From Tetradesmus obliquus (lineage: Eukaryota; Chlorophyta; Chlorophyceae; Sphaeropleales; Scenedesmaceae), in assembly GCA_030272155.1 (NCBI GenBank), contig CP126203.1, forward strand, positions 4,408,501-4,472,500: a stretch of DNA of 64,000 nt, read 5' to 3'. The notes below the pieces were generated by a model. It did no database searches, was not told the origin of the DNA, and saw only the letters and a list, made by a program, of their open reading frames with translations. Positions 1 through 64,000 of this stretch are shown in pieces; position 1 is the stretch's first letter, and each line of letters begins with the position of its first letter. The position numbers and the translations under genes are program-made.

Positions 1-175
1 CTGCATTGCCACAGTATGGCCCAGCTGTCCAGCGCAGCTGTCCAGCGCAGCTGCATTGCCACAGTATGGCTCAGCTGTCCAGCGCAGCTGCATTGCCACA
101 GTATGGCCCAGCTGTCCAGTGCAGCTGTCCAGCGGATCTGCATTGCCACCGTATGGCTCAACTGTCCAGCGCAGC
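1..175. repeat. Four-copy tandem repeat at the left edge
   Basis: Four imperfect copies of a unit beginning ctgcattgccacagtatggc alternate between about 50 and 37 bp; the long form carries an extra ctgtccagcg block. It lies downstream of the stop codon of the receptor-cyclase gene. It is cut by the window edge, so the true copy number is unknown. From 175 to 444 nothing else is recognisable apart from two similar blocks containing cagcctgccggccgctgccc (298-317 and 447-466), the second overlapping the end of the coding region. Confidence 0.8.
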
Positions 176-444
176 GTCTGGCTGCTGCAGCCAGAACTGG
201 GTTCGCTGCCCTTGTTCGAACCACACAAGCCGCCAGCACAGCAGCTGCCGCTGCACTTCCCAGCTGTTCTGTTGTACATTGTACCAAAGCCAACCCTCAG
301 CCTGCCGGCCGCTGCCCTGCTGCACCCTGAAGCGAGGACTGCAGCGGCAGCGGCGCATTGCTCTGCAGCCAGTCACCTCATCTGTGTCGCCTAAAATCAC
401 TGCAGCCATCGTGAGCAAATTTTTTGCTGCACTTCAGTCAACCT

Positions 445-854
445 TCAGCCTGCCGGCCGCTGCCCTGCTGCACCCTGCAGCGAGGCCTCCCGCTGCAGCG
501 GCGCGTTGCTCTGCAGCGATTGCTCTCGCTGCAACAAGCCGGCGTCCTCCGCCGCCGCAGCACCTGCGCCCGCCGCCGCGGCAGCAGCAGCAGCCTGCCG
601 CATCATTGCAGCCTGCCAGGTCGCCACAAGCTTCCCTGGGACAGTCAGCTGCACCTCGGGTAAGCCCTCAACCCTGCCTGATGCTGCAACGAGTCTGGCG
701 CCCTTACCCCTGGGGGCCTCGAGTGGGAAAGCTCTGCCTGACAGGCTGTCACTGATGATTTGAACCATGTCAAAAGTGCCGCTGCCTTTGAAGCTGAAGC
801 TGCCCAAATGCACCGCCCACACTGCCTCCCGCTGGGCTGGCAGCTGCTCCGCTG

Positions 855-888
<34 letters not shown>

Positions 889-3243
889 CTCGCTTGTAGG
901 AGGTGCATCAGCAGCAGCAGCAGCAGCAGCAGAAGGTGCAGCAGTGGCTGCTGCTGCTGGCGGCGGCTGGGGCAGCACCAAAAGGCTTGCATCCGGCACT
1001 CCAGGCCTACTGCAGGGCACCAGCGGCGAGGTACTGAAGCTGTGGGCCCTAGGCGTCACCTCTACTGCACAATTGGCCCCAGCCCCTCGCTGTACTGCTG
1101 CTGCTGCTGCTGCTGGGTGGGCAGATCCTGAACCTTGGACGTCATCCGCTGCTACTGCATCTAGCGGCCCACTTGTAGCTTCTTCGTGCAGCGGCAGCGG
1201 CGGTAAGCCATGGCCAAAACCAGGCAGCCCAGCCCTCCAGCCTCCTAAACCATAGGCATGCATTGCTCCGCTGCTGCTGCTGTTGCTGCTGAGGTAGCGA
1301 GCAGCAGTCTCGCTCCTGCTCCTGCCCACCACAAGCAGGTCTGCAGTATCAGCACCAAACTCATCTGCTGCTGCTGCTGCTGGCAGCCGCCGGCCTGCAA
1401 AAGCAGCCCAGCGGCCGCCGCCCGGCCGCAGCTGCTGCTGCTGCAGCTGCTGCGCCGCAGGCGCGGCTGCGCCGATGCTGCTGCTGCGCACGCTGCTGCC
1501 TGTTGCTGCGCTGCGCAGCGCCGGCTGGTGCTGCTGCAGGGTTTGCTCGTGGTGGCGCAGCAGGTTCTCAGTTAACTGCAGGCCCTGCTGCTCTGCGTCC
1601 CACAGCTTATCACTGTTGTCAGGGGCTGGGGCTGGCATGCTGGCCTCTACGCCGCTGTCTACGGAGGCCCAGGCTGCAAACAGCTTCTGGGCTAGCGCCA
1701 GGTCAGTCACGATCTGCAGGAAGCGGCGCAGTGGCAGGCGAAAGCATATCAGAAAGGCAGTGAGGAAGCATGTGCTGGGGTGTGGCTTGCCTCTCACTTA
1801 CACCTTACAGCTGACCGATGTTGCAAAAAAAAGCCGCGTCTGCAATGGCACATCCACTGGCAGGGTTGACTATGGTTTGCCTGCCGGCCAGCTGCGGTGC
1901 CCAGCCATCTAACCCCTGCTGCTTGTGCTCCTGCAACCTTCCAATCTACCACATTGCAAACACACAACACGTTGTAACAACGCAATCAAACATTTACTTA
2001 ACCCCAAACGCACCTGCCCGCCGCCGCAGCTGCATCCATGTAGCGCGCCGCACAGTTTACGCTGTGGCCATAGTACGAGGCGCGCCCCGCGTGGTCCGGC
2101 AGGATCCTGTCAGCCGCCCCGTAGCTAGCCCATGCAAAAGTAGAATAGTTATCACATAATCATACAATATAACATATAATGTAACATGTAACATGGCCCA
2201 CCTGCCCGCCGTGTGCAGCTGCATCCATGTAGCGCGCCGCACAATTTACGCTGTGGCCGTAGTACGAGGCGCGCCCCGTATGGTCCGGCAGGATCCTGTC
2301 AGGCCGCCCAGCAGCCAGGCCCATGCGCAGTCGGGGGCCGCGGAACAGTAACAAGCCTGAGGCAGGGTCTAGCACCTCGCTGAACCCTGGGAAGGACAGC
2401 GCGGCGGCTGGCCAGTCCGCATACAGCAGGGCCTCCTGCAGGTTTCGAAAAAAACGGGGCGGCGTGGGATACTGTCAGGTTTAGGGAAGGGCTTAGCGTG
2501 GTTGGCGCAGCATCAAGGGATATAAGAGAGTGTCACAGCATGTCGTGCCATGTCATGCCAAATGCCTCATGCGCCTGCGGAAAAGTAACAAGCCCGATGC
2601 AGGGTCTAGCACCTCGCTGAACCCTGGGAAGGACAGGGCGGCGACTGGCCAGTCCGCATACAGCAGCGCCTCCTGCAGGGTTGAAGGGTCAGTTAGCGTA
2701 TGTGGGGCTGTTTAGGGAAGAATGTGGGTTTGGGAAGAGGATGGGTTAGGGGACACACATGGTGGAGTGGGGCAAGTTGAGCGAGGACTGACGCTGCAGG
2801 GTTGGTGCAGGGCCATAGGTGCAGACTACAGTACAGTGAACCACATCACAGCACAATGTCTCATGCCAGGTGGTGTGTTGCAACTGCCACTGTCGGTTAC
2901 CATCTGCAATAAAACAGTTTTGGTCATCCCAATCAGCGCTGGCCGCACCTGCACCAGCAGGCACCACTGCACCGCCAGGTGTGGCTGCGTGAATGCCGCA
3001 ATGTACTTTGTGTCGCTGTCCCTGCAGCGGCACAAATAGCCATCCCTCCCAGAAATCGCCTCCAGCTGCTGCAGCATGACCTGCCGGATGGTTTTACAGA
3101 CCTCCTGAACCTCAGGGCGGCTAAACCGCGCCGTGAACACGTCAGCATCTGCCACGCTGGCGAAGACGATTGTTACTTCCGGTAGCTGCTGCAGCTCCCT
3201 GCTGCTGCTGGAGGTGGGGCTGAGGTCCATCTGGTGCGCGCCT

Positions 3244-3283
<40 letters not shown>

Positions 3284-3793
3284 ATTGGTGGAAGGCACGC
3301 AGAGGTAGCTGTTGAATTTCTTGTGCAATGCGACCTCAAGCACAATGCCTTGCTGCATTCATCGCAAAGCAAGCGCAGCGCGGCCGCTGCATACAACAAC
3401 ACGCTGACAAAACACCACAGCGCTGCACTTGCCAGGGCCCTCTCACCCGGCGCATCAAAGAAGCCCTTCTGCTTCTGCCTCCACCCGCGCTTCATGTTGA
3501 TAGGAGCAGTCCACGCAGCACACGCAGCAAGCTCCTGCGTGGACTCAGCCGCCCGCCGCATGCATGGCGCTGCAATGCTGTACACGTGCAGCAACTGCGA
3601 CTCGTCTTTCTGCTTCTTGCGCTGCCTCAGCGGTAGCAGTGAATGCTGCTGCTGCTGCTGTGCTGCGCGTGGGCTGCTTTTGCGGGGTTCCCCATCGGCA
3701 GGCTGCGCCTCTGCTGCTGCCGCTGCTGCTGCCGCTGCTGCTGCCTGTTTGTTATCGGCACTGATGCTCTTCCGCCGCTTGTCCGCAGCAGCC

Positions 3794-3828
<35 letters not shown>

Positions 3829-6800
3829 CGCTGCTGACTGCTTGTCATCTGCACTGATGCTCTTCCGCCGCTTGTCCAAAACAACCGTGGCGTGCCTGGC
3901 ACCACCTGCTGCTGCTGTTGCTGGCCCTGCTGCTGCTGCTGCTGCAGCCGCACTCGGTGAGCGTGGCTGCTTCTTTGCTGAGAATGACGCAGTGGGTGAC
4001 AGCCCTGATGCTGCTGCCGGCCCTGCTACTGGCGCTGCTGCTGCTGCTGCTGGCTCTGCTGTGAGGCCCTTGAAGCCTGGCACTTCAAAAGCCCCCATGT
4101 GAGCCACCATTGCATCGTTGTCATGGCTCACGTCCCTGAAGTCAAATGATCCTGCAAATGAGGCGGGAGAAGGCCTGCAGCAGCAGCAGCAGCAGCAGTT
4201 GACAGCATGTGTGTCATTGTCGTGGCTGACGTCCCTGAAATTGAAGCATCCTGCAAAGGACGCGGCAGAAGGCCTGCAGCAGCAACAGCAGCAGCAGCAG
4301 CAGCGGCGGTTGAGAGCATGTGTGACAAACACGGCCACCAAACATAGCAGCGCGCAACAGCCATGCCAACCACTCCGCTTCACAAGTAGCACATTCGCCT
4401 GCCCACCTGACGCAGAGCGCTGCACAGGCCACCTGCCGCTTCATCTTTTCGACGACCTGGCCCCGCATCAGGTCCTGCAGCAGTGCATCATCATAGCCGC
4501 CATCGTTGACCGTGCCCAGCACCGCCAGGGAGTCTTTGACCAGGCTGAAGGTGGGCTCATCCAGCAAGATCTGGCCGCCGTTGGCCACATCGCTCAGCAG
4601 CTCTGCAGCAACAACGGCAGGCAGCAAACATCAGGCTGCATGAGTGCGTGTGGTGTGATCTCAAAATTGGAGGTGGGTCGTCTAGCAGGATCTAGCCATT
4701 AGCCATGTCATCAGCAGCTCTGCAGTAATATTCAAATGCAGGCAGCAGAGATGTAGGCTGGTTAGCGCATGGTTGTTTGACCATGCTGCCGGTGGGCTCG
4801 TCCAGCAGGATCTGGCCCCTGTTAGCGACGTCACTCAGCAGCTCTGCAGACGCACAAGTAGAGACATCGCAAAGCAAACATGCGGTCAGCAGTGAAGTGT
4901 TAGAATGTTGACCAGGCTGAATGTGGGCTCATCGAGTAAGATCTGGCCGCCATTGGCCACATCACTCAGCAGCTCTGCAGTGCAAGGCAGGCGGCAATAA
5001 TAGTGTCGTTGGGGGTTTGGTGTGTGCATTTGACCAGGCTGAAGGTGGGCTCATCCAGCAGGATCTGGCTGCCATTGGCCACGTCACTCAGCAGCTCTGC
5101 AGGCAGGCACCAAGCAGCAGTGATTTCCTGATTGTGCTGGATTAGCACATAGTTTCAGAGTTGGCCTTGTCCAGCAGGACCTGGCTGCCGTTGGCAACGC
5201 CACTCAGCAGCACTTAGCAACACGGACAGAACAGCTTGCCACGTCACCAACAACACGGCGACAGCATTCACTTTGTTACGCATAGCAAGTCTGCAAGCAC
5301 CTTGTATGTTCAGGACGAGTGGCACACCAGATACCATGCGACCTGCGACAAAAACGCAACCATACACATGGTGCCCCACCTTTGGCGTGGTCCTTGACGG
5401 CGCAGCTCGCCACGTCACCGCCAGCCGTCAGCGGCCCCGTAGCCACGCCAATCCTCACCACCACACACATGAGCAGCAACAGACCGCGGCACACCGTGCA
5501 AAACCACAGCAACAATAGCAACTGCAGAACACGCCGCAACATGCATCAGCAGATCCACAAGCATCTTGTACTTTCTCACATTGCAAGGCCTTAGCCACAC
5601 ACATGGCGCCGCACCTTTTGCGCGGTCCTTGACAGCGCAGCTCGCCACGTCACCGCCAGCCGTCAGCGGCCCCGTATCCACGCCAATCCTCACCACCACA
5701 CACATGAGCAGCCACAGACCAGGGCTCGATGTGCAGCAACTGCACACCACACCGCATCGTGCATCAGTAGGCCCTAAAACATCTCAGTGTTTCCGGGACA
5801 ACTGACGAAGCACAGCCAGCAACCACGCCCAACCATACGCAAGGCGCCCCACCTTTTGCGCGGTCTTTCACAGCGCAGCTCGCCACGTCACTGCCAGCTG
5901 TCAGCGGCCCGGTAGCCACGCCAATCCTCACCACCACACACATGAGCAGCAACAGACCAGGGCACGATGTGCAGCAAAGACACAATGCACCACAACATGC
6001 ATCTCGGCGTTTTCTGGACAACTGACGAAGCACAGCCGGCAACCACACCCAACCATACACAAGGCTGAGCTCCTACCTTTCGCGCGGTCCTTGACAGCAC
6101 AGCTTGCCACGTCGCTGCCAGCCGTCAGCGGCCCCGTAGCCACGCCAATCCTCACCACCACGCGCACCATCTGCAGCGGCGCCTGCAGCCCCTGCAGAAC
6201 CGCTGCATGCCCCGGCGGAGTGAGCCTCCCACTACCACCTACAGCCGGAGCTGCCCTACTCAGGGTTCTGGAAAACCTCAGCGCTAAACCTGAGGCGCTC
6301 CAAAGCCTCGTACCGCTACCTTCGTGCGAGGCCTGGCGCTCCATGTTGCTATATGTGCTGACTTGTGTGCTCATCGTGCCCGTGCCGCCGCCTTCGTGTG
6401 TTATGCTAGGCACTCCTGAAGAGGATCTGCCGCTCAGAGGGGCACTGTGAGACTGCTGCTGCCCGGACGGCACCCAGCAGGGGGCAGCAGGGCTGTGGTT
6501 CGGCCCTTGCCAGCTGTCACCCTCATGCTGCTGCTGCTGCTGCTGTATGGCGGCGGCAGTTGCGGCGTCCTTGCTATGGCCGCCGCTGCTGCTGCAGGCG
6601 GCGCGGCTGTTGCCGCCGTCGAAGTGATTTAGCCGCTGCTGCTGACTCTGCCGGTGCTCAGAAGCTGAGTCATCGCGCAAGCGGTGCACATCTGCTGGCA
6701 GCTGCAGCACCCCATCCTGATCTGCTGCTCTGCTGGATGCGCCTGTTGCTGCTGCGTGTGTGCCTACATGTGTCCGCTGCTGGCTCTCAACATCATCTAC

Positions 6801-8255
6801 TGACAAGTTTGAGTCAAGCCTTAGCGAAGGATACAGCCCCAGTACCTCAGCTCTGCCGTTGCGGCCGCTGCTGAAGCTACTCGTCCCTCCCATCAAGCCA
6901 CCCCCAACACCACTCGTGAAACTGGCTGCGCTGCGCCGCACCAAATTGGCAGCCGCTGCCACATCATCAGCTGGCATCTCCCCCTGCTGCTGCTGCTGCT
7001 TTGAGGCGCTCGCAGCGCGGCCCGAGCGCTCAGCAGCACTGCCGGAATGTGTGCTGCTGCCGCGCAGCGCGGGAGCGGATGATATGCTGCTGCTGGTGTT
7101 GGTGCGCTGCCAGAAGCGGCCAAACAGCGTGCTGTCTGCTTGCTGTAGCTCGGGTGGCAGCTGCTCGCCGGGACGGATGCCCCAGGCCTTCAGCTGCGCA
7201 AACGCCTGCTGCACCTGTTGCTTGCAGCATACATGGCAAAACGGCATCAAGGTGGCATCAGCAGCATATGGCTCAGCTTGCTTGCAGCACCCTACGGGGG
7301 AATGCCCTAGGTTTCTAGCGGCACCTGCACAGAATGTGCAGAGGTGTGCAGCATTATTGTGGCATTGGCGGCAGCATGTCTTGATGGAGTGTGGCATCTC
7401 AGGGATTGGCCAGTGCTCAGGAGCTTGAGCAGCAGCTGCAACACATCACAATTAGAAGATGCACAGCTCACCTGCAGGCTGAAGGCCACTGCATCCAGCG
7501 CGTCATGAAAGGCGATGCACCAGCTGTCGCCCTCCTGGTCAAGCACATAACCCGCATGGCTGTGGCACGCCTACACAGCAAAAACAGGATAGCAGAAGCC
7601 GGTTGACAGAACCCTCAGTAGCTACATCATCAACAGCATGAACCCCTTTTGGTCCAGCACATGGCCGGCATGGCTGTGGCATGCCTGCACGGCATCATCA
7701 GCAAACATCAGCAGGCCCGCAGGTGCCATGTGAGCAGTCACGGATCAGCTGCATCGTGTTCAAGCTGCATTTTGCATGCAATGTTTTGCTGGCAATCTGC
7801 AACAGGCGCGCTTGGGGTGTGCATCCAAGCTGCAAACCCCCAAGAAAACCACTGCTGCCAGCATAACAGCGCTTCTTTCAGGCCACCAGTTTGCAGGGGC
7901 GGAGTGGTGAGCTTTGCACCTTGCGCAGCATGCTGTCGTGGTTTAGGGATGCTTCAGACTGTTCAGCTTCTCACCCCTCGTAGGATGATGTTGTGGCTGC
8001 AGCATGCTGCAGCGGGCTGCGGTGTGCCTACTGTTGTGGCTGCAGGTGGCTGCAGCATGCTGCTGTTCAGCTTCTCACCTTGCGCAGGATGCTGTTATGG
8101 CTGCAGGAGGCTATGCAGTTTCTCCCAGCATGCTGTCGTGACTGCGGTGTGCTATTCAGCTGTTCAGCTTCTCACCTTGCGCAGGATGCTGTTGTGGCTG
8201 CCCATGGCCTTGGACATCAGCTGAGGGTACTTGCGCGTGAGCTCGGTGAAGTCCT

Positions 8256-8312
<57 letters not shown>

Positions 8313-10591
8313 AGTTATAATGAGGGTGAAGGCTTGCAAGCAGCACAGCCGCAGCCATGCCCACACACGTTGTATCAACCAGCCGCAGCCGCATCCCACC
8401 GCAGGCGTAAGAGGGTGTACTCGGCAGCATACAATGCTCCTGCCACGCTACCAAGCCCTCAGCAAATACGTGCTAGCCCCACCTTTGCAACTGTCACCCC
8501 TCGGCTTTTCAAGATTCCACCACGGCACCAAGCCCACAGACCTCACCTTCACATCCGTCACTACGATGCTGACCGAGGCCTTGTCTCCGAGCCTCGATGC
8601 AACTGGCGCGCCCTTCAGCCGCTTGGCCTGCTGCTGCCTCTCTCTGAGCCACCGCGGCCTCGTTCTGAGGTAAACCAGCCAGGCGAAGAGCCCCGCCAGC
8701 ACAAAAGCCACACCAAAGACAGTGCCCAGGATGACTGCCTGCAGCTGGTTGCGGCTGCTGTCATTGGCGCTACCAAGCTCCTAAACAAAAACCCCTGCCA
8801 CCTAACAGCTCACCTTGACATCTGTGACCACGATGCTGACAGATGCCTTATCTCCGAGTCTTGAAGCCACTGGCGCGCCCTTCAGCCGCTTGGCCTGCTG
8901 CTGCCTCTCCCGCAGCCACCGCGGCCGCGTCCTCAGGTACACCAGCCAGGCGAAGAGCCCCGCCAGCACAAAAGCCATTCCAAAGACAGTGCCAAAGATG
9001 ACCGCCTGCAGCTGACGCCTTGTGTCCACGCTACCACGCACTAAACAACACTACGCCGCCAACCCTCACCTTGACATCTGTCACTACGATGCTGACCGAG
9101 GCCTTATCTCCGAGTCTTGAGGCAACTGGGGCGCCCTTCAGCCGCTTGGCCTGCTGCTGCCGCTCCCGCAGCCACCTGGGCCTCGTCCTTAGATAAACGA
9201 GCCAGGCGAAGAGCCCAGCCAGCACAAAGGCCACGCTGACTTCTACACAAACCTCTAGCCACAAAGCCCCGAGCAACAAAACCCCTGCCACCTAAAACCC
9301 TACCTTCACATCTGTCACCACGATGCTGACGGACGCCTTATCTCCCAAGCGCGATGCAACTGGCGCGCCCTTCAGCCGCTTGGCCTGCTGCTGCCTCTCC
9401 CGCAGCCACCGCGGCCTCGTCCTCAGGTACACCAGCCAGGCGAAGAGCCCAGCTAGCACAAAAGCCACTCCAAAGACAGTGCCAAGGATGACCGCCTGCA
9501 GCTGGTTGCGGCTGCTGTCATTGGAGCGCACGCAGGTGAGCGTGGTGCGGTTGGCGTCCCAACTTGGTTCATATCCCTGGTGAATACAAAGCATGGCAAG
9601 CATGTGCAGGGGCCATCAGCAATGGCAGTCGGCAGATACAACTGTTGCTACAAGCCAGGCGGTGGCATGACTTGCAGGATGCAAAAACAGTGCTGTACGC
9701 AGGTGAGCGTGGTGCGGTTGGCGTCCCAGCTCGGCTCGTATCCCTGCGCAGGTGCAGGTTTGACGTTTGAGTGGCAGGTGTGCAAGGGTTTGTAGAGGGT
9801 TGCCAGCAGTGTCAGGTGGCACAGAGGCATGTCGGTTCAGCGCACGCCAGGCTATGGTGTGGCGTGCAGCAACACCAATGTGCATTATTTGCACTTGCGT
9901 GCTGCAGCCGGTGCCACTGGCCAACCCTTGTCATGGAGCTGGCACTAACGAGCACCATGCAAAAACCTCCCTGGATAGGTCATCATCTTCTTTGCCTGCT
10001 GCTGCTGCTGCTACTGCTGCTGCCACTGCTTCAGCAGATGTCTGCACAATTGCCCAGTGCATGCTGTTCACGCATTCATCACTCGCAACCAGCACTCGCT
10101 GCTGCTGCTGCTGCTATTGCATGCTGCTGCAGCCTCCTTACCACACCCCGGCCGAAGAACTGCAGAAGGCACTCACGAACAAACACTCGCAGACTTGGTA
10201 CTGGTAGTAGCTGGGATCAATGCTCCACTCCTGCTCAGCCTGATCAGGCCAGATGGCTGGCAGCAGCCCGGCCTGATCCCCCAGCCCCACAGCGCTCGTT
10301 GCAGCGCACACTTCTTGCGCATTGTCAGGCTCCCTGCGCAGAATGACCTGGCGGCAGCAGCAGCAGTAGAGAAAGAAGACGAAGAAGGTTGAGTATGCAT
10401 GCTGGCAGAGAGCAGGTGCCACCGTCGTCGCAGAAGCACCACCTGCAGCAGGAACAAGACAGAGGCTGGTGAGCAAGCATGTTGTGTGATGCCTGGCAGC
10501 AGCCCGGCCTGATCCCCCAGCCCCACAGCGCTCGTTGCAGCGCAGGCCTCTTACGCATTGTCAGGCTCCCTGCGCAGGATGACCTGACGGC

Positions 10592-10659
<68 letters not shown>

Positions 10660-12111
10660 GTTGGTTATGCATGCTGGCAGCAGCGCATGCCTCTTGCGCA
10701 TTGTCAGGCTCCCTGCGCAGGATGACCTGACGGCAGCAACAAAATGACCTGACGGCGGCAGCGGCAGCAGCAGCAGCAGCAGCGGCAACAGTAGCAGCAG
10801 CAGCGGCGACAGGGGCAGCAGCATCGGCAGCACCAGCAGCAGCATGCAATGAGAGAAATGCAAGCGGAAGCACGGCAGCAGCTGCCCGGGGCCGTACAGC
10901 ACACCAAACACGCCCGACACACCCAACAAAACCCGAGAAAACCTGACCAACCTGTCAAACATAACACCTCAGACACATCCTGACACATGCTGACTCCTGG
11001 CACAGAAGTATCCATCAAGGTTCACAGTCTGCCGCGCATGGCGCTACATCAATATCTCTCTCCCCCACCTTGCATCGCATGTTGCTGGCATCGTCGCGTG
11101 GCACCATCCAATCAGAGAAGCGCAGGAAGCACGGCAGCAGCTGCTCCGGCGCGCACAGCACGCCAGCGTCAGAGGCGTTGCCGATCGTCTCTGGCGTGGT
11201 GCACTCTCGCGGGTCTGTGCAGCTGGAGTTGGTTGTCACGTTGTACGGCCGAATGATGCCTGCAAGTTTGGTGAACAACATTTGCAAAAGTATGAGTATG
11301 CACGCGCGCGCACATCAGCAATCAGGCAATCACAGTTCTGGTGTGTGCTGCAATTCCCAGCACTAGCTTTGGTCTGTGCAGCTGGAGTTGGTTGTCACAT
11401 TGTACGGCCGGATGATGCCTGCAAGTATGGCAGGTCAGCAGGTGCAGGCATGTGAGTGTGCACATGCATGCAGAATGCAACAGCAGAAGCAAAAAGTGCT
11501 GTGGTCACGTTGTACGGCCGGATGATGCCTGCAGGTTCAACAGATCAGCAATCAGGCAATCACAGTTCTGGTGTGTGCTGCAAGTGCCAGCACTAGCTTT
11601 GGTCTGTGCAGGTGGAGTTGATTGTCACATTGTAACGGCGGATGATGCGTGCACCTTGACGTTTTAACAGTTGCAGGCAGTTGAGAGCGCATGCATGCAT
11701 GATGACTCGAGTGGAGGACGTTCACCTGCGCAGGACATGCTGCTGCTGCTGCTGGCCTTGAAGAAGTGCAAGCTTACAAGCAAGCACGTCAGCCACGTCA
11801 GCAAACAGTGCAGAGAAGCGTGCCATGAACTTGCAGCTGCAGCAGCAGCAGCACCAGCAGCAGCAGGTCACCTGTGCAGGATATGCTGGTATAATTCTGT
11901 TTAAAAAGCGAAGCAACCAAACCAGCATTAAATCATTGCATTGAGATCAGGTAAATGCGAAAATTCAGATCAGGTCACCTGCACAGGACATGCTGGTGTT
12001 GCGGCCCTTGAAAGAATTGAACCTGGCCAGCAGGCCGATCTCAGGCGGCAGCTGCCCGGTGAGCCCCGTGTTGTTACTCAGATCTACGCCCTCCAAGCTG
12101 TACGACAGCCT

Positions 12112-12162
<51 letters not shown>

Positions 12163-12244
12163 CAAGCAGCAAGAGTAGCAGTAGGAGTAGCGTCAGCTCT
12201 GTGTTGTTGCTCAGGTCAACGTCCTCCAAGCTGTACGACAGCCT

Positions 12245-12289
<45 letters not shown>

Positions 12290-12371
12290 CAAGCTGCAAA
12301 AGTAGCAGTAGGAGTAGCGTCAGCTCTGTGTTGTTTCTCAGGTCAACGTCCTCCAAGCTATACGACAGCCT

Positions 12372-12416
<45 letters not shown>

Positions 12417-14934
12417 GCAGCAGCAGCAGCAGCTTTTCGTTGGAAAGCATTCACCGCATTGCACGTCCATGCCGTGCTTCATGGCGCACACTCGTGCAGG
12501 CCGCCAACACCAGCCAAACATGTGAAAATATTTGTCTCACCTCGGCTGTAGACATCATCGTAACATGAACACAGCACAGTCTGGCCCTGCCAGCAACAAA
12601 ACAGCATGCAGCGGCCCTGCACTCACCCAATCGCCGCAGGGATGGTGCCTACAAAGTTGTTGTTGCTTGCATCCAGCTGCGCCAGCGCGGGCAGGTGGTA
12701 CAGGTCACCGCTGAGCAGCCCTTTTGTGCCGGCACCCAACGTAGCCAAACTTGAGGAGGAAAGTATGTTGTGCCCACGCAACACACACCAATTCAAAGTC
12801 AACCGCAGCAATGACTCAGCCCTGCCAGTGACAAGGAGAATCGCAGCATCCTCCAACTCACCCAATCGCCGCAGGAATGGTGCCCACAAAGTTGTTGTTG
12901 GAGGCGTCCAGCTGAGCCAGCGCAGGCAGGTAGTACAAATCCCCACTGAGTGTGCCACTGAGCTGGTTGTCGGCGATGTCGAGGGACTGCAGGCTGCTGA
13001 GCAGCGTGATCACGGTCGGCAGCTGCGGAAGCAAGCAGAGGTGCAGCGTATAATGCAGGCAGGTGGGCAAATGTTTAACAGTGTGGGCGATGTCGAGGCT
13101 CTGCAGGCTGCTGAGCAGCGTGATCACGGTCGGCAGCTGTAAGGGGAGATAGTGCAGGGTTCAGGGCAGGCAGGCAGGCAGGCAGGGTTCAGTGAAACAT
13201 GAGAGTTGGTTTGTATCAACCTACTGATGTTGAGGGACTGCAGGCTGCTGAGCAGAGTAATCATCGGCGAAAGCTGCAGGAACAAGCAGAGGTGCAGGAC
13301 AGGCAGGCAAGTGGACAAGGCTTGTTACTTACAACCTACACACACGCGACCAGTCAGCGTGTTGCCAGACAATCCCAAGCGCCCCAGGTCAGGCGTGCGT
13401 ACAGCGCCAGCGCCTCCTGTTAAGCTATGGATTTTTAAATGTCATTTGTCATAACGTAACACCTACACACACCTGATCAGTCAGCGTGTTGCCAGGCGTA
13501 CCCAGGCGCCCCAGGTAAGGCGTGCATACAGCGCCAGCGCCTCTTGCCACTACCTTGTGGGTCATGCGTCATGCCTTCACCTTCACACATCCCTGATCAG
13601 TCAGAGCGCTGAGATGTACTGATGCTCCAGGTTGCGTGCATACAGCGCGAGCGCCTCCAAGCAAACCATGAACTCTTGATATGTTATGTCAAGTGACAAA
13701 TCACAACAACCCCACACACACCTGGCCAGTCAGCGCGTTGCCGGAGATGTCGTGATGCTCCAGGTTAGGTGCATACAGAGCGAGCGCATCTGGCACGGTT
13801 ACAAGTCATATGTCGGTTTACATACCATACGTGCGATCATGACATGTCACATAACATGTGACACACCATACCAGTTACACACACCTGACCAGTCAACGCA
13901 TTGCCGGATATGTCCAGGTGCTCCAGGTTGCGTGCATACAGCGCGAGCGCCTCTTGCAAGACTGTCACATGTCACATGCCATATGATATGTCATGACATG
14001 TGACCATCACATGTCATGTAAAATGTGACATAACATAACAGTTACACACACCTGGCCAGTCAAGGCGTTGCCGGATATGTCCAGGTGCTCCAGGTTGCGT
14101 GCATACAGCGCCAGCGCCTTGGGAAATGACCCACTGAAGCCGTTATTTGCTGCGCTGTAGGTGGTCAGCTCGCTCCAATCGCGGCTGGCAGGCTGCAGAA
14201 ACGGCAATAATACAAAGCGCAAAAGGCAGCAGGCAGCGGTTTGCGTGTCAGGAACAGAACCGGCAGTTACGTCAGGTGTGTGCAAGGTGCAGCAAGGCAG
14301 TGGTGGCTGGGTATGTGCTAGGCGGTTGCAGCTAGCTTCGGCAGCTTTGCAGGCAGTTGCGTCCAGCTCAGGTGCCAGAATATTCAATCAGTTGCGCTGC
14401 CACTTCATCCACAACTGGCTCAGCAAGCAGCGCTGATCTCCAAAAGCCGTGCAGGCGTTCCGTCTGGTACTGCTGCGTGTCCTCAAGCCACTGCCCCCCT
14501 TACCAGTGCCCCTACAAGTGCATGGCTGGCCAGATTAAGCTGCATCAGCTTCCTGCAGCGCTCCACCACGCCTGTGCGGCTAGTTCATGAGATGTCATAT
14601 GTCATGTGACATAACATAACATGACTCACACAACCGACTAGCCAACCCTTCTCACCAGTGCCCCTATGAGTGCATGGCTGGCCAGATTAAGCAGCATCAG
14701 CTTCCTGCAGCGCTCAACCACGCCTGTGCGGCTAGTTCATGACATGTCATATATCATGTGACATAACATAACATGACTCACACAACTGACTAGCCAACCC
14801 TTCTCACCAGTGGGCCTGTGAGTGCATTGCTGGCCAGGTTGAGCTGCATCAGCTTCCTGCAGCGCTCCACCACACTTGCCGGGCCCTCCAGCAGGTTCAC
14901 GCGCACATTCAGCACTGCCAACTTGCTGGCATCT

Positions 14935-14976
<42 letters not shown>

Positions 14977-16618
14977 CATCAGCAGACCTAGACAAACACC
15001 TAGAGAACACGCTGCATCAACGATCTGCTGCATTGGTGCTTGCCTGCTCAAAGCACTTTTGAAACCATGCTTTTCTCACCGCTGCACAGGGTGGGTGGCA
15101 GCTCCCCACTGATAAATCATCTCCAGCAATGCAGTAACAAACTTCATCTTACACATGCTGCGTACCAGCTGTTCGGCAGCAGTGCGGCAGAACCACAAAT
15201 CAACCCACTCTCCGCTCACCGCTGCACAGGGTGGGTGGCAGCTCCCCACTGAGCGAGTTCATCTCCAGGTTCAACTGCCGCAGCCCCTTCAGCTGCCCCA
15301 GCTGCTGCGGCAGCTGCCCAGTCAGCCCTAAGAGCTCCTCGCTGCCTTCATTGCCTCCAAACTGTGTGCCCAGGTTGATGTGCTGCAGCTTGCTGAGCGT
15401 GTGCAGCCAGCCGGGCAGCGGGCCATTCATCCAGTTGTTGGACAAGTTGATGTAGGTGAGGTTGCGCAGCTTGGACAGGGCAGCGGGGATGGTGCCTGAC
15501 ACCCAGCACGCGGCTGCAGAGGTGGGCGGAGCGGGCAGTCACAGAATGCAGCTGTTTAGTGCGAAGCAGACGGTGTTGAGCACAGTCAGCCCGCAACAGT
15601 GCCTGCTTTCAACAGTTGCTGCAAGATCCTGTTGCACGTCTGTTACACGCATGTTGCACGCCTGCCCAACGCCCCCACGCCATGCTGCTGCTGCTGCTGT
15701 TCACCTAAGTTGAGGACCTTCAGGTTCACCAGCTGCGAGTACTGCTCGGGAATGCTTCCAGCCAAATTGTTGGCCTCAAGATTGAGCACAGTCAGCCCAC
15801 AGGCGTGGATGGATAACAGGCTGCTGACCATGCCTGGGTTGGACAGGCTGGCATTCAAGTTGTTGCTGCGGTACAGAGCAGTACGGTACATTATTGCAGG
15901 TTACAGTCTGGCAGCGGAAGGTAGCAGTAGGTTGGTGCGTGGTGTTTGGCTGCAGTGCTGGAAACAAGGGGTGCCGTTGCTGCTGCAAGCGTCTGCAGCA
16001 GCGCCAGCGCGAGGTTACTGCTGCTGCTGCTAACAGTACTGCTGCTCCACACAAGCCATGAAGCGCGCTTGTTGCATTACGTCCCAGTCCCTGCTGTCAA
16101 GTCTGCACTGCTGCTGCTGCTGCCGCTGCTGCTGCTGCTGCTGCTGCTGTGGATGCAATGTGCACTTTGAGTACGCATCATATCCCATTGTGCTTGTGAT
16201 GTGTGACCTGCAACTCTTTATGCTGTGGAGGCCACCTTCCCAATGCCAATGAGTGACAGTAGATGCATAACCGCACATAATGCTAGCCCTGCCAGCCAGA
16301 CTGCTACTCACATCGGCAGGTCGATCGCCTTGATGCCATGCACAGCGCTGCAGTCTCCCTTTGCCACATCCGCTGCCTGGCAGCAGGTGATACCCCACCA
16401 CCGGCAATAGGCAGGTGATCCTGCTGCTGCTACAGGTGTCACAAGCTTGCTGCAAGGCGTGCTCTTCACACGCTGCCATCCATACTCCTTGTCCCATGGG
16501 TCTGACACGTTATTTGTTACTTTATAGAAAGTGGCAAGCGCCTCACACAAGTACAGCTGGCAGCTGCTGCCGCAGACACCGTTGGATACTCCAGGGCATG
16601 ACTGTGGCAGGGGTGACC

Positions 16619-16651
<33 letters not shown>

Positions 16652-16760
16652 CCGTAGCTCCGAGCGCTGAAGGAGCAGCTGCGACTGTGTTTGATGACAG
16701 AACCGTGAACAGCAGGCACAAAGCCGCGAGCCACAGCAAGCAGCAGTTCCTGCTGCTCAT
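445..16760 (-). CDS. LRR receptor with one membrane span and two class III nucleotide cyclase modules (18 exons)
   Basis: Exons, read high to low: 16760-16312, 15865-15705, 15513-15220, 14932-14808, 14192-14052, 13022-12862, 12109-11979, 11259-11069, 10347-10177, 9576-9304, 8253-8176, 7570-7472, 7214-6077, 4602-4407, 4135-3447, 3241-2949, 2435-2202, 1713-445. All phases close, giving about 2030 residues. Order: signal peptide (1 to about 28); leucine-rich repeats (about 150-485, e.g. LDISGNALTG, LDASNNNFVGTIP); membrane span (about 636-660, GTVFGVAFVLAGLFAWLVYL). The first cyclase module has SIVVTDVKDFTEL, QEGDSW and VRIGVATG, with a low-complexity insert of over 300 residues; the second has VTIVFASVADADVF and SVNCAAR. 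Each module ends in an H(L/M)G-F element. The ectodomain should face outward and the cyclase the cytosol. cAMP versus cGMP cannot be decided. The least certain junction is 4407/4135; an alternative donor at 4433 breaks the phase. Confidence 0.88.
2020..2690 (-). repeat. Echo copies of the second-cyclase exon (2435-2202)
   Basis: The 3' half of the exon encoding the SVNCAAR motif recurs downstream at about 2020-2110, with the same gggcgcgcctcgta core. The 5' half, with its acceptor, recurs upstream at about 2570-2680 (gtccgcatacagcagcgcct). Both lie in the neighbouring introns and include the exon end plus the splice-site context. Confidence 0.85.
4770..5215 (-). repeat. Four echo copies of the first-cyclase GGQILLDE exon start
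   Basis: The acceptor and first part of exon 4602-4407 (encoding LLSDVANGGQILLDEPT) recurs at about 4780-4850, 4915-4980, 5035-5100 and 5160-5215. The first three still encode LLSDVAN-(G/S/R)-QILLDEPT in one frame; the outermost is more diverged. Spacing is about 110-130 bp. Confidence 0.88.
5375..5945 (-). repeat. Three echo copies of the RIGVATG exon end
   Basis: The 3' end of exon 7214-6077, including its donor, recurs at about 5375-5465, 5610-5705 and 5850-5945. Each copy encodes VRIGV(A/D)TGPLTAG and ends in an intact GT donor (GTGGGGC, GTGCGGC, GTGGGGC). They could act as alternative 5' splice sites. Confidence 0.88.
7630..8105 (-). repeat. Echo copies of the two small cyclase exons
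   Basis: A copy of the start of exon 7570-7472 (catgccacagccatgccggc in plus-strand complement) lies at about 7640-7690. Three copies of the donor end of exon 8253-8176 lie at about 7905-7935, 7970-8000 and 8069-8102, recognisable by cagcttctcacc followed by a variant of ttgcgcaggatgctgttgtg. Confidence 0.75.
8255..8311. repeat. (CAG)n tract abutting a cyclase exon acceptor
   Basis: About 18 uninterrupted CAG triplets, read as (CTG)n on the transcribed gene strand, run directly into the acceptor of exon 8253-8176. No other polypyrimidine tract is present. Confidence 0.95.
8540..9245 (-). repeat. Three extra copies of the transmembrane/juxtamembrane exon
   Basis: Exon 9576-9304 encodes the membrane span and the start of the cyclase. 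Its 3' 170-220 bp is repeated at about 9240-9070, 9015-8810 and 8760-8540. Every copy keeps the same open frame through AFVLAGLFAWLVYLRTRPRW, GDKASVSIVVTDVK and a GT donor. Copies differ by scattered, mostly synonymous substitutions. The 5' edge of each copy falls inside the exon, so none has the original acceptor. Confidence 0.92.
9690..11655 (-). repeat. Echo copies of the juxtamembrane ectodomain exons
   Basis: Start of exon 9576-9304 (ggttggcgtcccagctcggc) recurs at 9700-9750. Start of exon 10347-10177 recurs at about 10497-10595 and 10680-10740, with a long CAG tract between. Start of exon 11259-11069 (ttgtcacgttgtacggccg family) recurs at about 11380-11420, 11505-11535 and 11610-11655. 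Confidence 0.82.
10590..10655. repeat. Long (CAG)n tract in a cyclase intron
   Basis: About 20 CAG triplets between two echo copies of exon 10347-10177. A shorter, interrupted CAG/CGG tract follows at 10750-10850. Confidence 0.95.
12110..12435 (-). repeat. CAG tract plus exon-start unit repeated three times
   Basis: Each of three units consists of the start of LRR exon 12109-11979 (core ctccaagctgtacgacagcc or a variant) followed by (CAG)13-17. They sit at 12090-12165, 12225-12295 and 12350-12430, a period of about 125 bp. The triplet tract and the acceptor it abuts were therefore duplicated together. Confidence 0.9.
12620..14000 (-). repeat. Echo copies of two LRR exons
   Basis: The 3' end of exon 13022-12862 recurs at 12625-12735, and its 5' end at 13080-13140 and 13220-13275. 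The donor end of exon 14192-14052, encoding NLEHLDISGNALTGQ, recurs about five times at 13360-13400, 13480-13530, 13590-13660, 13720-13790 and 13880-13960, interleaved with AT-rich spacers rich in acatgtca-type words. The most recent copies are nearly identical to the exon. Confidence 0.88.
14500..15120 (-). repeat. Echo copies of two more LRR exons
   Basis: The donor end of exon 14932-14808 recurs at about 14500-14600 and 14640-14745 (core gccagattaagc(t/a)gcatcag). The donor end of exon 15513-15220 (gggtgggtggcagctcccca) recurs at about 15085-15115. Confidence 0.88.
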
Positions 16761-17724
16761 GGCAGCTAGCAGCGGCTCTCCCGCGCAGGGATCGCCGTGG
16801 TTTTACTTATTTGTATGTTGCATATTGTTGACCACAGCTTCATCCAGCGAGCAGCAGTTCAGCGGCCCGGTGTGATGGAAAATGCTGTTGAATGGGCGAA
16901 AGCGATGCACCGGCCTCTTTGCAAACAATCTGACGTAACAATTGTTTGAAAGCCTCGCAGTAGCTGCACAATAAACTGGGGTAAGTACATAAGTCTCTGC
17001 AGTTCTTGCTCGAGTTCAGTTAGGAGCCAGTGGAGTGTGACAATGTCCGGCCCGACTCATCAGACAGCCGCTCGATCCATGCAAAAGTGGCATAAGTTTT
17101 CCTGTCTATCAGTAAAGAGCTACTGGAAAGACATTTGCAGCAGACTCGCGAGGGTCCGGACATGTCAATGTACGAAGTACCACAGCATGTCAAGGCACCA
17201 TGTCAAGAACCACCACCCAGGATGGAGTGAGGTCAAAGCGGATTCGCGAGGCAGGTGCATCTTGGCATGATAAACGCCTATTGCTGCTCTGGACATCACA
17301 TTACACCATCCCATCCCGTGCCCCATTGTGCTCACAGTCATCCACACAACAGCTTGCAGTATCACCAGTGCTGTAAAGCAAGACTACACGGCACTCAAGC
17401 ATGTACTGAATGTACTGCGTTGAGCTGGCTGCACACTAGTTCCACGCGAGCTGCGAGCGCTGGCTCCAGTACTCCCCCGCCCTGCGGCAGGCTGCGCCGC
17501 GTGCTGCAGCAGCTGCTGCACCACTTCCTGAGGCAATTCCTCTGCCAGCTCCACCGTAGCAAAGTTGCTGCGCAGCTGCTGCGGGCTGGCTGCCCTGCTG
17601 AGGTATACACACCTCACCTAGAAGGACCGCCAGACTTAGAGCTCTACAGCAAGACAACACAGCACTTCCTGGCATATGCTGTTTACTATGCCTAGAATCG
17701 TCCTATGTATATGCTGTCCCTGGG
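16761..17724. promoter_or_regulatory. Upstream region of the receptor-cyclase gene and 3' flank of the reductase
   Basis: No convincing gene. The right part (17430-17610) holds a degenerate copy of the last reductase exon, lying beyond its stop codon. The left part must contain the 5' leader and promoter of the minus-strand receptor-cyclase gene; no TATA-like element could be assigned with confidence. A ttaca on the plus strand near 17300 would read as TGTAA, the usual green-algal poly(A) signal, for the reductase, but it is about 420 bp past the stop. Confidence 0.4.
17430..17610 (-). pseudogene. Degenerate copy of the last aldo/keto reductase exon
   Basis: This stretch translates to AASPQQLRSNFA-VELAEELP and then loses the frame, while the intact exon at 17949-17725 encodes the same segment followed by a stop. 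It lies 3' of the intact stop codon, so it is a relic of a tandem duplication rather than coding sequence. Confidence 0.8.
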
Positions 17725-18181
17725 CTAGTTCCAAGCCAGCTGCGAGCGCTGGCTCCAGTACTCCTTAGGAGGCTGCGCCATCTGCTGCAGCAGCTGCTGC
17801 ACAATTTCCTGCGGCAACTCCTCTGCCAGCTCCACCGCAGCAAAGTTGCTGCGTAGCTGCTGCGGGCTGGCTGCCCCGCTGAGCACCATGGGCTGGAATG
17901 GCTGCTGCAGCACACAGGCCAGCGCCAGCGCATCTACCGTGGTGTCATACTGCAGAGTGGGGTGCGGTGAGGAGGGCGTGCAGCAGCAGCAACAGCAGAG
18001 CAGCAGCAGTAGAAGCAGAAGCAGCAGGGCTGGGTGTTGTACGCAGCACGTGCAGGTGGACACTGAGAGCAGCAGCGCGGCAGCGGCAGCAGCGCTCTCA
18101 GCTTGCATGCCACATAGGCTCATACAAGGACATGCATCAACTCTTGCTTGCGAGTGCGTGGTCCGCGTTGCACCACTGATG

Positions 18182-18215
<34 letters not shown>

Positions 18216-21200
18216 CGCGCCCACCTGCTGTGCCGTATCCTGCAGCAGTGCCAGTCGTGCCGCAAAACCCGGGTCGCTGTTGCGCCCCGTGAGCCGGCCA
18301 TTGGCCATTGCCTCCTTGATGATGACTGATAGGCCTGCCTGGTGGGCGGCCAGCAGAGCAGGACCTGCGGCAGCAGATGCAACACACCATTTGAGGTAGT
18401 GCCAGGACCCACATGCATTTGTCCTTGAAAAGCCAACCACCCAGAGGTTGGACAACATCCAGCTGCCTCGTGACCATGCGGCTTTGCCTCCTTTGTATGG
18501 ACTGACAGGCATGCCTGGGGGGAGACCAGCAGGGCGGAGCTTACAGCAGCAAGGGTGCACCACCACAACAATCACAACGAACAGATAGACAACACTATGG
18601 TGCCTCCTGAACATGTGATGCTCGTTCTTTAGCTCTCAACATGCGCTGGCTGCAATGCTACACAGGCATTGCTGCGTATGTTTCTGAAGCTGTGCACATG
18701 CATTTCACATCAAGTGTGTTGTGACTCTAGTACGATGAGCTGCACCATGGGATATCCTGATTCTGAGGCACGTGCGCTGCATCACAGCTCATCTGCTTTA
18801 CACGCTATTAACTCTGCGACTTCCATGTCAACACCTGCAGATTACTGCAGCAGGTTCCAGGTGGCCTGCATGCTGTCTCAGTCTCACGGGCACGTGCACA
18901 CTCCAGGCTGCGTATACTCGCTTGCAGGACCGAGGCGTGCACACAATGCATGTGAGAGGACACCACAATCGCCCACCTGCAGATTGCTCCAGCAGGTTCC
19001 AGGTGGCCTGCACGATGACCCTGATGCAGATGCATTGCAATACCTGACCCAAACGCTGTTCCGATGCCACAATTGCTCACCTGCAGACTGCTCCAGCAGA
19101 TTCCAGGTGGCCTGCACGCTGTCAAACAGCAGCGCGCCATCCGCAGCTTGCGCATGCAGGGCCTGCTGGATCACAGCACCCTGCTGCTCCCCTGCAGCAT
19201 AAAAATAGTGGCACACGACGGGCACAGCAGTGAGCGTAAAACAGTAGCTGACCGTCCGGAGCTTGCGCCTGCAGCGCCTGCTGGATGACCGCAGCTTGCT
19301 GCTCGCCTGCAGCAGCAGGCAATCAGCGGCGCGGCAGCAGGGAGCAGCACAATAGTAGTGGCACGACCGTGAGTGTCAGACAGCAGCGTGCCGTCTGCAG
19401 GGCTGCACACCCGCCAGCGCCCAGCCCTTCTCAGCCTTCAGCTGTGCCAGTGCCGCCAGCACCTCAGCATTGGCCAGCAGTGGTCGAGATGCTGGTGGAT
19501 GGGTATGCGCTGTGAATGCAGCTGGCACATAAACTACGCTGTGCTGGCAGACTCTGCATGTCAACACTGCACAACACAAGCGACGCCTGCTGTGTGATGT
19601 CGTTGCTTGGTGCACGAACCAGACACTGAGAGTCCAAACGCCCAGCCCTTCTCAGCTTTGAGCTGCCCCAGAGCCGCCAGCACATTGGCATCATTGTATG
19701 GAGAACCTGCTATGCAGGCTTTGTTTATTTTTGCACGCACCGGATACTGACAGCCCGAGCGCCCAGCCCTTATCAGCTTTAAGCTGTGCCAGTGCTGCCA
19801 GCACCTCAGCATTGGCCAGCACACCACTCTCTAGCGTGGCCGAGTGGATCTGGTACAGGTCGAGGAAGGGGCCTAGGTGCTGGTCTGTCTGCAAAGCAAT
19901 GTTGGGATGCAGATGCAGTGTCCGCGTGTGCAGCAGTGAATGCGTATGTGGCAGAGTGGATCTAGTATAGGTCTAGGAAGGGACCTAGGTGCTGGTCTGT
20001 CTGCAAGCAAAGTTAAGACGCAATTGCAATGTCAACGTGTGCAGCAGTAAATGCGTACGTGGCGGAATGTATTTAATACAGGTCTAGGAAAGGACCTAGG
20101 TGCTGGTCTGCAAAGGACATCAAGAACGCAAATGTGTTTACGCAGAGAATGCTTGTGTGAGGGAGTGCATTGGTGCAGGACACAGGTGATGGTCTGTCTG
20201 CGCAGGAGAGCAGTACAAGTCAGCAAACGCAACCGACGATGTGCAGCAGTGAAGGCGTGTGTTGCTAAGCGGATTCGGTACAAGGCTGCAGGGCAGGACA
20301 TCTCCAAAGAGGCACAGGCATGTTACGGCATGCAGCAGTGAATGCATGTGTTGCGCGGCGGATCTGGTGCAGGACCAGCAAGGGACTCAGGTGCTGATCT
20401 TGTTGGACAGGCAGGAACAACGCACAATAAGGCACGCAGCAAAGAGTGTTGTCAGACAGCATGGCATGACAGGGTTGCATGACATGATTGCATGACAGAG
20501 TTTTATGGCAGCATGCGGCTACCGGCGGCCGCTCACCTCTGCAGCCTGAGTCAGCAGGTTGGCTGCTGTGTGCTCCTTCACCTCGTGGGGCTGGCCCTGC
20601 GTGTCCACTGCAGGGAGCAGCGGTAGCAGCAGCAGCAGCAGCAGCAGCAGGAGTGGCGCCGGCGGCAGCGGCAGCAGCAGCAACGTGACTACCACAGCAG
20701 CAGCACTGGTGACGTCATGGGGGTGCATTACGCCCTCTTGCCCGCTTCCTACTGCCAGGCACATTCCAAGGCATCCTGGCATCCACCAGCCAGTGACCAT
20801 ATCCAGCATGGTGTATGCAAATGAGACGCAGCTGACGGCATCAGGATGTACTGACAGACCTTGAAGCACAAGCGGCACAGCTGCAGTTTCACAAACGCAT
20901 CTATTCAAGCACCTTGCCAGCCCGCGGTGTACACGTAGCCCCACTTGCTGCCCACCACCGCACAGGCGCGATAACGCATATCGACATCGATGCCACCCAC
21001 TTGCCCCTATCCTACTGCCAGGACATTCATCAACATGCACAGGAATGCACCAGGCACCGGCCACATCTATGTGTAGCATACATGTTGCAGCACCAGCGAC
21101 GCAGCCGCAACTGCACACAAACAGCATAATGGTACACTGCACCTTGCCAGCCAGCGGTGTACACGTAGCCCCACTTGCTGCCCACCACCACCTCCTCAGG

Positions 21201-22627
21201 CCCAATGCCACGCGCTGCCAGCCAGCCCCCGAGGAACTCCTCAGCACGCCCATAGCTCCTAGCAGCGTCAAAGTACCTGCATGCGTGCAGCAGACATTAC
21301 GGCAAACACGACTCATGTCTCAAGGGAAGGAGTGCTGCTGCTGCTGCTGCTGCCAGCCAGCCCCCAAGGAACCAATCCGCACGCCCGAAACTCCTGGCGG
21401 CGTCAGTCAAAGTACCTGCATGCGTGCAGCAGATATCATGGCAAACACCACTCATGCCTCAAGGGAAGGAGTGCTGCTGCTGCTGCCAGCCAGCCCCCGA
21501 GGAACTCCTCAGCACGCCCGTAGCTCCTGGCAGCATCAAAGTACCTGCAGCGTGCAAGCGATTTTGCGAACGTTACACGATTTTTCGCGAAAGGGAATGC
21601 TGCTGCTGCTTCTTGAATTGACATGGTAACCGAACACTGGTAATTGGCGTAGGGCATCTGCTGCAACGTTTATCAACAGTCAAACCTGGTCAAACATAAC
21701 ACCCCCCACCTGACGCCACAGGCCCAGGCCTCGTGCAGCACCTGCCAGCAGTGCTGGATGTCGCTCCCCTGGCCCACCTGCCCAAGCTGTCAGCATACTG
21801 TATTGCAGTCAAACCTGGCCAAACTTGGTCAAACCTGGTCAAACCTGCCTCACCTGACGCCGCAGGCCCATGCCTCGTCCAGCACCTGCCAGCAGTGCTG
21901 CCTTATTGCCTCCACGTCAGCGCCGCCTGCCAGGTCAGCGCTGTGGCCCAGGTTGATGTAGCCGGGCCTGAGTGACATGGAAGAGGCAAACAAAGTGTCA
22001 CGTGCGTGGTGAAGTCGTGTATTTATGGTGCACGCATAGTGTGATGCACTTTGGTGTCTGCTGGGGCAGAGCTGCGGCCCAGGTTGATGTAGCCGGGCCT
22101 TGAAAGCACAACAATCGGCATACTTTTAGTCAGTTGTGTCACCTGCCGCTGCCGTCAAGTACATGCAGTAGTAGCTTGCACATTGTGAATGATTGTTTTG
22201 GGGCATATTATGGGGCTGCCAGGTCAGCGCTGTGCCCCAGGTTGATGTGGCCAGGCCTCAACGCGCATTGCAAAAGAGTTTGTACTGGAGTTGTACTATG
22301 AGTGCATAGCTTGTGCGCACTGAGAAGTCATTATGTATATGTCATGTAAATGTGATGGACGTAAGTTGCTTTGTGTTATCTTGATTGCGGGTTGAGGCGA
22401 AGCACATGCAGCGTTACAGCATGCGCAGCCAGTTGCTGTGGCTGCTGATTCCCCAGGCAGCTCCTGCTGGGGACGTATTCCCCGTACACAGGCAAGTCAG
22501 CAATGGGCACTGCAGCTGGCAGAACTGTGCGCATTCTAGGAGCGGCTGCAGCAGCTGCTGGCGGCTAGCTGCTGCATTTCCAGCCGCACCTGCCTAATGC
22601 TGCAAGGCCCAGCCCCAGGTGCGGCAT
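17725..22627 (-). CDS. Aldo/keto reductase (D-threo-aldose / L-galactose dehydrogenase-like)
   Basis: Exons: 22627-22590, 21967-21854, 21276-21143, 20607-20537, 19888-19741, 19191-19081, 18364-18225, 17949-17725. Phases close to about 326 residues, a normal aldo/keto reductase length. The NAD(P)H-dependent catalytic tetrad is visible: Asp54 and Tyr59 in YFDAARSYG, Lys85 in VGSKWGY, His134 in DLYQIHS. Other family blocks are GYINLGH, LLEQSAG, VIIKEAMANGRLTG and the C-terminal SPQQLRSN. The family reduces sugars and aldehydes or oxidises sugar lactols in the cytosol or plastid; the substrate cannot be inferred. The start chosen is the ATG of MPHLGLG. The same frame is open upstream to about 22820 with an Ala-rich stretch, so a spliced-on transit peptide is possible. 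Most introns contain echo copies of exon ends. Confidence 0.9.
18490..22260 (-). repeat. Echo copies of aldo/keto reductase exon ends
   Basis: Recognisable partial copies: exon 7 start at 18490-18545; exon 6 end (caggtggcctgca core) at 18830-18880 and 18960-19012; exon 6 start at 19265-19320; exon 5 end at 19410-19480 and 19635-19690; exon 5 start at 19965-20020 and 20075-20120, with weaker ones near 20175 and 20375; exon 3 end at 20920-20965; exon 3 start at 21360-21420 and 21490-21545; exon 2 end at 21714-21780; exon 2 start (ggttgatgtagccgggcct) at 22079-22100 and 22236-22258. All keep the splice site they were copied with. Confidence 0.85.
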
Positions 22628-25600
22628 GCACAGCGGGCCTTGGGCCTTGTGCAAGAACCTCAGTGCTGCTGCTGCTGCCCCTGACGTTGCAGCCTCTGGG
22701 GTGGCGGCTGCTGCTGCTGCTGCTGCGCTGGCTGGTCTAGTTGCTGCTGCTGCTGTTCGTCGCTGCTGCTGGCTTGCAGCGCAGCTTGCAGGCCCTGCAG
22801 GGGGACTCCTGCAGTAACGCAATGACAGCGTAATGCTTCAGAACGTCAGCATTTCAGTGAGCAGATCACAGTCGTTTGATCTATTGTGTTTTTCAAATTT
22901 GGACTGGGCCCTGACACAAGTCGTGTCTGCTTCAAGCAGGACAACAGGTGCAGCAGCAGCACAGCAGCAGGGTCCAGGCCCGTGCATCTTCACCTGCCGA
23001 TGCCGACACCTGGGCTCCATATCGACGTGGTGTGTCGTGGTTGTTGAACCGGGTTTCTGCCAATGTGGCTGCCTTGCCCAAGCACGTTCATGTCTTGAGA
23101 GTGCAGGCCACCGGTTGATTGTGTCGCAGGAGGTGAAGCTGGCACGCAGACGATTGATCCTGATTTTGTATGGATTAGTTTGATATTTCTCGACAGCTGG
23201 CTGCGTGCACATCAGCACGCCAAGGCTGCGTGATTTATTGTGCCGGTTGTAACGGTTGCAATGACATGTTGCAGTCAGGCCTAGGCCCTTGCTGGAATTT
23301 CGGGAACGGTGGTGTGAAGGACCGTTGAGCACAGGAACGCCCCTTCAAATGCACACAAACGTTCCTTTCAAGTCAGCTACCAACTGTCAGAAAGCATTTG
23401 CTGTTGATTCGAAACTATTGATGGGCTCAGCAAGGGCCCGTTGACTCCCCTATAGGAGTTAGCTAACTCCCTGTCACACCCCTTCAAGGGTGACGGTTGT
23501 ACTATGTGCGATGGTGGAGCCCATCAGGGTAATTGATAGACCAGATTGTTACGCAAGCGTCGTTGGAAACCAGGGCAACAACATGCCATTGCCCTGGCCA
23601 GGGTGTGCACACCACCAGGGTGTGCCATGGCACGTGCCATGGCACAACACCAGCAAATGTTGATGTGCCTCAATGATTGTTTGCAAACAAGGTGGTGGTG
23701 CACCACCTGATGGTAGCGGTGGTGAATGTGGTGCTGGCCGCACCCCTTTCAGGGGGTGCGACACCCAAAGCCCGGTTGCGGCCCGTAGGCAGTAGCATGA
23801 CACAAAAGGACCAACAACTAGTGAGTACTCGTAGCGGACTGGCTATGACTCTCTGCCTTCCCGTCAAACAAGCCTGGATGTTTATTCATGAAGGAGTCAC
23901 ACCCCTTTTCAACAAGAGCCATGCGTTGTTTACAAACCAAAGATGCATAGGCATGTTGCATACCCTCAGGGCCCAAGGCTCGGGATCACGGACACCATGC
24001 CCGTTGCTCACCAGAGGCAAGCCATGGCAAATGTTGGCTAGTCAAGTAGTATTGTACGGCTGTATACTAACCCAAGTATGCAAGACATGTCTGAGCATAC
24101 ATAACAGCCTAGACAAAGCATGGGCACATGCACCACACACAAGCATGTGGCATCTATTGTCTATTGTATGCAAGAACACCACCGCAATGATGACAAGCTG
24201 AGTGAACGGGTCAGAGATGTAGGCTAGATGTAGCTGCACCTATAGGTGCAGACGACCACCGCAACCTACAAGCATGCACAGAGATCGACCAACCTGCAGG
24301 CATACCAAAGGACCTATCACATGGTTGCAGCCTGCAGGCATACCAAGGGGCCAACCGACCTGCAGGCACACCAAGCGATCAAAGCAGCATGCACGCATAC
24401 CAAAGGATCAACCGACCTGCAGACACACCGAGGGACCAACACAGCATGAAAGCACTGCTTGGGTTGGCCCCAACGGACCGAGTTGAGGCAGTTTGTGGGC
24501 ACATTAAGCGACTGAAGCAGCATGCAAGCCTACCAAGGGACTAAACAGCATGCATGCATACAAAGGCACTGAAGGAGATGCAGGCGATTCGCGGGACCGT
24601 TGTTCCTGTCATACCTGTTCTTTGGCACAAGCATGCACCGCGTGTGTATACCGTTTGCATGTGAGCAATGGGCCGGGTGTGTGCTTTGCTATGGCAACGG
24701 CGGCAACACAGGGGCGCACCTAGCAATGGTGTGGTGAATCAAAGGCACACACATATCTTTGTGTCGAGACACGCATCCTCAGCGGTTGTCAATGTTGCAT
24801 AGCGCTGATCAGCACCCACCTCAGAACAGTGTGCACAACCAGTGAGAGCACGCGTCATACGCTGAAGGCAGTGCACGCAATGCAGCAACACCGCCTCTGG
24901 GGCCACTTCAGGAACCACAACAGTCTGCCGCAGTTGGCAACCGCGCTGCTCAGCAAGTTGCCGCCGAACGGCTCACCACGAGGCCACAGTTGAATTGTCG
25001 TGGCGGGCAGCAGAGGTCACGCGTCCTACACAGCAACGACACAACTCCAACAAGTATCACAGACACTAATCAGTAAGTTGTAACATGCAGATGCACCTGC
25101 TCCCCAAGCTGTGATCACCGCTTTCTCTGGAAAGGAAACACAAACATCTGTGCAAAAGGATTGCTGGGTTGTGCTGTCAAATCAGCTTCAACATCTGCTG
25201 GTGGTGATCAGCAGCCCACCGCCCTCGTCTACAGACGTATGCTGTTTGATCCACCATCAAGTCTGATGCAAGAGCCGCGGCACGGTGGCCCAATGTCCAC
25301 AAGTACACATGAGTATATTGAGGGCTGCAAAAGCGACTCAGTATAGGCCACGCAGTGACAGGTCGCCCGCCCATGCCACACACTAGTGAGACGCGGCGCA
25401 ACACACAGTAGTACAATATCATAGTAGATAGCTGCTTTGTGCCAGGCAGCACATAAAAAACCACAACCTTCAACCTGGCTCAGCATGCCCTGATTTGTTA
25501 GTAAGCGTTTGGTGACATAATAACACAGCAGTGCCATTCCATTCGGTGGGCCGTAACAACAACTTCATGTGGCTTCCAACAACCACAACATGCAGTTGTT

Positions 25601-26400
25601 CCATTCCGTGGTGTGAGAATGTACCCAGCCCAGCTCCTTTCCCTTTGCACAGAGTACATAAAGGCGCACGCACAGCAGCACAGTGACAACAACAACATTC
25701 AGCACACCTCTAGCCCGGTCGGAAGACAAGGAGGGGGCACAAATCAGCCCTTGGTCGAACCAATTGCATTTGACTCGACCCCATAAACACAGCTGATGAT
25801 GAGCGGTGCAGATGCAGAGCAACTGCTTGAAAGCAGGTGTTATGTAGTTACGAGCCATCTGCATGGAAACAAGCCAGCAACAAGTTGCACAAATCACCGC
25901 ATGCAGTTGCTTCCTGCAAACAGAGGTTACAATTGTTGCAACAAGCTCGCGGTGGACTCTTTAGCTGTGCCCAGCCGACTAGCAAGGTGTCAACAGCATC
26001 CAAACAACACAAACCTCACACCGCCCACACCCGCCTTACGTCTTTGTGACTTCCAACCCAAAGTGCTCCAGACATTGCCCACTGCCAAGCGCAGCCTTCC
26101 ACTGCATGTTATTGTCCAGACATTGCCCACGCACTTTGACCAGTCACCGCATGTCCACCCGTTTCATGTACAACTTAGACTCTAAGGGTGTGCGGCACAG
26201 AGCATTCATACCATCCGCTTCGTCCAATACATATGATGCTGGTGTTGGGAGCAACCCTGGTTGAACGCCGTACTGCCACATTCTGTGCACTCATCTGATG
26301 ATGACAAGATGCAACATCGCCACAACGCCAGTTGCTGATGCACAGAGGAAGCTGCAGAGAGCAAAGCAGAATAGTCATATAGTTAGGTGGGGAAAACGGC
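22628..26400. other. Gene-poor region upstream of the reductase
   Basis: Upstream of the first reductase exon there is an Ala-rich open stretch (to about 22820) and then more AT-rich DNA with no recognisable protein. Features seen: many short perfect inverted repeats, such as ggagttagctaactcc (23455) and a doubled 12-mer palindrome gtgccatggcac (23623-23646), and hairpins around 23480 and 23740 built from cacccctttcagggggtg-type words. Short open frames here have no family signature and no codon bias. Confidence 0.5.
24270..24540. repeat. Degenerate minisatellite (cctgcaggcataccaa unit)
   Basis: About nine to ten units of 25-35 bp with the core gacc(a/g)acctgcaggcacaccaag and variants (gcatgcacgcataccaaagg). 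The copies are diverged from each other, which suggests an old array. Confidence 0.75.
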
Positions 26401-26628
26401 GGTGCACATGGTCATTGTTTTACCAGATCTGGTACCACTACGTAGTGGTACTATGGAGTCCACACAGTACATGTCACAGGCTTGAGAGCTTCATCCTTTG
26501 AGGAGACACGCGCCCGCATCTGCAAGCATGTTGACCTCAAATTCGTGTATTATGATCAGCTCTGGATCACAGACTAGGCAGACAGGGTGGGTCCTACTTT
26601 CCTGCAGGAAAGTAACAGCTGTTACCAT

Positions 26629-29356
26629 CACTATGGTCACCGAGATGTCCAGCTGCATGTCCAGGCATGTCCAGTTGCATGGTGTGCAACTGGACATGCC
26701 ATGTGGCATGTCCAGTGTGAGACTGGACATGGCCATGTCCAGCATGCTGCTGGACATCGAGTAGGTGACTGGACACGATACTGGACACGGCAATTGGACT
26801 TTCATCAACTGCCTATTACCGTTATATCAAACGTATTTGATGCTGTAAACAAGTGTTCGCGGCAGGACAGCAATGTCGAGGTGCTTGGGTTGGCGCCCTC
26901 GACCCCCTGGTACCAAGTCACTGCAGCTGCAACTGCCAAGTGGGCAAGTGACCCATGGGCTGTAACACAATCAGCATGTAGCTGCTGCAATACAAACAGA
27001 ATCTGGCAGCTGCTGCAATCACAACAACATTAACAGCACGCAGCTGCTGCATGACAGCAAAGGCACCCAGCTGCTGCAATCACAACAAAAGCAGTGAGGA
27101 CACCACGCGGAACAGCTGCCAAGAACTGCATTGACAAGATTGCGTCTCTACCACTTGTACAGCTGATGCCTATGCCAACTGCATTCACTGTGCATCCTGT
27201 TGCCGGCAGCGCCAGCACAGCAACGCACCAGCTGCCACTACCGCTGCATGCCACCATCTGCCAACGAAAACATACAAGTTCCAGCAGCTGCTGATCGCGC
27301 ACTGGTGTCTGCGTAGCCGGCATCAACTGCGAGTTGGCAGGCTGCCACTGCCTGCATTGATCACAAGTGTAGCGGTTGTTTCAAAGAACACCCCTGCAGC
27401 AGTGCAGCAGAAACAGAGCAGCTGCACTTACATTTGCATGCTGCAGCGTAGGATGTGGCACTTGTTGAGGTTGGCGTTATTTCAATCAAGGTCTGGGCCA
27501 ACCGGCGTTTGCGCGTTGATAGGCGCCCGCCACGCACCACTACATGCAACACTACAGAGCAGCAGCATTTGCGCCAACATAATCGCTGCCACTGAATCGC
27601 ACATATGAGGCAGACTGCTAGCAATGCCACACCGCTCAAGCTCACCAGGAAGTGCATCAGCCATGCCACGCTGCCGGAAAGTCGGCCCCTGTGTCTCTAT
27701 AGGGAAGGTCTGCGCACCAACAGAGGTCTCATGTCAATATATCACAATGGTGGTCTCCAAGCAGGCTGTCTGCTGCTGCATTAGATACAGTGGCGCCATG
27801 CTGACTGCAATCAAGTAGGACCCATGCACGCAGGAAGTAGAAGCTGGATGGGTGGCGCGCACACCACATGGAGGGCATTGCGAGCAAGTATGGTGTGTGT
27901 GAAGTGCGTCGCAAGCACGTTCCACATTATGCAACTGCTGGCCTGCTGGGCATGCTGTCTGCTGCGTGCGTATGTTCATGCACGCGTTGCCAAGAATGAT
28001 CACGACAAGCCCTGCAGCAAGTGGCATGCTCTTGATTGGGAGAGCTGTCACTTCACAGCAGCAGCAGCAGTAGCAGCAGCTGTAACCTGCTACCTGTTAT
28101 GTTCTAACGTTTTCGTTATTCTGACCTACCTGTGATGCTGGGAGACGGGCAGCTGACAGGAGCCTGCACACAGCAGCAGCAGCCACGCAGGTGACACACA
28201 ACTGCACCTGTGGACAACCTGCATGCACCCAGCCTCTACAGCTGACATAGCACGGCTGATGCTGCTGTACCTGAAACTGATCTTGATCTGGTGATGGTGT
28301 GATCATTCCTGCGACAGTACTGCTGCACTGCTGCAACTGTAGCTGCTGCTGCTGCTGCTGCTGCTGTGAGCTGGGCGCCCTAGCAGCTGCAGGGCTGGGT
28401 GCTGTCGTTTCAGCCGCTGCTGATCTGGGTAAGAGTCGCTCACCATGTCGTCAAAGTATCAAGATAAGCAGTAGCAGCTCCATGCGCTTTCTACAGCATT
28501 GAAATCCTGCAGGATCAACCTTGCAGCTGCATAGTGCTTCAAGGACTGCTGCTGCTCAATGAGCAGGCGTCTGCAGCCTCACAAACGCCCAATAACCGCA
28601 TTGATCTGTTGTCATTCATTAACGCTTTCAGCGATGGTCTCTGCCAGTGGACACGAGCTTGCAGTCTGTTTCAGCCCCGTGCACCATATGCAACGCAGCA
28701 GCAGTGCGCGACACAGGTGCGATCGCTGTAATGCTTCAGCAGTAATCATATTGATCATCGTTTGCAGCTGTTTGCTTACCAGTAGACGAACAGTTCACGA
28801 GCGTATGCCATCTGACCATTTTGTATTTTAACAAGTGACACACCTTGCAGCAGCGCGCAATGGGGCTATACGGGCCACTAAACTTACTGTAGTAGAACTA
28901 AACTATGTGTTTGGAAGGCTGCTGCTTCGGCAGCGGGGGAAGTCGTGCAATGCTGTAGTGACATGCTGATCTTCGCCTTGAGGCGCTGTCGTGCCATAAG
29001 ACACCATAAATGCTGCTATATATGATGATTCTTTGCTCTATCGCACGCTTTGGCGTGATTATCAAGCCGGTGTTGACGTGATATCGACAAACCCTACAGC
29101 AAGCCCATGGGCTGGCCAGCTGACGTGCTGCTGTTCAGCGACACAGTATAAGCGGCATACATGCAACAACACCTACTTGCGGCGTTTCAGCTGGGTATCG
29201 TGCCGTACAACGCATCAGCAGCAGCACATGTCCAGTTGCAGGCAGACTGCCAGTCCAGTGGACCTGCAACTGGACATGCAAACCCACCAACTGGACACGA
29301 TTTGGTGCCACTGGACATGCCTGGACATGCAGCTGGACATCTCGGTGACCATAGTG
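26629..29356. mobile_element. 2.7-kb element bounded by 47-bp perfect inverted repeats (foldback-like)
   Basis: The 47 bases at 26629-26675 (starting cactatggtcaccgagatgt) recur exactly, in reverse complement, at 29310-29356. Inside the left arm a 13-bp stem (atgtccagttgca) forms a hairpin; just outside the right arm ggtgaccatag pairs with ctatggtcacc. The tggacatg/catgtcca word is reiterated near both ends. No transposase-like frame is visible in the 2.6 kb between, so it would be non-autonomous. The central part holds only short, unassigned frames. A target-site duplication could not be identified. Confidence 0.65.
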
Positions 29357-29824
29357 CATGCTATGGTCACCATATAGCTATATAGCATGTCCCGGGACCT
29401 ACATATACTCTCGATCAGGCATAAAATTTGCGTAGATTTACACTGCTGGGAACCGTCAGAATGTTTTGGTCGGCAGGACAAATTTTGCAGTGAATCACCA
29501 ACCGACCGTTTTTGCTCGTACAGGTGCTGTACATGTAGTGTCAACGGTTCTAAGGCCTTGAGGCCGATAAGGACCGGATGCGAACAGCATCATTTATTAT
29601 CGTTTCTATCTTATTATTATGCATAGCGAGCAGTGATCAACCGGCGTGTGGTCCGAAGCCCGCGAAAGCGTTATGGCGGGACCTCCGGTGCGAGCGAGCT
29701 GGATATCGGATAATCGTCTTGGGTATCCCCTTCATCATCTGTTATTTGTCTTGGCTAACCCTTTCATCAACCCGTGGTCATCCTGTTCAATGACAGGTGG
29801 TTACTTTTCATGAAGGCTATATAT

Positions 29825-30547
29825 CAGCTAGGTATGGTACAAACGTAGCATCTGCATTTTGCAACATATTAACACAGCTTGCAAGCAGACAGCCATGCTG
29901 GCATAGCAACCTGCTGTATGTGGCAGGCACAGTAAGGCACAGCTGCCAGTGCTGCTGCTTTGGTTTGCTTGCATCCCAGTTGCACAGCAGGGCCCTCACC
30001 TGCCAGCAGCAGCAGCTCCAAACTGCTAGTGATTTTGAGCTCCAGAATTCGCCTTGATCACACAGCATGGATGTTTGCAGGAAACTGTGTAGAATACTAG
30101 TACTCAACAAACTCTGTGCAGCCACACTAGCTGCACGCGCGCAGCAGCTGCCGGTGGGCCTGAAGCGGTGTTGAGCAGTATGTAACAGATATGACAGTTG
30201 AAATGGCATGTGCAGCGCACAGCGCAAAGCAGCAGAGCGCAACCGCAGCGGCAGGGCACTTGGCACACCAGAACTGCAGTGCCTGATCAGCCAGCAAGGG
30301 AAGCCCAGAAGTATTACAATACACATCAAAACATGTTGCAGGCAGCAGCACCCACAGCAACACTCTACAGCGCAAGTTAACATATGTAACAGCCGAGTCG
30401 GGGCACTTCAGGGCAACGTGTTTTCAGCACTTTTCTTGCAGCACACTGTGCCACTGCTAACAGCTCAAATTGATATAGATTCGTCGTTGAAAGCTTGACA
30501 TTTATATGTAGGCCACTTGTTCGCTACGTTTGTACCATACCTAGCTG
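29825..30547. mobile_element. 723-bp terminal-inverted-repeat (MITE-like) element
   Basis: Perfect 25-bp inverted repeats (cagctaggtatggtacaaac, continuing gtagc) occur at 29825-29849 and 30523-30547. Both ends are flanked by tat, compatible with a 3-bp TAT or a TA target duplication as used by Tc1/mariner or PIF-like elements. There is no transposase frame inside. Confidence 0.7.
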
Positions 30548-30718
30548 TATGGGGCTCTGGTTTCCCCAATCTTCAGACGTCTGATCGGTAACTTTTCTAT
30601 ACATCTTCGAGTTTCCACTCGTCCTATGAGAAGCTACAAGCACTTGGCAACGGTATTTATCGGTCTTGTGCAAGTACAGCAACAGTCAGCAGTACAGTGT
30701 AGCTAAACCACAACAAGG

Positions 30719-30762
30719 TGTAGTGTTAACGGTTCTAAGGCCTTAGAACCGTTAACACTACA
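30719..30762. repeat. 44-bp perfect palindrome
   Basis: Each half reads tgtagtgttaacggttctaa followed by gg, and the two halves are exact reverse complements with no spacer. The core taacggttctaagg differs at one position from the taacggtcctaagg core of the I-CeuI homing-endonuclease site in 23S rRNA genes. That similarity may be chance. Confidence 0.9.
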
Positions 30763-32075
30763 GGACCTTTGGACAGTGCAGACGTGGATGTTGCCTGGCT
30801 AGCCATACACCACAATAACACCCTGGAGGTGCACAGTACCTCTGAACAAGTTACATTGTACGCAGAGAGCGTATACACCCTCCACCTTTCAATACTACAC
30901 GCATCTGCATGTAGTTGATGCGCTTGTTGATGCGCTACCATCAGCGCACCAGCAGCATACGCTGCCAACGCATCGCCAACAGTGACAACAATGAGCAGCC
31001 AACATTCGGGGAAAGGCACACCAACTCAGCTGTCGTTATCAGCGACTCAGCGTAACTGCAGCAGCAGTACGCCAGTTCAATGTAGTGTACACAGGCCACG
31101 ACACTTGGCAAACAGACCCTGCTGCCCCACCAAGCTGTACAAAGGCTTACACTGATGCAAGCACAAGCTGCATATTAGCATACATTGTTGCCATCACACA
31201 TACATACAGAATCGTACATGCTGCGTTTCCGCAGCCAGCGCGTCGGGCCGTGCAGGCCGCCACACTGCCAAACACACTGTGATGTCATCTACCGCAAAGT
31301 TTCCAAGTTGTAGCACGGCACACAATATGCTGCAGCAGAGGCAGATGCGCAGCAACGGCACCAGCCCTGGCTGCAGCTGTGTTACTTTGCCTGCTGATTG
31401 CGCAACACTGAGCTGGCATGCAGAATGCCTCACGCACAAAGTAGCGCCAGAGCGCAACAGCAGACGACCCAGCACAACAGCACACACATGCGCCACATAC
31501 AGAACACGACCGGCAGAAACCCCATTGCTGCCGTGCAGGACCAACGGCTAACACGCAAGGAGATGCAAAAGTGATACAAAGGGCAGCAGGCACACTGTCT
31601 AGCAGCCACCAGACGCGTGCTCTCTGGCAATATGCCAGACTGCTCTCAGGGCTCCTGCACTCTCCTCTTGCGAGGCAAGCACCCTCTCACACCTTCACCA
31701 GCTAAGCACCCTCTGTTTACAGGCACATCGCCACGGAGGCAGTTGGCGCCTGCAACAAACAAGCACCTCAAACCCCGGCATCCTCTGTTGTACATTACGC
31801 AGCGCAGCCAGCTGGCAGCCATCAAGCCCTAAGAGGCTCGAACCAATTGAACCAGACAAAGGAGGCAGTCTGATTATACAGTCGGCTGCTGCCAGGCGTT
31901 CAAAGCACTGGCATGGACACTGTACTGCTGCCAAACGTTGCAGCGCAACAGCATGCGAGGAATGTTCAGTGCAGTGCTGCAGTCGTACACGCCGCACTCC
32001 AAATATCCACAAGCCCTTGCTGTTGCCGCAGCTGGTTGACAGCCTCCACAGCCACACACAGTAGCTGCTGCTGCG
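30763..32075. other. Intergenic stretch downstream of ATG9
   Basis: No gene recognised on either strand. Several short open frames overlap each other without family motifs. This region should hold the ATG9 3' untranslated region and poly(A) site on the minus strand. Confidence 0.5.
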
Positions 32076-32116
32076 CGCTACCACTCCCCTGCAGGCACAG
32101 CATCGTGCTGCACGCA

Positions 32117-32148
<32 letters not shown>

Positions 32149-32370
32149 GCGCTACCACTCCCCTGCAGGCACAGCGCCGTGCAGCACGCAGCTGCTGCTG
32201 CTGCTGCTGCGCGCTACCACTCCCCTGCAGGCACAGCGCCGTGCTGCACGCAGCTGCTGCTGCTGCTGCTGCTGCGCGTTACCACTCCCCTGCAGGCACA
32301 GCGCCATGCTGCACGCAGCTGCTGCTGCTGCTGCTGCGCGCTACCACTCCCCTGCAGGCACAGCGCCGTG
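32076..32370. repeat. Five-copy minisatellite spanning the ATG9 stop codon
   Basis: Five near-identical units of 63-71 bp begin at about 32076, 32147, 32210, 32274 and 32338. Each is ctaccactcccctgcaggca followed by cagcgcc-rich sequence and a variable (CTG) run. The ATG9 stop (complement of cta at 32341-32343) lies in the rightmost unit; each further unit repeats the same C-terminal AVPAGEW and stop in the 3' untranslated region. Confidence 0.93.
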
Positions 32371-35300
32371 CGAATGCGCAGCAGCCGCCATCGCCGCAAC
32401 TGCCGCAGCAGCTGCTGCCGCGCCGCTGCTGTGGCCCAGCATAACACTTCTCGCATGCACCCTGTTGTGCTGCCGGTGCTGAACAGTCAAGTCCTGACTC
32501 TCATAGAAGCTCTGCAGCAGCGACTGGCTTGCAGCGACGCGCCATGACAGGTCATCTGTTTCATTGGCAGGTAGGAAATCCGATCCTGCAGCTGACTGTG
32601 CCAGTAGGCTAGCGCCGAGCGCATGCATTGCAAGCGAGCAGCTGCCTGGGTGGTGCTGCAGGGTATGTGGCAGCTGCAGCTGCGACAGCGCAGCAGCAGC
32701 GCTTGGGCCCCCGGGGTACATGGTGGATGGGAAGAACTGCAGCATGTGGCTGCCATGCATGCCGTGCATGCTGGGAAGGTAGTGCTGCTGCTGGTAGTGC
32801 TGCTGCTGCTGCTGCCGGCTGGGTGGCAGCATCCGTGAGGAGGCAGCTGCTGGTGCATAGGGCGGCAACTGATGGTGATACGGCTGCTGCTGCTGCTGCT
32901 GCTGCTGGTGGTGCCTGCTGTGCATCAGCACACTGCTGCTGCCCAGTGCTGCTGCTGCTGGTCTGACAGCAGCTGCATTCAGTGGCGGTACTCCCTGGGG
33001 GCGTACTGCACCGGCCCTGACTGCAGCAACCCTGCTGGAGCCAGCCGGCTGGGGCCTGCCAGCTGCTGCTGCTGCTCGTGGGGACAACACTGCTGCTAGC
33101 CCGGCATGCTGCTGCTGCTGCTGCTGTGGGTTATCCATCTGCACTGTGCCTGGCTGCTGCTGGGCATCCGGCGACAGCGGGCCAAACAAGTGCTCTGCCA
33201 AGTCCCGCAGCTGGGTGTCATCTTCCTCCTCATCTTCCAGCCGGAGTTCACGGTGGCCGCCACTGTGAACTTCCCCATCGCCACTGTGAACTTCACCTGC
33301 TGCAGCCAGCAGCCCAGCATCCAGGCCCTCTCCAGGGCTGGACCCCAAACCACCTAAGCCGGCACCCATGCCCCCATTGGCTGCTGCTGCACCAGCCTGC
33401 CGGTGCTGCTGGTGCTGCTGCATTTGAGGTTGCCGCTGCTGCTGCTGCTGCTGGTGAGTCTGCTGCTGCTGGTAGTTGGGGTGTCGCAGCCCAAGCGGCT
33501 GCTCCGGCACCCCTACCCACAAGCTACTGCTACCAGCACCTGGCTGCTGCTGCTGCTGCTGCATACCAGGAGCAGCAGCAGCGTACGGCGCGGCAGCAGC
33601 ATCACTCCCTTGCTGCTGCCACAGCACAGACTCCTCCCCCACTTCCACAGGACCCATACCAGGCCCCTGCCCTGCAAACCCAGCGCCACCTGCCCCTGTT
33701 GCTGCTGCTGCTGCTGGGCCAAACAGCCCTGAAGCGCCGCCAAACCCTGCTGCTGCCGCATGCTGCTGCTGCTGAGGTGGTGGGCCGCTGACTGATCCGA
33801 TGTTGTGCAACATCTGGCGTCCTGCTGCTGGCGGCTGCCAGGTGGGGTAGGTGGCCACAAAGGTGAGGAAGCTCTTCTCCATCTTGCCCTGTGGTTGTTA
33901 TAACAGCGAATGTTAGAACACATGTTACTAACAGAATACACACATATGTATCGCCAGGTGGCCACAAAAGTGGCAAAGGTCATCTCCCCTTGCCCTGCGG
34001 TTGTTGTTGTGACACATGTCACAAACGTATAAAGCACTGTTACACGGCAAGGAAGACGCGTATGATTGCCAGGTGCTTCTTAGTCAACGACAGCCGTTGC
34101 TCTAACACACACACAGAAGCCAGCGAAGACAGCAACGGAGACGTCCGCTGGTGCTCTATATTTGCGTACCTGCTTGCTGCGCAGCCGCTTTGCTGGTGCG
34201 TGCGCTGGTGCGCCATACTTGCTGTTGCCATGGCGGCCAAAGTCAAACACAGCGAGGCTGCACACGTCACCCACACCCTCCACGCGCGTGGTGGTGTCTG
34301 CAACAAACTGCAGGATGGCGCCTGCAGGAGCAGTTTAGCCAAGCAGCGGGATGTCAGTGACTCAGGGTGCATGCAGAGGTTCAAGTTCAGGGTCTAGGCG
34401 TGCAGGGTTGAGCTGTGGGCGCACCAAAAGCGCATTGCATCTGTTGCAACTGGGGGTTGCAACAAACAGTTCGGTACCATGCAACCACTGCAGCACATGC
34501 CACACCTCCCCATTTTGTGAACTCAGCTCACCTGCGTGGCAGGCTGTAGGCCAGTGTAAAAGGCGTCAGCAGCACACTCGCCAGCTTCCCAAAAACAGTG
34601 CCAGCTTGAAGCCAAACATGCTGCTCACAGCCTGCTGCACCTCCGCACTGTGTGCACCCCAAACACACCAAAAGCGCACTGCATCTGTTGCAACTGATGG
34701 TTGCAACACAACCCCCGGTTGCAACAAACAATGATAGGGAACAACCCCCGGTTGCAACAAACAATGATAGCGAACAACCGCTTCAGAATGTGCAACACCT
34801 CCCCGTTCTTTGAACTCAGCTCACCAGCGCAGCGTGGCAGGCTGTAGGCCAGTATAAACGGTGTCAGCAGCACACTCGCCAGCTCCTCCAAAAACAGCGC
34901 CAGCTTGAAGCCAAACATGCTGCTGACAGCCTGCTGCACCTCCGCGCTGTGTGCTCTGCAACGCCAGTGGCGCGGCAGGTGGTGCGTGTGCAGCACGAGC
35001 TGCGCCATAGCACGCTCGGGGTCAAATGCGACTGGTGTGTCGTTGATGAAGCTGCGACTGTGTGGATGAAGCAGCAGCAGCAGGAGCAGCAGCAGCAGCA
35101 GCAGAGCAGGTTGTGTGGGAGGCTGCACCAGTTGCGCCATTGGCGCGCCATGGGTGTATTGCGACTGGTGTGTCTGAGATGAAGCTGCGGCTGCAGGTGT
35201 GAGAGACAGGGCATGAAGTGTGTGGTTTTAGGACAGGAGCGATTCGGTGTTTGATACAGGGTGTAAAGCAGACGTTGTCAATCCCGTAAGCCCTGTTGGC

Positions 35301-35867
35301 TCCTTCGTGGGTAGGCCTGTGCGCACCTGACTGTGAGCAGTATGCCTGTCAGCGCCAGCCACCACACCACGTTGCGCCGCCCCCCCTCCCCCCCCCCCCC
35401 CCCACCCCCAGGCACCTCCAGCAGGTTCTCATCCAGCAGCGATGCACAGACCCCAACTGAACACAAACAGCTGCATACCTGTGAAGGTGGATCTCACAAT
35501 CACGCGGCAGCAGTGCCAGGTGCAAGCTGCCATGCAAGGGAAAGCAAAGGCACAGCTGAATGCGCACGCACCTGACAGTGAGCAGTATGCCTGTCAGCGC
35601 CAGCCACCACGCCACGGCTGCCGTGCAGGCAAGCGCACAAGAACCAACTCAATTGACATGAATGTCTGATAACGTTTGCAGGATAAATCATCGTCAAAAA
35701 AACGCACCTGACTGTCAGCAGTATGCCTGTCAGCGCCAGCCACCACACCACGTTGCGCCCCCCAAGAGGCACCTCCAGCAAGTTCTCATCCAGCAGCGAC
35801 AGCCCCAGCAGCAGCGCCGCCCAGCTGCCCGCTACAAACGACACAAACTTGGCCACCTGCAGAAGGC

Positions 35868-35898
<31 letters not shown>

Positions 35899-38488
35899 GC
35901 AGCGGAGCAGTCAGCAAGCAGAGCCATCGCAAACCGATCTTCAGCTTGCGACAGCAGCATGATTTGAGCACAGGTTGAACGCATCTGCTGCAGCCACATC
36001 TCCAAAGAAAGCTCCACTCCTCCACCACCTGTTTCTCTTCTGAGTTTTGGAAACTATATGCTAAAGCCCTGGACAAACCCTGGTCAAGCCCTGGTCAAAC
36101 CCTGGTCAAGCCCTGGTCAAACCCTGGTCAAGCCCTGGTCCAACCCTGGTCAAAGTCCTCACCTGGCTGACCATGGGCGAGGGGAACTGGCCGACGTAGT
36201 TGACTGCTGCTTCATAGCTGGCATCCAGCCGGTGCTGCACATAATGCGGCAGCTCGTTGAACTCCCTCAGCCGCCACTTGGCCAGGCTGCTCCAGCGGCG
36301 GCTGCCCAGGCTGCCTGCAGCACACGACAAAATAACACGTTACAACATAGCAAGGCACAGCAGTGGGGCAGCTTGTCATGATTACGCAGCCACCATTTGG
36401 CCAGGCTGCTCCAGCAGCGGCTGCCCAGGCTGCCTGCAGCCAGGAAAACCCAAGTCACCATGTGAGCATGACATATGAAAAGTGTGAGGTAAACACAACG
36501 TGTGAGCAACACACGGGACATGGCTAGCCTGCTCCAGCGGCAGCTGCTCAGGTCGGCAAACAGTTGACTGCACAGAACAAGAGGTTCCATGGTTCCATCC
36601 GGGCTGCAAAACTTCCCAGTGCGCTTTGTGAAGCAGATGGACGGCATCAGATGGTTCAGCTCTGGAAATCAAACCCTAAGCCTTTCAGAACCCTGGACTT
36701 TGAACCGACCAGAATCAGGGTTGATCCTCAACCCCCACCCCTCAACCCCAATCCTGTTTAACCCCTTGAACCCCAGCTCACCCGGGCTGTGGTAGAACTT
36801 CTCCGCGTGCTTCATGAAGAAGCAGTTGATGAAAGCAAAGTTTATACCCAGATCCTAAACAATCAAAAAACACTGAACCCCAGCTCACCCGGGCTGTGGT
36901 AGAACTTCTCCGCGTGCTTCATGAAGAAGTAGATGACCAGGAACAGCAGCAGGAAGGGGCTCAGCAGCAGGTTGAGGCCAGCAGCAGCCACCAGCCGCCG
37001 CTTCAGCTTCGCCTCGTCAGCCAGGAAGTCCTGCAGGCAGTATTGACAAATGTAACATGTTACTTAGTTGTTGTAACAGCAACGGCCTGCCGTCCCTGGC
37101 GAGGTGCTCTGCCTGCTTGTCACAGAGATTCGTACAACAAACAAGGTGTCGGAAGCAGCATGTACAAGCACAGAAGCAAGTGCTGTTGCGGGCGGCATGC
37201 AGCTGGCTCAACAGGCACCGCGACGCATTGATACCCTGAAACCAAAGCATGAACCCAAGCCCTATAGAAAACACACCTGTCGGATTTGGACGTGCTCGTC
37301 AAACATGGGGTCCAGCACGCACAGCAGCAATGTCACGTGTTACTTGCCTGAAATGACCTCAACCCTGACACCTAAAACGCACCTGCCGTATGTGGAAGTG
37401 CTCGTCGAACATGGGGTCCAGCACGCAGGCAAACAGGTTCCACTCCAGCGTCTTGGTCAACATGAAGCGGCGGCCTAACACCGCCCCGCAGCCGCGCACG
37501 TACAGCCCTAGCACGCCTGCGACAGCAAGCAAAACAAGCAATGAAACAAAGTCACATCTGGAACTGTGGTGTACGGCTGCCAGCATGAAGCGCCCCCCCC
37601 CCCCCCCCCCCCCCCCAGCACGGCGCCACGGCCCCGCACGTAAAGCCCGAAACTGCCTGCAACATGAAGAACAGGGTTGAATAGTTTGAGCTCCACTTCA
37701 GCGTCATGGTCAGCATGAAGCGCCTGCCTAGCACAGAACCGCAATCCCAGCACGCCTGCGGCAGCCACAAAAAGATGCTAGAAATCAGGTGAAAATTGCG
37801 AGTTGTGGTGCGCGCAGCATGGAGCGGCGCCCTAGCACCGCGCCACCGCCCCGGCACGCCTCAGAAAGCAATGACCCACAACCCACAAAGCAGTCCAATC
37901 TACAACCTCCAATGATCTCACCCACCTACTGAAGCTCATTGAGCCGCTTCCACCGGCAATGAGCGTGCACATGCTGCAGCCCCACAGAGCACGTCCAAAC
38001 CTGCATTGAGCATGCAATGTTGTAATTCCCGCACCTGCGTTGAGCATTCCAATTAGATAGTTGTCCTTGCGCATGATGCGCCCCACCACGCCCAGCTCGT
38101 CAAGGTCAACCGAGTGACATCAACAAACATCCAACCAGCACACCAAACCGCGCTCACCTGCATTGAGCATTCCAATTAGATAGTTGTCCTTGCGCATGAT
38201 GCGCCCCACCACGTCCAGCTCGTCAAGGTCGCGCGCTGCACACAGCCGGCTGCTGCGCTGCACCAGCACCAGCCGGTGCAGCAGCTCGCTCCACGTCATG
38301 CTGCGGATCTGTTGATACAGAGGCGGCCACACAGCAGCAAGGGCGAGGGGTCACAGGGTGGCAGCTGCCAACTGATGAACAGGTCAGAGCTCAGCTGTGC
38401 GGCTACACCAGCTGGTGCCACGCTGCTGTGACTTCAATCAACAAGCTGCCCAGCTGCTACTGCTGTGAGTCTAATTGTCCCTTGCTGC

Positions 38489-38563
<75 letters not shown>

Positions 38564-40524
38564 GACTGCTCCCGCTTGCACTGCTGCCACTACCACAGCA
38601 ACAGCTGCTGCTGCTGCTGACGCATGTGTGTGTTGCCATGCCCAGCTGGTTGTTGTGGTGATGGCTGCTGCTGCTGCTGCTGCTCCTACACCAGACGCTG
38701 CAACAAGTACTGCTGCTACTACCGGCAGCATGCCTGTCTATCGCTGATGCCTAGGTTGCTGCTGCTGCTGGTGCATCCCCACCTGTCGCTGATGCCTAGC
38801 TACTGCTGCTGCTGCTGCCGCTGCTACAACAACTGCTGCTGCTGCTGCTGCTGCTGCACCCCCACCTGTCTGTCGCTGATGCCCAGCTTGTTGTTTATAA
38901 AGTGCTTCACCTCCAGCACGTCACGCAGCTCCACCACCAGCTGCAATGCAAGGAGCAGCACAGCACCCAAAGCAGTTGAGGTGAGACATATCACTTTAGC
39001 AGCAATGCACGCAGCATGTGGGGCACGTCACGCAGCTCCACCACCAGCTGCGGCAGCGTTCCACAGCAAGGACAGCCTTGAGCGTTTGGCTGCCTACACT
39101 CTCAACCAACTGCTACGCTGCAGTTTTTACCCCCCACCTGCACTGCGCTCCACAGCCAGTACAGCCCACACAGGGCCAAATACGGTACCACCAGCAACCA
39201 TAACCCTTGCCATCAACCTGAAACTGCCCTGCTGCAATTCCCCACCCCCCACCTGCACAGCGCTCCACAGCCAGAACAGACCACACAGGGCCACATACAG
39301 CATCACCAGCAATCATAACCCTTGCCCTGAACCTAGGACTGTCCCGCTGCAGTTCCAGAAGCGCACCTGCACAGCGCTCCACAGCCAGTATAGCCCACAT
39401 AGGGTCAAATACAGCGCCACCAGGGCCACCAGCACCCCCGAGTGCTCCCTCCACGGCTGCTTATGCAGCGCCACATCCAAGATGTCGCAGCTGGCATGGG
39501 GATCGTGCGGTACCAAGCATTCGCTGCGCAGCGCTGCCCAGTTTACTGCCAGCAGCAGGCAGCCACTGAAGAGGATGGTGAAGGCCAGGGCTGTCAGGTT
39601 GAGCAGGCGACCTACAAGGATTGTTGTGAGACCCTTGTCATGCCAGTACCTGCATTAACAAAAAGGTGGTTGTGGTGAGCATCGCTGTGGAGGCAAGAGG
39701 CGAGGGCTGTCAGGTTGAGCAGGCGGCCAACCAGGATGGTTGTCAGGCCCTTGTCATGCCAATACCTGCGTTATACCAAGAAAGTAACAGTGTGGTGAGC
39801 ACAGCTGTGGGGGCGAGGGCTGTCTGGTTGAGCAGGCGGCCCACCAAAATGGGTGTGAGGCCCTTGTCGTGCTATTTGCTGTGTCATTGTTTGCAAATGT
39901 CACAGTAACCTGGCGTAGGACAAACAATTGTGAAGTTGCCATGTTGCAGAGTCAGGTTGAGCAAGCGGCCCACCAGGATCGTAGCCGCACGCTGTCGAGC
40001 CGCAACTTGCAGGTACTGCAGTCTTCACAGCTACAGGCAACAAATGCTGAACTACTGTGCCCTCCCACCTGTACACACACGCAAAACGCGTGCAGGTTGT
40101 CCATGGCTGCAAGCACTGCTGCGTGCTGCTGCGCCACGAGTTGTGTGTGCTACAGACAACAAATGCTGAACTACTTTGCCCACACACCTGTATACTCTTG
40201 TGCGGAAGGCGCCCAGGTTGTCGATGGCTACCCACTACTGCTGCTTACCCACTACTGCTGCTTACCGCCAATAAACATATTGCAAAAACAAACGTGCCCA
40301 CCCGTCCCAGCTGTAGCCTCGCGAGCAAAAGCCGCCCCGGTTGTCAATGGCGCCCCACCACTGCTGCTTATAGCTGATGATGCATCCTTGGCAACTGCAG
40401 AAAATGCCCCTCTCACCTGTACACTCGTGTGAAGAAGGCGTCCAGGTTGTCGATGGCTGCCCACTCATAGCCCTCGCCACCCAGTAGCGGCTGAGGCAGC
40501 CCCAGCTCAGCCTCCGGCAGGCTG

Positions 40525-40564
<40 letters not shown>

Positions 40565-41466
40565 GAATACCACAGGAAGGTTCAATCTTAAGGGTTGAAG
40601 CAGGCCCAGCTCAGCCTCCTGCAGGCTGCAGCAGCAGCGGCAGCAGCAGTGAGCACCACAGGAAGGCTCAGTCAAACAGGCTGAGCCAGCCCCAGCAGGC
40701 CGCCTCTGGTAGGCTGCTTGTTTGGTGCAAAGTGAGGCAGGTCAGGGCCCGGCAGCAGCAGCAGCAGCAGCACCCTAAACCCTGTCAACCGGACAAGTTG
40801 TGAGCAAGGGCAATTCACAGGAAAATTTTCAGCAGATAAGGAGGGTGCATAGGTGAGTGCCAGGACCGCCGCCAAGTAGCGGCTGCGGCAGCCCCAGCTC
40901 AACTTCACTCGGTGCTCGGTGCATGAAAGTTGTAACCACCAGATGGAGTGGCAACAGGACTACGGGTGCAGATGCAATTGCTGAAGGCGCAGGAGCACCT
41001 GCTGCTGCTGTCATTGCTTGAAACCGCTGCACTTAGTGAGGACAGCTACAGACAGGACCACTGCGATGGATGTGTCCTCATGTCATCCGCAACACCAGGG
41101 CTGTTCAGATATGCTCCTTGCAACGCGTGTTACAGCATGTGCGCACACTGCAGGTGCAACTCTGCCTTAGAATGCTTCCAGTGCACACACGCATGCAAAT
41201 GCATGCACAGTACTGCATGCTGCCAGTCACATGTGCAGCCTTGGCAGCAGCATCAGCAGCTTCACGCTGATATGAATGCTGGGGCTGTTGCCGACCAAAG
41301 CAGCACACGTACACGAGACCAAAACGACAACCGGCGATGTTTGAGCTTTCTGGGAGGGGATGCTATAGCTCCTGCGCATGGGAATTCACCGGCACAGTAC
41401 TAACCTCGGCAGGGGCTCATACTGGCACCCTGTCGCCAGCTCCTGCTCAAATTTTCTGTTGCTCAT
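32341..41466 (-). CDS. ATG9: Autophagy-related protein 9 (lipid scramblase), 12 exons
   Basis: Exons: 41466-41405, 40521-40417, 39649-39367, 38940-38866, 38308-38158, 37516-37383, 37030-36889, 36314-36163, 35856-35708, 35057-34825, 34321-34170, 33888-32341. Phases close to about 1061 residues. Conserved blocks follow family order: IDNLDAFFTRVYRYWHDKGL, membrane spans near 74-93 and 125-145, RIMRKDNYLIGMLN, LTKTLEWNLFACVLDPMFDE, a span near 288-305, REFNELPHYVQHRL and YVGQFP, spans near 372-390 and 402-415, LFLEELASVLLTPFILAYSL, GDVCSLAVFDFGRHGN, KMEKSFLTF. ATG9 sits in Golgi/endosome-derived vesicles and scrambles phospholipids during phagophore growth. The last 510 residues are Gln/Ala/Pro-rich and disordered, longer than in plants. 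The start is supported by a short first exon with a good donor (GTTAGT). Confidence 0.97.
35381..35407. repeat. Poly(C) run with CT interruptions in an ATG9 intron
   Basis: A C-rich run inside an echo copy of the exon 9 end, in place of the exon's short ccccccaagag segment. The minus strand is G-rich, a potential G-quadruplex. Confidence 0.85.
36060..36155. repeat. Short tandem repeat of ccctggtcaa
   Basis: About nine units alternating aaaccctggtc and aagccctggtc (11 bp) lie in the ATG9 intron directly beside the donor of exon 36314-36163. Confidence 0.92.
37588..37616. repeat. Poly(C) homopolymer in an ATG9 intron
   Basis: An essentially uninterrupted C run of nearly 30 bases inside an echo copy of exon 6 start. 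It replaces the ctaacaccg that separates gcggc and gccccgcag in the real exon. Confidence 0.9.
38486..38562. repeat. Longest (CTG)n tract of the window
   Basis: About 25 CTG triplets with a single CTGTTG interruption, in the ATG9 intron between exons 38940-38866 and 38308-38158. On the gene strand it reads (CAG)n. Confidence 0.95.
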
Positions 41467-41885
41467 CTTGAAAGTCCATAGCTTGCCGTGTGCATGGTTT
41501 GAGGACCTGCCTTTGTTGCCTCTCGATCGGTGTCAGCACAGGGCTCGTGTTGCCCGTGTACTTCTAGAACACAACGTTCTGTTGACACAAGATCGTGGAC
41601 AAAACAACCCCAGAACCGTGTTTGCAGCACCGAGCAAGCAGGTCAGCACTGCGAGCAGTTTGACGTCCCAGACCCTATGTAAGTCGAATTGCAGCCGTGA
41701 ACATGTGCTTAATGAACAGTTGTTTTCAGATAGTACACTGATCTTGCAAAGAAGGCATGCAGAGCCCTGCTGTCATTGACATTTTTCAGTTCACCAGCTA
41801 CCTCGAAGACTGCTGGTGAGGCGAGGCGCATTCGCGTAGCTAGAGCATAGCATTTGCAACGAACAAAGCCTGCAGCCCGTTCACC
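41467..41885. promoter_or_regulatory. Bidirectional promoter region between ATG9 and GTP cyclohydrolase I
   Basis: The two start codons face away from each other across only 419 bp, so both promoters and both 5' leaders must lie here. No confident TATA box was seen. Confidence 0.7.
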
Positions 41886-44070
41886 ATGGCTGCGGCATAT
41901 CAACCCAACAGTGACAGCTATGTTCGCAAGCTAGACCGTATGCAGGGAGCTGTGAGGAGCTTACTGGTCGGTATTGGCGAGGATGTGCAGCGCCAGGGCT
42001 TGTTGGACACGCCAAAGGTAGGTGGTAGATTCGGCGGCACACTGCAAAACGTGGCACGCAGCGTTGCTAAACCGGCTGTTCATTGCATGCAGCGTGTTGC
42101 GAAGGCCATGATCGCAATGACGGAGGGCTACAGGCAGGACTCTGGCAGGTAAGGGCTCTGCAATTGCCAGCCATGCATCACCTGGCTGTCCAGCAGCAGC
42201 AGCCCCTGAGCATCTCCTCCAACAGCCATGCTGACTGCTTTTCGCTGCTGTTCGTGCTGCAGGCTGCTCAGTCAAGCGCTGTTTGACGAGCCCATCATAG
42301 AGGCTGGCTCTGGGGGCCTGGTGCTTGTGCGGGACATTGACTTTGCCTGCCTCAGCCAGGACAGCCTGCTGCCATTTTATGGACGCGCGCACATCGCGTA
42401 CGTGCCAGCTAATGGCGTGGTGCTGGGGCTCAGCAAGCTAGGTGAGAGCTGCAGCAGCTGCATGTGAGATGTGAGATGCTTTTGCAGTGAGCTGCTGGTG
42501 TTGCACACAATCACCCGATCCAAGCACATGCATGCATGCATCAGTATTCTGAGACGCCACTCGCATGCAGCAGCTACTACCTGCTGCTTCGCGTTTATAG
42601 CCCTTGAGCAGAATAGCCACCAAATGTGCTGCTGTCACTGCCGCTGACATCACCGCGTGTGCTGCTGCTGCCTTAAACCTTTTGCCTGCAGCTCGCCTCA
42701 CCAAGCTTTGTGCGAAGCAGCTGCAGAGCCAGGACAGCCTGGCTCGCCTTGTGCTGCATGCACTGCAAACACAGCTAGCCCCGCAAGGCGCACTCGTAGT
42801 GGTGCAGGCGCGCCACCTGTCCTACACATCGCTGCAGCCGCCAGCGCAGCAGATGGCAGCAGCAGCATCGGGGTGCCTTGCAGGAAAGGCAGCAGCAGGC
42901 GCGGTTTGCTTGCAGGAAGCACTGGAGCTGCTAGGGCTTCCCCTGGAGGCTGAGGAAGTGCAGCTGCTGCCAGATGCAGCAGCGCTGCTGCTTGCAGGAA
43001 CCAGCAGCTGCATCTGTGCTGGCGTGGTACGTGCGGCCGGCAGCGGTGGCGCGTGTGCAGGCTGCGGCGGCAGCAGCAGGCTGGTGCCTCACATCTTGCG
43101 AGGCATGTCAGCATCAGCTGCTGGTGGGCTGGACAGTCCGCGTGCACCTGTTACGCCAGATCCGAGTGAAAATGACGATACGGATGGCAGCGAGCAGGGC
43201 TCAGATCTGTACTGCCAGCAGCTGCTGGGCAGTATGAGCAGCAGCAGGTGTGATGAGCTGGCAGGGTCAGGGCCTGCAGCAGCAGCAGATGCTGACGGCA
43301 GCAGCAGCAGCAGCAGCAGTGAGTCCATGGAGGGAGCTATGATGCTGCTGCTGGCAGAAACAGGTGTGGATGTTATCAGTCCGGCAGTGCAGGCAGCTGT
43401 GCGGAGGCATGTGCTGGCATTGCTGGCAGCAACAGCCGGCTACCATCAGCAGCTGCCGCGCAGCTGGGCACACCAGCAGCAGCAGCAGGCGCTAGAGCAG
43501 CCAGCGGGGGGCTGTGCCTGCTGCTGCGGCAGGGCGCTGCTGGAGTGCCAGCAGCAGCAGCAAGAAGTGCAGCAGGCCGGCAAGCTGGACATTGCACATT
43601 CGCAGCAGGAGCAGCAGCAGCAGCATGAGTGGTTTGAGCACCACGTGCCGTTCATATCTCAATGTGAACACCACATGCTGCCATTCCATGGTACAGTGCA
43701 CATCACTTACACACTGCCACGCAGCAGCAGCAGCAGCCAGGCCTGCAGCACACAGCAGGAGCAGCAGCAGCAGCGTGGCGCGCTGTCAGAAGCAGAGGCG
43801 ACGCAGCTGGTGCGCTGCTTCACTCAGCGGCTGCAGGTGCAGGAGCGCATCACACACCAAGTAGCTGAGGCAGTGCAGCAGCTGCTGCAGCCGGCGGGGG
43901 TGATGGTGGTGATTAGTGCTGCACACATGTGCATGGTGGCACGTGGCGTTGAGAACCACGCGGGCAGCACCAGCACGCGCGCAGCTTTCGGCGAGTTTGA
44001 GCGGGATGCAAAGCTGCGCTGCCAGGTGCTGCGCAAGCTTAGCCAGCAGCAGCAGCAGCAGCAGCAGTAG
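41886..44070 (+). CDS. GTP cyclohydrolase I, plant-type tandem-domain enzyme (4 exons)
   Basis: Exons: 41886-42017, 42093-42148, 42263-42441, 42692-44070. Phases close to about 581 residues. It converts GTP to 7,8-dihydroneopterin triphosphate, the first step of folate/pterin synthesis, normally in the cytosol of plants. Two homologous halves are visible. In the N-terminal half the zinc-site motif is replaced (CLSQDSLLPF near residue 90). The C-terminal half keeps ISQCEHHMLPFHG near residue 445 and HMCMVARGVE near residue 534, the expected Cys/His/Cys zinc ligands. In plant enzymes neither half is active alone, so the protein probably works as a fused pair. A Ser/Gln/Ala-rich linker of over 200 residues separates the halves and the protein ends in poly-Gln. 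Introns are short and lack the echo copies seen in neighbouring genes. Confidence 0.96.
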
Positions 44071-45618
44071 GCAGCAGCGGGATAGGAGTTGAGATTCAAC
44101 TAGTGAGTGCTGCAGTGATGGGTGAGAGGCCACAGGATAGCCATGGAGAGCAGAGTGGTGGGAGAGCGCTAGGAGTGGCAGCAGCAGCAGCTGAGCTGCG
44201 GCAGTAAGCAGCCGCAGCACTTCCAGCACACATATCTATGTGTTGATGTCAGGCAACCCATCTGTCTCGCTGCAGCTGGCTTTGTGTGTCATTGTGTTAC
44301 CGGGCGCAGTCCGTCCGCCTAGCGCCAGCTATGCAGGCATCACTTCAGACATTGATGTGCAAATTTCTTTTGCGATCTGCTTGCACTCAAGCACACTTGC
44401 AGGCTATTGTAGTGCCGGACATCTGGTTTGGTCTGGTTAATCTTCAAGCAGGGCACACAACCCGGCCTAGGCAGCACCTTTAATGCTGTTATATAACGGC
44501 GGCATGTATGCAGTGGGGCTTACGGAGGCACAGCACATTGCGTGGATGCATTGTGGGGTGTATCGTTCAATTAGAACACTTGCGGGAACACATGCAGGAG
44601 TGATGGCAGCATCACAACGCACATCTCCTCTGTTTGGAACAGCGCCGCTGCAATGGAGCGAGAGGTTTCTCTTATGTGCCAGGCGGTGTGCCAACTCGCT
44701 GCATGTGCTGTGTTGTGTTCGGCGCCCTTGTGCGTTCCTTGAATGTCTGCAGCCGGCAGCTCTGGCTCAGCTGTCTGGTTATTCCCCCACGTCATGTGGG
44801 GCATTGTGTATGTCCAGGTGGCGAGGGGTCCTTCCAGACATGTGAGCACACATTACATCGCATTGTGCCATTGCAACGTGTGCTTCCTGCAACTCTTTCA
44901 TCACGATCAAGTGTTTTGATGCTGCAGCAAGGATGGCACTTCTATGAAGGAACTCTTTGCTTAAGTTGTTGCCAGCAGATTGCCAGTCGCCGTAGCATGT
45001 GTGCTACATAGGCAACGCTTGCCTTCCGCAAATGATGTGCAACTTGCTATACTCTGCTCGCACACGAGTACGCTAAAGGCAGACTGTAGTCATGGTGACC
45101 TAGAGGCACACACCACCGTGGCACACTGTGGTCGGGCCCTGCCACTGGCCACTAGTAGAACAAGCTCAGCCGGATGCCGCTGAAGCACGGTGTGAATATA
45201 TGATGCAACAGAATACGCGTTTCTCCGCAACGGCGCCAATGTGCACAAAACAGGACTCCTGTGTGCCACACTCCTTGGGGTGTCACTCAGTCATGCAGTG
45301 ACTGCATCTCTGATCTCAACAGAGAGCCCAGCATAACAAGGCTCACCTTTACAAGACGCGCGGAAAGAACCACACAGTTTACTCCTTTTGCCATAACGTC
45401 GCATGCAAACCGCTTATTTTGTCCTAGATTGCGTGTTTTCTGCGGTGTACTTGCACGATCAGTTTCGTCTCAAAAACTTTGCGGAAAACTATGAGGACTA
45501 CCCTCAGTATTGCAAACGAGTATCTGCACACTTCACAACACAATATCGAAAACCGTTCAAGCCGCGTTCGCGGGGCCGAAGCCAATCACAGACTCCGGAT
45601 GAGCGCTGGTGTCGAGGC
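44071..45618. other. Intergenic stretch between GTP cyclohydrolase I and the FAS1-kinase gene
   Basis: More AT-rich than the flanking genes and without CAG tracts. Overlapping short open frames on both strands have no family signature. It should contain the 3' end of the GTP cyclohydrolase transcript and the promoter of the following plus-strand gene. An open frame from 45403 continues into the first kinase-receptor exon; an earlier start there cannot be excluded. Confidence 0.5.
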
Positions 45619-47235
45619 ATGATGCTCAGCAAGCATGGATTTGATCGATTGGTGCTGCTCCTCATCATGGGTGTGTGGTAAATTGTTACTATGTGGCCGT
45701 CACAGGCAAAAGCTGTGGCATTTACGCTCACCAGCCTCTGCGCGCCGATTGTTCATGTTCCGACATTAATCCTGGGTCGGCAGAATGCATTTTAATCTGA
45801 GGGGTGTTCAGTCAAATACAGACGCAAATCTTTACTTAGTCTAATGCCTGATGCCTTGTAAAACAGCCTCGCACTGCAGATAGTACTGCTCACCCGCCTT
45901 TGAATATGTTTTGATCTTCACGTCGTTCCTACAGACAACACTCTTACACCATTTGTTGTGCCGCATTTGTTTCCTTCCTTCAGCGCTCTGGTGCAGCAGT
46001 GCATCAGCAGCGCAGCTGCACCCTGGGCCAGCAGCAGCAGCAGCAGCAGCAGCAGGCGGGCCCTGGCACAGGCGCCTACATCAGCAGCAAGGCGCAAGCC
46101 GCAGTTTCAGAGTGTCTATGCAGCCGTGCTTCGCTTGCCAGAAGGCAGGATAATCGCGGGCGTCCCCTTCAACACATACCTCATTATGGGCGACCCCAGC
46201 CTTCGCACCAGATTTCAAGAAGCGTTCTCCCGGACCTCGGTAGGTGTCATTGGTCACGGCCATGCTGGACACAGTGTTCTTGGCCCCTCTGCCACACGGT
46301 GATGATGATGTGTTGTCAATAAACTGCGCCGCAGCTCGAACTGTTTTGTCGATGCTAATCCCTGGGGTGTCACCCGCAGGGTCAGGCTGTGTTGGGTGTC
46401 CAATCAACAAGCCGACAGCTGCAAAACGTTTCAGATCAGCACGAATCTGAACTGAATCCAAAAGGCGGCGAAATTGCAGCGCACTGGTGGTCTAAGAGCG
46501 CCCAGGATGACCTAGGGTTTAGGGTTCAGGGTGCCAGATGACCAGGCCAAAAACGATGACCAGGCTGCCAGCTGGCGCTGCTTGCTGCAGCAACCGCATG
46601 CGCAGAGGAGTCAATGAAGCAGTGCAAAGTTTCACGGAAAGCTGCATACTGATATTGATGTTTGTTTCTCCCATTTCTACTTGCGCAGTTGTCATGGGGT
46701 TGAACCTTCAGTGCTTGAACATCTACTGCTTGTGATTCTACGTGAGGGCTATGGCGGCGGGATTTCGCCATTGCTGACCCCCACTAATAACATTTTCCGT
46801 CCGAACTTGCGTGATGATTAAGACAGTGTTTATCTACTGCTGGGCTGAGTGTACAGTGGAAACAAACCATGCTCTCCCTGCATGCTGTCACTCCAAAGCG
46901 TAAAAATGACATCCAGAAGCAGCAATTTTGCTTGATTCAGATTACTGCGCTCTGCTGGGCTTTTGTGTGTACCTGCTGCTGCTTTGCAGGACCCGAGTGC
47001 CCTCGGCACCTTCTTCTGGCCAGTTGCCAGCGGATGGGCCACAATCACCAGGCAGCTGTGTATGAGTGTGCAACAGATCCAAGACACACTTGCCGCAGCG
47101 CCTGACATAGCCATGCAGTACCAGTACATCAACACCGTAAATGGTAAGGTTCCACCTGCGAAGATTTGCACTGTTGTTTGCGATGTCTTGTAAAAACATA
47201 GTATCTCATACTTACGGATAACACCCGCAGCAGCT

Positions 47236-47270
<35 letters not shown>

Positions 47271-49724
47271 GGCGGCGGCGGCCGCGGTGGTTGTGGTGCT
47301 AAGGGCTGTGCGCTCATGAACAGCAACATCCCGAATCGTGCACGGAGTGGGGAGCACAGTTTATAACAGCCATAGTCACATCGAGAGAGAGAGAGAGGTG
47401 GATGACAGCAGCAGCGATAGCAACAGCAGCAGCACCGGCAGTGGTGGTGCTGAAGTTGCCGCCGTGCTGTGTGTCTGCTGGCTGCTGCTGTCTTCACCTT
47501 TGTTGATGTGCTGTGATGCTGCAACCAATGACCTTGCCCTGCAGGAACAACCATCATGTCCTCTGACTTCAAAGATGGCATGAACCTGCAGACCCTGGAC
47601 CCCGGGTTTGCTTTGCCGCTGCGCAAGCGCACTGTGTGAGCAGGATCAAGCGCTGTGTTAGTTTGCAAGGCAACTTGCTGGGCAGCTCAAAGGACAAGGA
47701 ATTGGTTGCACACGGCAGGCAGTACAACCTTGTCACCACATGACGCCCGTCGACAGCTGTCTTCTAGCAGGGGTTCCAGCCTTGGTCAAAGACTGGGTCC
47801 TAGTTTGACCTTGCCGCTGCGCAAGCACACTAAATGAGTATGCGGCAAGTGTTGTGACTGTGCAGAAACCACATGGGATGTAAGAGATGCACACTGCTGT
47901 CCACTGCGTTGTCAATCAACAAGTGTAGCTGTTGCCAGCTGTGTGCATAATTGTGACGCTGGCGACAGCCTCATGTGATTCCTGCAAGTGGTTGAGCTGT
48001 GTGCTGCTGCCAGCACAGTGTGTCGCCGCGCACGCATGCTGTGTTCGTGTCTATTTCCGTGTAGTTTCTAATGCTCGTGGCCAGCCATAGTGTACATTGC
48101 CCTGAGTATATCAAGGTTGAGACAAAGGAGACATGCTTTTGTCAAATAGAGCGTGCTGATTGTCACATGTTGGTGCAATTCCTTGCAGGAACGGATCCAC
48201 CCAGTGGTACTTCCCTGGAGTCGGTTACAACAGTGATGACGTCACAATTCAAAAGCCGGATGTGACAGCTGGGAGCGCCGTCATCCACTTTGTGGACAAC
48301 CTCATCTTCGGCCCTGCCCAGCGAGCATTCTGGGCCAACCAAGCCAAAATTATGCACTGTGGGGAGGGAGGAGGCCCTGCTGCTGCTGCTGCCGCTGCAA
48401 ATGTAACAGATCAGCAACAGTCGCATCAGCCTCCGGCTGTCAACGCAGGCATGATTGCAGGTGGGTGGGATGTAAATGCTGGCGGCTGCGTGGTTGGTGA
48501 GGTGTGTGGAGAACAATTGTTATGATGTGAGCTTGCAACGTAGGGACTTGCCAGCCATCCTTTCTGCGCAGAGGCAAAGCGAGCAGGCCACGAAACTGGC
48601 GTTAACTGCAGGGCTGTTGCAGCTGCTGCTGCCGCTGCAGGGATGCAGTGATACTCAACGCGTGCGCAAAGCATGTTCCCTGACCAGGCGATACATTTGT
48701 TGCTGCTCGGCGCCTGATTTGCTGCTGCATCATGCTTGTGGAATGATATCCTCTGTCACTAAAACCACACTTGCCTCGTGTATTGCCTGCAGGTGTTGCG
48801 ATCGCCGCAGCAGTGATTGTGACCGCGCTGGTGCTGCTGGTCTTGCTGCTGCTGCGCAAGCGGCACATAACGGATCATTTCAGCACAGCCTTTGGCGTTG
48901 CAAGCCCTCAGCAGCAGCAGAAGCCTTGCAACGCTGCCCTGGCGCAATGCCATTTCCAGGGGGCAAGCATCCTCGCCAGTATAGTGGTGGCAAGCCACCT
49001 TTTGCTGGTGGTGCTGGCAGCGGCAGTGGGGATGCAGCGTGGCTGGTGGCTGGTGACACTGCTGATGAAGCAGCGATGCTGCGCACGCCTGACATCTCAC
49101 AGGAGCAGGTGGGTGTCCCAGTCAAGGCGAGGTTGCTGTGTAAGACTTGTTTACAACAAACTTTGCGCTTCAGAGACGTGTCAGCCTACTTGGCTTTGTA
49201 TGGCATGGCATTACCTCCAGAGCATTCAATGCCATTTCCTTTTTTTGTTGAATATCCTGTTGTGTAGGCAGTGTGGTACATGTCTACTCACACACGCCTG
49301 CTACCGCACAATAAAGCAGCTGCCTTCTGCAGCTGATTTGCAACGTGCTCAACCCACCATCAGAACTGCACCACGCAAATCCACCCACCACTCGACACAC
49401 ATGCTTTGCTTGCTTGCAGGACACGCTGCACCACCCAGCAGCAGCAGCAGCAGCAGCGCTTGCAGGCACCCCGCTCCGCGGCTACAGCTCCCTCTCCGCA
49501 CCCGCCACCCCCCAAAGCAGTGCTGTGCTCAACACCACCTGCTCCGAGGAATCTGCTGCATCAGCCTTCCAACCAATGGCTGCCACGCCACTGGGGGAGC
49601 CCTACCCACATGGCGAAGAGAGCGGAATGACACCCGTGTTCGAACCAAACCCTACAGTACCAGAAAGCAAGCTCGCAGCCTGGATGCGCCAGTTCAGCGG
49701 CAGCAGGGGCCTGACAGCAGCAGG

Positions 49725-49768
<44 letters not shown>

Positions 49769-50141
49769 GTTGTGGTGGTGGTGGTGATGGGCAAGGCGAG
49801 GGAAGAGGCAGCGATGACAGCAGCAGCAGCGGCAGCAGCGGGGTGCGGACGGCTTCTCTTGCTGAGCAGCTGCGGGGAGAGCTGCACCCTGAGCACGGCA
49901 ACCCCAACATAATAAAGTGAGTGGCTTGCTGCTTCTGTGAACATCAGCACTGTTGTTGAATTCTAAAGAGTCTGTCACTGTCGACAATTGCCCGCAGCAG
50001 CAGCAGCAGCTGCTGCGTGAACAAGAGGCAGCTGCATGAACATCGAAGCAAACATGAATCTAGAAGCCAACATGGACATGCGCATGCGCAACAAAAATGA
50101 GCAAGAGCACAAACTTTGGTCACGAGGTAGGGCCCAGCAAC

Positions 50142-50175
<34 letters not shown>

Positions 50176-53100
50176 ACAGCAACTACACAAACTTTACCCG
50201 GGAGGTGGAGCACAGCCGCACCGCGGTCTACTTCTGCGATGGCATGCACAACACCAGGCAGTTTGCACTCAAGTTCTACGCCAGCCCTGATGATTTCAAG
50301 GCAGAGATGATGGCCTACAAAGAGTTGGGGGGTAAGTCATGTGTTATTCTGTTACCTTTTGTCGATGTCTGTTACAAACCAAGCTGCTCAAGTTCTACGA
50401 CAGCCCTGATGACTTATAGGCAGAGAGGATGGCCTACCACAAGCTGGGGGGGTGAGCAGTCGGCTGTTATGTGTTATTTTGTTACATGCAAGGCTCATCA
50501 AGTTAGGTACCAGCCACTGGCTGTTGTTGCATGACAACTTGCTCACATGATACGCCAGCCATTATTGCTGCTGTTGCTGCTGCTGCCGCAGGCCCCTCCA
50601 GCAAGTTTGTGCCTGTGCTTGAGATGAGCTACCCAGGCAGCAGCAGCTACCCAACTAGTGTGCTGGTCTTTGAGCGGGGCCAGCGCACGCTGGAGACGTT
50701 GGCACGCCAGCGGCCCAGCTACTTCCAGCAGGTGACTGTGTCACGTTGTAACAGATATGTTATGTTATGTTGTTACATGTTGCTACATACAGCCAGCATT
50801 GTCATGGACTGATGATCGGGAGCACCTAATGCTGAACAACATGAGCCAGTGACCTGTAGTTTCCAATCCTACAGAGCATGATGGTTTTTGTAGGGCATGC
50901 AGGCAGCACGGCATGGCGCACGTGTTTGCAGCCAATCACTGCACCAAGTCACACAAGTTATGTGGGGCTTGCCAGGCATCTTCACTGCCGTTGTTGCTGT
51001 CGCTGCTGCGTTGCCGCCGCCGCTGCTGCTGCTGCTGCTGCCGCTGCTGCTGCTGCTGCTGCTGCTGCCAGGTTGACATCTTCCACCAGCTGGTGTCAGC
51101 GGTGCAGCACCTGCATGAGCACGGCGTGGTGCATATGGACCTCAAGCCCAGCAACGTGGTGCACTTCCCAGGTGATTGTGTCATATTGACATGTCATAAC
51201 ATGGTACATGTTATCAGTATGTTGCATGTGTTATCTGGTGCCTGTGGCAGTTCAGTGGATAGGCAACTGCACGAGCATGGCATGGTGCACAGGGACTCCA
51301 AGCACAGCAACGTGGTGCATTTCCCAGGTGGGTAGTTACACACATCTCAAGTAGCATCTGAAATAAATGCTGAACTCCTTTTTATTCAACATCTGCACGA
51401 ACTCAACATGACGCCCTGCTGATGCCTTGCTGCTGGTGTTGCTGCTGCTGCTGCTGCTGCCCTCTCTCCATCCAGAGAAGTTTGCGTGGAAGCTGATCGA
51501 CCTGGCCACCGTTGCACACATCGGGCAGCCAACAAAAGTGGTGAGCGGGACAGCCCCTGCAACTCTGTTATGACAGCAACAGGATGTCACTTTCCCATCG
51601 TTGCTCACAACGTGTGGATGCAATGCGGCTGTTGTAGGAGCTGACAAAAGTGAGCAGCATGACAGTGGACTGCGGCTGCTGTAAACCGAACTTGTTGGCA
51701 GTGTGATTGGCGTGCTCTGCAATGGGTGTGCGGTTTACGTGCTGTGGGTGCATGGCTTACAAATGCTGCCATGTATGAAAATCGTGCGGACACTGTGTCC
51801 CCGTCCACCTCATGTTGCACAGCAGGTGTACACTTGGGAGTATGTGTCCCCTGAGATTGTCGGGCAGAGGTTGTTGCCATCGGACCAGCTGCTGCAAAAC
51901 TGTATTTTATACTTTACTTGCTAAACCTGTGTTTTTTTCTAAACGTGTCACTGCAGGTGTACACTCGGGAGTATGTGTCCCCTGAGGTGGCCCAGGCAGT
52001 GGTGAGTGGCGCTGTCAGCATCACCGCTGATCCCTCCTGGGACCTGTGGGGCATCGGCATCATCATGTGGGAGCTGGCCACAGGTGCGGAAATGAGGCTA
52101 TGACCTATACCATCTGTTACAGGTCGAGGTCCTGCGTCATGTCATCTGGGGTTTGGCAAAGGTACGACAAGCAATGTACCCAAGAAACTCTGGCGTGGGT
52201 GTCAGAGCCTGAGATCCCCCAGGACCTGTGCGGTGTTGTTGGCAACATGTGGGAGCTGGCCACAGGTGCGGCTAAACCCCTCACCACTAGATTAACTAGC
52301 CTAGCAGGCTGCACCACAGGCATGCACAGCCTGTCCAGTCTGTCTCATGAGACTGATCAGTCTAAAGCTGCAGGGCGGTATACAAGTGAAGATCAAAAGT
52401 CTTTCAAGGCGTCCTTGTTCTTTTACTGTTTCAAGATTACTTGTTCAAGTTGTTCTTGATTACATGTCCATAGGTCTCCAAGGCGCGGGAAAGTGCCGAG
52501 TCAGCATGGCATGGTTGCGGAGGTGTGGTGGGACCTGCAGGGCAGCGGCTTGTGGCCCGCAGGCAAGCGGTACTTCACCTCTTATGGGTTCAAAAAGGAC
52601 ACACCAACCCAACTTGCCTGCTGCTCCTGCTGCTGCTGCTGCTGCTGTCTTTGTCTCATGTACAGGCCAGCGGTACTTCCCTCCCGAGTGGTCCATGGAT
52701 GGCGGGTGGCGCTTGTGGAGCGCGCTGTGCGGCTTCGAGCCGCTGCCCCACGAGATAGTGGACATCAGCACGATGCGGGGTGTGGACAGAGGGGTCATGA
52801 AGCTGGTGCGCTGGCTGCCACATTATTGTGTATCTGGTTTGTTTCGTGTGGATGTTGCGGTGTAATGTGTGGTTGTATAGTTTGCTGTTTGGTGTGAGTT
52901 GGTTGGGTGGCAGATGCGTCGGGCTACTGTTCCCAAGGCGGTCGATGTTTGCATAGTTGTTCTGGGCTTGTTGCATGACTTCACTCACTTCTCAACAACT
53001 ATGCAGCTGACTTCCCACAGATTTGATGCTGGTGGGTGTTGGCCAACATAGAGTGCCTGCCTCAGGCAGTGCCTGCCTGCATGCTTGCCTGTGTCATTAA

Positions 53101-53194
53101 GTCAATGTCGTGTACGTACGAGTTTGAGGACTTCTGGTACTTGCTCTGCTGTTGCTGCTGTTGCTGCTGCTGCTGCTACTGCTGCTGCTGCCGC

Positions 53195-53232
<38 letters not shown>

Positions 53233-53669
53233 TCAGGTGCGTCGGCTGCTGCAGCGCAACCCTGCGCTGCGGCCCACCCCCATGCAGCTGCTCAGCGAGA
53301 GGCTGTTCCAGGCTCGAGGTGTCACCACAACGCAGGTGAAGAAAAGCAAACATTGATTTGGGCTGACAGGACGTCCTGTCGACTGAAGCTTAGGGTGTTG
53401 GATACGTGGCAGAAGCTTAGGGTTGTAGCTGGACAGTTGCACCGTAGCTTTTGCTGCTTCTCAGTGAGATATTGTTCCAGGCACGCGATGTCACCTTCAC
53501 ACCAATCGAAGCTCAGAGTTTATTGGCAGGTTGCCAGTTATCTCCTGTCAGTGTTTTATCTGTCCCACTTTCTGCATGTCCTGTGCTGCAGGTGTCCCAG
53601 GGCAGCAGTGTGTCCCATGGCAGTGCTGGCAGTGGCCACCTGAGTGGGCCACACCCTATGGGCGACTGA
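45619..53669 (+). CDS. Fasciclin (FAS1)-domain receptor-like protein kinase (about 16 exons)
   Basis: Model: 45619-45677, 45984-46239, 46990-47143, 47545-47635, 48189-48460, 48793-48896, 48968-49108, 49420-49916, 50138-50331, 50592-50731, 51072-51171, 51476-51540, 51957-52083, 52666-52805, 53237-53335, 53592-53669. Phases close to about 838 residues. Order: signal peptide (RLVLLLIMGVCALV); an ectodomain with FAS1 signatures (TIMSSDFKDGMNLQTL, PDVTAGSAVIHFVDNLI); membrane span near 279-298 (IAAAVIVTALVLLVLLLLRK); low-complexity juxtamembrane segment; kinase domain near 545-815 with FALKF (Lys), FKAEMMAYKEL (alpha-C Glu), HMDLKPSNVV, IDLATVA in place of DFG, YVSPE and WDLWGIGIIMWEL. FAS1 domains mediate adhesion and matrix contact, so a wall- or matrix-sensing role is plausible but inferred. 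Weak points: the 48896/48968 junction has a poor donor and a 71-nt intron, and the kinase exon start may be 50102 instead of 50138. Confidence 0.78.
47770..53510 (+). repeat. Echo copies of FAS1-kinase exon ends
   Basis: Copies of the FAS1 exon end (ttgccgctgcgcaag) at 47770-47830; kinase Lys/alpha-C exon end at 50385-50460; catalytic-loop exon end at 51258-51330; activation-segment exon start (gtgtacac(t)tgggagtatg) at 51825-51880 and end (tgggagctggccacaggtgc) at 52195-52268; next exon start (aagcggtacttcacctc) at 52562-52590; penultimate exon end at 53462-53500. Each sits in the adjoining intron and retains a plausible splice site. Confidence 0.85.
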
Positions 53670-54900
53670 GCAGCAGCAAAAGAAAATTTTTCTAGCAGCG
53701 CTGCTGCTGTTACTACTGCTGGGATGGCGAAAGACTGGCTAGGAGCAGTAGTCTGGCAGCGTCAATGGTCAATTGGGGTCCTAAAGCAGCAGCAGCAGCA
53801 GCAGCAGCGGCAGCGGCAGCAGCATTTGGTTGCGTGCAGGTGTTTTTGCACGCAGCAGCGTACTGGGGGCCAGCATCTGGATGCAGGGGGCATGGGCTGG
53901 CAGGCTGCTGTTACAACTTGACACAATTCCATGCAGAATGCATTCTCCCCGTCAACACCACGGCACATCTGGAAACACTGCGCACCTAGGTTCTTATGTC
54001 TGGGTAGGACGTGGCACAGCCAGATCCTGAGGGACCTGTGAGGCAGTGCACATTTGATTGTTGTTGCAAGGGGGGGGGGGGGGGGGGCACTCCAGAAAGT
54101 CCAGGACAGCATCACCGTAACCCAACCAGGGCCCAGCCACCCCCCCCCCCCGCCTTCGCCCCAAAAAGTCGCGTGTATAGGCCTGTTACCTGATTTTTTG
54201 CTATCATATAGCTGCAACGACACGTTTTTACGGCCTGAGCTGTGTTCACGCATGTTTCAGGGACCATTCTGCCGCTCTGATCTGGCCCAAAACACTTGCT
54301 GTTGCTGGGGTTCGACGTGAGGTCAGTCCATTGCCATGGCTGGCCAGCTGCTCCACATGTCTGTGATTGGTTACTGGTAACATGTACGTGTGGAAATGAT
54401 AGAACATGATGTAAGCTTTTAAAGGAGCTTGTCTGCCTTCCATCAAGCTCCTAACCAAAAAGTTAAAAAAACTGGAGACAGAAAGTGACCAGCCGCCCAG
54501 ACACCCCCCACCCCCCCTCCCAAAATGTACCTCAGATTGAACTCAAAAAATGACAGTAGTTATTTGTTATAACATATAACATATTCTGAAGTTCTCAGGA
54601 GGAATGATGGTGCTGTCAGGGGATGGAGTGCCCCCCCCCCCCCCTTGGTTGTTGCTACTTTTATTTTGTAGCATGCATACGTAAGAGCACAGCTGGATGT
54701 ATGGTAAGGACGGATTGCCGTCACCTATTCAAACGCATCACAACCAACTTTAAGTTGCAATCAAGCAAGAGATCACAGGATCCCGGGAGGGCCCTGGCAT
54801 CACGCATGCCGCCTCCGATCCGACTGAGTCCCTGCCCCTCAACGCACAGCCTGGCGCAGTGCCACCTCGGGCACAGCCTAGGCACAGCATAGCAGCTTGT
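53670..54900. other. Intergenic stretch with homopolymer runs
   Basis: No gene recognised. It holds poly(G) at 54070-54087, poly(C) at 54140-54151 and 54631-54644, and a C-rich block at 54498-54520. These could form G-quadruplex or i-motif structures. The left end is the 3' flank of the kinase gene; a (CAG)7 with CGG tail lies at 53787-53820. Confidence 0.6.
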
Positions 54901-55047
54901 TTGCACGGCTGCCAGCCGTTCGTGGTGCGCCGCCAGTTAATTGGTTTGTTAGGTGCTGGGTGTGGGTAGGCTGCTTCTGTGGCTGCAGCTTGTGGCTGGG
55001 TGCGGCAGGGTGCTTTGTGAGTATGGACTTCCGGGCAGCATAACGGG

Positions 55048-57645
55048 ATGGCCCTGAGGGGAATGTGCTGCTCCGCTGCTGCGGCAATGAGCTTCGATCT
55101 ACATGAGGCAGTTGCTGAGCCTGTGCACCGACAATGGCTTGAGGCTACTTGGAGCACAGCAAGCTGCGTCAGTACCATGGTATTGTATGCATGATCTTCA
55201 TTGCAGGGAGAGCAGCAGTGCGCTGGGGGTGACAGCAGCAGAAAGGCAGCAGGCAGTGGCGCGGTCGCTGCTGCAGGTACATGTGTGTATCTACACATTT
55301 ACCTCGGGTTTTGGATCAAAGACTGCTTAAACCCGTGTAGCGTTATAGTCTGTTACAATCGTCATTTTTGGTGACATAACACACCGCCACGCACACGACG
55401 CACCACCACAAATTGCAGTGACATGTAACTGTCCCAAGAGCCGGGTGCACTGTCTGTTCATCCCCGTCGTCACTCTCTGAACACACAAACACTGCGGCAC
55501 ATGACCATGAGCGTCTGTCGTCTTCAGTACTAACTCTCCTCAAATCCTTGCTGCCAACTCCTAACAGCTCCCATCACTGCACAAGGCACATCACAGTGCC
55601 ACCTGCACAGCCATGTTACTCTCCTTGTAGCTGTACTGCCGTACTGACAGCACTGCTGCTGATCAGGAACTACAGCATCCCTCCTTCAAACCTGACACTG
55701 CCTACAACACTGCTGCTACTGCCGCACCATGTGCAAGGCTGCATGACCACATAGCTGCCACCGCCGCACCATGTGCAAGGCTGCATAACTGCATAGCTGC
55801 TTGGCAACATCCTTCTTCCGCCTTTATCCAGGCCTCCTGCTACCTCCACGGCACTACCGCTGCATAGCTGTCTGTCAAGCAACAACACACTACTGTCTTG
55901 TGCCGATCTCAGTGAACGCGATAACACAGGCATGCCATCAGCGGCCACTCTCTCCCCCCCCCCCAGAGGCAGGCTGAGAGCAAACCAAAGCCAACACAAA
56001 CACAGAACAGCACCCAAAAGGCACTGCACAAGGCGGCCCACGCCGCATCAAATTACCACACAAGGCTGCAACGAGCAGCCCACAGGGCAACACCACACAA
56101 AACCGCCTTGCAAAAGCACGATACAATAGTGGTGTGGGCGATTGTCTGAACACACAACCAGCTGGCTGCACTTGCCAATATATCAAAAACAACAACAAGC
56201 ACATCCGATAATCTCATCATCCAAAGCAAACACGTCGTGATAGGCACACAATAATACTCTCAACTGCTCAAACTGACCAGAACTCAAATGCGCATACTGC
56301 TCAGGGAGCAGGCGCAGCGCCTGCAGCAGCGCTGCCAGACGCTCTGCTGATGCTGGCGGACCAGGTGGCGGCGCCGCCGTCCCCTGCACATTCTCACTTG
56401 CCACCGCGGGACTCACATTGTTAGGTTGTGACATGAATTAACAAGACTGGAAAAGGGGCAAAAGGACATATGTGGCGCTGTCACCCACTATTACGCTACA
56501 CCCGTCTTGAAGGACGGGCTGGCTCACTTGCTGACTTAGCTGGCCGGCTGGCTAGCTGGCTGTGATATGACCGCTGCACGTGGCGCTTATGATCATGCAC
56601 AGGGTGTCGTTTTCTGGCTCAGGCCATCTCTGCATCAACCAACCCCTCAATGGGATTCAGCACGTGTGTTTTCTGTGCTGCAATGTTCAGTCTGTCATGG
56701 GGTTCATCATCTATTGCCCTGATGCATCCCACCCTGTGCATGGCGTTCAGGGCCTTGTAAGTACCTACTGCATCAGGCTTGTTATGTCAGCATCGCATAC
56801 TGGAGGATATCTTACAAAATAGTCTGCTGCCTGCTCTGCATCAGCAAGCCTGTTACAGCTCGGCACGGGCTCTTTCAACCTGCCTTTGCAACCAGCTATT
56901 GATCAATGCATCATGATGCACTGCCATTGCACTGCTGAAGCACCACTGTTCTCTCTTGTACAGACCAATGTAAATGATGTTACAGAAGTCCCCAGCCAGC
57001 AGCCAGCCCAAAGGTGGCGACTGCAAACTGCAAACTGCATCACTCCATCCAGCAGTGTGAACACACAGCAACGCAGCTACCCACCATGCGCACGCTTGAG
57101 TTGCACATCAACTCACTGCTGACGCATGCACACAGGTCATGTGCGAGATGACTACCCGCACACTGACCACTTCCGCAGTGCATGTGCCGCAGACCTCAAA
57201 CTGCTGGATACACATTTTTCATTCACAGCCTACGAAAAGCTGGGTCGCATGCCATGCGTAGAGCTGCAGCACCCTTTGGGCCACAACCGCGGCTGTACAG
57301 AATGACCCACTGCAGCCACAACGCCTGCAGCGGCAGCAGCAGCAGCAGCACAGCAGCACGCCACTTTCTACACAGTGTACAGCTGCCATCAAAACAGGGG
57401 CCGGCGGCTGCAAACTCCATGGGCTCCATCCCGCCAGGTAGTTGCTGAGAGTGGCCAGTCCAGGCGCAGCCAGTGCAGGTGCGCTGAAAGCATGCGCAGA
57501 CGCCTGCGGTGCTCACCTTGCACCACTTCTGCTGTCTCTGGGGTTGCTGTTGAACTGGGAAAATTTTGGGGCTGATGGCCGTCATCTTGTGATGTCGTGG
57601 CGGCCTCAAGGATTGGCACCATTATGGACAGCTGCGCAGCTGTGA
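55048..57645 (+). CDS. Unassigned plus-strand gene, exon structure incomplete
   Basis: Several segments look like exons but no family was recognised. A Met-initiated stretch starts at 55048 (MALRGMCCSAAAAMSFDLHE). Segment 55207-55275 reads ALGVTAAERQQAVARSLLQ. Segment 56691-56756 (SVMGFIIYCPDASHPVHGVQ) has a pyrimidine-rich acceptor and a GTAAGT donor. Segment 57136 onward reads HVRDDYPHTDHFRSACAADL. A segment ending at 57441 (HSVQLPSKQGPAAANSMG) joins in phase to 57480-57645 (ALKACADACGAHLAPLLLSL) with a stop at 57643. The last junction is the best supported; the earlier ones do not all close in phase. A retroelement-like fragment on the opposite strand lies inside. It could be two genes. 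Confidence 0.35.
55957..55966 (-). other. Polypurine-tract-like run beside a retroelement fragment
   Basis: On the minus strand the run reads as about ten G followed by agaga, the form of an LTR retrotransposon polypurine tract. It lies downstream of the Ty3-like fragment at 56179-56434 in the same orientation. No long terminal repeat pair could be matched around it. Confidence 0.3.
56179..56434 (-). mobile_element. Fragment resembling the start of a Ty3-type polyprotein
   Basis: A reading frame starting MSQPNNVSPAVASENVQG contains EQLRVLLCAYHDVFALDDE, similar to the segment preceding the reverse transcriptase in Ty3/Gypsy elements (L-x-x-Y-x-D-V-F-A). It ends after about 83 residues. No reverse transcriptase, RNase H or integrase motifs follow. 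This is a relic or a non-autonomous piece, and the identification rests on a short motif. Confidence 0.4.
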
Positions 57646-59066
57646 CAACAGCTGCCCCACGCCGCCAGCTGCTCCATGCGCCATCAGACAGGCGCCTGCA
57701 AGGTTGCCCTCCTTAGACTGACGAGACAGCAGCAGCTGCTGGCGCCCTGGCGTGCTGGCGCCCTGCAGCAGCTTGAGGACCAGGCCAGCCAAAATTGCTG
57801 CGCCGCAGCAATTGAGTACGGTACACAGCAAGGTTGCCCTCCTTAGAAGCACGAGACGCCTGCACAAGCAGCCAGCAGCACAGCAACAGCATGCATGCAA
57901 ACATGCACACATGCAAACGACTGCCAGGCAGTTCCAGCTGCCGACCACCATCCGCTGGCCACCAAAACAACGTATGCGGCCTGAAGTGTTGTGTAAGGTG
58001 TGCCAAGGCTACAGCATCCATGCTGCACTGCCCAATGCTGAGCGCCTCGCATGTTGAGCTGCAGCGCTTGCATTGTGTTGCTCAGGCTCACTTGCCCTGT
58101 TGCGCATTGCAATGCGCGCGTTGCTGCATCTGCTGTCTGTCTTTGGCTGGCTGGATGCTCAGCAGGAAAGCAGGGCCAGGGGCAAGGGCTGCTGGGCACG
58201 AGGCAGAGGCAAGGGATGGCATCAGGCCAACATGATAGGATACATGGCAGGCTGCAGGCAATGATAGGCGGCACTGCTGGTGGCTTGCAGTGCGTGCCTC
58301 TCTATGGGTTTGCTTAAGCTTGCTTGCTGCAGCACAGCAACTGCTGCAGCTCTGTGTTGCCTGTTCAGTGGCACGTGCACAGCTGCTCGAGCCATGAAAG
58401 TGGCTTCGACTGCAAGCTGGTGTGTGCATACATTGTTTAAGGGCTGTTCTTGGCTACGTCATTGCCTGCTGCTGTTGCTGCACCAACATTGCAAATCGTG
58501 GTCCGCAAAGCAGCTGGTGACCATTTGTGACCAGCGGCTGCTGTGGACTCGAGCTCGCAAAAGTAGCCACATGTGAGGTGAAAAAGAAGCCGGACGCTGC
58601 ACGGTGCTGGCAGCCAGGCTTTGTCGCGTGGTGTGTGCGGCGCGCTCAAATTGGCGGGTGCCGCACGGGAACAACACGAAGACCTAGTCAGCTGCTGCAA
58701 AGCTTACATAAATACATTGGACATGTTTAAGAATGTCTTCGCGTCGCCTTCAGAGCCGGAAAGCGCCATTTGAGGTGTTGCACATGGTGTTGTTGCTTGG
58801 GAAGGAGCTGGGCACCTGCAAGCACCTGCTACGTGCAGTGTGGCTGAGAGTTGAGCAGCTGACCGTCTGGAGCACCCTCGAGACAAAGAATGCGCGTAGA
58901 AGTCGAGCTGGTCTGCATGAAGCCTCGTGAGGCCCAGGATGCAGGACACCAGCAACGTACAAAGCAGGTTGCATCAGGCCGTGTAAGGAACCTCAGAGGT
59001 GCAACAGAGGCTGTTGAACAGATTCGTGCAACTAGTGTTGAGTAAAAAGCTCGGGCTCAGTACCTG
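57646..59066. other. Unresolved stretch with candidate minus-strand exons
   Basis: Short open segments occur on the minus strand, for example LDFYAHSLSRGCSRRSAAQL at about 58905-58846 following a ttcatgcag acceptor, and DAVALAHLTQHFRPHTLFWW at about 58018-57959. A 28-bp word (aaggttgccctccttaga) is duplicated at 57700 and 57830, the same kind of short duplication as elsewhere. No complete gene could be built. Confidence 0.35.
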
Positions 59067-59264
59067 CACGAACCAGCTCCCCAGCAGAACCCTTTGCAAG
59101 GGTCTTCAGCTGATTTGTCAACCGCTTTGATAACACCCGATGGCTGGAGACCTTGACCGCGTTTTCTTGAGTTGCTGAGCAAAAGGCAAGCACTAACAAG
59201 CAGCTGCGCAGAAACAGGCGCTGGACAGGAGCGCTGCTTCGGTCGAGCATGGCGCGAGTCGGCA
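59067..59264 (-). CDS. Possible first exon of a secreted protein
   Basis: An ATG-initiated frame (MPTRAMLDRSSAPVQRLFLR) contains a signal-peptide-like core (LFLRSCLLVLAFCSA) and ends at a GTACTG donor in phase 1. A downstream acceptor near 58905 would continue it in phase. No family was recognised, and no stop-containing final exon could be placed with confidence. Confidence 0.28.
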
Positions 59265-59316
59265 TCGTGTCTGTGTACTTGTCTGACAAGTCTCGTCACC
59301 TGCATACGGAGTCATT

Positions 59317-59664
59317 ATGCTGCATGATTGCGACTTGAGGCTGTACGGGAGTCGTGCATGCCTGCAGCACACTGCTGGCAGGATAGTATCCAGAGAGTTT
59401 GGCAGGATCTGTTGTGTGCATCAGCGTGTCAGCCGGCAGCCAAACTTACCATTCGGCATAAACCAGGCTGGACAACTCATACCACACCGTGACAACAACT
59501 GCATGCAGTTTCAAATGCCCAGATGGAGAGACCTCACAGTACACAGCAGCCCTGATCCGAGTCTCACGTGTAAGGGTGGTTACAAGGATCCCCGGCCAGA
59601 GCTAGGGTGGCCACCACAAGCCATGAACCATTTCAATTCAAAACGGCTGAGCACCATACCATAG
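59317..59664 (+). CDS. Uninterrupted 115-codon open frame, hypothetical
   Basis: Starts MLHDCDLRLYGSRACLQHTA and ends at a TGA at 59662. It lacks triplet-repeat tracts and has mixed composition, unlike the noise frames nearby, but has no recognisable domain. It would diverge from the candidate secreted-protein exon at 59264. It may be chance. Confidence 0.2.
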   Translation: MLHDCDLRLYGSRACLQHTAGRIVSREFGRICCVHQRVSRQPNLPFGINQAGQLIPHRDNNCMQFQMPRWRDLTVHSSPDPSLTCKGGYKDPRPELGWPPQAMNHFNSKRLSTIP

Positions 59665-60347
59665 CTGACGTGTAACCTGCGCAACATGAACTAACACTGA
59701 CTGCTGCTGCATGCACAGGCCCAATCCTGGGTGCGCGCTGGCCACTTCCATGAACTGCTGTGCATGCGCGCATAGCACACTGGATGCCGGAAACACATCA
59801 TGGCTCAAATAAACATAAGGCTGGAGCATGCTGTGGTTTCTGTGCTGCTGCCTGCAAGCAGCAGCCCCTTCACAATTGATGCTATGCACTAAGATAAGGT
59901 CCGCACCCCGAGCCAACTGCCAGCAGCAAATCATTCAAACCCGACAAACATACTCTTCAAAACAAGCTTATGGCCTTGTGAGCTAGCTGCTGCTAGCAAG
60001 GCCATTCGACAGCGCAAGAAACCGTGACGTATCAGTGGCTGAGCAGCAGCCTGCAGCAACTGCGCTGTCGTAGCCTCCCTGCCGTGCGCTGTGCTAGACA
60101 TTGCACAGCAAGCATGATAATGCACAGCGACAGCTGGCTGCTGCGGTTGCAGAAGAAGAACTGACGCCAGCTTTGCACGGCCAGCAGACGGTGCTGCTGT
60201 CACTTCAGCGCAAGCGCTGCTGAGCTGCCGAACTGCGCTCCGCTGCTGCAAGCTGGCGCACTTAGCCTTCAGCGCCTGCTGGCTGCACTGCTGTCATTAC
60301 TGCAGCTGGCACAATGGCGCTCACGCAACATACAATGCTGCTGCTGC
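59665..60347. other. Region downstream of NDUFB9 without a recognisable gene
   Basis: No feature is supported here; it should contain the 3' untranslated region of the minus-strand NDUFB9 gene. Confidence 0.5.
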
Positions 60348-61805
60348 TTAGTGGGCTCCCTCCCTGCCAAAGTCCATCACGATCTTGATCTGCAGCACAG
60401 TAACACAGCAGGCACAGCAGCTACTCAGCTCCCACAACACGCAGTCAAACACACTGCAGAGGCAGGTTGCAATATTGTGACGCCGGCTGCTTAGTGCATC
60501 CCGGCACCTGGCTGCCAGCTGGTAGCATGCTGCTGTATGAGCTGGCACAGCTGCGGCAGCCCAACAAGACCTTGTTGCATGCACAGTGCAGAAAGGACAC
60601 TAGCTGCATACAACTGTGTGATGCTGCTGCCCTCACACTGCCTGGTTAGCTGCCCACCCAGCAAATCACACAGTGCTGTGTTGCATCCTAGTTCTCAGTG
60701 CAGTCCCGTCCTGCCTAGTGTTTGGTGAGCTCAAGCAGCGCTACATGTCTCACCTGCTCCGGCATAGGGGGGTTCCGGCTGAATGCTGTTCCGCCCACAT
60801 AGTACGGGGCTGCATATAATAGACGGGCACATGTGCAAGTCAACACATTGCTGAGTACAGAAGATAAGCGAGCATGATGGGAGGCTGGGTGCACTTGCAA
60901 TGTGCTGTGATGTGGTATTGCAGCTGCGGGTTGGCGCAAGCATATGGCAGGGCATGCGATGGATGCTGCAACATCAGCAAACGCATGTTACACCGAGCCA
61001 TGTGCCAGCAACCAACCACCAGCTGGCGCAGCAGATCCTGCTGCTGCTGCCTCAGATGCAGATCACACCACAACACTGAAAGACAGAGCAGCGGTCGCAC
61101 AGCAGGGTCCTGATAGCGCTGATGCTGGCCTCGCGCTTGATGCTTTGCATGCACAAGCAGCTGTGCTTGCATCTGCACAGAACGCTGCGACACATCCCTA
61201 GCACTTGCACACGTTTGACAATGCTGACAAATGGTCGGTCTGCTGCCGCCGTGGCTGCCAGGCTGCTGCTGCTCACTGCTGCTGCTGCCGCTGCTGCTGC
61301 TGTGTGGGGTGGGCTCTGCAGCGTCCGTTGCTGCGCGCTGGCCGTGCATTGACTGCAGCAAGCCTATTATGCTGCTGACAGTCTTAGATCTGCACGCCTC
61401 AGCAGTTTCCAGGGGGTTATACTCACGGACAAGAGGGTCAGGGTGTTTCCACTCTGCCAGCAGCTGCTCTCCATGTGTCAGCATGCGCTCTGCTGCCTCA
61501 CGGTTACCCTGTAAAGCACAAAGCAGCTTGTGAGAAAATTAACGGTATGTACCAACTCTCACACCAGCGAACGGCCACTCACGATGTTTCTATTGGCCTC
61601 GAACTCTGCCCTAATGGCCCTCGCCTGCAGACACCACCCAGCGTCAGAATCGGTTGCAGCACAGGGTCTGATAAACAAATCAAGCTTTGAAAAGTCTTAC
61701 CCGTGCATACCACTGCTGTCTGCTGCCCGACCAGTCCAAACAAGTCTTGAGCGCCTGCCTGTAGAGCTGCATAGCCCGCTGCCGGTGGGGCAACAGCAGC
61801 GACAT
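60348..61805 (-). CDS. Mitochondrial complex I subunit NDUFB9 / B22 (LYR family), 5 exons
   Basis: Exons: 61805-61701, 61624-61583, 61508-61427, 60809-60754, 60389-60348. Phases close to 108 residues, similar to the plant subunit and shorter than the animal one. The LYR motif is present (AMQLYRQALK), followed by the family pattern RAIRAEFEANRNI, ERMLTHGEQLLAEWKHPDP and the conserved C-terminal PYYVGGTAFSRNPPMP. LYR-motif proteins bind the mitochondrial acyl carrier protein; B22 sits at the distal end of the matrix-exposed membrane arm of NADH:ubiquinone oxidoreductase. There is no cleavable presequence, as usual for this subunit. No exon echoes were seen in its introns, although a CTG-rich stretch lies in intron 3. 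Confidence 0.93.
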
Positions 61806-62289
61806 ATTTTGCGCTGCTTACAGTAGTTAAATTCTATCTATACGTCACTCCAGCCTGAGGTGTGTGCTACTACGGGCGAGCTCGAAATTTGCCCAGATCA
61901 AGCAGCTTTCCACTTGCTCCGGCCTGCAGCAACTCAGAACACACCGATCAAGCAACGTACTGCCGAGATCGTTATCGCGTTGTCTGCCCTCATCACACGG
62001 GTGAGTGACTTTCACACCTGAACCCAGCACTCCTTGTGACGTTGCTTGTAGTTTGCTTGAGCCGCAGGCCGTTTGATTTCTGAAGTATGTGTACCGTGAC
62101 GCTACAGCTTGATGACTCAAGGAACCCACGAGGCTGTACAGTACAGCAGGTCAAAGCTGGATCACCCAGCACAGTCATGACCAGGCCCTCTACACGTGCT
62201 AAGCAACAGCTACGACAGCCAGCAGCTCACTGATGTAAGAAACAGGAGCTGCTTAGCCCTACAGAGCAGCAGGCAGAACCGCAGCAACC
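61806..62289. promoter_or_regulatory. Bidirectional promoter region between NDUFB9 and the membrane-protein gene
   Basis: Start codons of the two divergent genes are 484 bp apart. No confident core-promoter element was identified. Confidence 0.55.
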
Positions 62290-63962
62290 ATGAGCAGCAG
62301 CAGGCCTATCGCAGTGTCCCTCAAGGCTAGGGGCCTGTCAGTTTTTGACAGGCCGCCCTTGCAGGGCGGACTGCGGCGCCTGGGACACCATATGGCAGCA
62401 GAAACAGTAGACCTGGGCGTTTCTATAGCAACCAACGTTGTGCTGCTGACTGGGTGAGCATCCAGGACTAATCAGGCTGGCCTGATGTAGTGAGGCAAGC
62501 AGGCAGTAGCACAGTTGCTGTTAGCAGCGCCAGCACAGCCGCACAGCTCCTGCAGCAAACAGAGCTGTGCCTGCATAACACCAGTGTACAAGCAGCGCCA
62601 GCCTGAGCACCTGTAGACACATCAGGTGCCGGTCAGAGGGGCACTGCATGTAGGCCTGCAGGCATGCGCTTGCAGGAGAGTTGTGCAGCGCGCGCAAACA
62701 TCTATGCAAGCTGCATGCACAGCAGGGCTGCGGTGCCTCCAAGCAGTGCGTCCATGGTATGCCTAGCCCAGCTGTCTTCTAGCCGGTGTTGCAGCTTGCT
62801 TGCTGGAGGTTGCGTCAGGCCCCTCTGTGATGAATCCCAGTTGAAACCCCACCGCTGCCACAGAAGGGCTGCAGGCTTTCAACTGAAACAGCACCTACAG
62901 CAGCATCAACAATAGAACAACTGCTTCTTGCAGCCCAGCTGAGTGCTGTATTGTTTCCTGCAAGCCTGCTGCTTTCGTTACAAAGCCGTACGCGCATCCT
63001 GCTGCACGTCCCTGCTTGCAGGAGCACCTGGTTCAGTGTGGTGCTGCAGATCCTCAGCCTCTGCTTCTACGCCTTCTTCCAGAATGGCAGGGTGGCACGC
63101 GACGGGTTCATGCTCATACCCATCGCATTCCTTGTATACTTACCTACGCTGCTGCTCGCATACATGGTGAGCAGCTGCTGCAGTGGAGTCCTCAGTTGCT
63201 TTATGCGGCAGTGGATGTTCTGGTAGCAGCAGCAGGGCAGAGACGGCTCAATCTGCTGCAGTATCCAGCAGTTGCGAGGGACACAAGTGCCAAGTTGCTG
63301 GCCAGCTGCTGGCGGCACAACTAGACGCAGCATGCAGGCCCAGCCGCTGGTACCAGCCAAGCGCTGTGAGAACATATGCAGACAGCAGCACAATGTAAAG
63401 CCTGCAGCGTCTGCGGCACCTTCAAAATTTGCTGCAACTGCTGCCCTGCTGCAGACTACTTGCAGGAGGCTGCAGGCAGCACGGCACTTGGAAGCAGGTG
63501 GGCACTTGCAGCAGGTCAAACAGCTACAATGACCGTTGACTAGCCAGGCGGCAGCACTGCCATGCAGCTGTGGCTTTGTAGCTTGAGTGCGAGTGCGGCT
63601 GTATTGATAGCAATCAACCAGTGCAACTGTCCAACACAACGTCAGTTCCTTACATGGGTGCTTATGCCTTATCATGCCATCATGAACCATCACGACATAC
63701 AGTTTGAAGGCAGTCAAACACCAACTGCAGTTTGACAGTCCAGGGTTGCGAGACGCCCGCAACAACCAAGCAAGCAGCTGCTGTTTTTCCACTGCTCTTC
63801 TGCCTCCGTTGCTCACCTGTCACGCTGTTTGAAACTGTGTTACTTTGTTACGTCCAGTCCAGAGCCAGGTGCTGGGCATGTACGTGCTGCACAGCAGCAT
63901 GAGCAGCTGCGGCGCGCCACAGCTGCTGGTGCAGCTGGATGATGCCATCAGTGATGCAATGG
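62290..63962 (+). CDS. Unidentified multi-pass membrane protein, 5' part (cut by the window edge)
   Basis: Three exons fit in phase: 62290-62453, 63022-63166, 63869-63962; the last ends in a GTGAGG donor, so the gene continues to the right. The first 134 residues start MSSSRPIAVSLKARGLSVFD. A moderately hydrophobic stretch (VDLGVSIATNVVLLTGSTWF) runs across the first junction, followed by two membrane spans (FSVVLQILSLCFYAFF and GFMLIPIAFLVYLPTLLLAY) separated by a short NGRVARD loop. Next comes GMYVLHSSMSSCGAPQLLVQ. No family was recognised. The coding frame is supported by phase agreement at both introns and by good splice signals. Confidence 0.6.
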
Positions 63963-64000
63963 GTGAGGCGCCAGCACGTCATTATCATTAGCATTGTAGT

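What the first reader, a model, noticed from the sequence alone, without database searches (positions are those of the whole stretch)
2020..53510. Pervasive exon-junction echoes: exon ends with their splice sites copied into the adjoining intron
At more than 40 places in four genes, 40-250 bp containing one exon end plus its splice site is repeated one to five times in the neighbouring intron. Copies occur on the donor side or the acceptor side, decay with distance, and usually stop inside the exon. I know of no standard feature type for this. It suggests a recurrent local tandem-duplication process anchored on exon-intron boundaries, with selection for keeping one working junction.
Basis: seen in the sequence. 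Interest (0 to 1): 0.85.

Follow-up and report, generated by a model that had tools for sequence, protein, structure and literature searches.

The report
Exon ends copied into neighbouring introns
In this algal genome many exons have one to five decaying copies of their own end, splice site included, in the neighbouring intron; the copies look like leftovers of a recurrent local duplication process rather than working exons, and plain random tandem duplication does not explain where they sit.

Summary
With a self-trained gene model, 41 exon ends in four genes of the window have 1-5 intronic copies running to within 3 nt of the junction. It is not local: 149 of 947 predicted junctions in 344 kb from ten contigs have an intronic copy. 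"Decay with distance" failed (18 arrays for, 16 against, 6 ties). Copies reach about 20-150 nt into the exon but usually 3-20 nt into the intron. They lose GT/AG about as fast as other bases, so most are not working exons. Tandem duplication is the likely source: spacers between copies are homologous in 51 of 69 (non-independent) comparisons, and offsets cluster at 100-140 bp. But random duplication plus selection plus neutral decay, simulated on these genes, gives mostly full-length repeats (268 of 312 junction pairs) and many intron-only ones; among 53 isolated real pairs at >=80% identity there are none of either. Something makes or keeps the exon-derived half specifically. My best guess is cis re-copying of the exon end onto old duplicates; a junction-anchored duplication mechanism is bolder and not excluded.

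The parts
2199..2326 (-). exon 3' end + donor (parent); copy at 2011-2135, offset 188
   Evidence: 91% identical over 128 columns, homology ends 3 nt past the donor
2340..2445 (-). exon 5' end + acceptor (parent); copy at 2577-2682, offset 237
   Evidence: 93% over 106 nt
4535..4608 (-). acceptor + exon start (parent); copies from about 4668, and at 4776-4849, 4908-4981, 5029-5102, 5159-5222, spaced about 120
6047..6161 (-). exon end + donor (parent); copies 5354-5464, 5595-5699, 5830-5937
   Evidence: exon part 91-93% identical
8545..9527 (-). four-copy array of an exon 3' part (exon 9304-9576 and copies 9070-9156, 8814-9005, 8547-8738); the copies differ from each other only by synonymous changes in the 150 nt compared
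   Evidence: copy-copy 0 N: 52 S summed over pairs; exon-copy 6 N: 41 S
9530..9579 (-). acceptor + exon start (parent); copy 9697-9746, offset 167
10252..10369 (-). acceptor + exon start (parent); copies 10488-10605, 10680-10741
11212..11271 (-). acceptor + exon start (parent); copies 11371-11430, 11501-11537, 11601-11653
14803..14873 (-). exon end + donor (parent); copies 14651-14721 and 14499-14569, unit 152, spacer also duplicated (97% over 86 columns)
17725..17883 (-). last 159 nt of the CDS including its stop codon; copy 17436-17602; homology stops right after TAG
19835..19888 (-). acceptor + exon start (parent); copies 19948-19999, 20058-20110 and a weaker one
35702..35752 (-). ATG9 exon end + donor (parent); copies 35566-35616 and 35322-35371
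   Evidence: two HMM exons with this segment align to one and the same segment of solved ATG9 chains
36268..36321 (-). ATG9 acceptor + 47 nt of exon (parent); copy 36387-36440, offset 119
36874..36936 (-). ATG9 exon end + donor + 15 nt of intron (parent); copy 36767-36829, offset 107; exact match ends at +15
   Evidence: spacer-flank z -0.1; z 2.2
37374..37427 (-). ATG9 exon end + donor (parent); copy 37268-37321
38155..38230 (-). ATG9 exon end + donor (parent); copy 38032-38107, 97%, no spacer-flank homology found
38916..38944 (-). ATG9 acceptor + exon start (parent); copy 39023-39051, 100%
39364..39423 (-). ATG9 exon end + donor (parent); copies at 39135-39194 and about 39253-39309
39582..39649 (-). 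ATG9 acceptor + exon start (parent); copies about 39698-39765, 39812-39872 and a weaker one
50268..50332 (+). kinase gene exon end + donor (parent); copy 50387-50451, carries an in-frame stop
51107..51174 (+). kinase gene exon end + donor (parent); copy 51263-51330
51949..51986 (+). kinase gene acceptor + exon start (parent); copy 51818-51855
52040..52089 (+). kinase gene exon end + donor (parent); copy 52222-52271

Best explanation
Small tandem duplications of about 100-150 bp arise in genes; those that straddle an exon-intron junction are tolerated because the junction next to the rest of the exon still works, so the extra copy lies in the intron (shown: position, spacing, homologous spacers in many cases, near-neutral decay of splice sites). 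Later the intron-derived half of each repeat is scrambled by substitutions and indels, while the exon-derived half stays close to its parent exon, which selection holds fixed, probably because it is re-copied from the exon in cis by template switching or gene conversion between neighbours (inferred). Longer arrays then grow by unequal exchange inside the exon-derived homology, which gives n exon ends and n-1 spacers (seen as a pattern in some arrays, inferred as a process).
For: Nearest-copy offsets: 58 of 119 at 100-140 bp, 8 below 100; exon part and spacer trade off (r = -0.38 in the 80 junctions with offset <=160, a cap that builds in some of this). Spacers of neighbouring units homologous (z>=4) in 51 of 69 comparisons; these are not independent, 13 of the 51 come from one L021 array. 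Spacer versus flank beyond the copy: z>3 in 21 of 53 single-copy cases, mean exon part 91.5% and intron part 83.4% identical plus many gap columns, a few of them CAG-rich; by another score 38 of 104, namely 32 of 67 single and 6 of 37 multi-copy. Of 20 arrays whose last copy is >=95% identical 12 keep such homology; in four of these also aligned the exon part is 95-100% identical and the intron part 76-95% with 9-48 gap columns, so the exon half tends to look younger than the intron half. Copies mostly do not work: GT/AG kept in 57 of 74 copies below 90% identity against 71.5% for ordinary dinucleotides. One copy is bounded by a stop codon instead of a splice site, which points to coding constraint of the parent as the boundary. 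Changes unique to one copy are 119 N: 97 S, between neutral (0.716 N) and constrained, as expected if synonymous changes of the exon reach some copies.
Against: No direct sign of exchange: 5 of 36 incompatible site pairs in 16 arrays, 2.8 expected without exchange, with little power. Fresh full-length two-copy duplications, which must be the source, are almost absent: 0 of 53 isolated pairs at >=80%; of 109 pairs at >=88% four have L/offset 0.85-1.3 and only one of these (L031 3788) is a two-copy junction case. 8 of 20 young arrays, among them L005 19381, L007 2680, W 38158 and W 36889, show no spacer-flank homology at z>=3 (W 36889 reaches z 2.2).
Confidence: 0.42

Rival explanations
1. Junction-anchored duplication: the copying event itself takes an exon end with its splice site and a few intron bases and pastes it about 110-130 bp into the intron, guided by splicing intermediates, pre-mRNA-templated repair or polymerase-theta-type templated insertion.
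For: Intron-side homology edges pile up in the first 10 nt of donor introns (41, against 3 in the last exon bin and 10 in the next intron bin); at acceptors the pile is weaker (20, 6 and 15). 139 of 179 hits from exons >=100 nt reach within 2 nt of the junction. 0 of 53 isolated pairs are intron-only and 0 of 53 full length, against simulation. Two very young arrays (L005, L007) have n exon ends, n-1 spacers and an unrelated flank. The spacers searched occur nowhere else in the genome.
Against: Spacer and flank are homologous in 21 of 53 single-copy cases. In young pairs the match exceeds consensus out to about +20, so the copied piece is genomic or pre-mRNA and not an exactly spliced end. One copy ends at a stop codon, not a splice site. 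No AG or GT rule at the inner end. Three intron-only pairs exist at >=88% among non-isolated pairs.
Confidence: 0.3
2. Plain random tandem duplication, purifying selection on exons, and neutral decay of everything else; the junction pattern is only visibility.
For: In the sensitive scan 103 of 129 loci span a junction where 65 are expected at random, a modest excess.
Against: Simulation on the same genes, 5000 events at each of two indel rates: junction pairs full length in 268 of 312 and 208 of 261 at >=80% identity (147 of 154 and 119 of 131 at >=88%), and 217 and 136 intron-only pairs beside them (434 and 871 events with a deleted boundary were left out, and pairs were not required to be isolated). 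Observed 0 of 53 and 0 of 53.
Confidence: 0.1
3. The copies are functional alternative or mutually exclusive exons.
For: The 8545-9527 array: copies differ by synonymous changes only (0 N: 52 S over pairs). Changes unique to a copy are 119 of 216 nonsynonymous where 0.716 is neutral, p = 3e-7. pN/pS over all listed pairs is 0.39, and 0.17 at >=95% identity, where 0.5 is expected if only the copy is free (pairs include arrays and HMM-called copies).
Against: Most copies are partial and run into spacer; some carry stops or frameshifts; GT/AG decays like other bases.
Confidence: 0.08
4. Assembly artefact or haplotype collapse.
For: None direct; offsets above 100 bp would fit a read or k-mer length.
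Against: Copies are diverged, some carry stops or frameshifts, the spacers searched are unique, and copies within 3 nt of a junction occur in stretches of nine of the ten contigs sampled, contig 2 lacking them.
Confidence: 0.05
5. Intron gain by duplication of an AGGT-bearing exon segment, the copies being parts of young introns.
For: Strong CAG|GTG and CTGCAG|G signals.
Against: Of 384 introns two have donor and acceptor surroundings that match well in register; one lies in a low-complexity repeat gene and the other ends inside an ordinary donor-side copy.
Confidence: 0.02

Closest known systems
Junction-crossing tandem duplication in a potato RdRp gene (PMC4974935; abstract read)
   Same: A tandem duplication that crosses an intron-exon boundary
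   Different: One case, where it made a new intron; here many partial copies that are removed with the existing intron
[quoted passage not shown] passages read)
   Same: Local tandem duplication plus rescue by splicing
   Different: Needs AG|GT inside the duplicated exon and gives an intron as long as the unit; no clear case in 384 introns here
[D] stwintrons by donor duplication (PMC7138796; abstract and discussion read)
   Same: A donor is duplicated within an intron
   Different: There 4-7 nt; here about 20-150 nt of exon come along, and acceptors are affected as well
Tandem duplications and inserts from repair of staggered breaks (PMC5730883; passages read)
   Same: Duplicated segments of tens of bp at one break
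   Different: No tie to splice junctions in the passages seen

Membership tests
Ordinary local tandem duplication | Whole unit repeated, homology length about equal to offset when young | tested here: not met
   0 of 53 isolated pairs at >=80%; simulation 268 of 312
Ordinary local tandem duplication | Intron half of the unit also duplicated | tested here: inconclusive
   51 of 69 spacer pairs in arrays, but 21 of 53 single copies and 12 of 20 young arrays
Intron gain by AGGT duplication | Donor and acceptor surroundings alike at an offset equal to intron length | tested here: not met
   two high matches of 384 introns, neither convincing
Alternative or mutually exclusive exons | Copies keep splice sites and reading frame under selection | tested here: not met
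   57 of 74 against 71.5% control; stops and frameshifts. Exception: the 8545-9527 array; partial constraint overall
Alternative or mutually exclusive exons | Spliced into mRNA | not testable with these tools
   no RNA data
Introner or other mobile element | Spacer or insert repeated elsewhere in the genome | tested here: not met
   Three spacers and one whole intron found only their own locus; only these four were searched, and that search skips very common words
Gene conversion between neighbours | Mosaic copies, incompatible sites | tested here: inconclusive
   5 of 36 against 2.8 expected; few informative sites

The most novel reading that the evidence does not exclude
A genome-wide, ongoing mutational process is tied to splice junctions: the exon end and its splice site, at both donors and acceptors, are copied in one step about 110-130 bp into the intron, so that splicing or co-transcriptional RNA guides DNA duplication and lengthens introns.
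Probability: 0.27. Interest if true: 0.92.

Novelty: new variant of a known kind. Interest (0 to 1): 0.62.

Why it matters
If the exon end is preferred at birth, splice junctions would be sources of directed duplication and a direct route to intron growth, testable in a lab-cultured alga. If instead the exon halves are renewed in cis, exons act as templates that keep dead intron copies fresh, a natural assay of short-tract conversion. Either way exon-end copies mislead gene prediction (my HMM called several as exons) and may corrupt annotation of such genomes.

Tried and rejected
A splicing-exact model (exon end joined to a cryptic GT or AG) fell because young pairs match beyond the splice consensus out to about +20. 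Motif-driven breakpoints fell because donors without CAG, such as CCCGG|GTGAG, also have copies. AG or GT at the inner end of the copied piece: no enrichment in 78 donor-side and 60 acceptor-side copies. Crossover between diverged haplotypes fell because two-copy pairs show about as many nonsynonymous as synonymous changes (my hand sum over roughly thirty pairs listed) and several copies are broken. My own early reading that spacers are never homologous was wrong: BLAST missed diverged, gapped homology that direct alignment shows. Distance decay was not supported. Pfam gave no match for three pieces of the presumed cyclase part of the LRR gene, so that label is recalled only. The search of PDB with the aldo/keto reductase model gave no hit at E<=0.001. 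Literature searches (of which 7, 8 and 72 returned nothing) listed no title on pervasive exon-end copies in introns; this covers only the open library and only listed results. PMC5966456 (passages) lists Tetradesmus obliquus with GC 57% and mean intron 462 bp; in PMC7590803 (passages) the word intron does not occur in the main text.

Full report
Setting. The window is 64 kb of contig 13 of a 104.66 Mb genome in 17 contigs. Its GC is 56.4%. By GC, size and long introns it fits Tetradesmus obliquus (PMC5966456, passages: GC 57%, mean intron 462 bp), but no tool named it. I trained an HMM gene finder on the window and 200 kb from contigs 1-5 and later applied it to 80 kb from contigs 6-9: 344 kb, 19 stretches, ten contigs. 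It learned donor CAG|GTGAG and acceptor CTGCAG|G. It has no RNA support and calls some copies exons. Genes: a leucine-rich-repeat protein (a cyclase part is my recollection, not confirmed by Pfam), an aldo/keto reductase, ATG9 and a protein kinase, and GTP cyclohydrolase I.

92 self-pairs at E<=1e-6, 89 direct. 41 exon ends in four genes have 1-5 copies reaching within 3 nt of the junction, after I dropped by hand nine of 50 HMM junctions that belong to copies. Repeat pairs end near predicted splice sites in 88 of 202 cases, with 45.3 +/- 8.3 under rotation and a maximum of 75 in 1000 (the first 264 kb). Elsewhere 70 junctions in 13 of the 18 other stretches show the same (one tandem-repeat gene in L023 left out). 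In total 149 of 947 predicted junctions have an intronic copy. In a test that spans the junction, 143 of 476 do; the 476 have at least 45 nt of exon, 70 nt of intron and 1.3 kb of sequence on each side, and 39 more were set aside for microsatellites.

Anatomy. On the intron side edges pile up in the first 10 nt of donor introns (41, against 3 in the last exon bin and 10 in the next intron bin) and less sharply at acceptors (20, 6, 15). In young pairs matching exceeds the splice consensus to about +20 and is then near chance (0.28-0.39 against 0.24-0.30 at +21 to +45). The nearest copy lies 100-140 bp away in 58 of 119 junctions and under 100 bp in 8. Inner ends have no AG or GT rule. Decay with distance was not found: 18 against 16 with 6 ties.

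Are the copies alive? Mostly not. Below 90% identity GT or AG survives in 57 of 74 copies, against 529 of 740 for ordinary dinucleotides. Stops and frameshifts occur. Against full neutrality: changes unique to one copy are 119 nonsynonymous of 216 where 0.716 is expected, p = 3e-7, and pN/pS over all listed pairs is 0.39, falling to 0.17 at >=95% identity, where 0.5 is expected if only the copy is free. This fits copies taken from, or renewed by, a constrained exon at different times, or a minority of real exons. One array, 8545-9527, has only synonymous differences among copies.

Tandem duplication or not? My first alignments suggested that intron flanks were never shared. That was too strong. 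Neighbouring spacers in arrays are homologous in 51 of 69 comparisons, 13 of the 51 from one array. In single-copy cases spacer and outer flank are homologous at z>3 in 21 of 53, with mean exon part 91.5% and intron part 83.4% identical plus gaps; in multi-copy arrays the outer flank matches the spacer in only 6 of 37. So a duplication of the whole 100-150 bp unit lies behind many cases. In a sensitive scan 103 of 129 loci span a junction, 65 expected at random; intron-only 2 (10.9 expected), intergenic 6 (29.3), exon-only 10 (15.1), gene edge 8 (8.4).

But the simple model fails. I simulated random duplications on these genes with a viability filter and neutral decay. At >=80% identity junction pairs were full length in 268 of 312 (indel rate 0.2) and 208 of 261 (0.5), beside 217 and 136 intron-only pairs; events whose boundary was deleted (434 and 871 of 5000) were left out, and the BLAST cut-off differed slightly from that used on the data. 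In the data none of 53 isolated pairs at >=80% is full length and none is intron-only; 29 pair exon with intron, 18 are called exon on both sides, 1 is intergenic, 5 are other mixtures. Among all 109 pairs at >=88%, arrays included, one two-copy junction pair is near full length, and three intron-only pairs exist, each beside other pairs. 8 of 20 young arrays show no spacer-flank homology at z>=3, and the L005 and L007 arrays have nearly identical units but an unrelated outer flank. The exon-derived half is therefore either made alone or kept fresh.

Choice. I favour duplication followed by renewal of the exon half in cis, because it explains weak old homology of intron halves beside strong young homology of exon halves, the unit size, and the copy bounded by a stop codon. 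Its weak points are the missing fresh duplications and no mosaic signal (5 of 36 against 2.8). Anchored copying explains the missing duplications but not the residual intron homology or the stop-codon case. Three spacers and one intron that I searched in the genome found only their own locus, so they are not mobile elements. Intron gain by duplication is not supported.

Known work. Junction-crossing duplication is known as a single case (PMC4974935, abstract), duplication-born introns in flies (PMC2891723, passages), and donor duplication of 4-7 nt in yeasts (PMC7138796, abstract and discussion). The searches listed in Tried and rejected listed no report of pervasive exon-end copies.

Noticed in passing
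window 8545-9527 (minus): Four copies of a membrane-helix-like exon part (label recalled) that differ only synonymously among the copies and read open in my gene model: likely real tandem or alternative exons.
   Followed up: partly
window 17436-17602 and 17725-17883: End of the aldo/keto reductase CDS with its stop codon is copied downstream; homology stops right after TAG; the copy has a net 8-nt insertion.
   Followed up: partly
L007:2627-2959 (minus): Three 100% identical acceptor-side exon starts with identical 83-nt spacers (in an elongation-factor-like gene, label recalled).
   Followed up: partly
L006:9320-9859: Five donor-side exon ends at 118-bp spacing, 97-98% identical, with an unrelated flank after the last (ClpP-like gene, label recalled).
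   Followed up: partly
L017:1-1135: Tandem array outside predicted genes with a 191-bp unit, about 91% identical.
   Followed up: no
window 26629-26679 / 29306-29356: Inverted 51-bp pair, 98% identical, 2.7 kb apart.
   Followed up: no
window and sampled stretches, introns: Very strong acceptor consensus CTGCAG|G, a palindrome, in a genome full of CAG/CTG runs.
   Followed up: no
L014:6096-6166 and 6302-6372 (16096 and 16302 in joined L013+L014): 71-bp exact repeat 206 bp apart, almost wholly outside predicted exons; it begins TGTAACG and ends near CGTTACA, inverted to each other.
   Followed up: no
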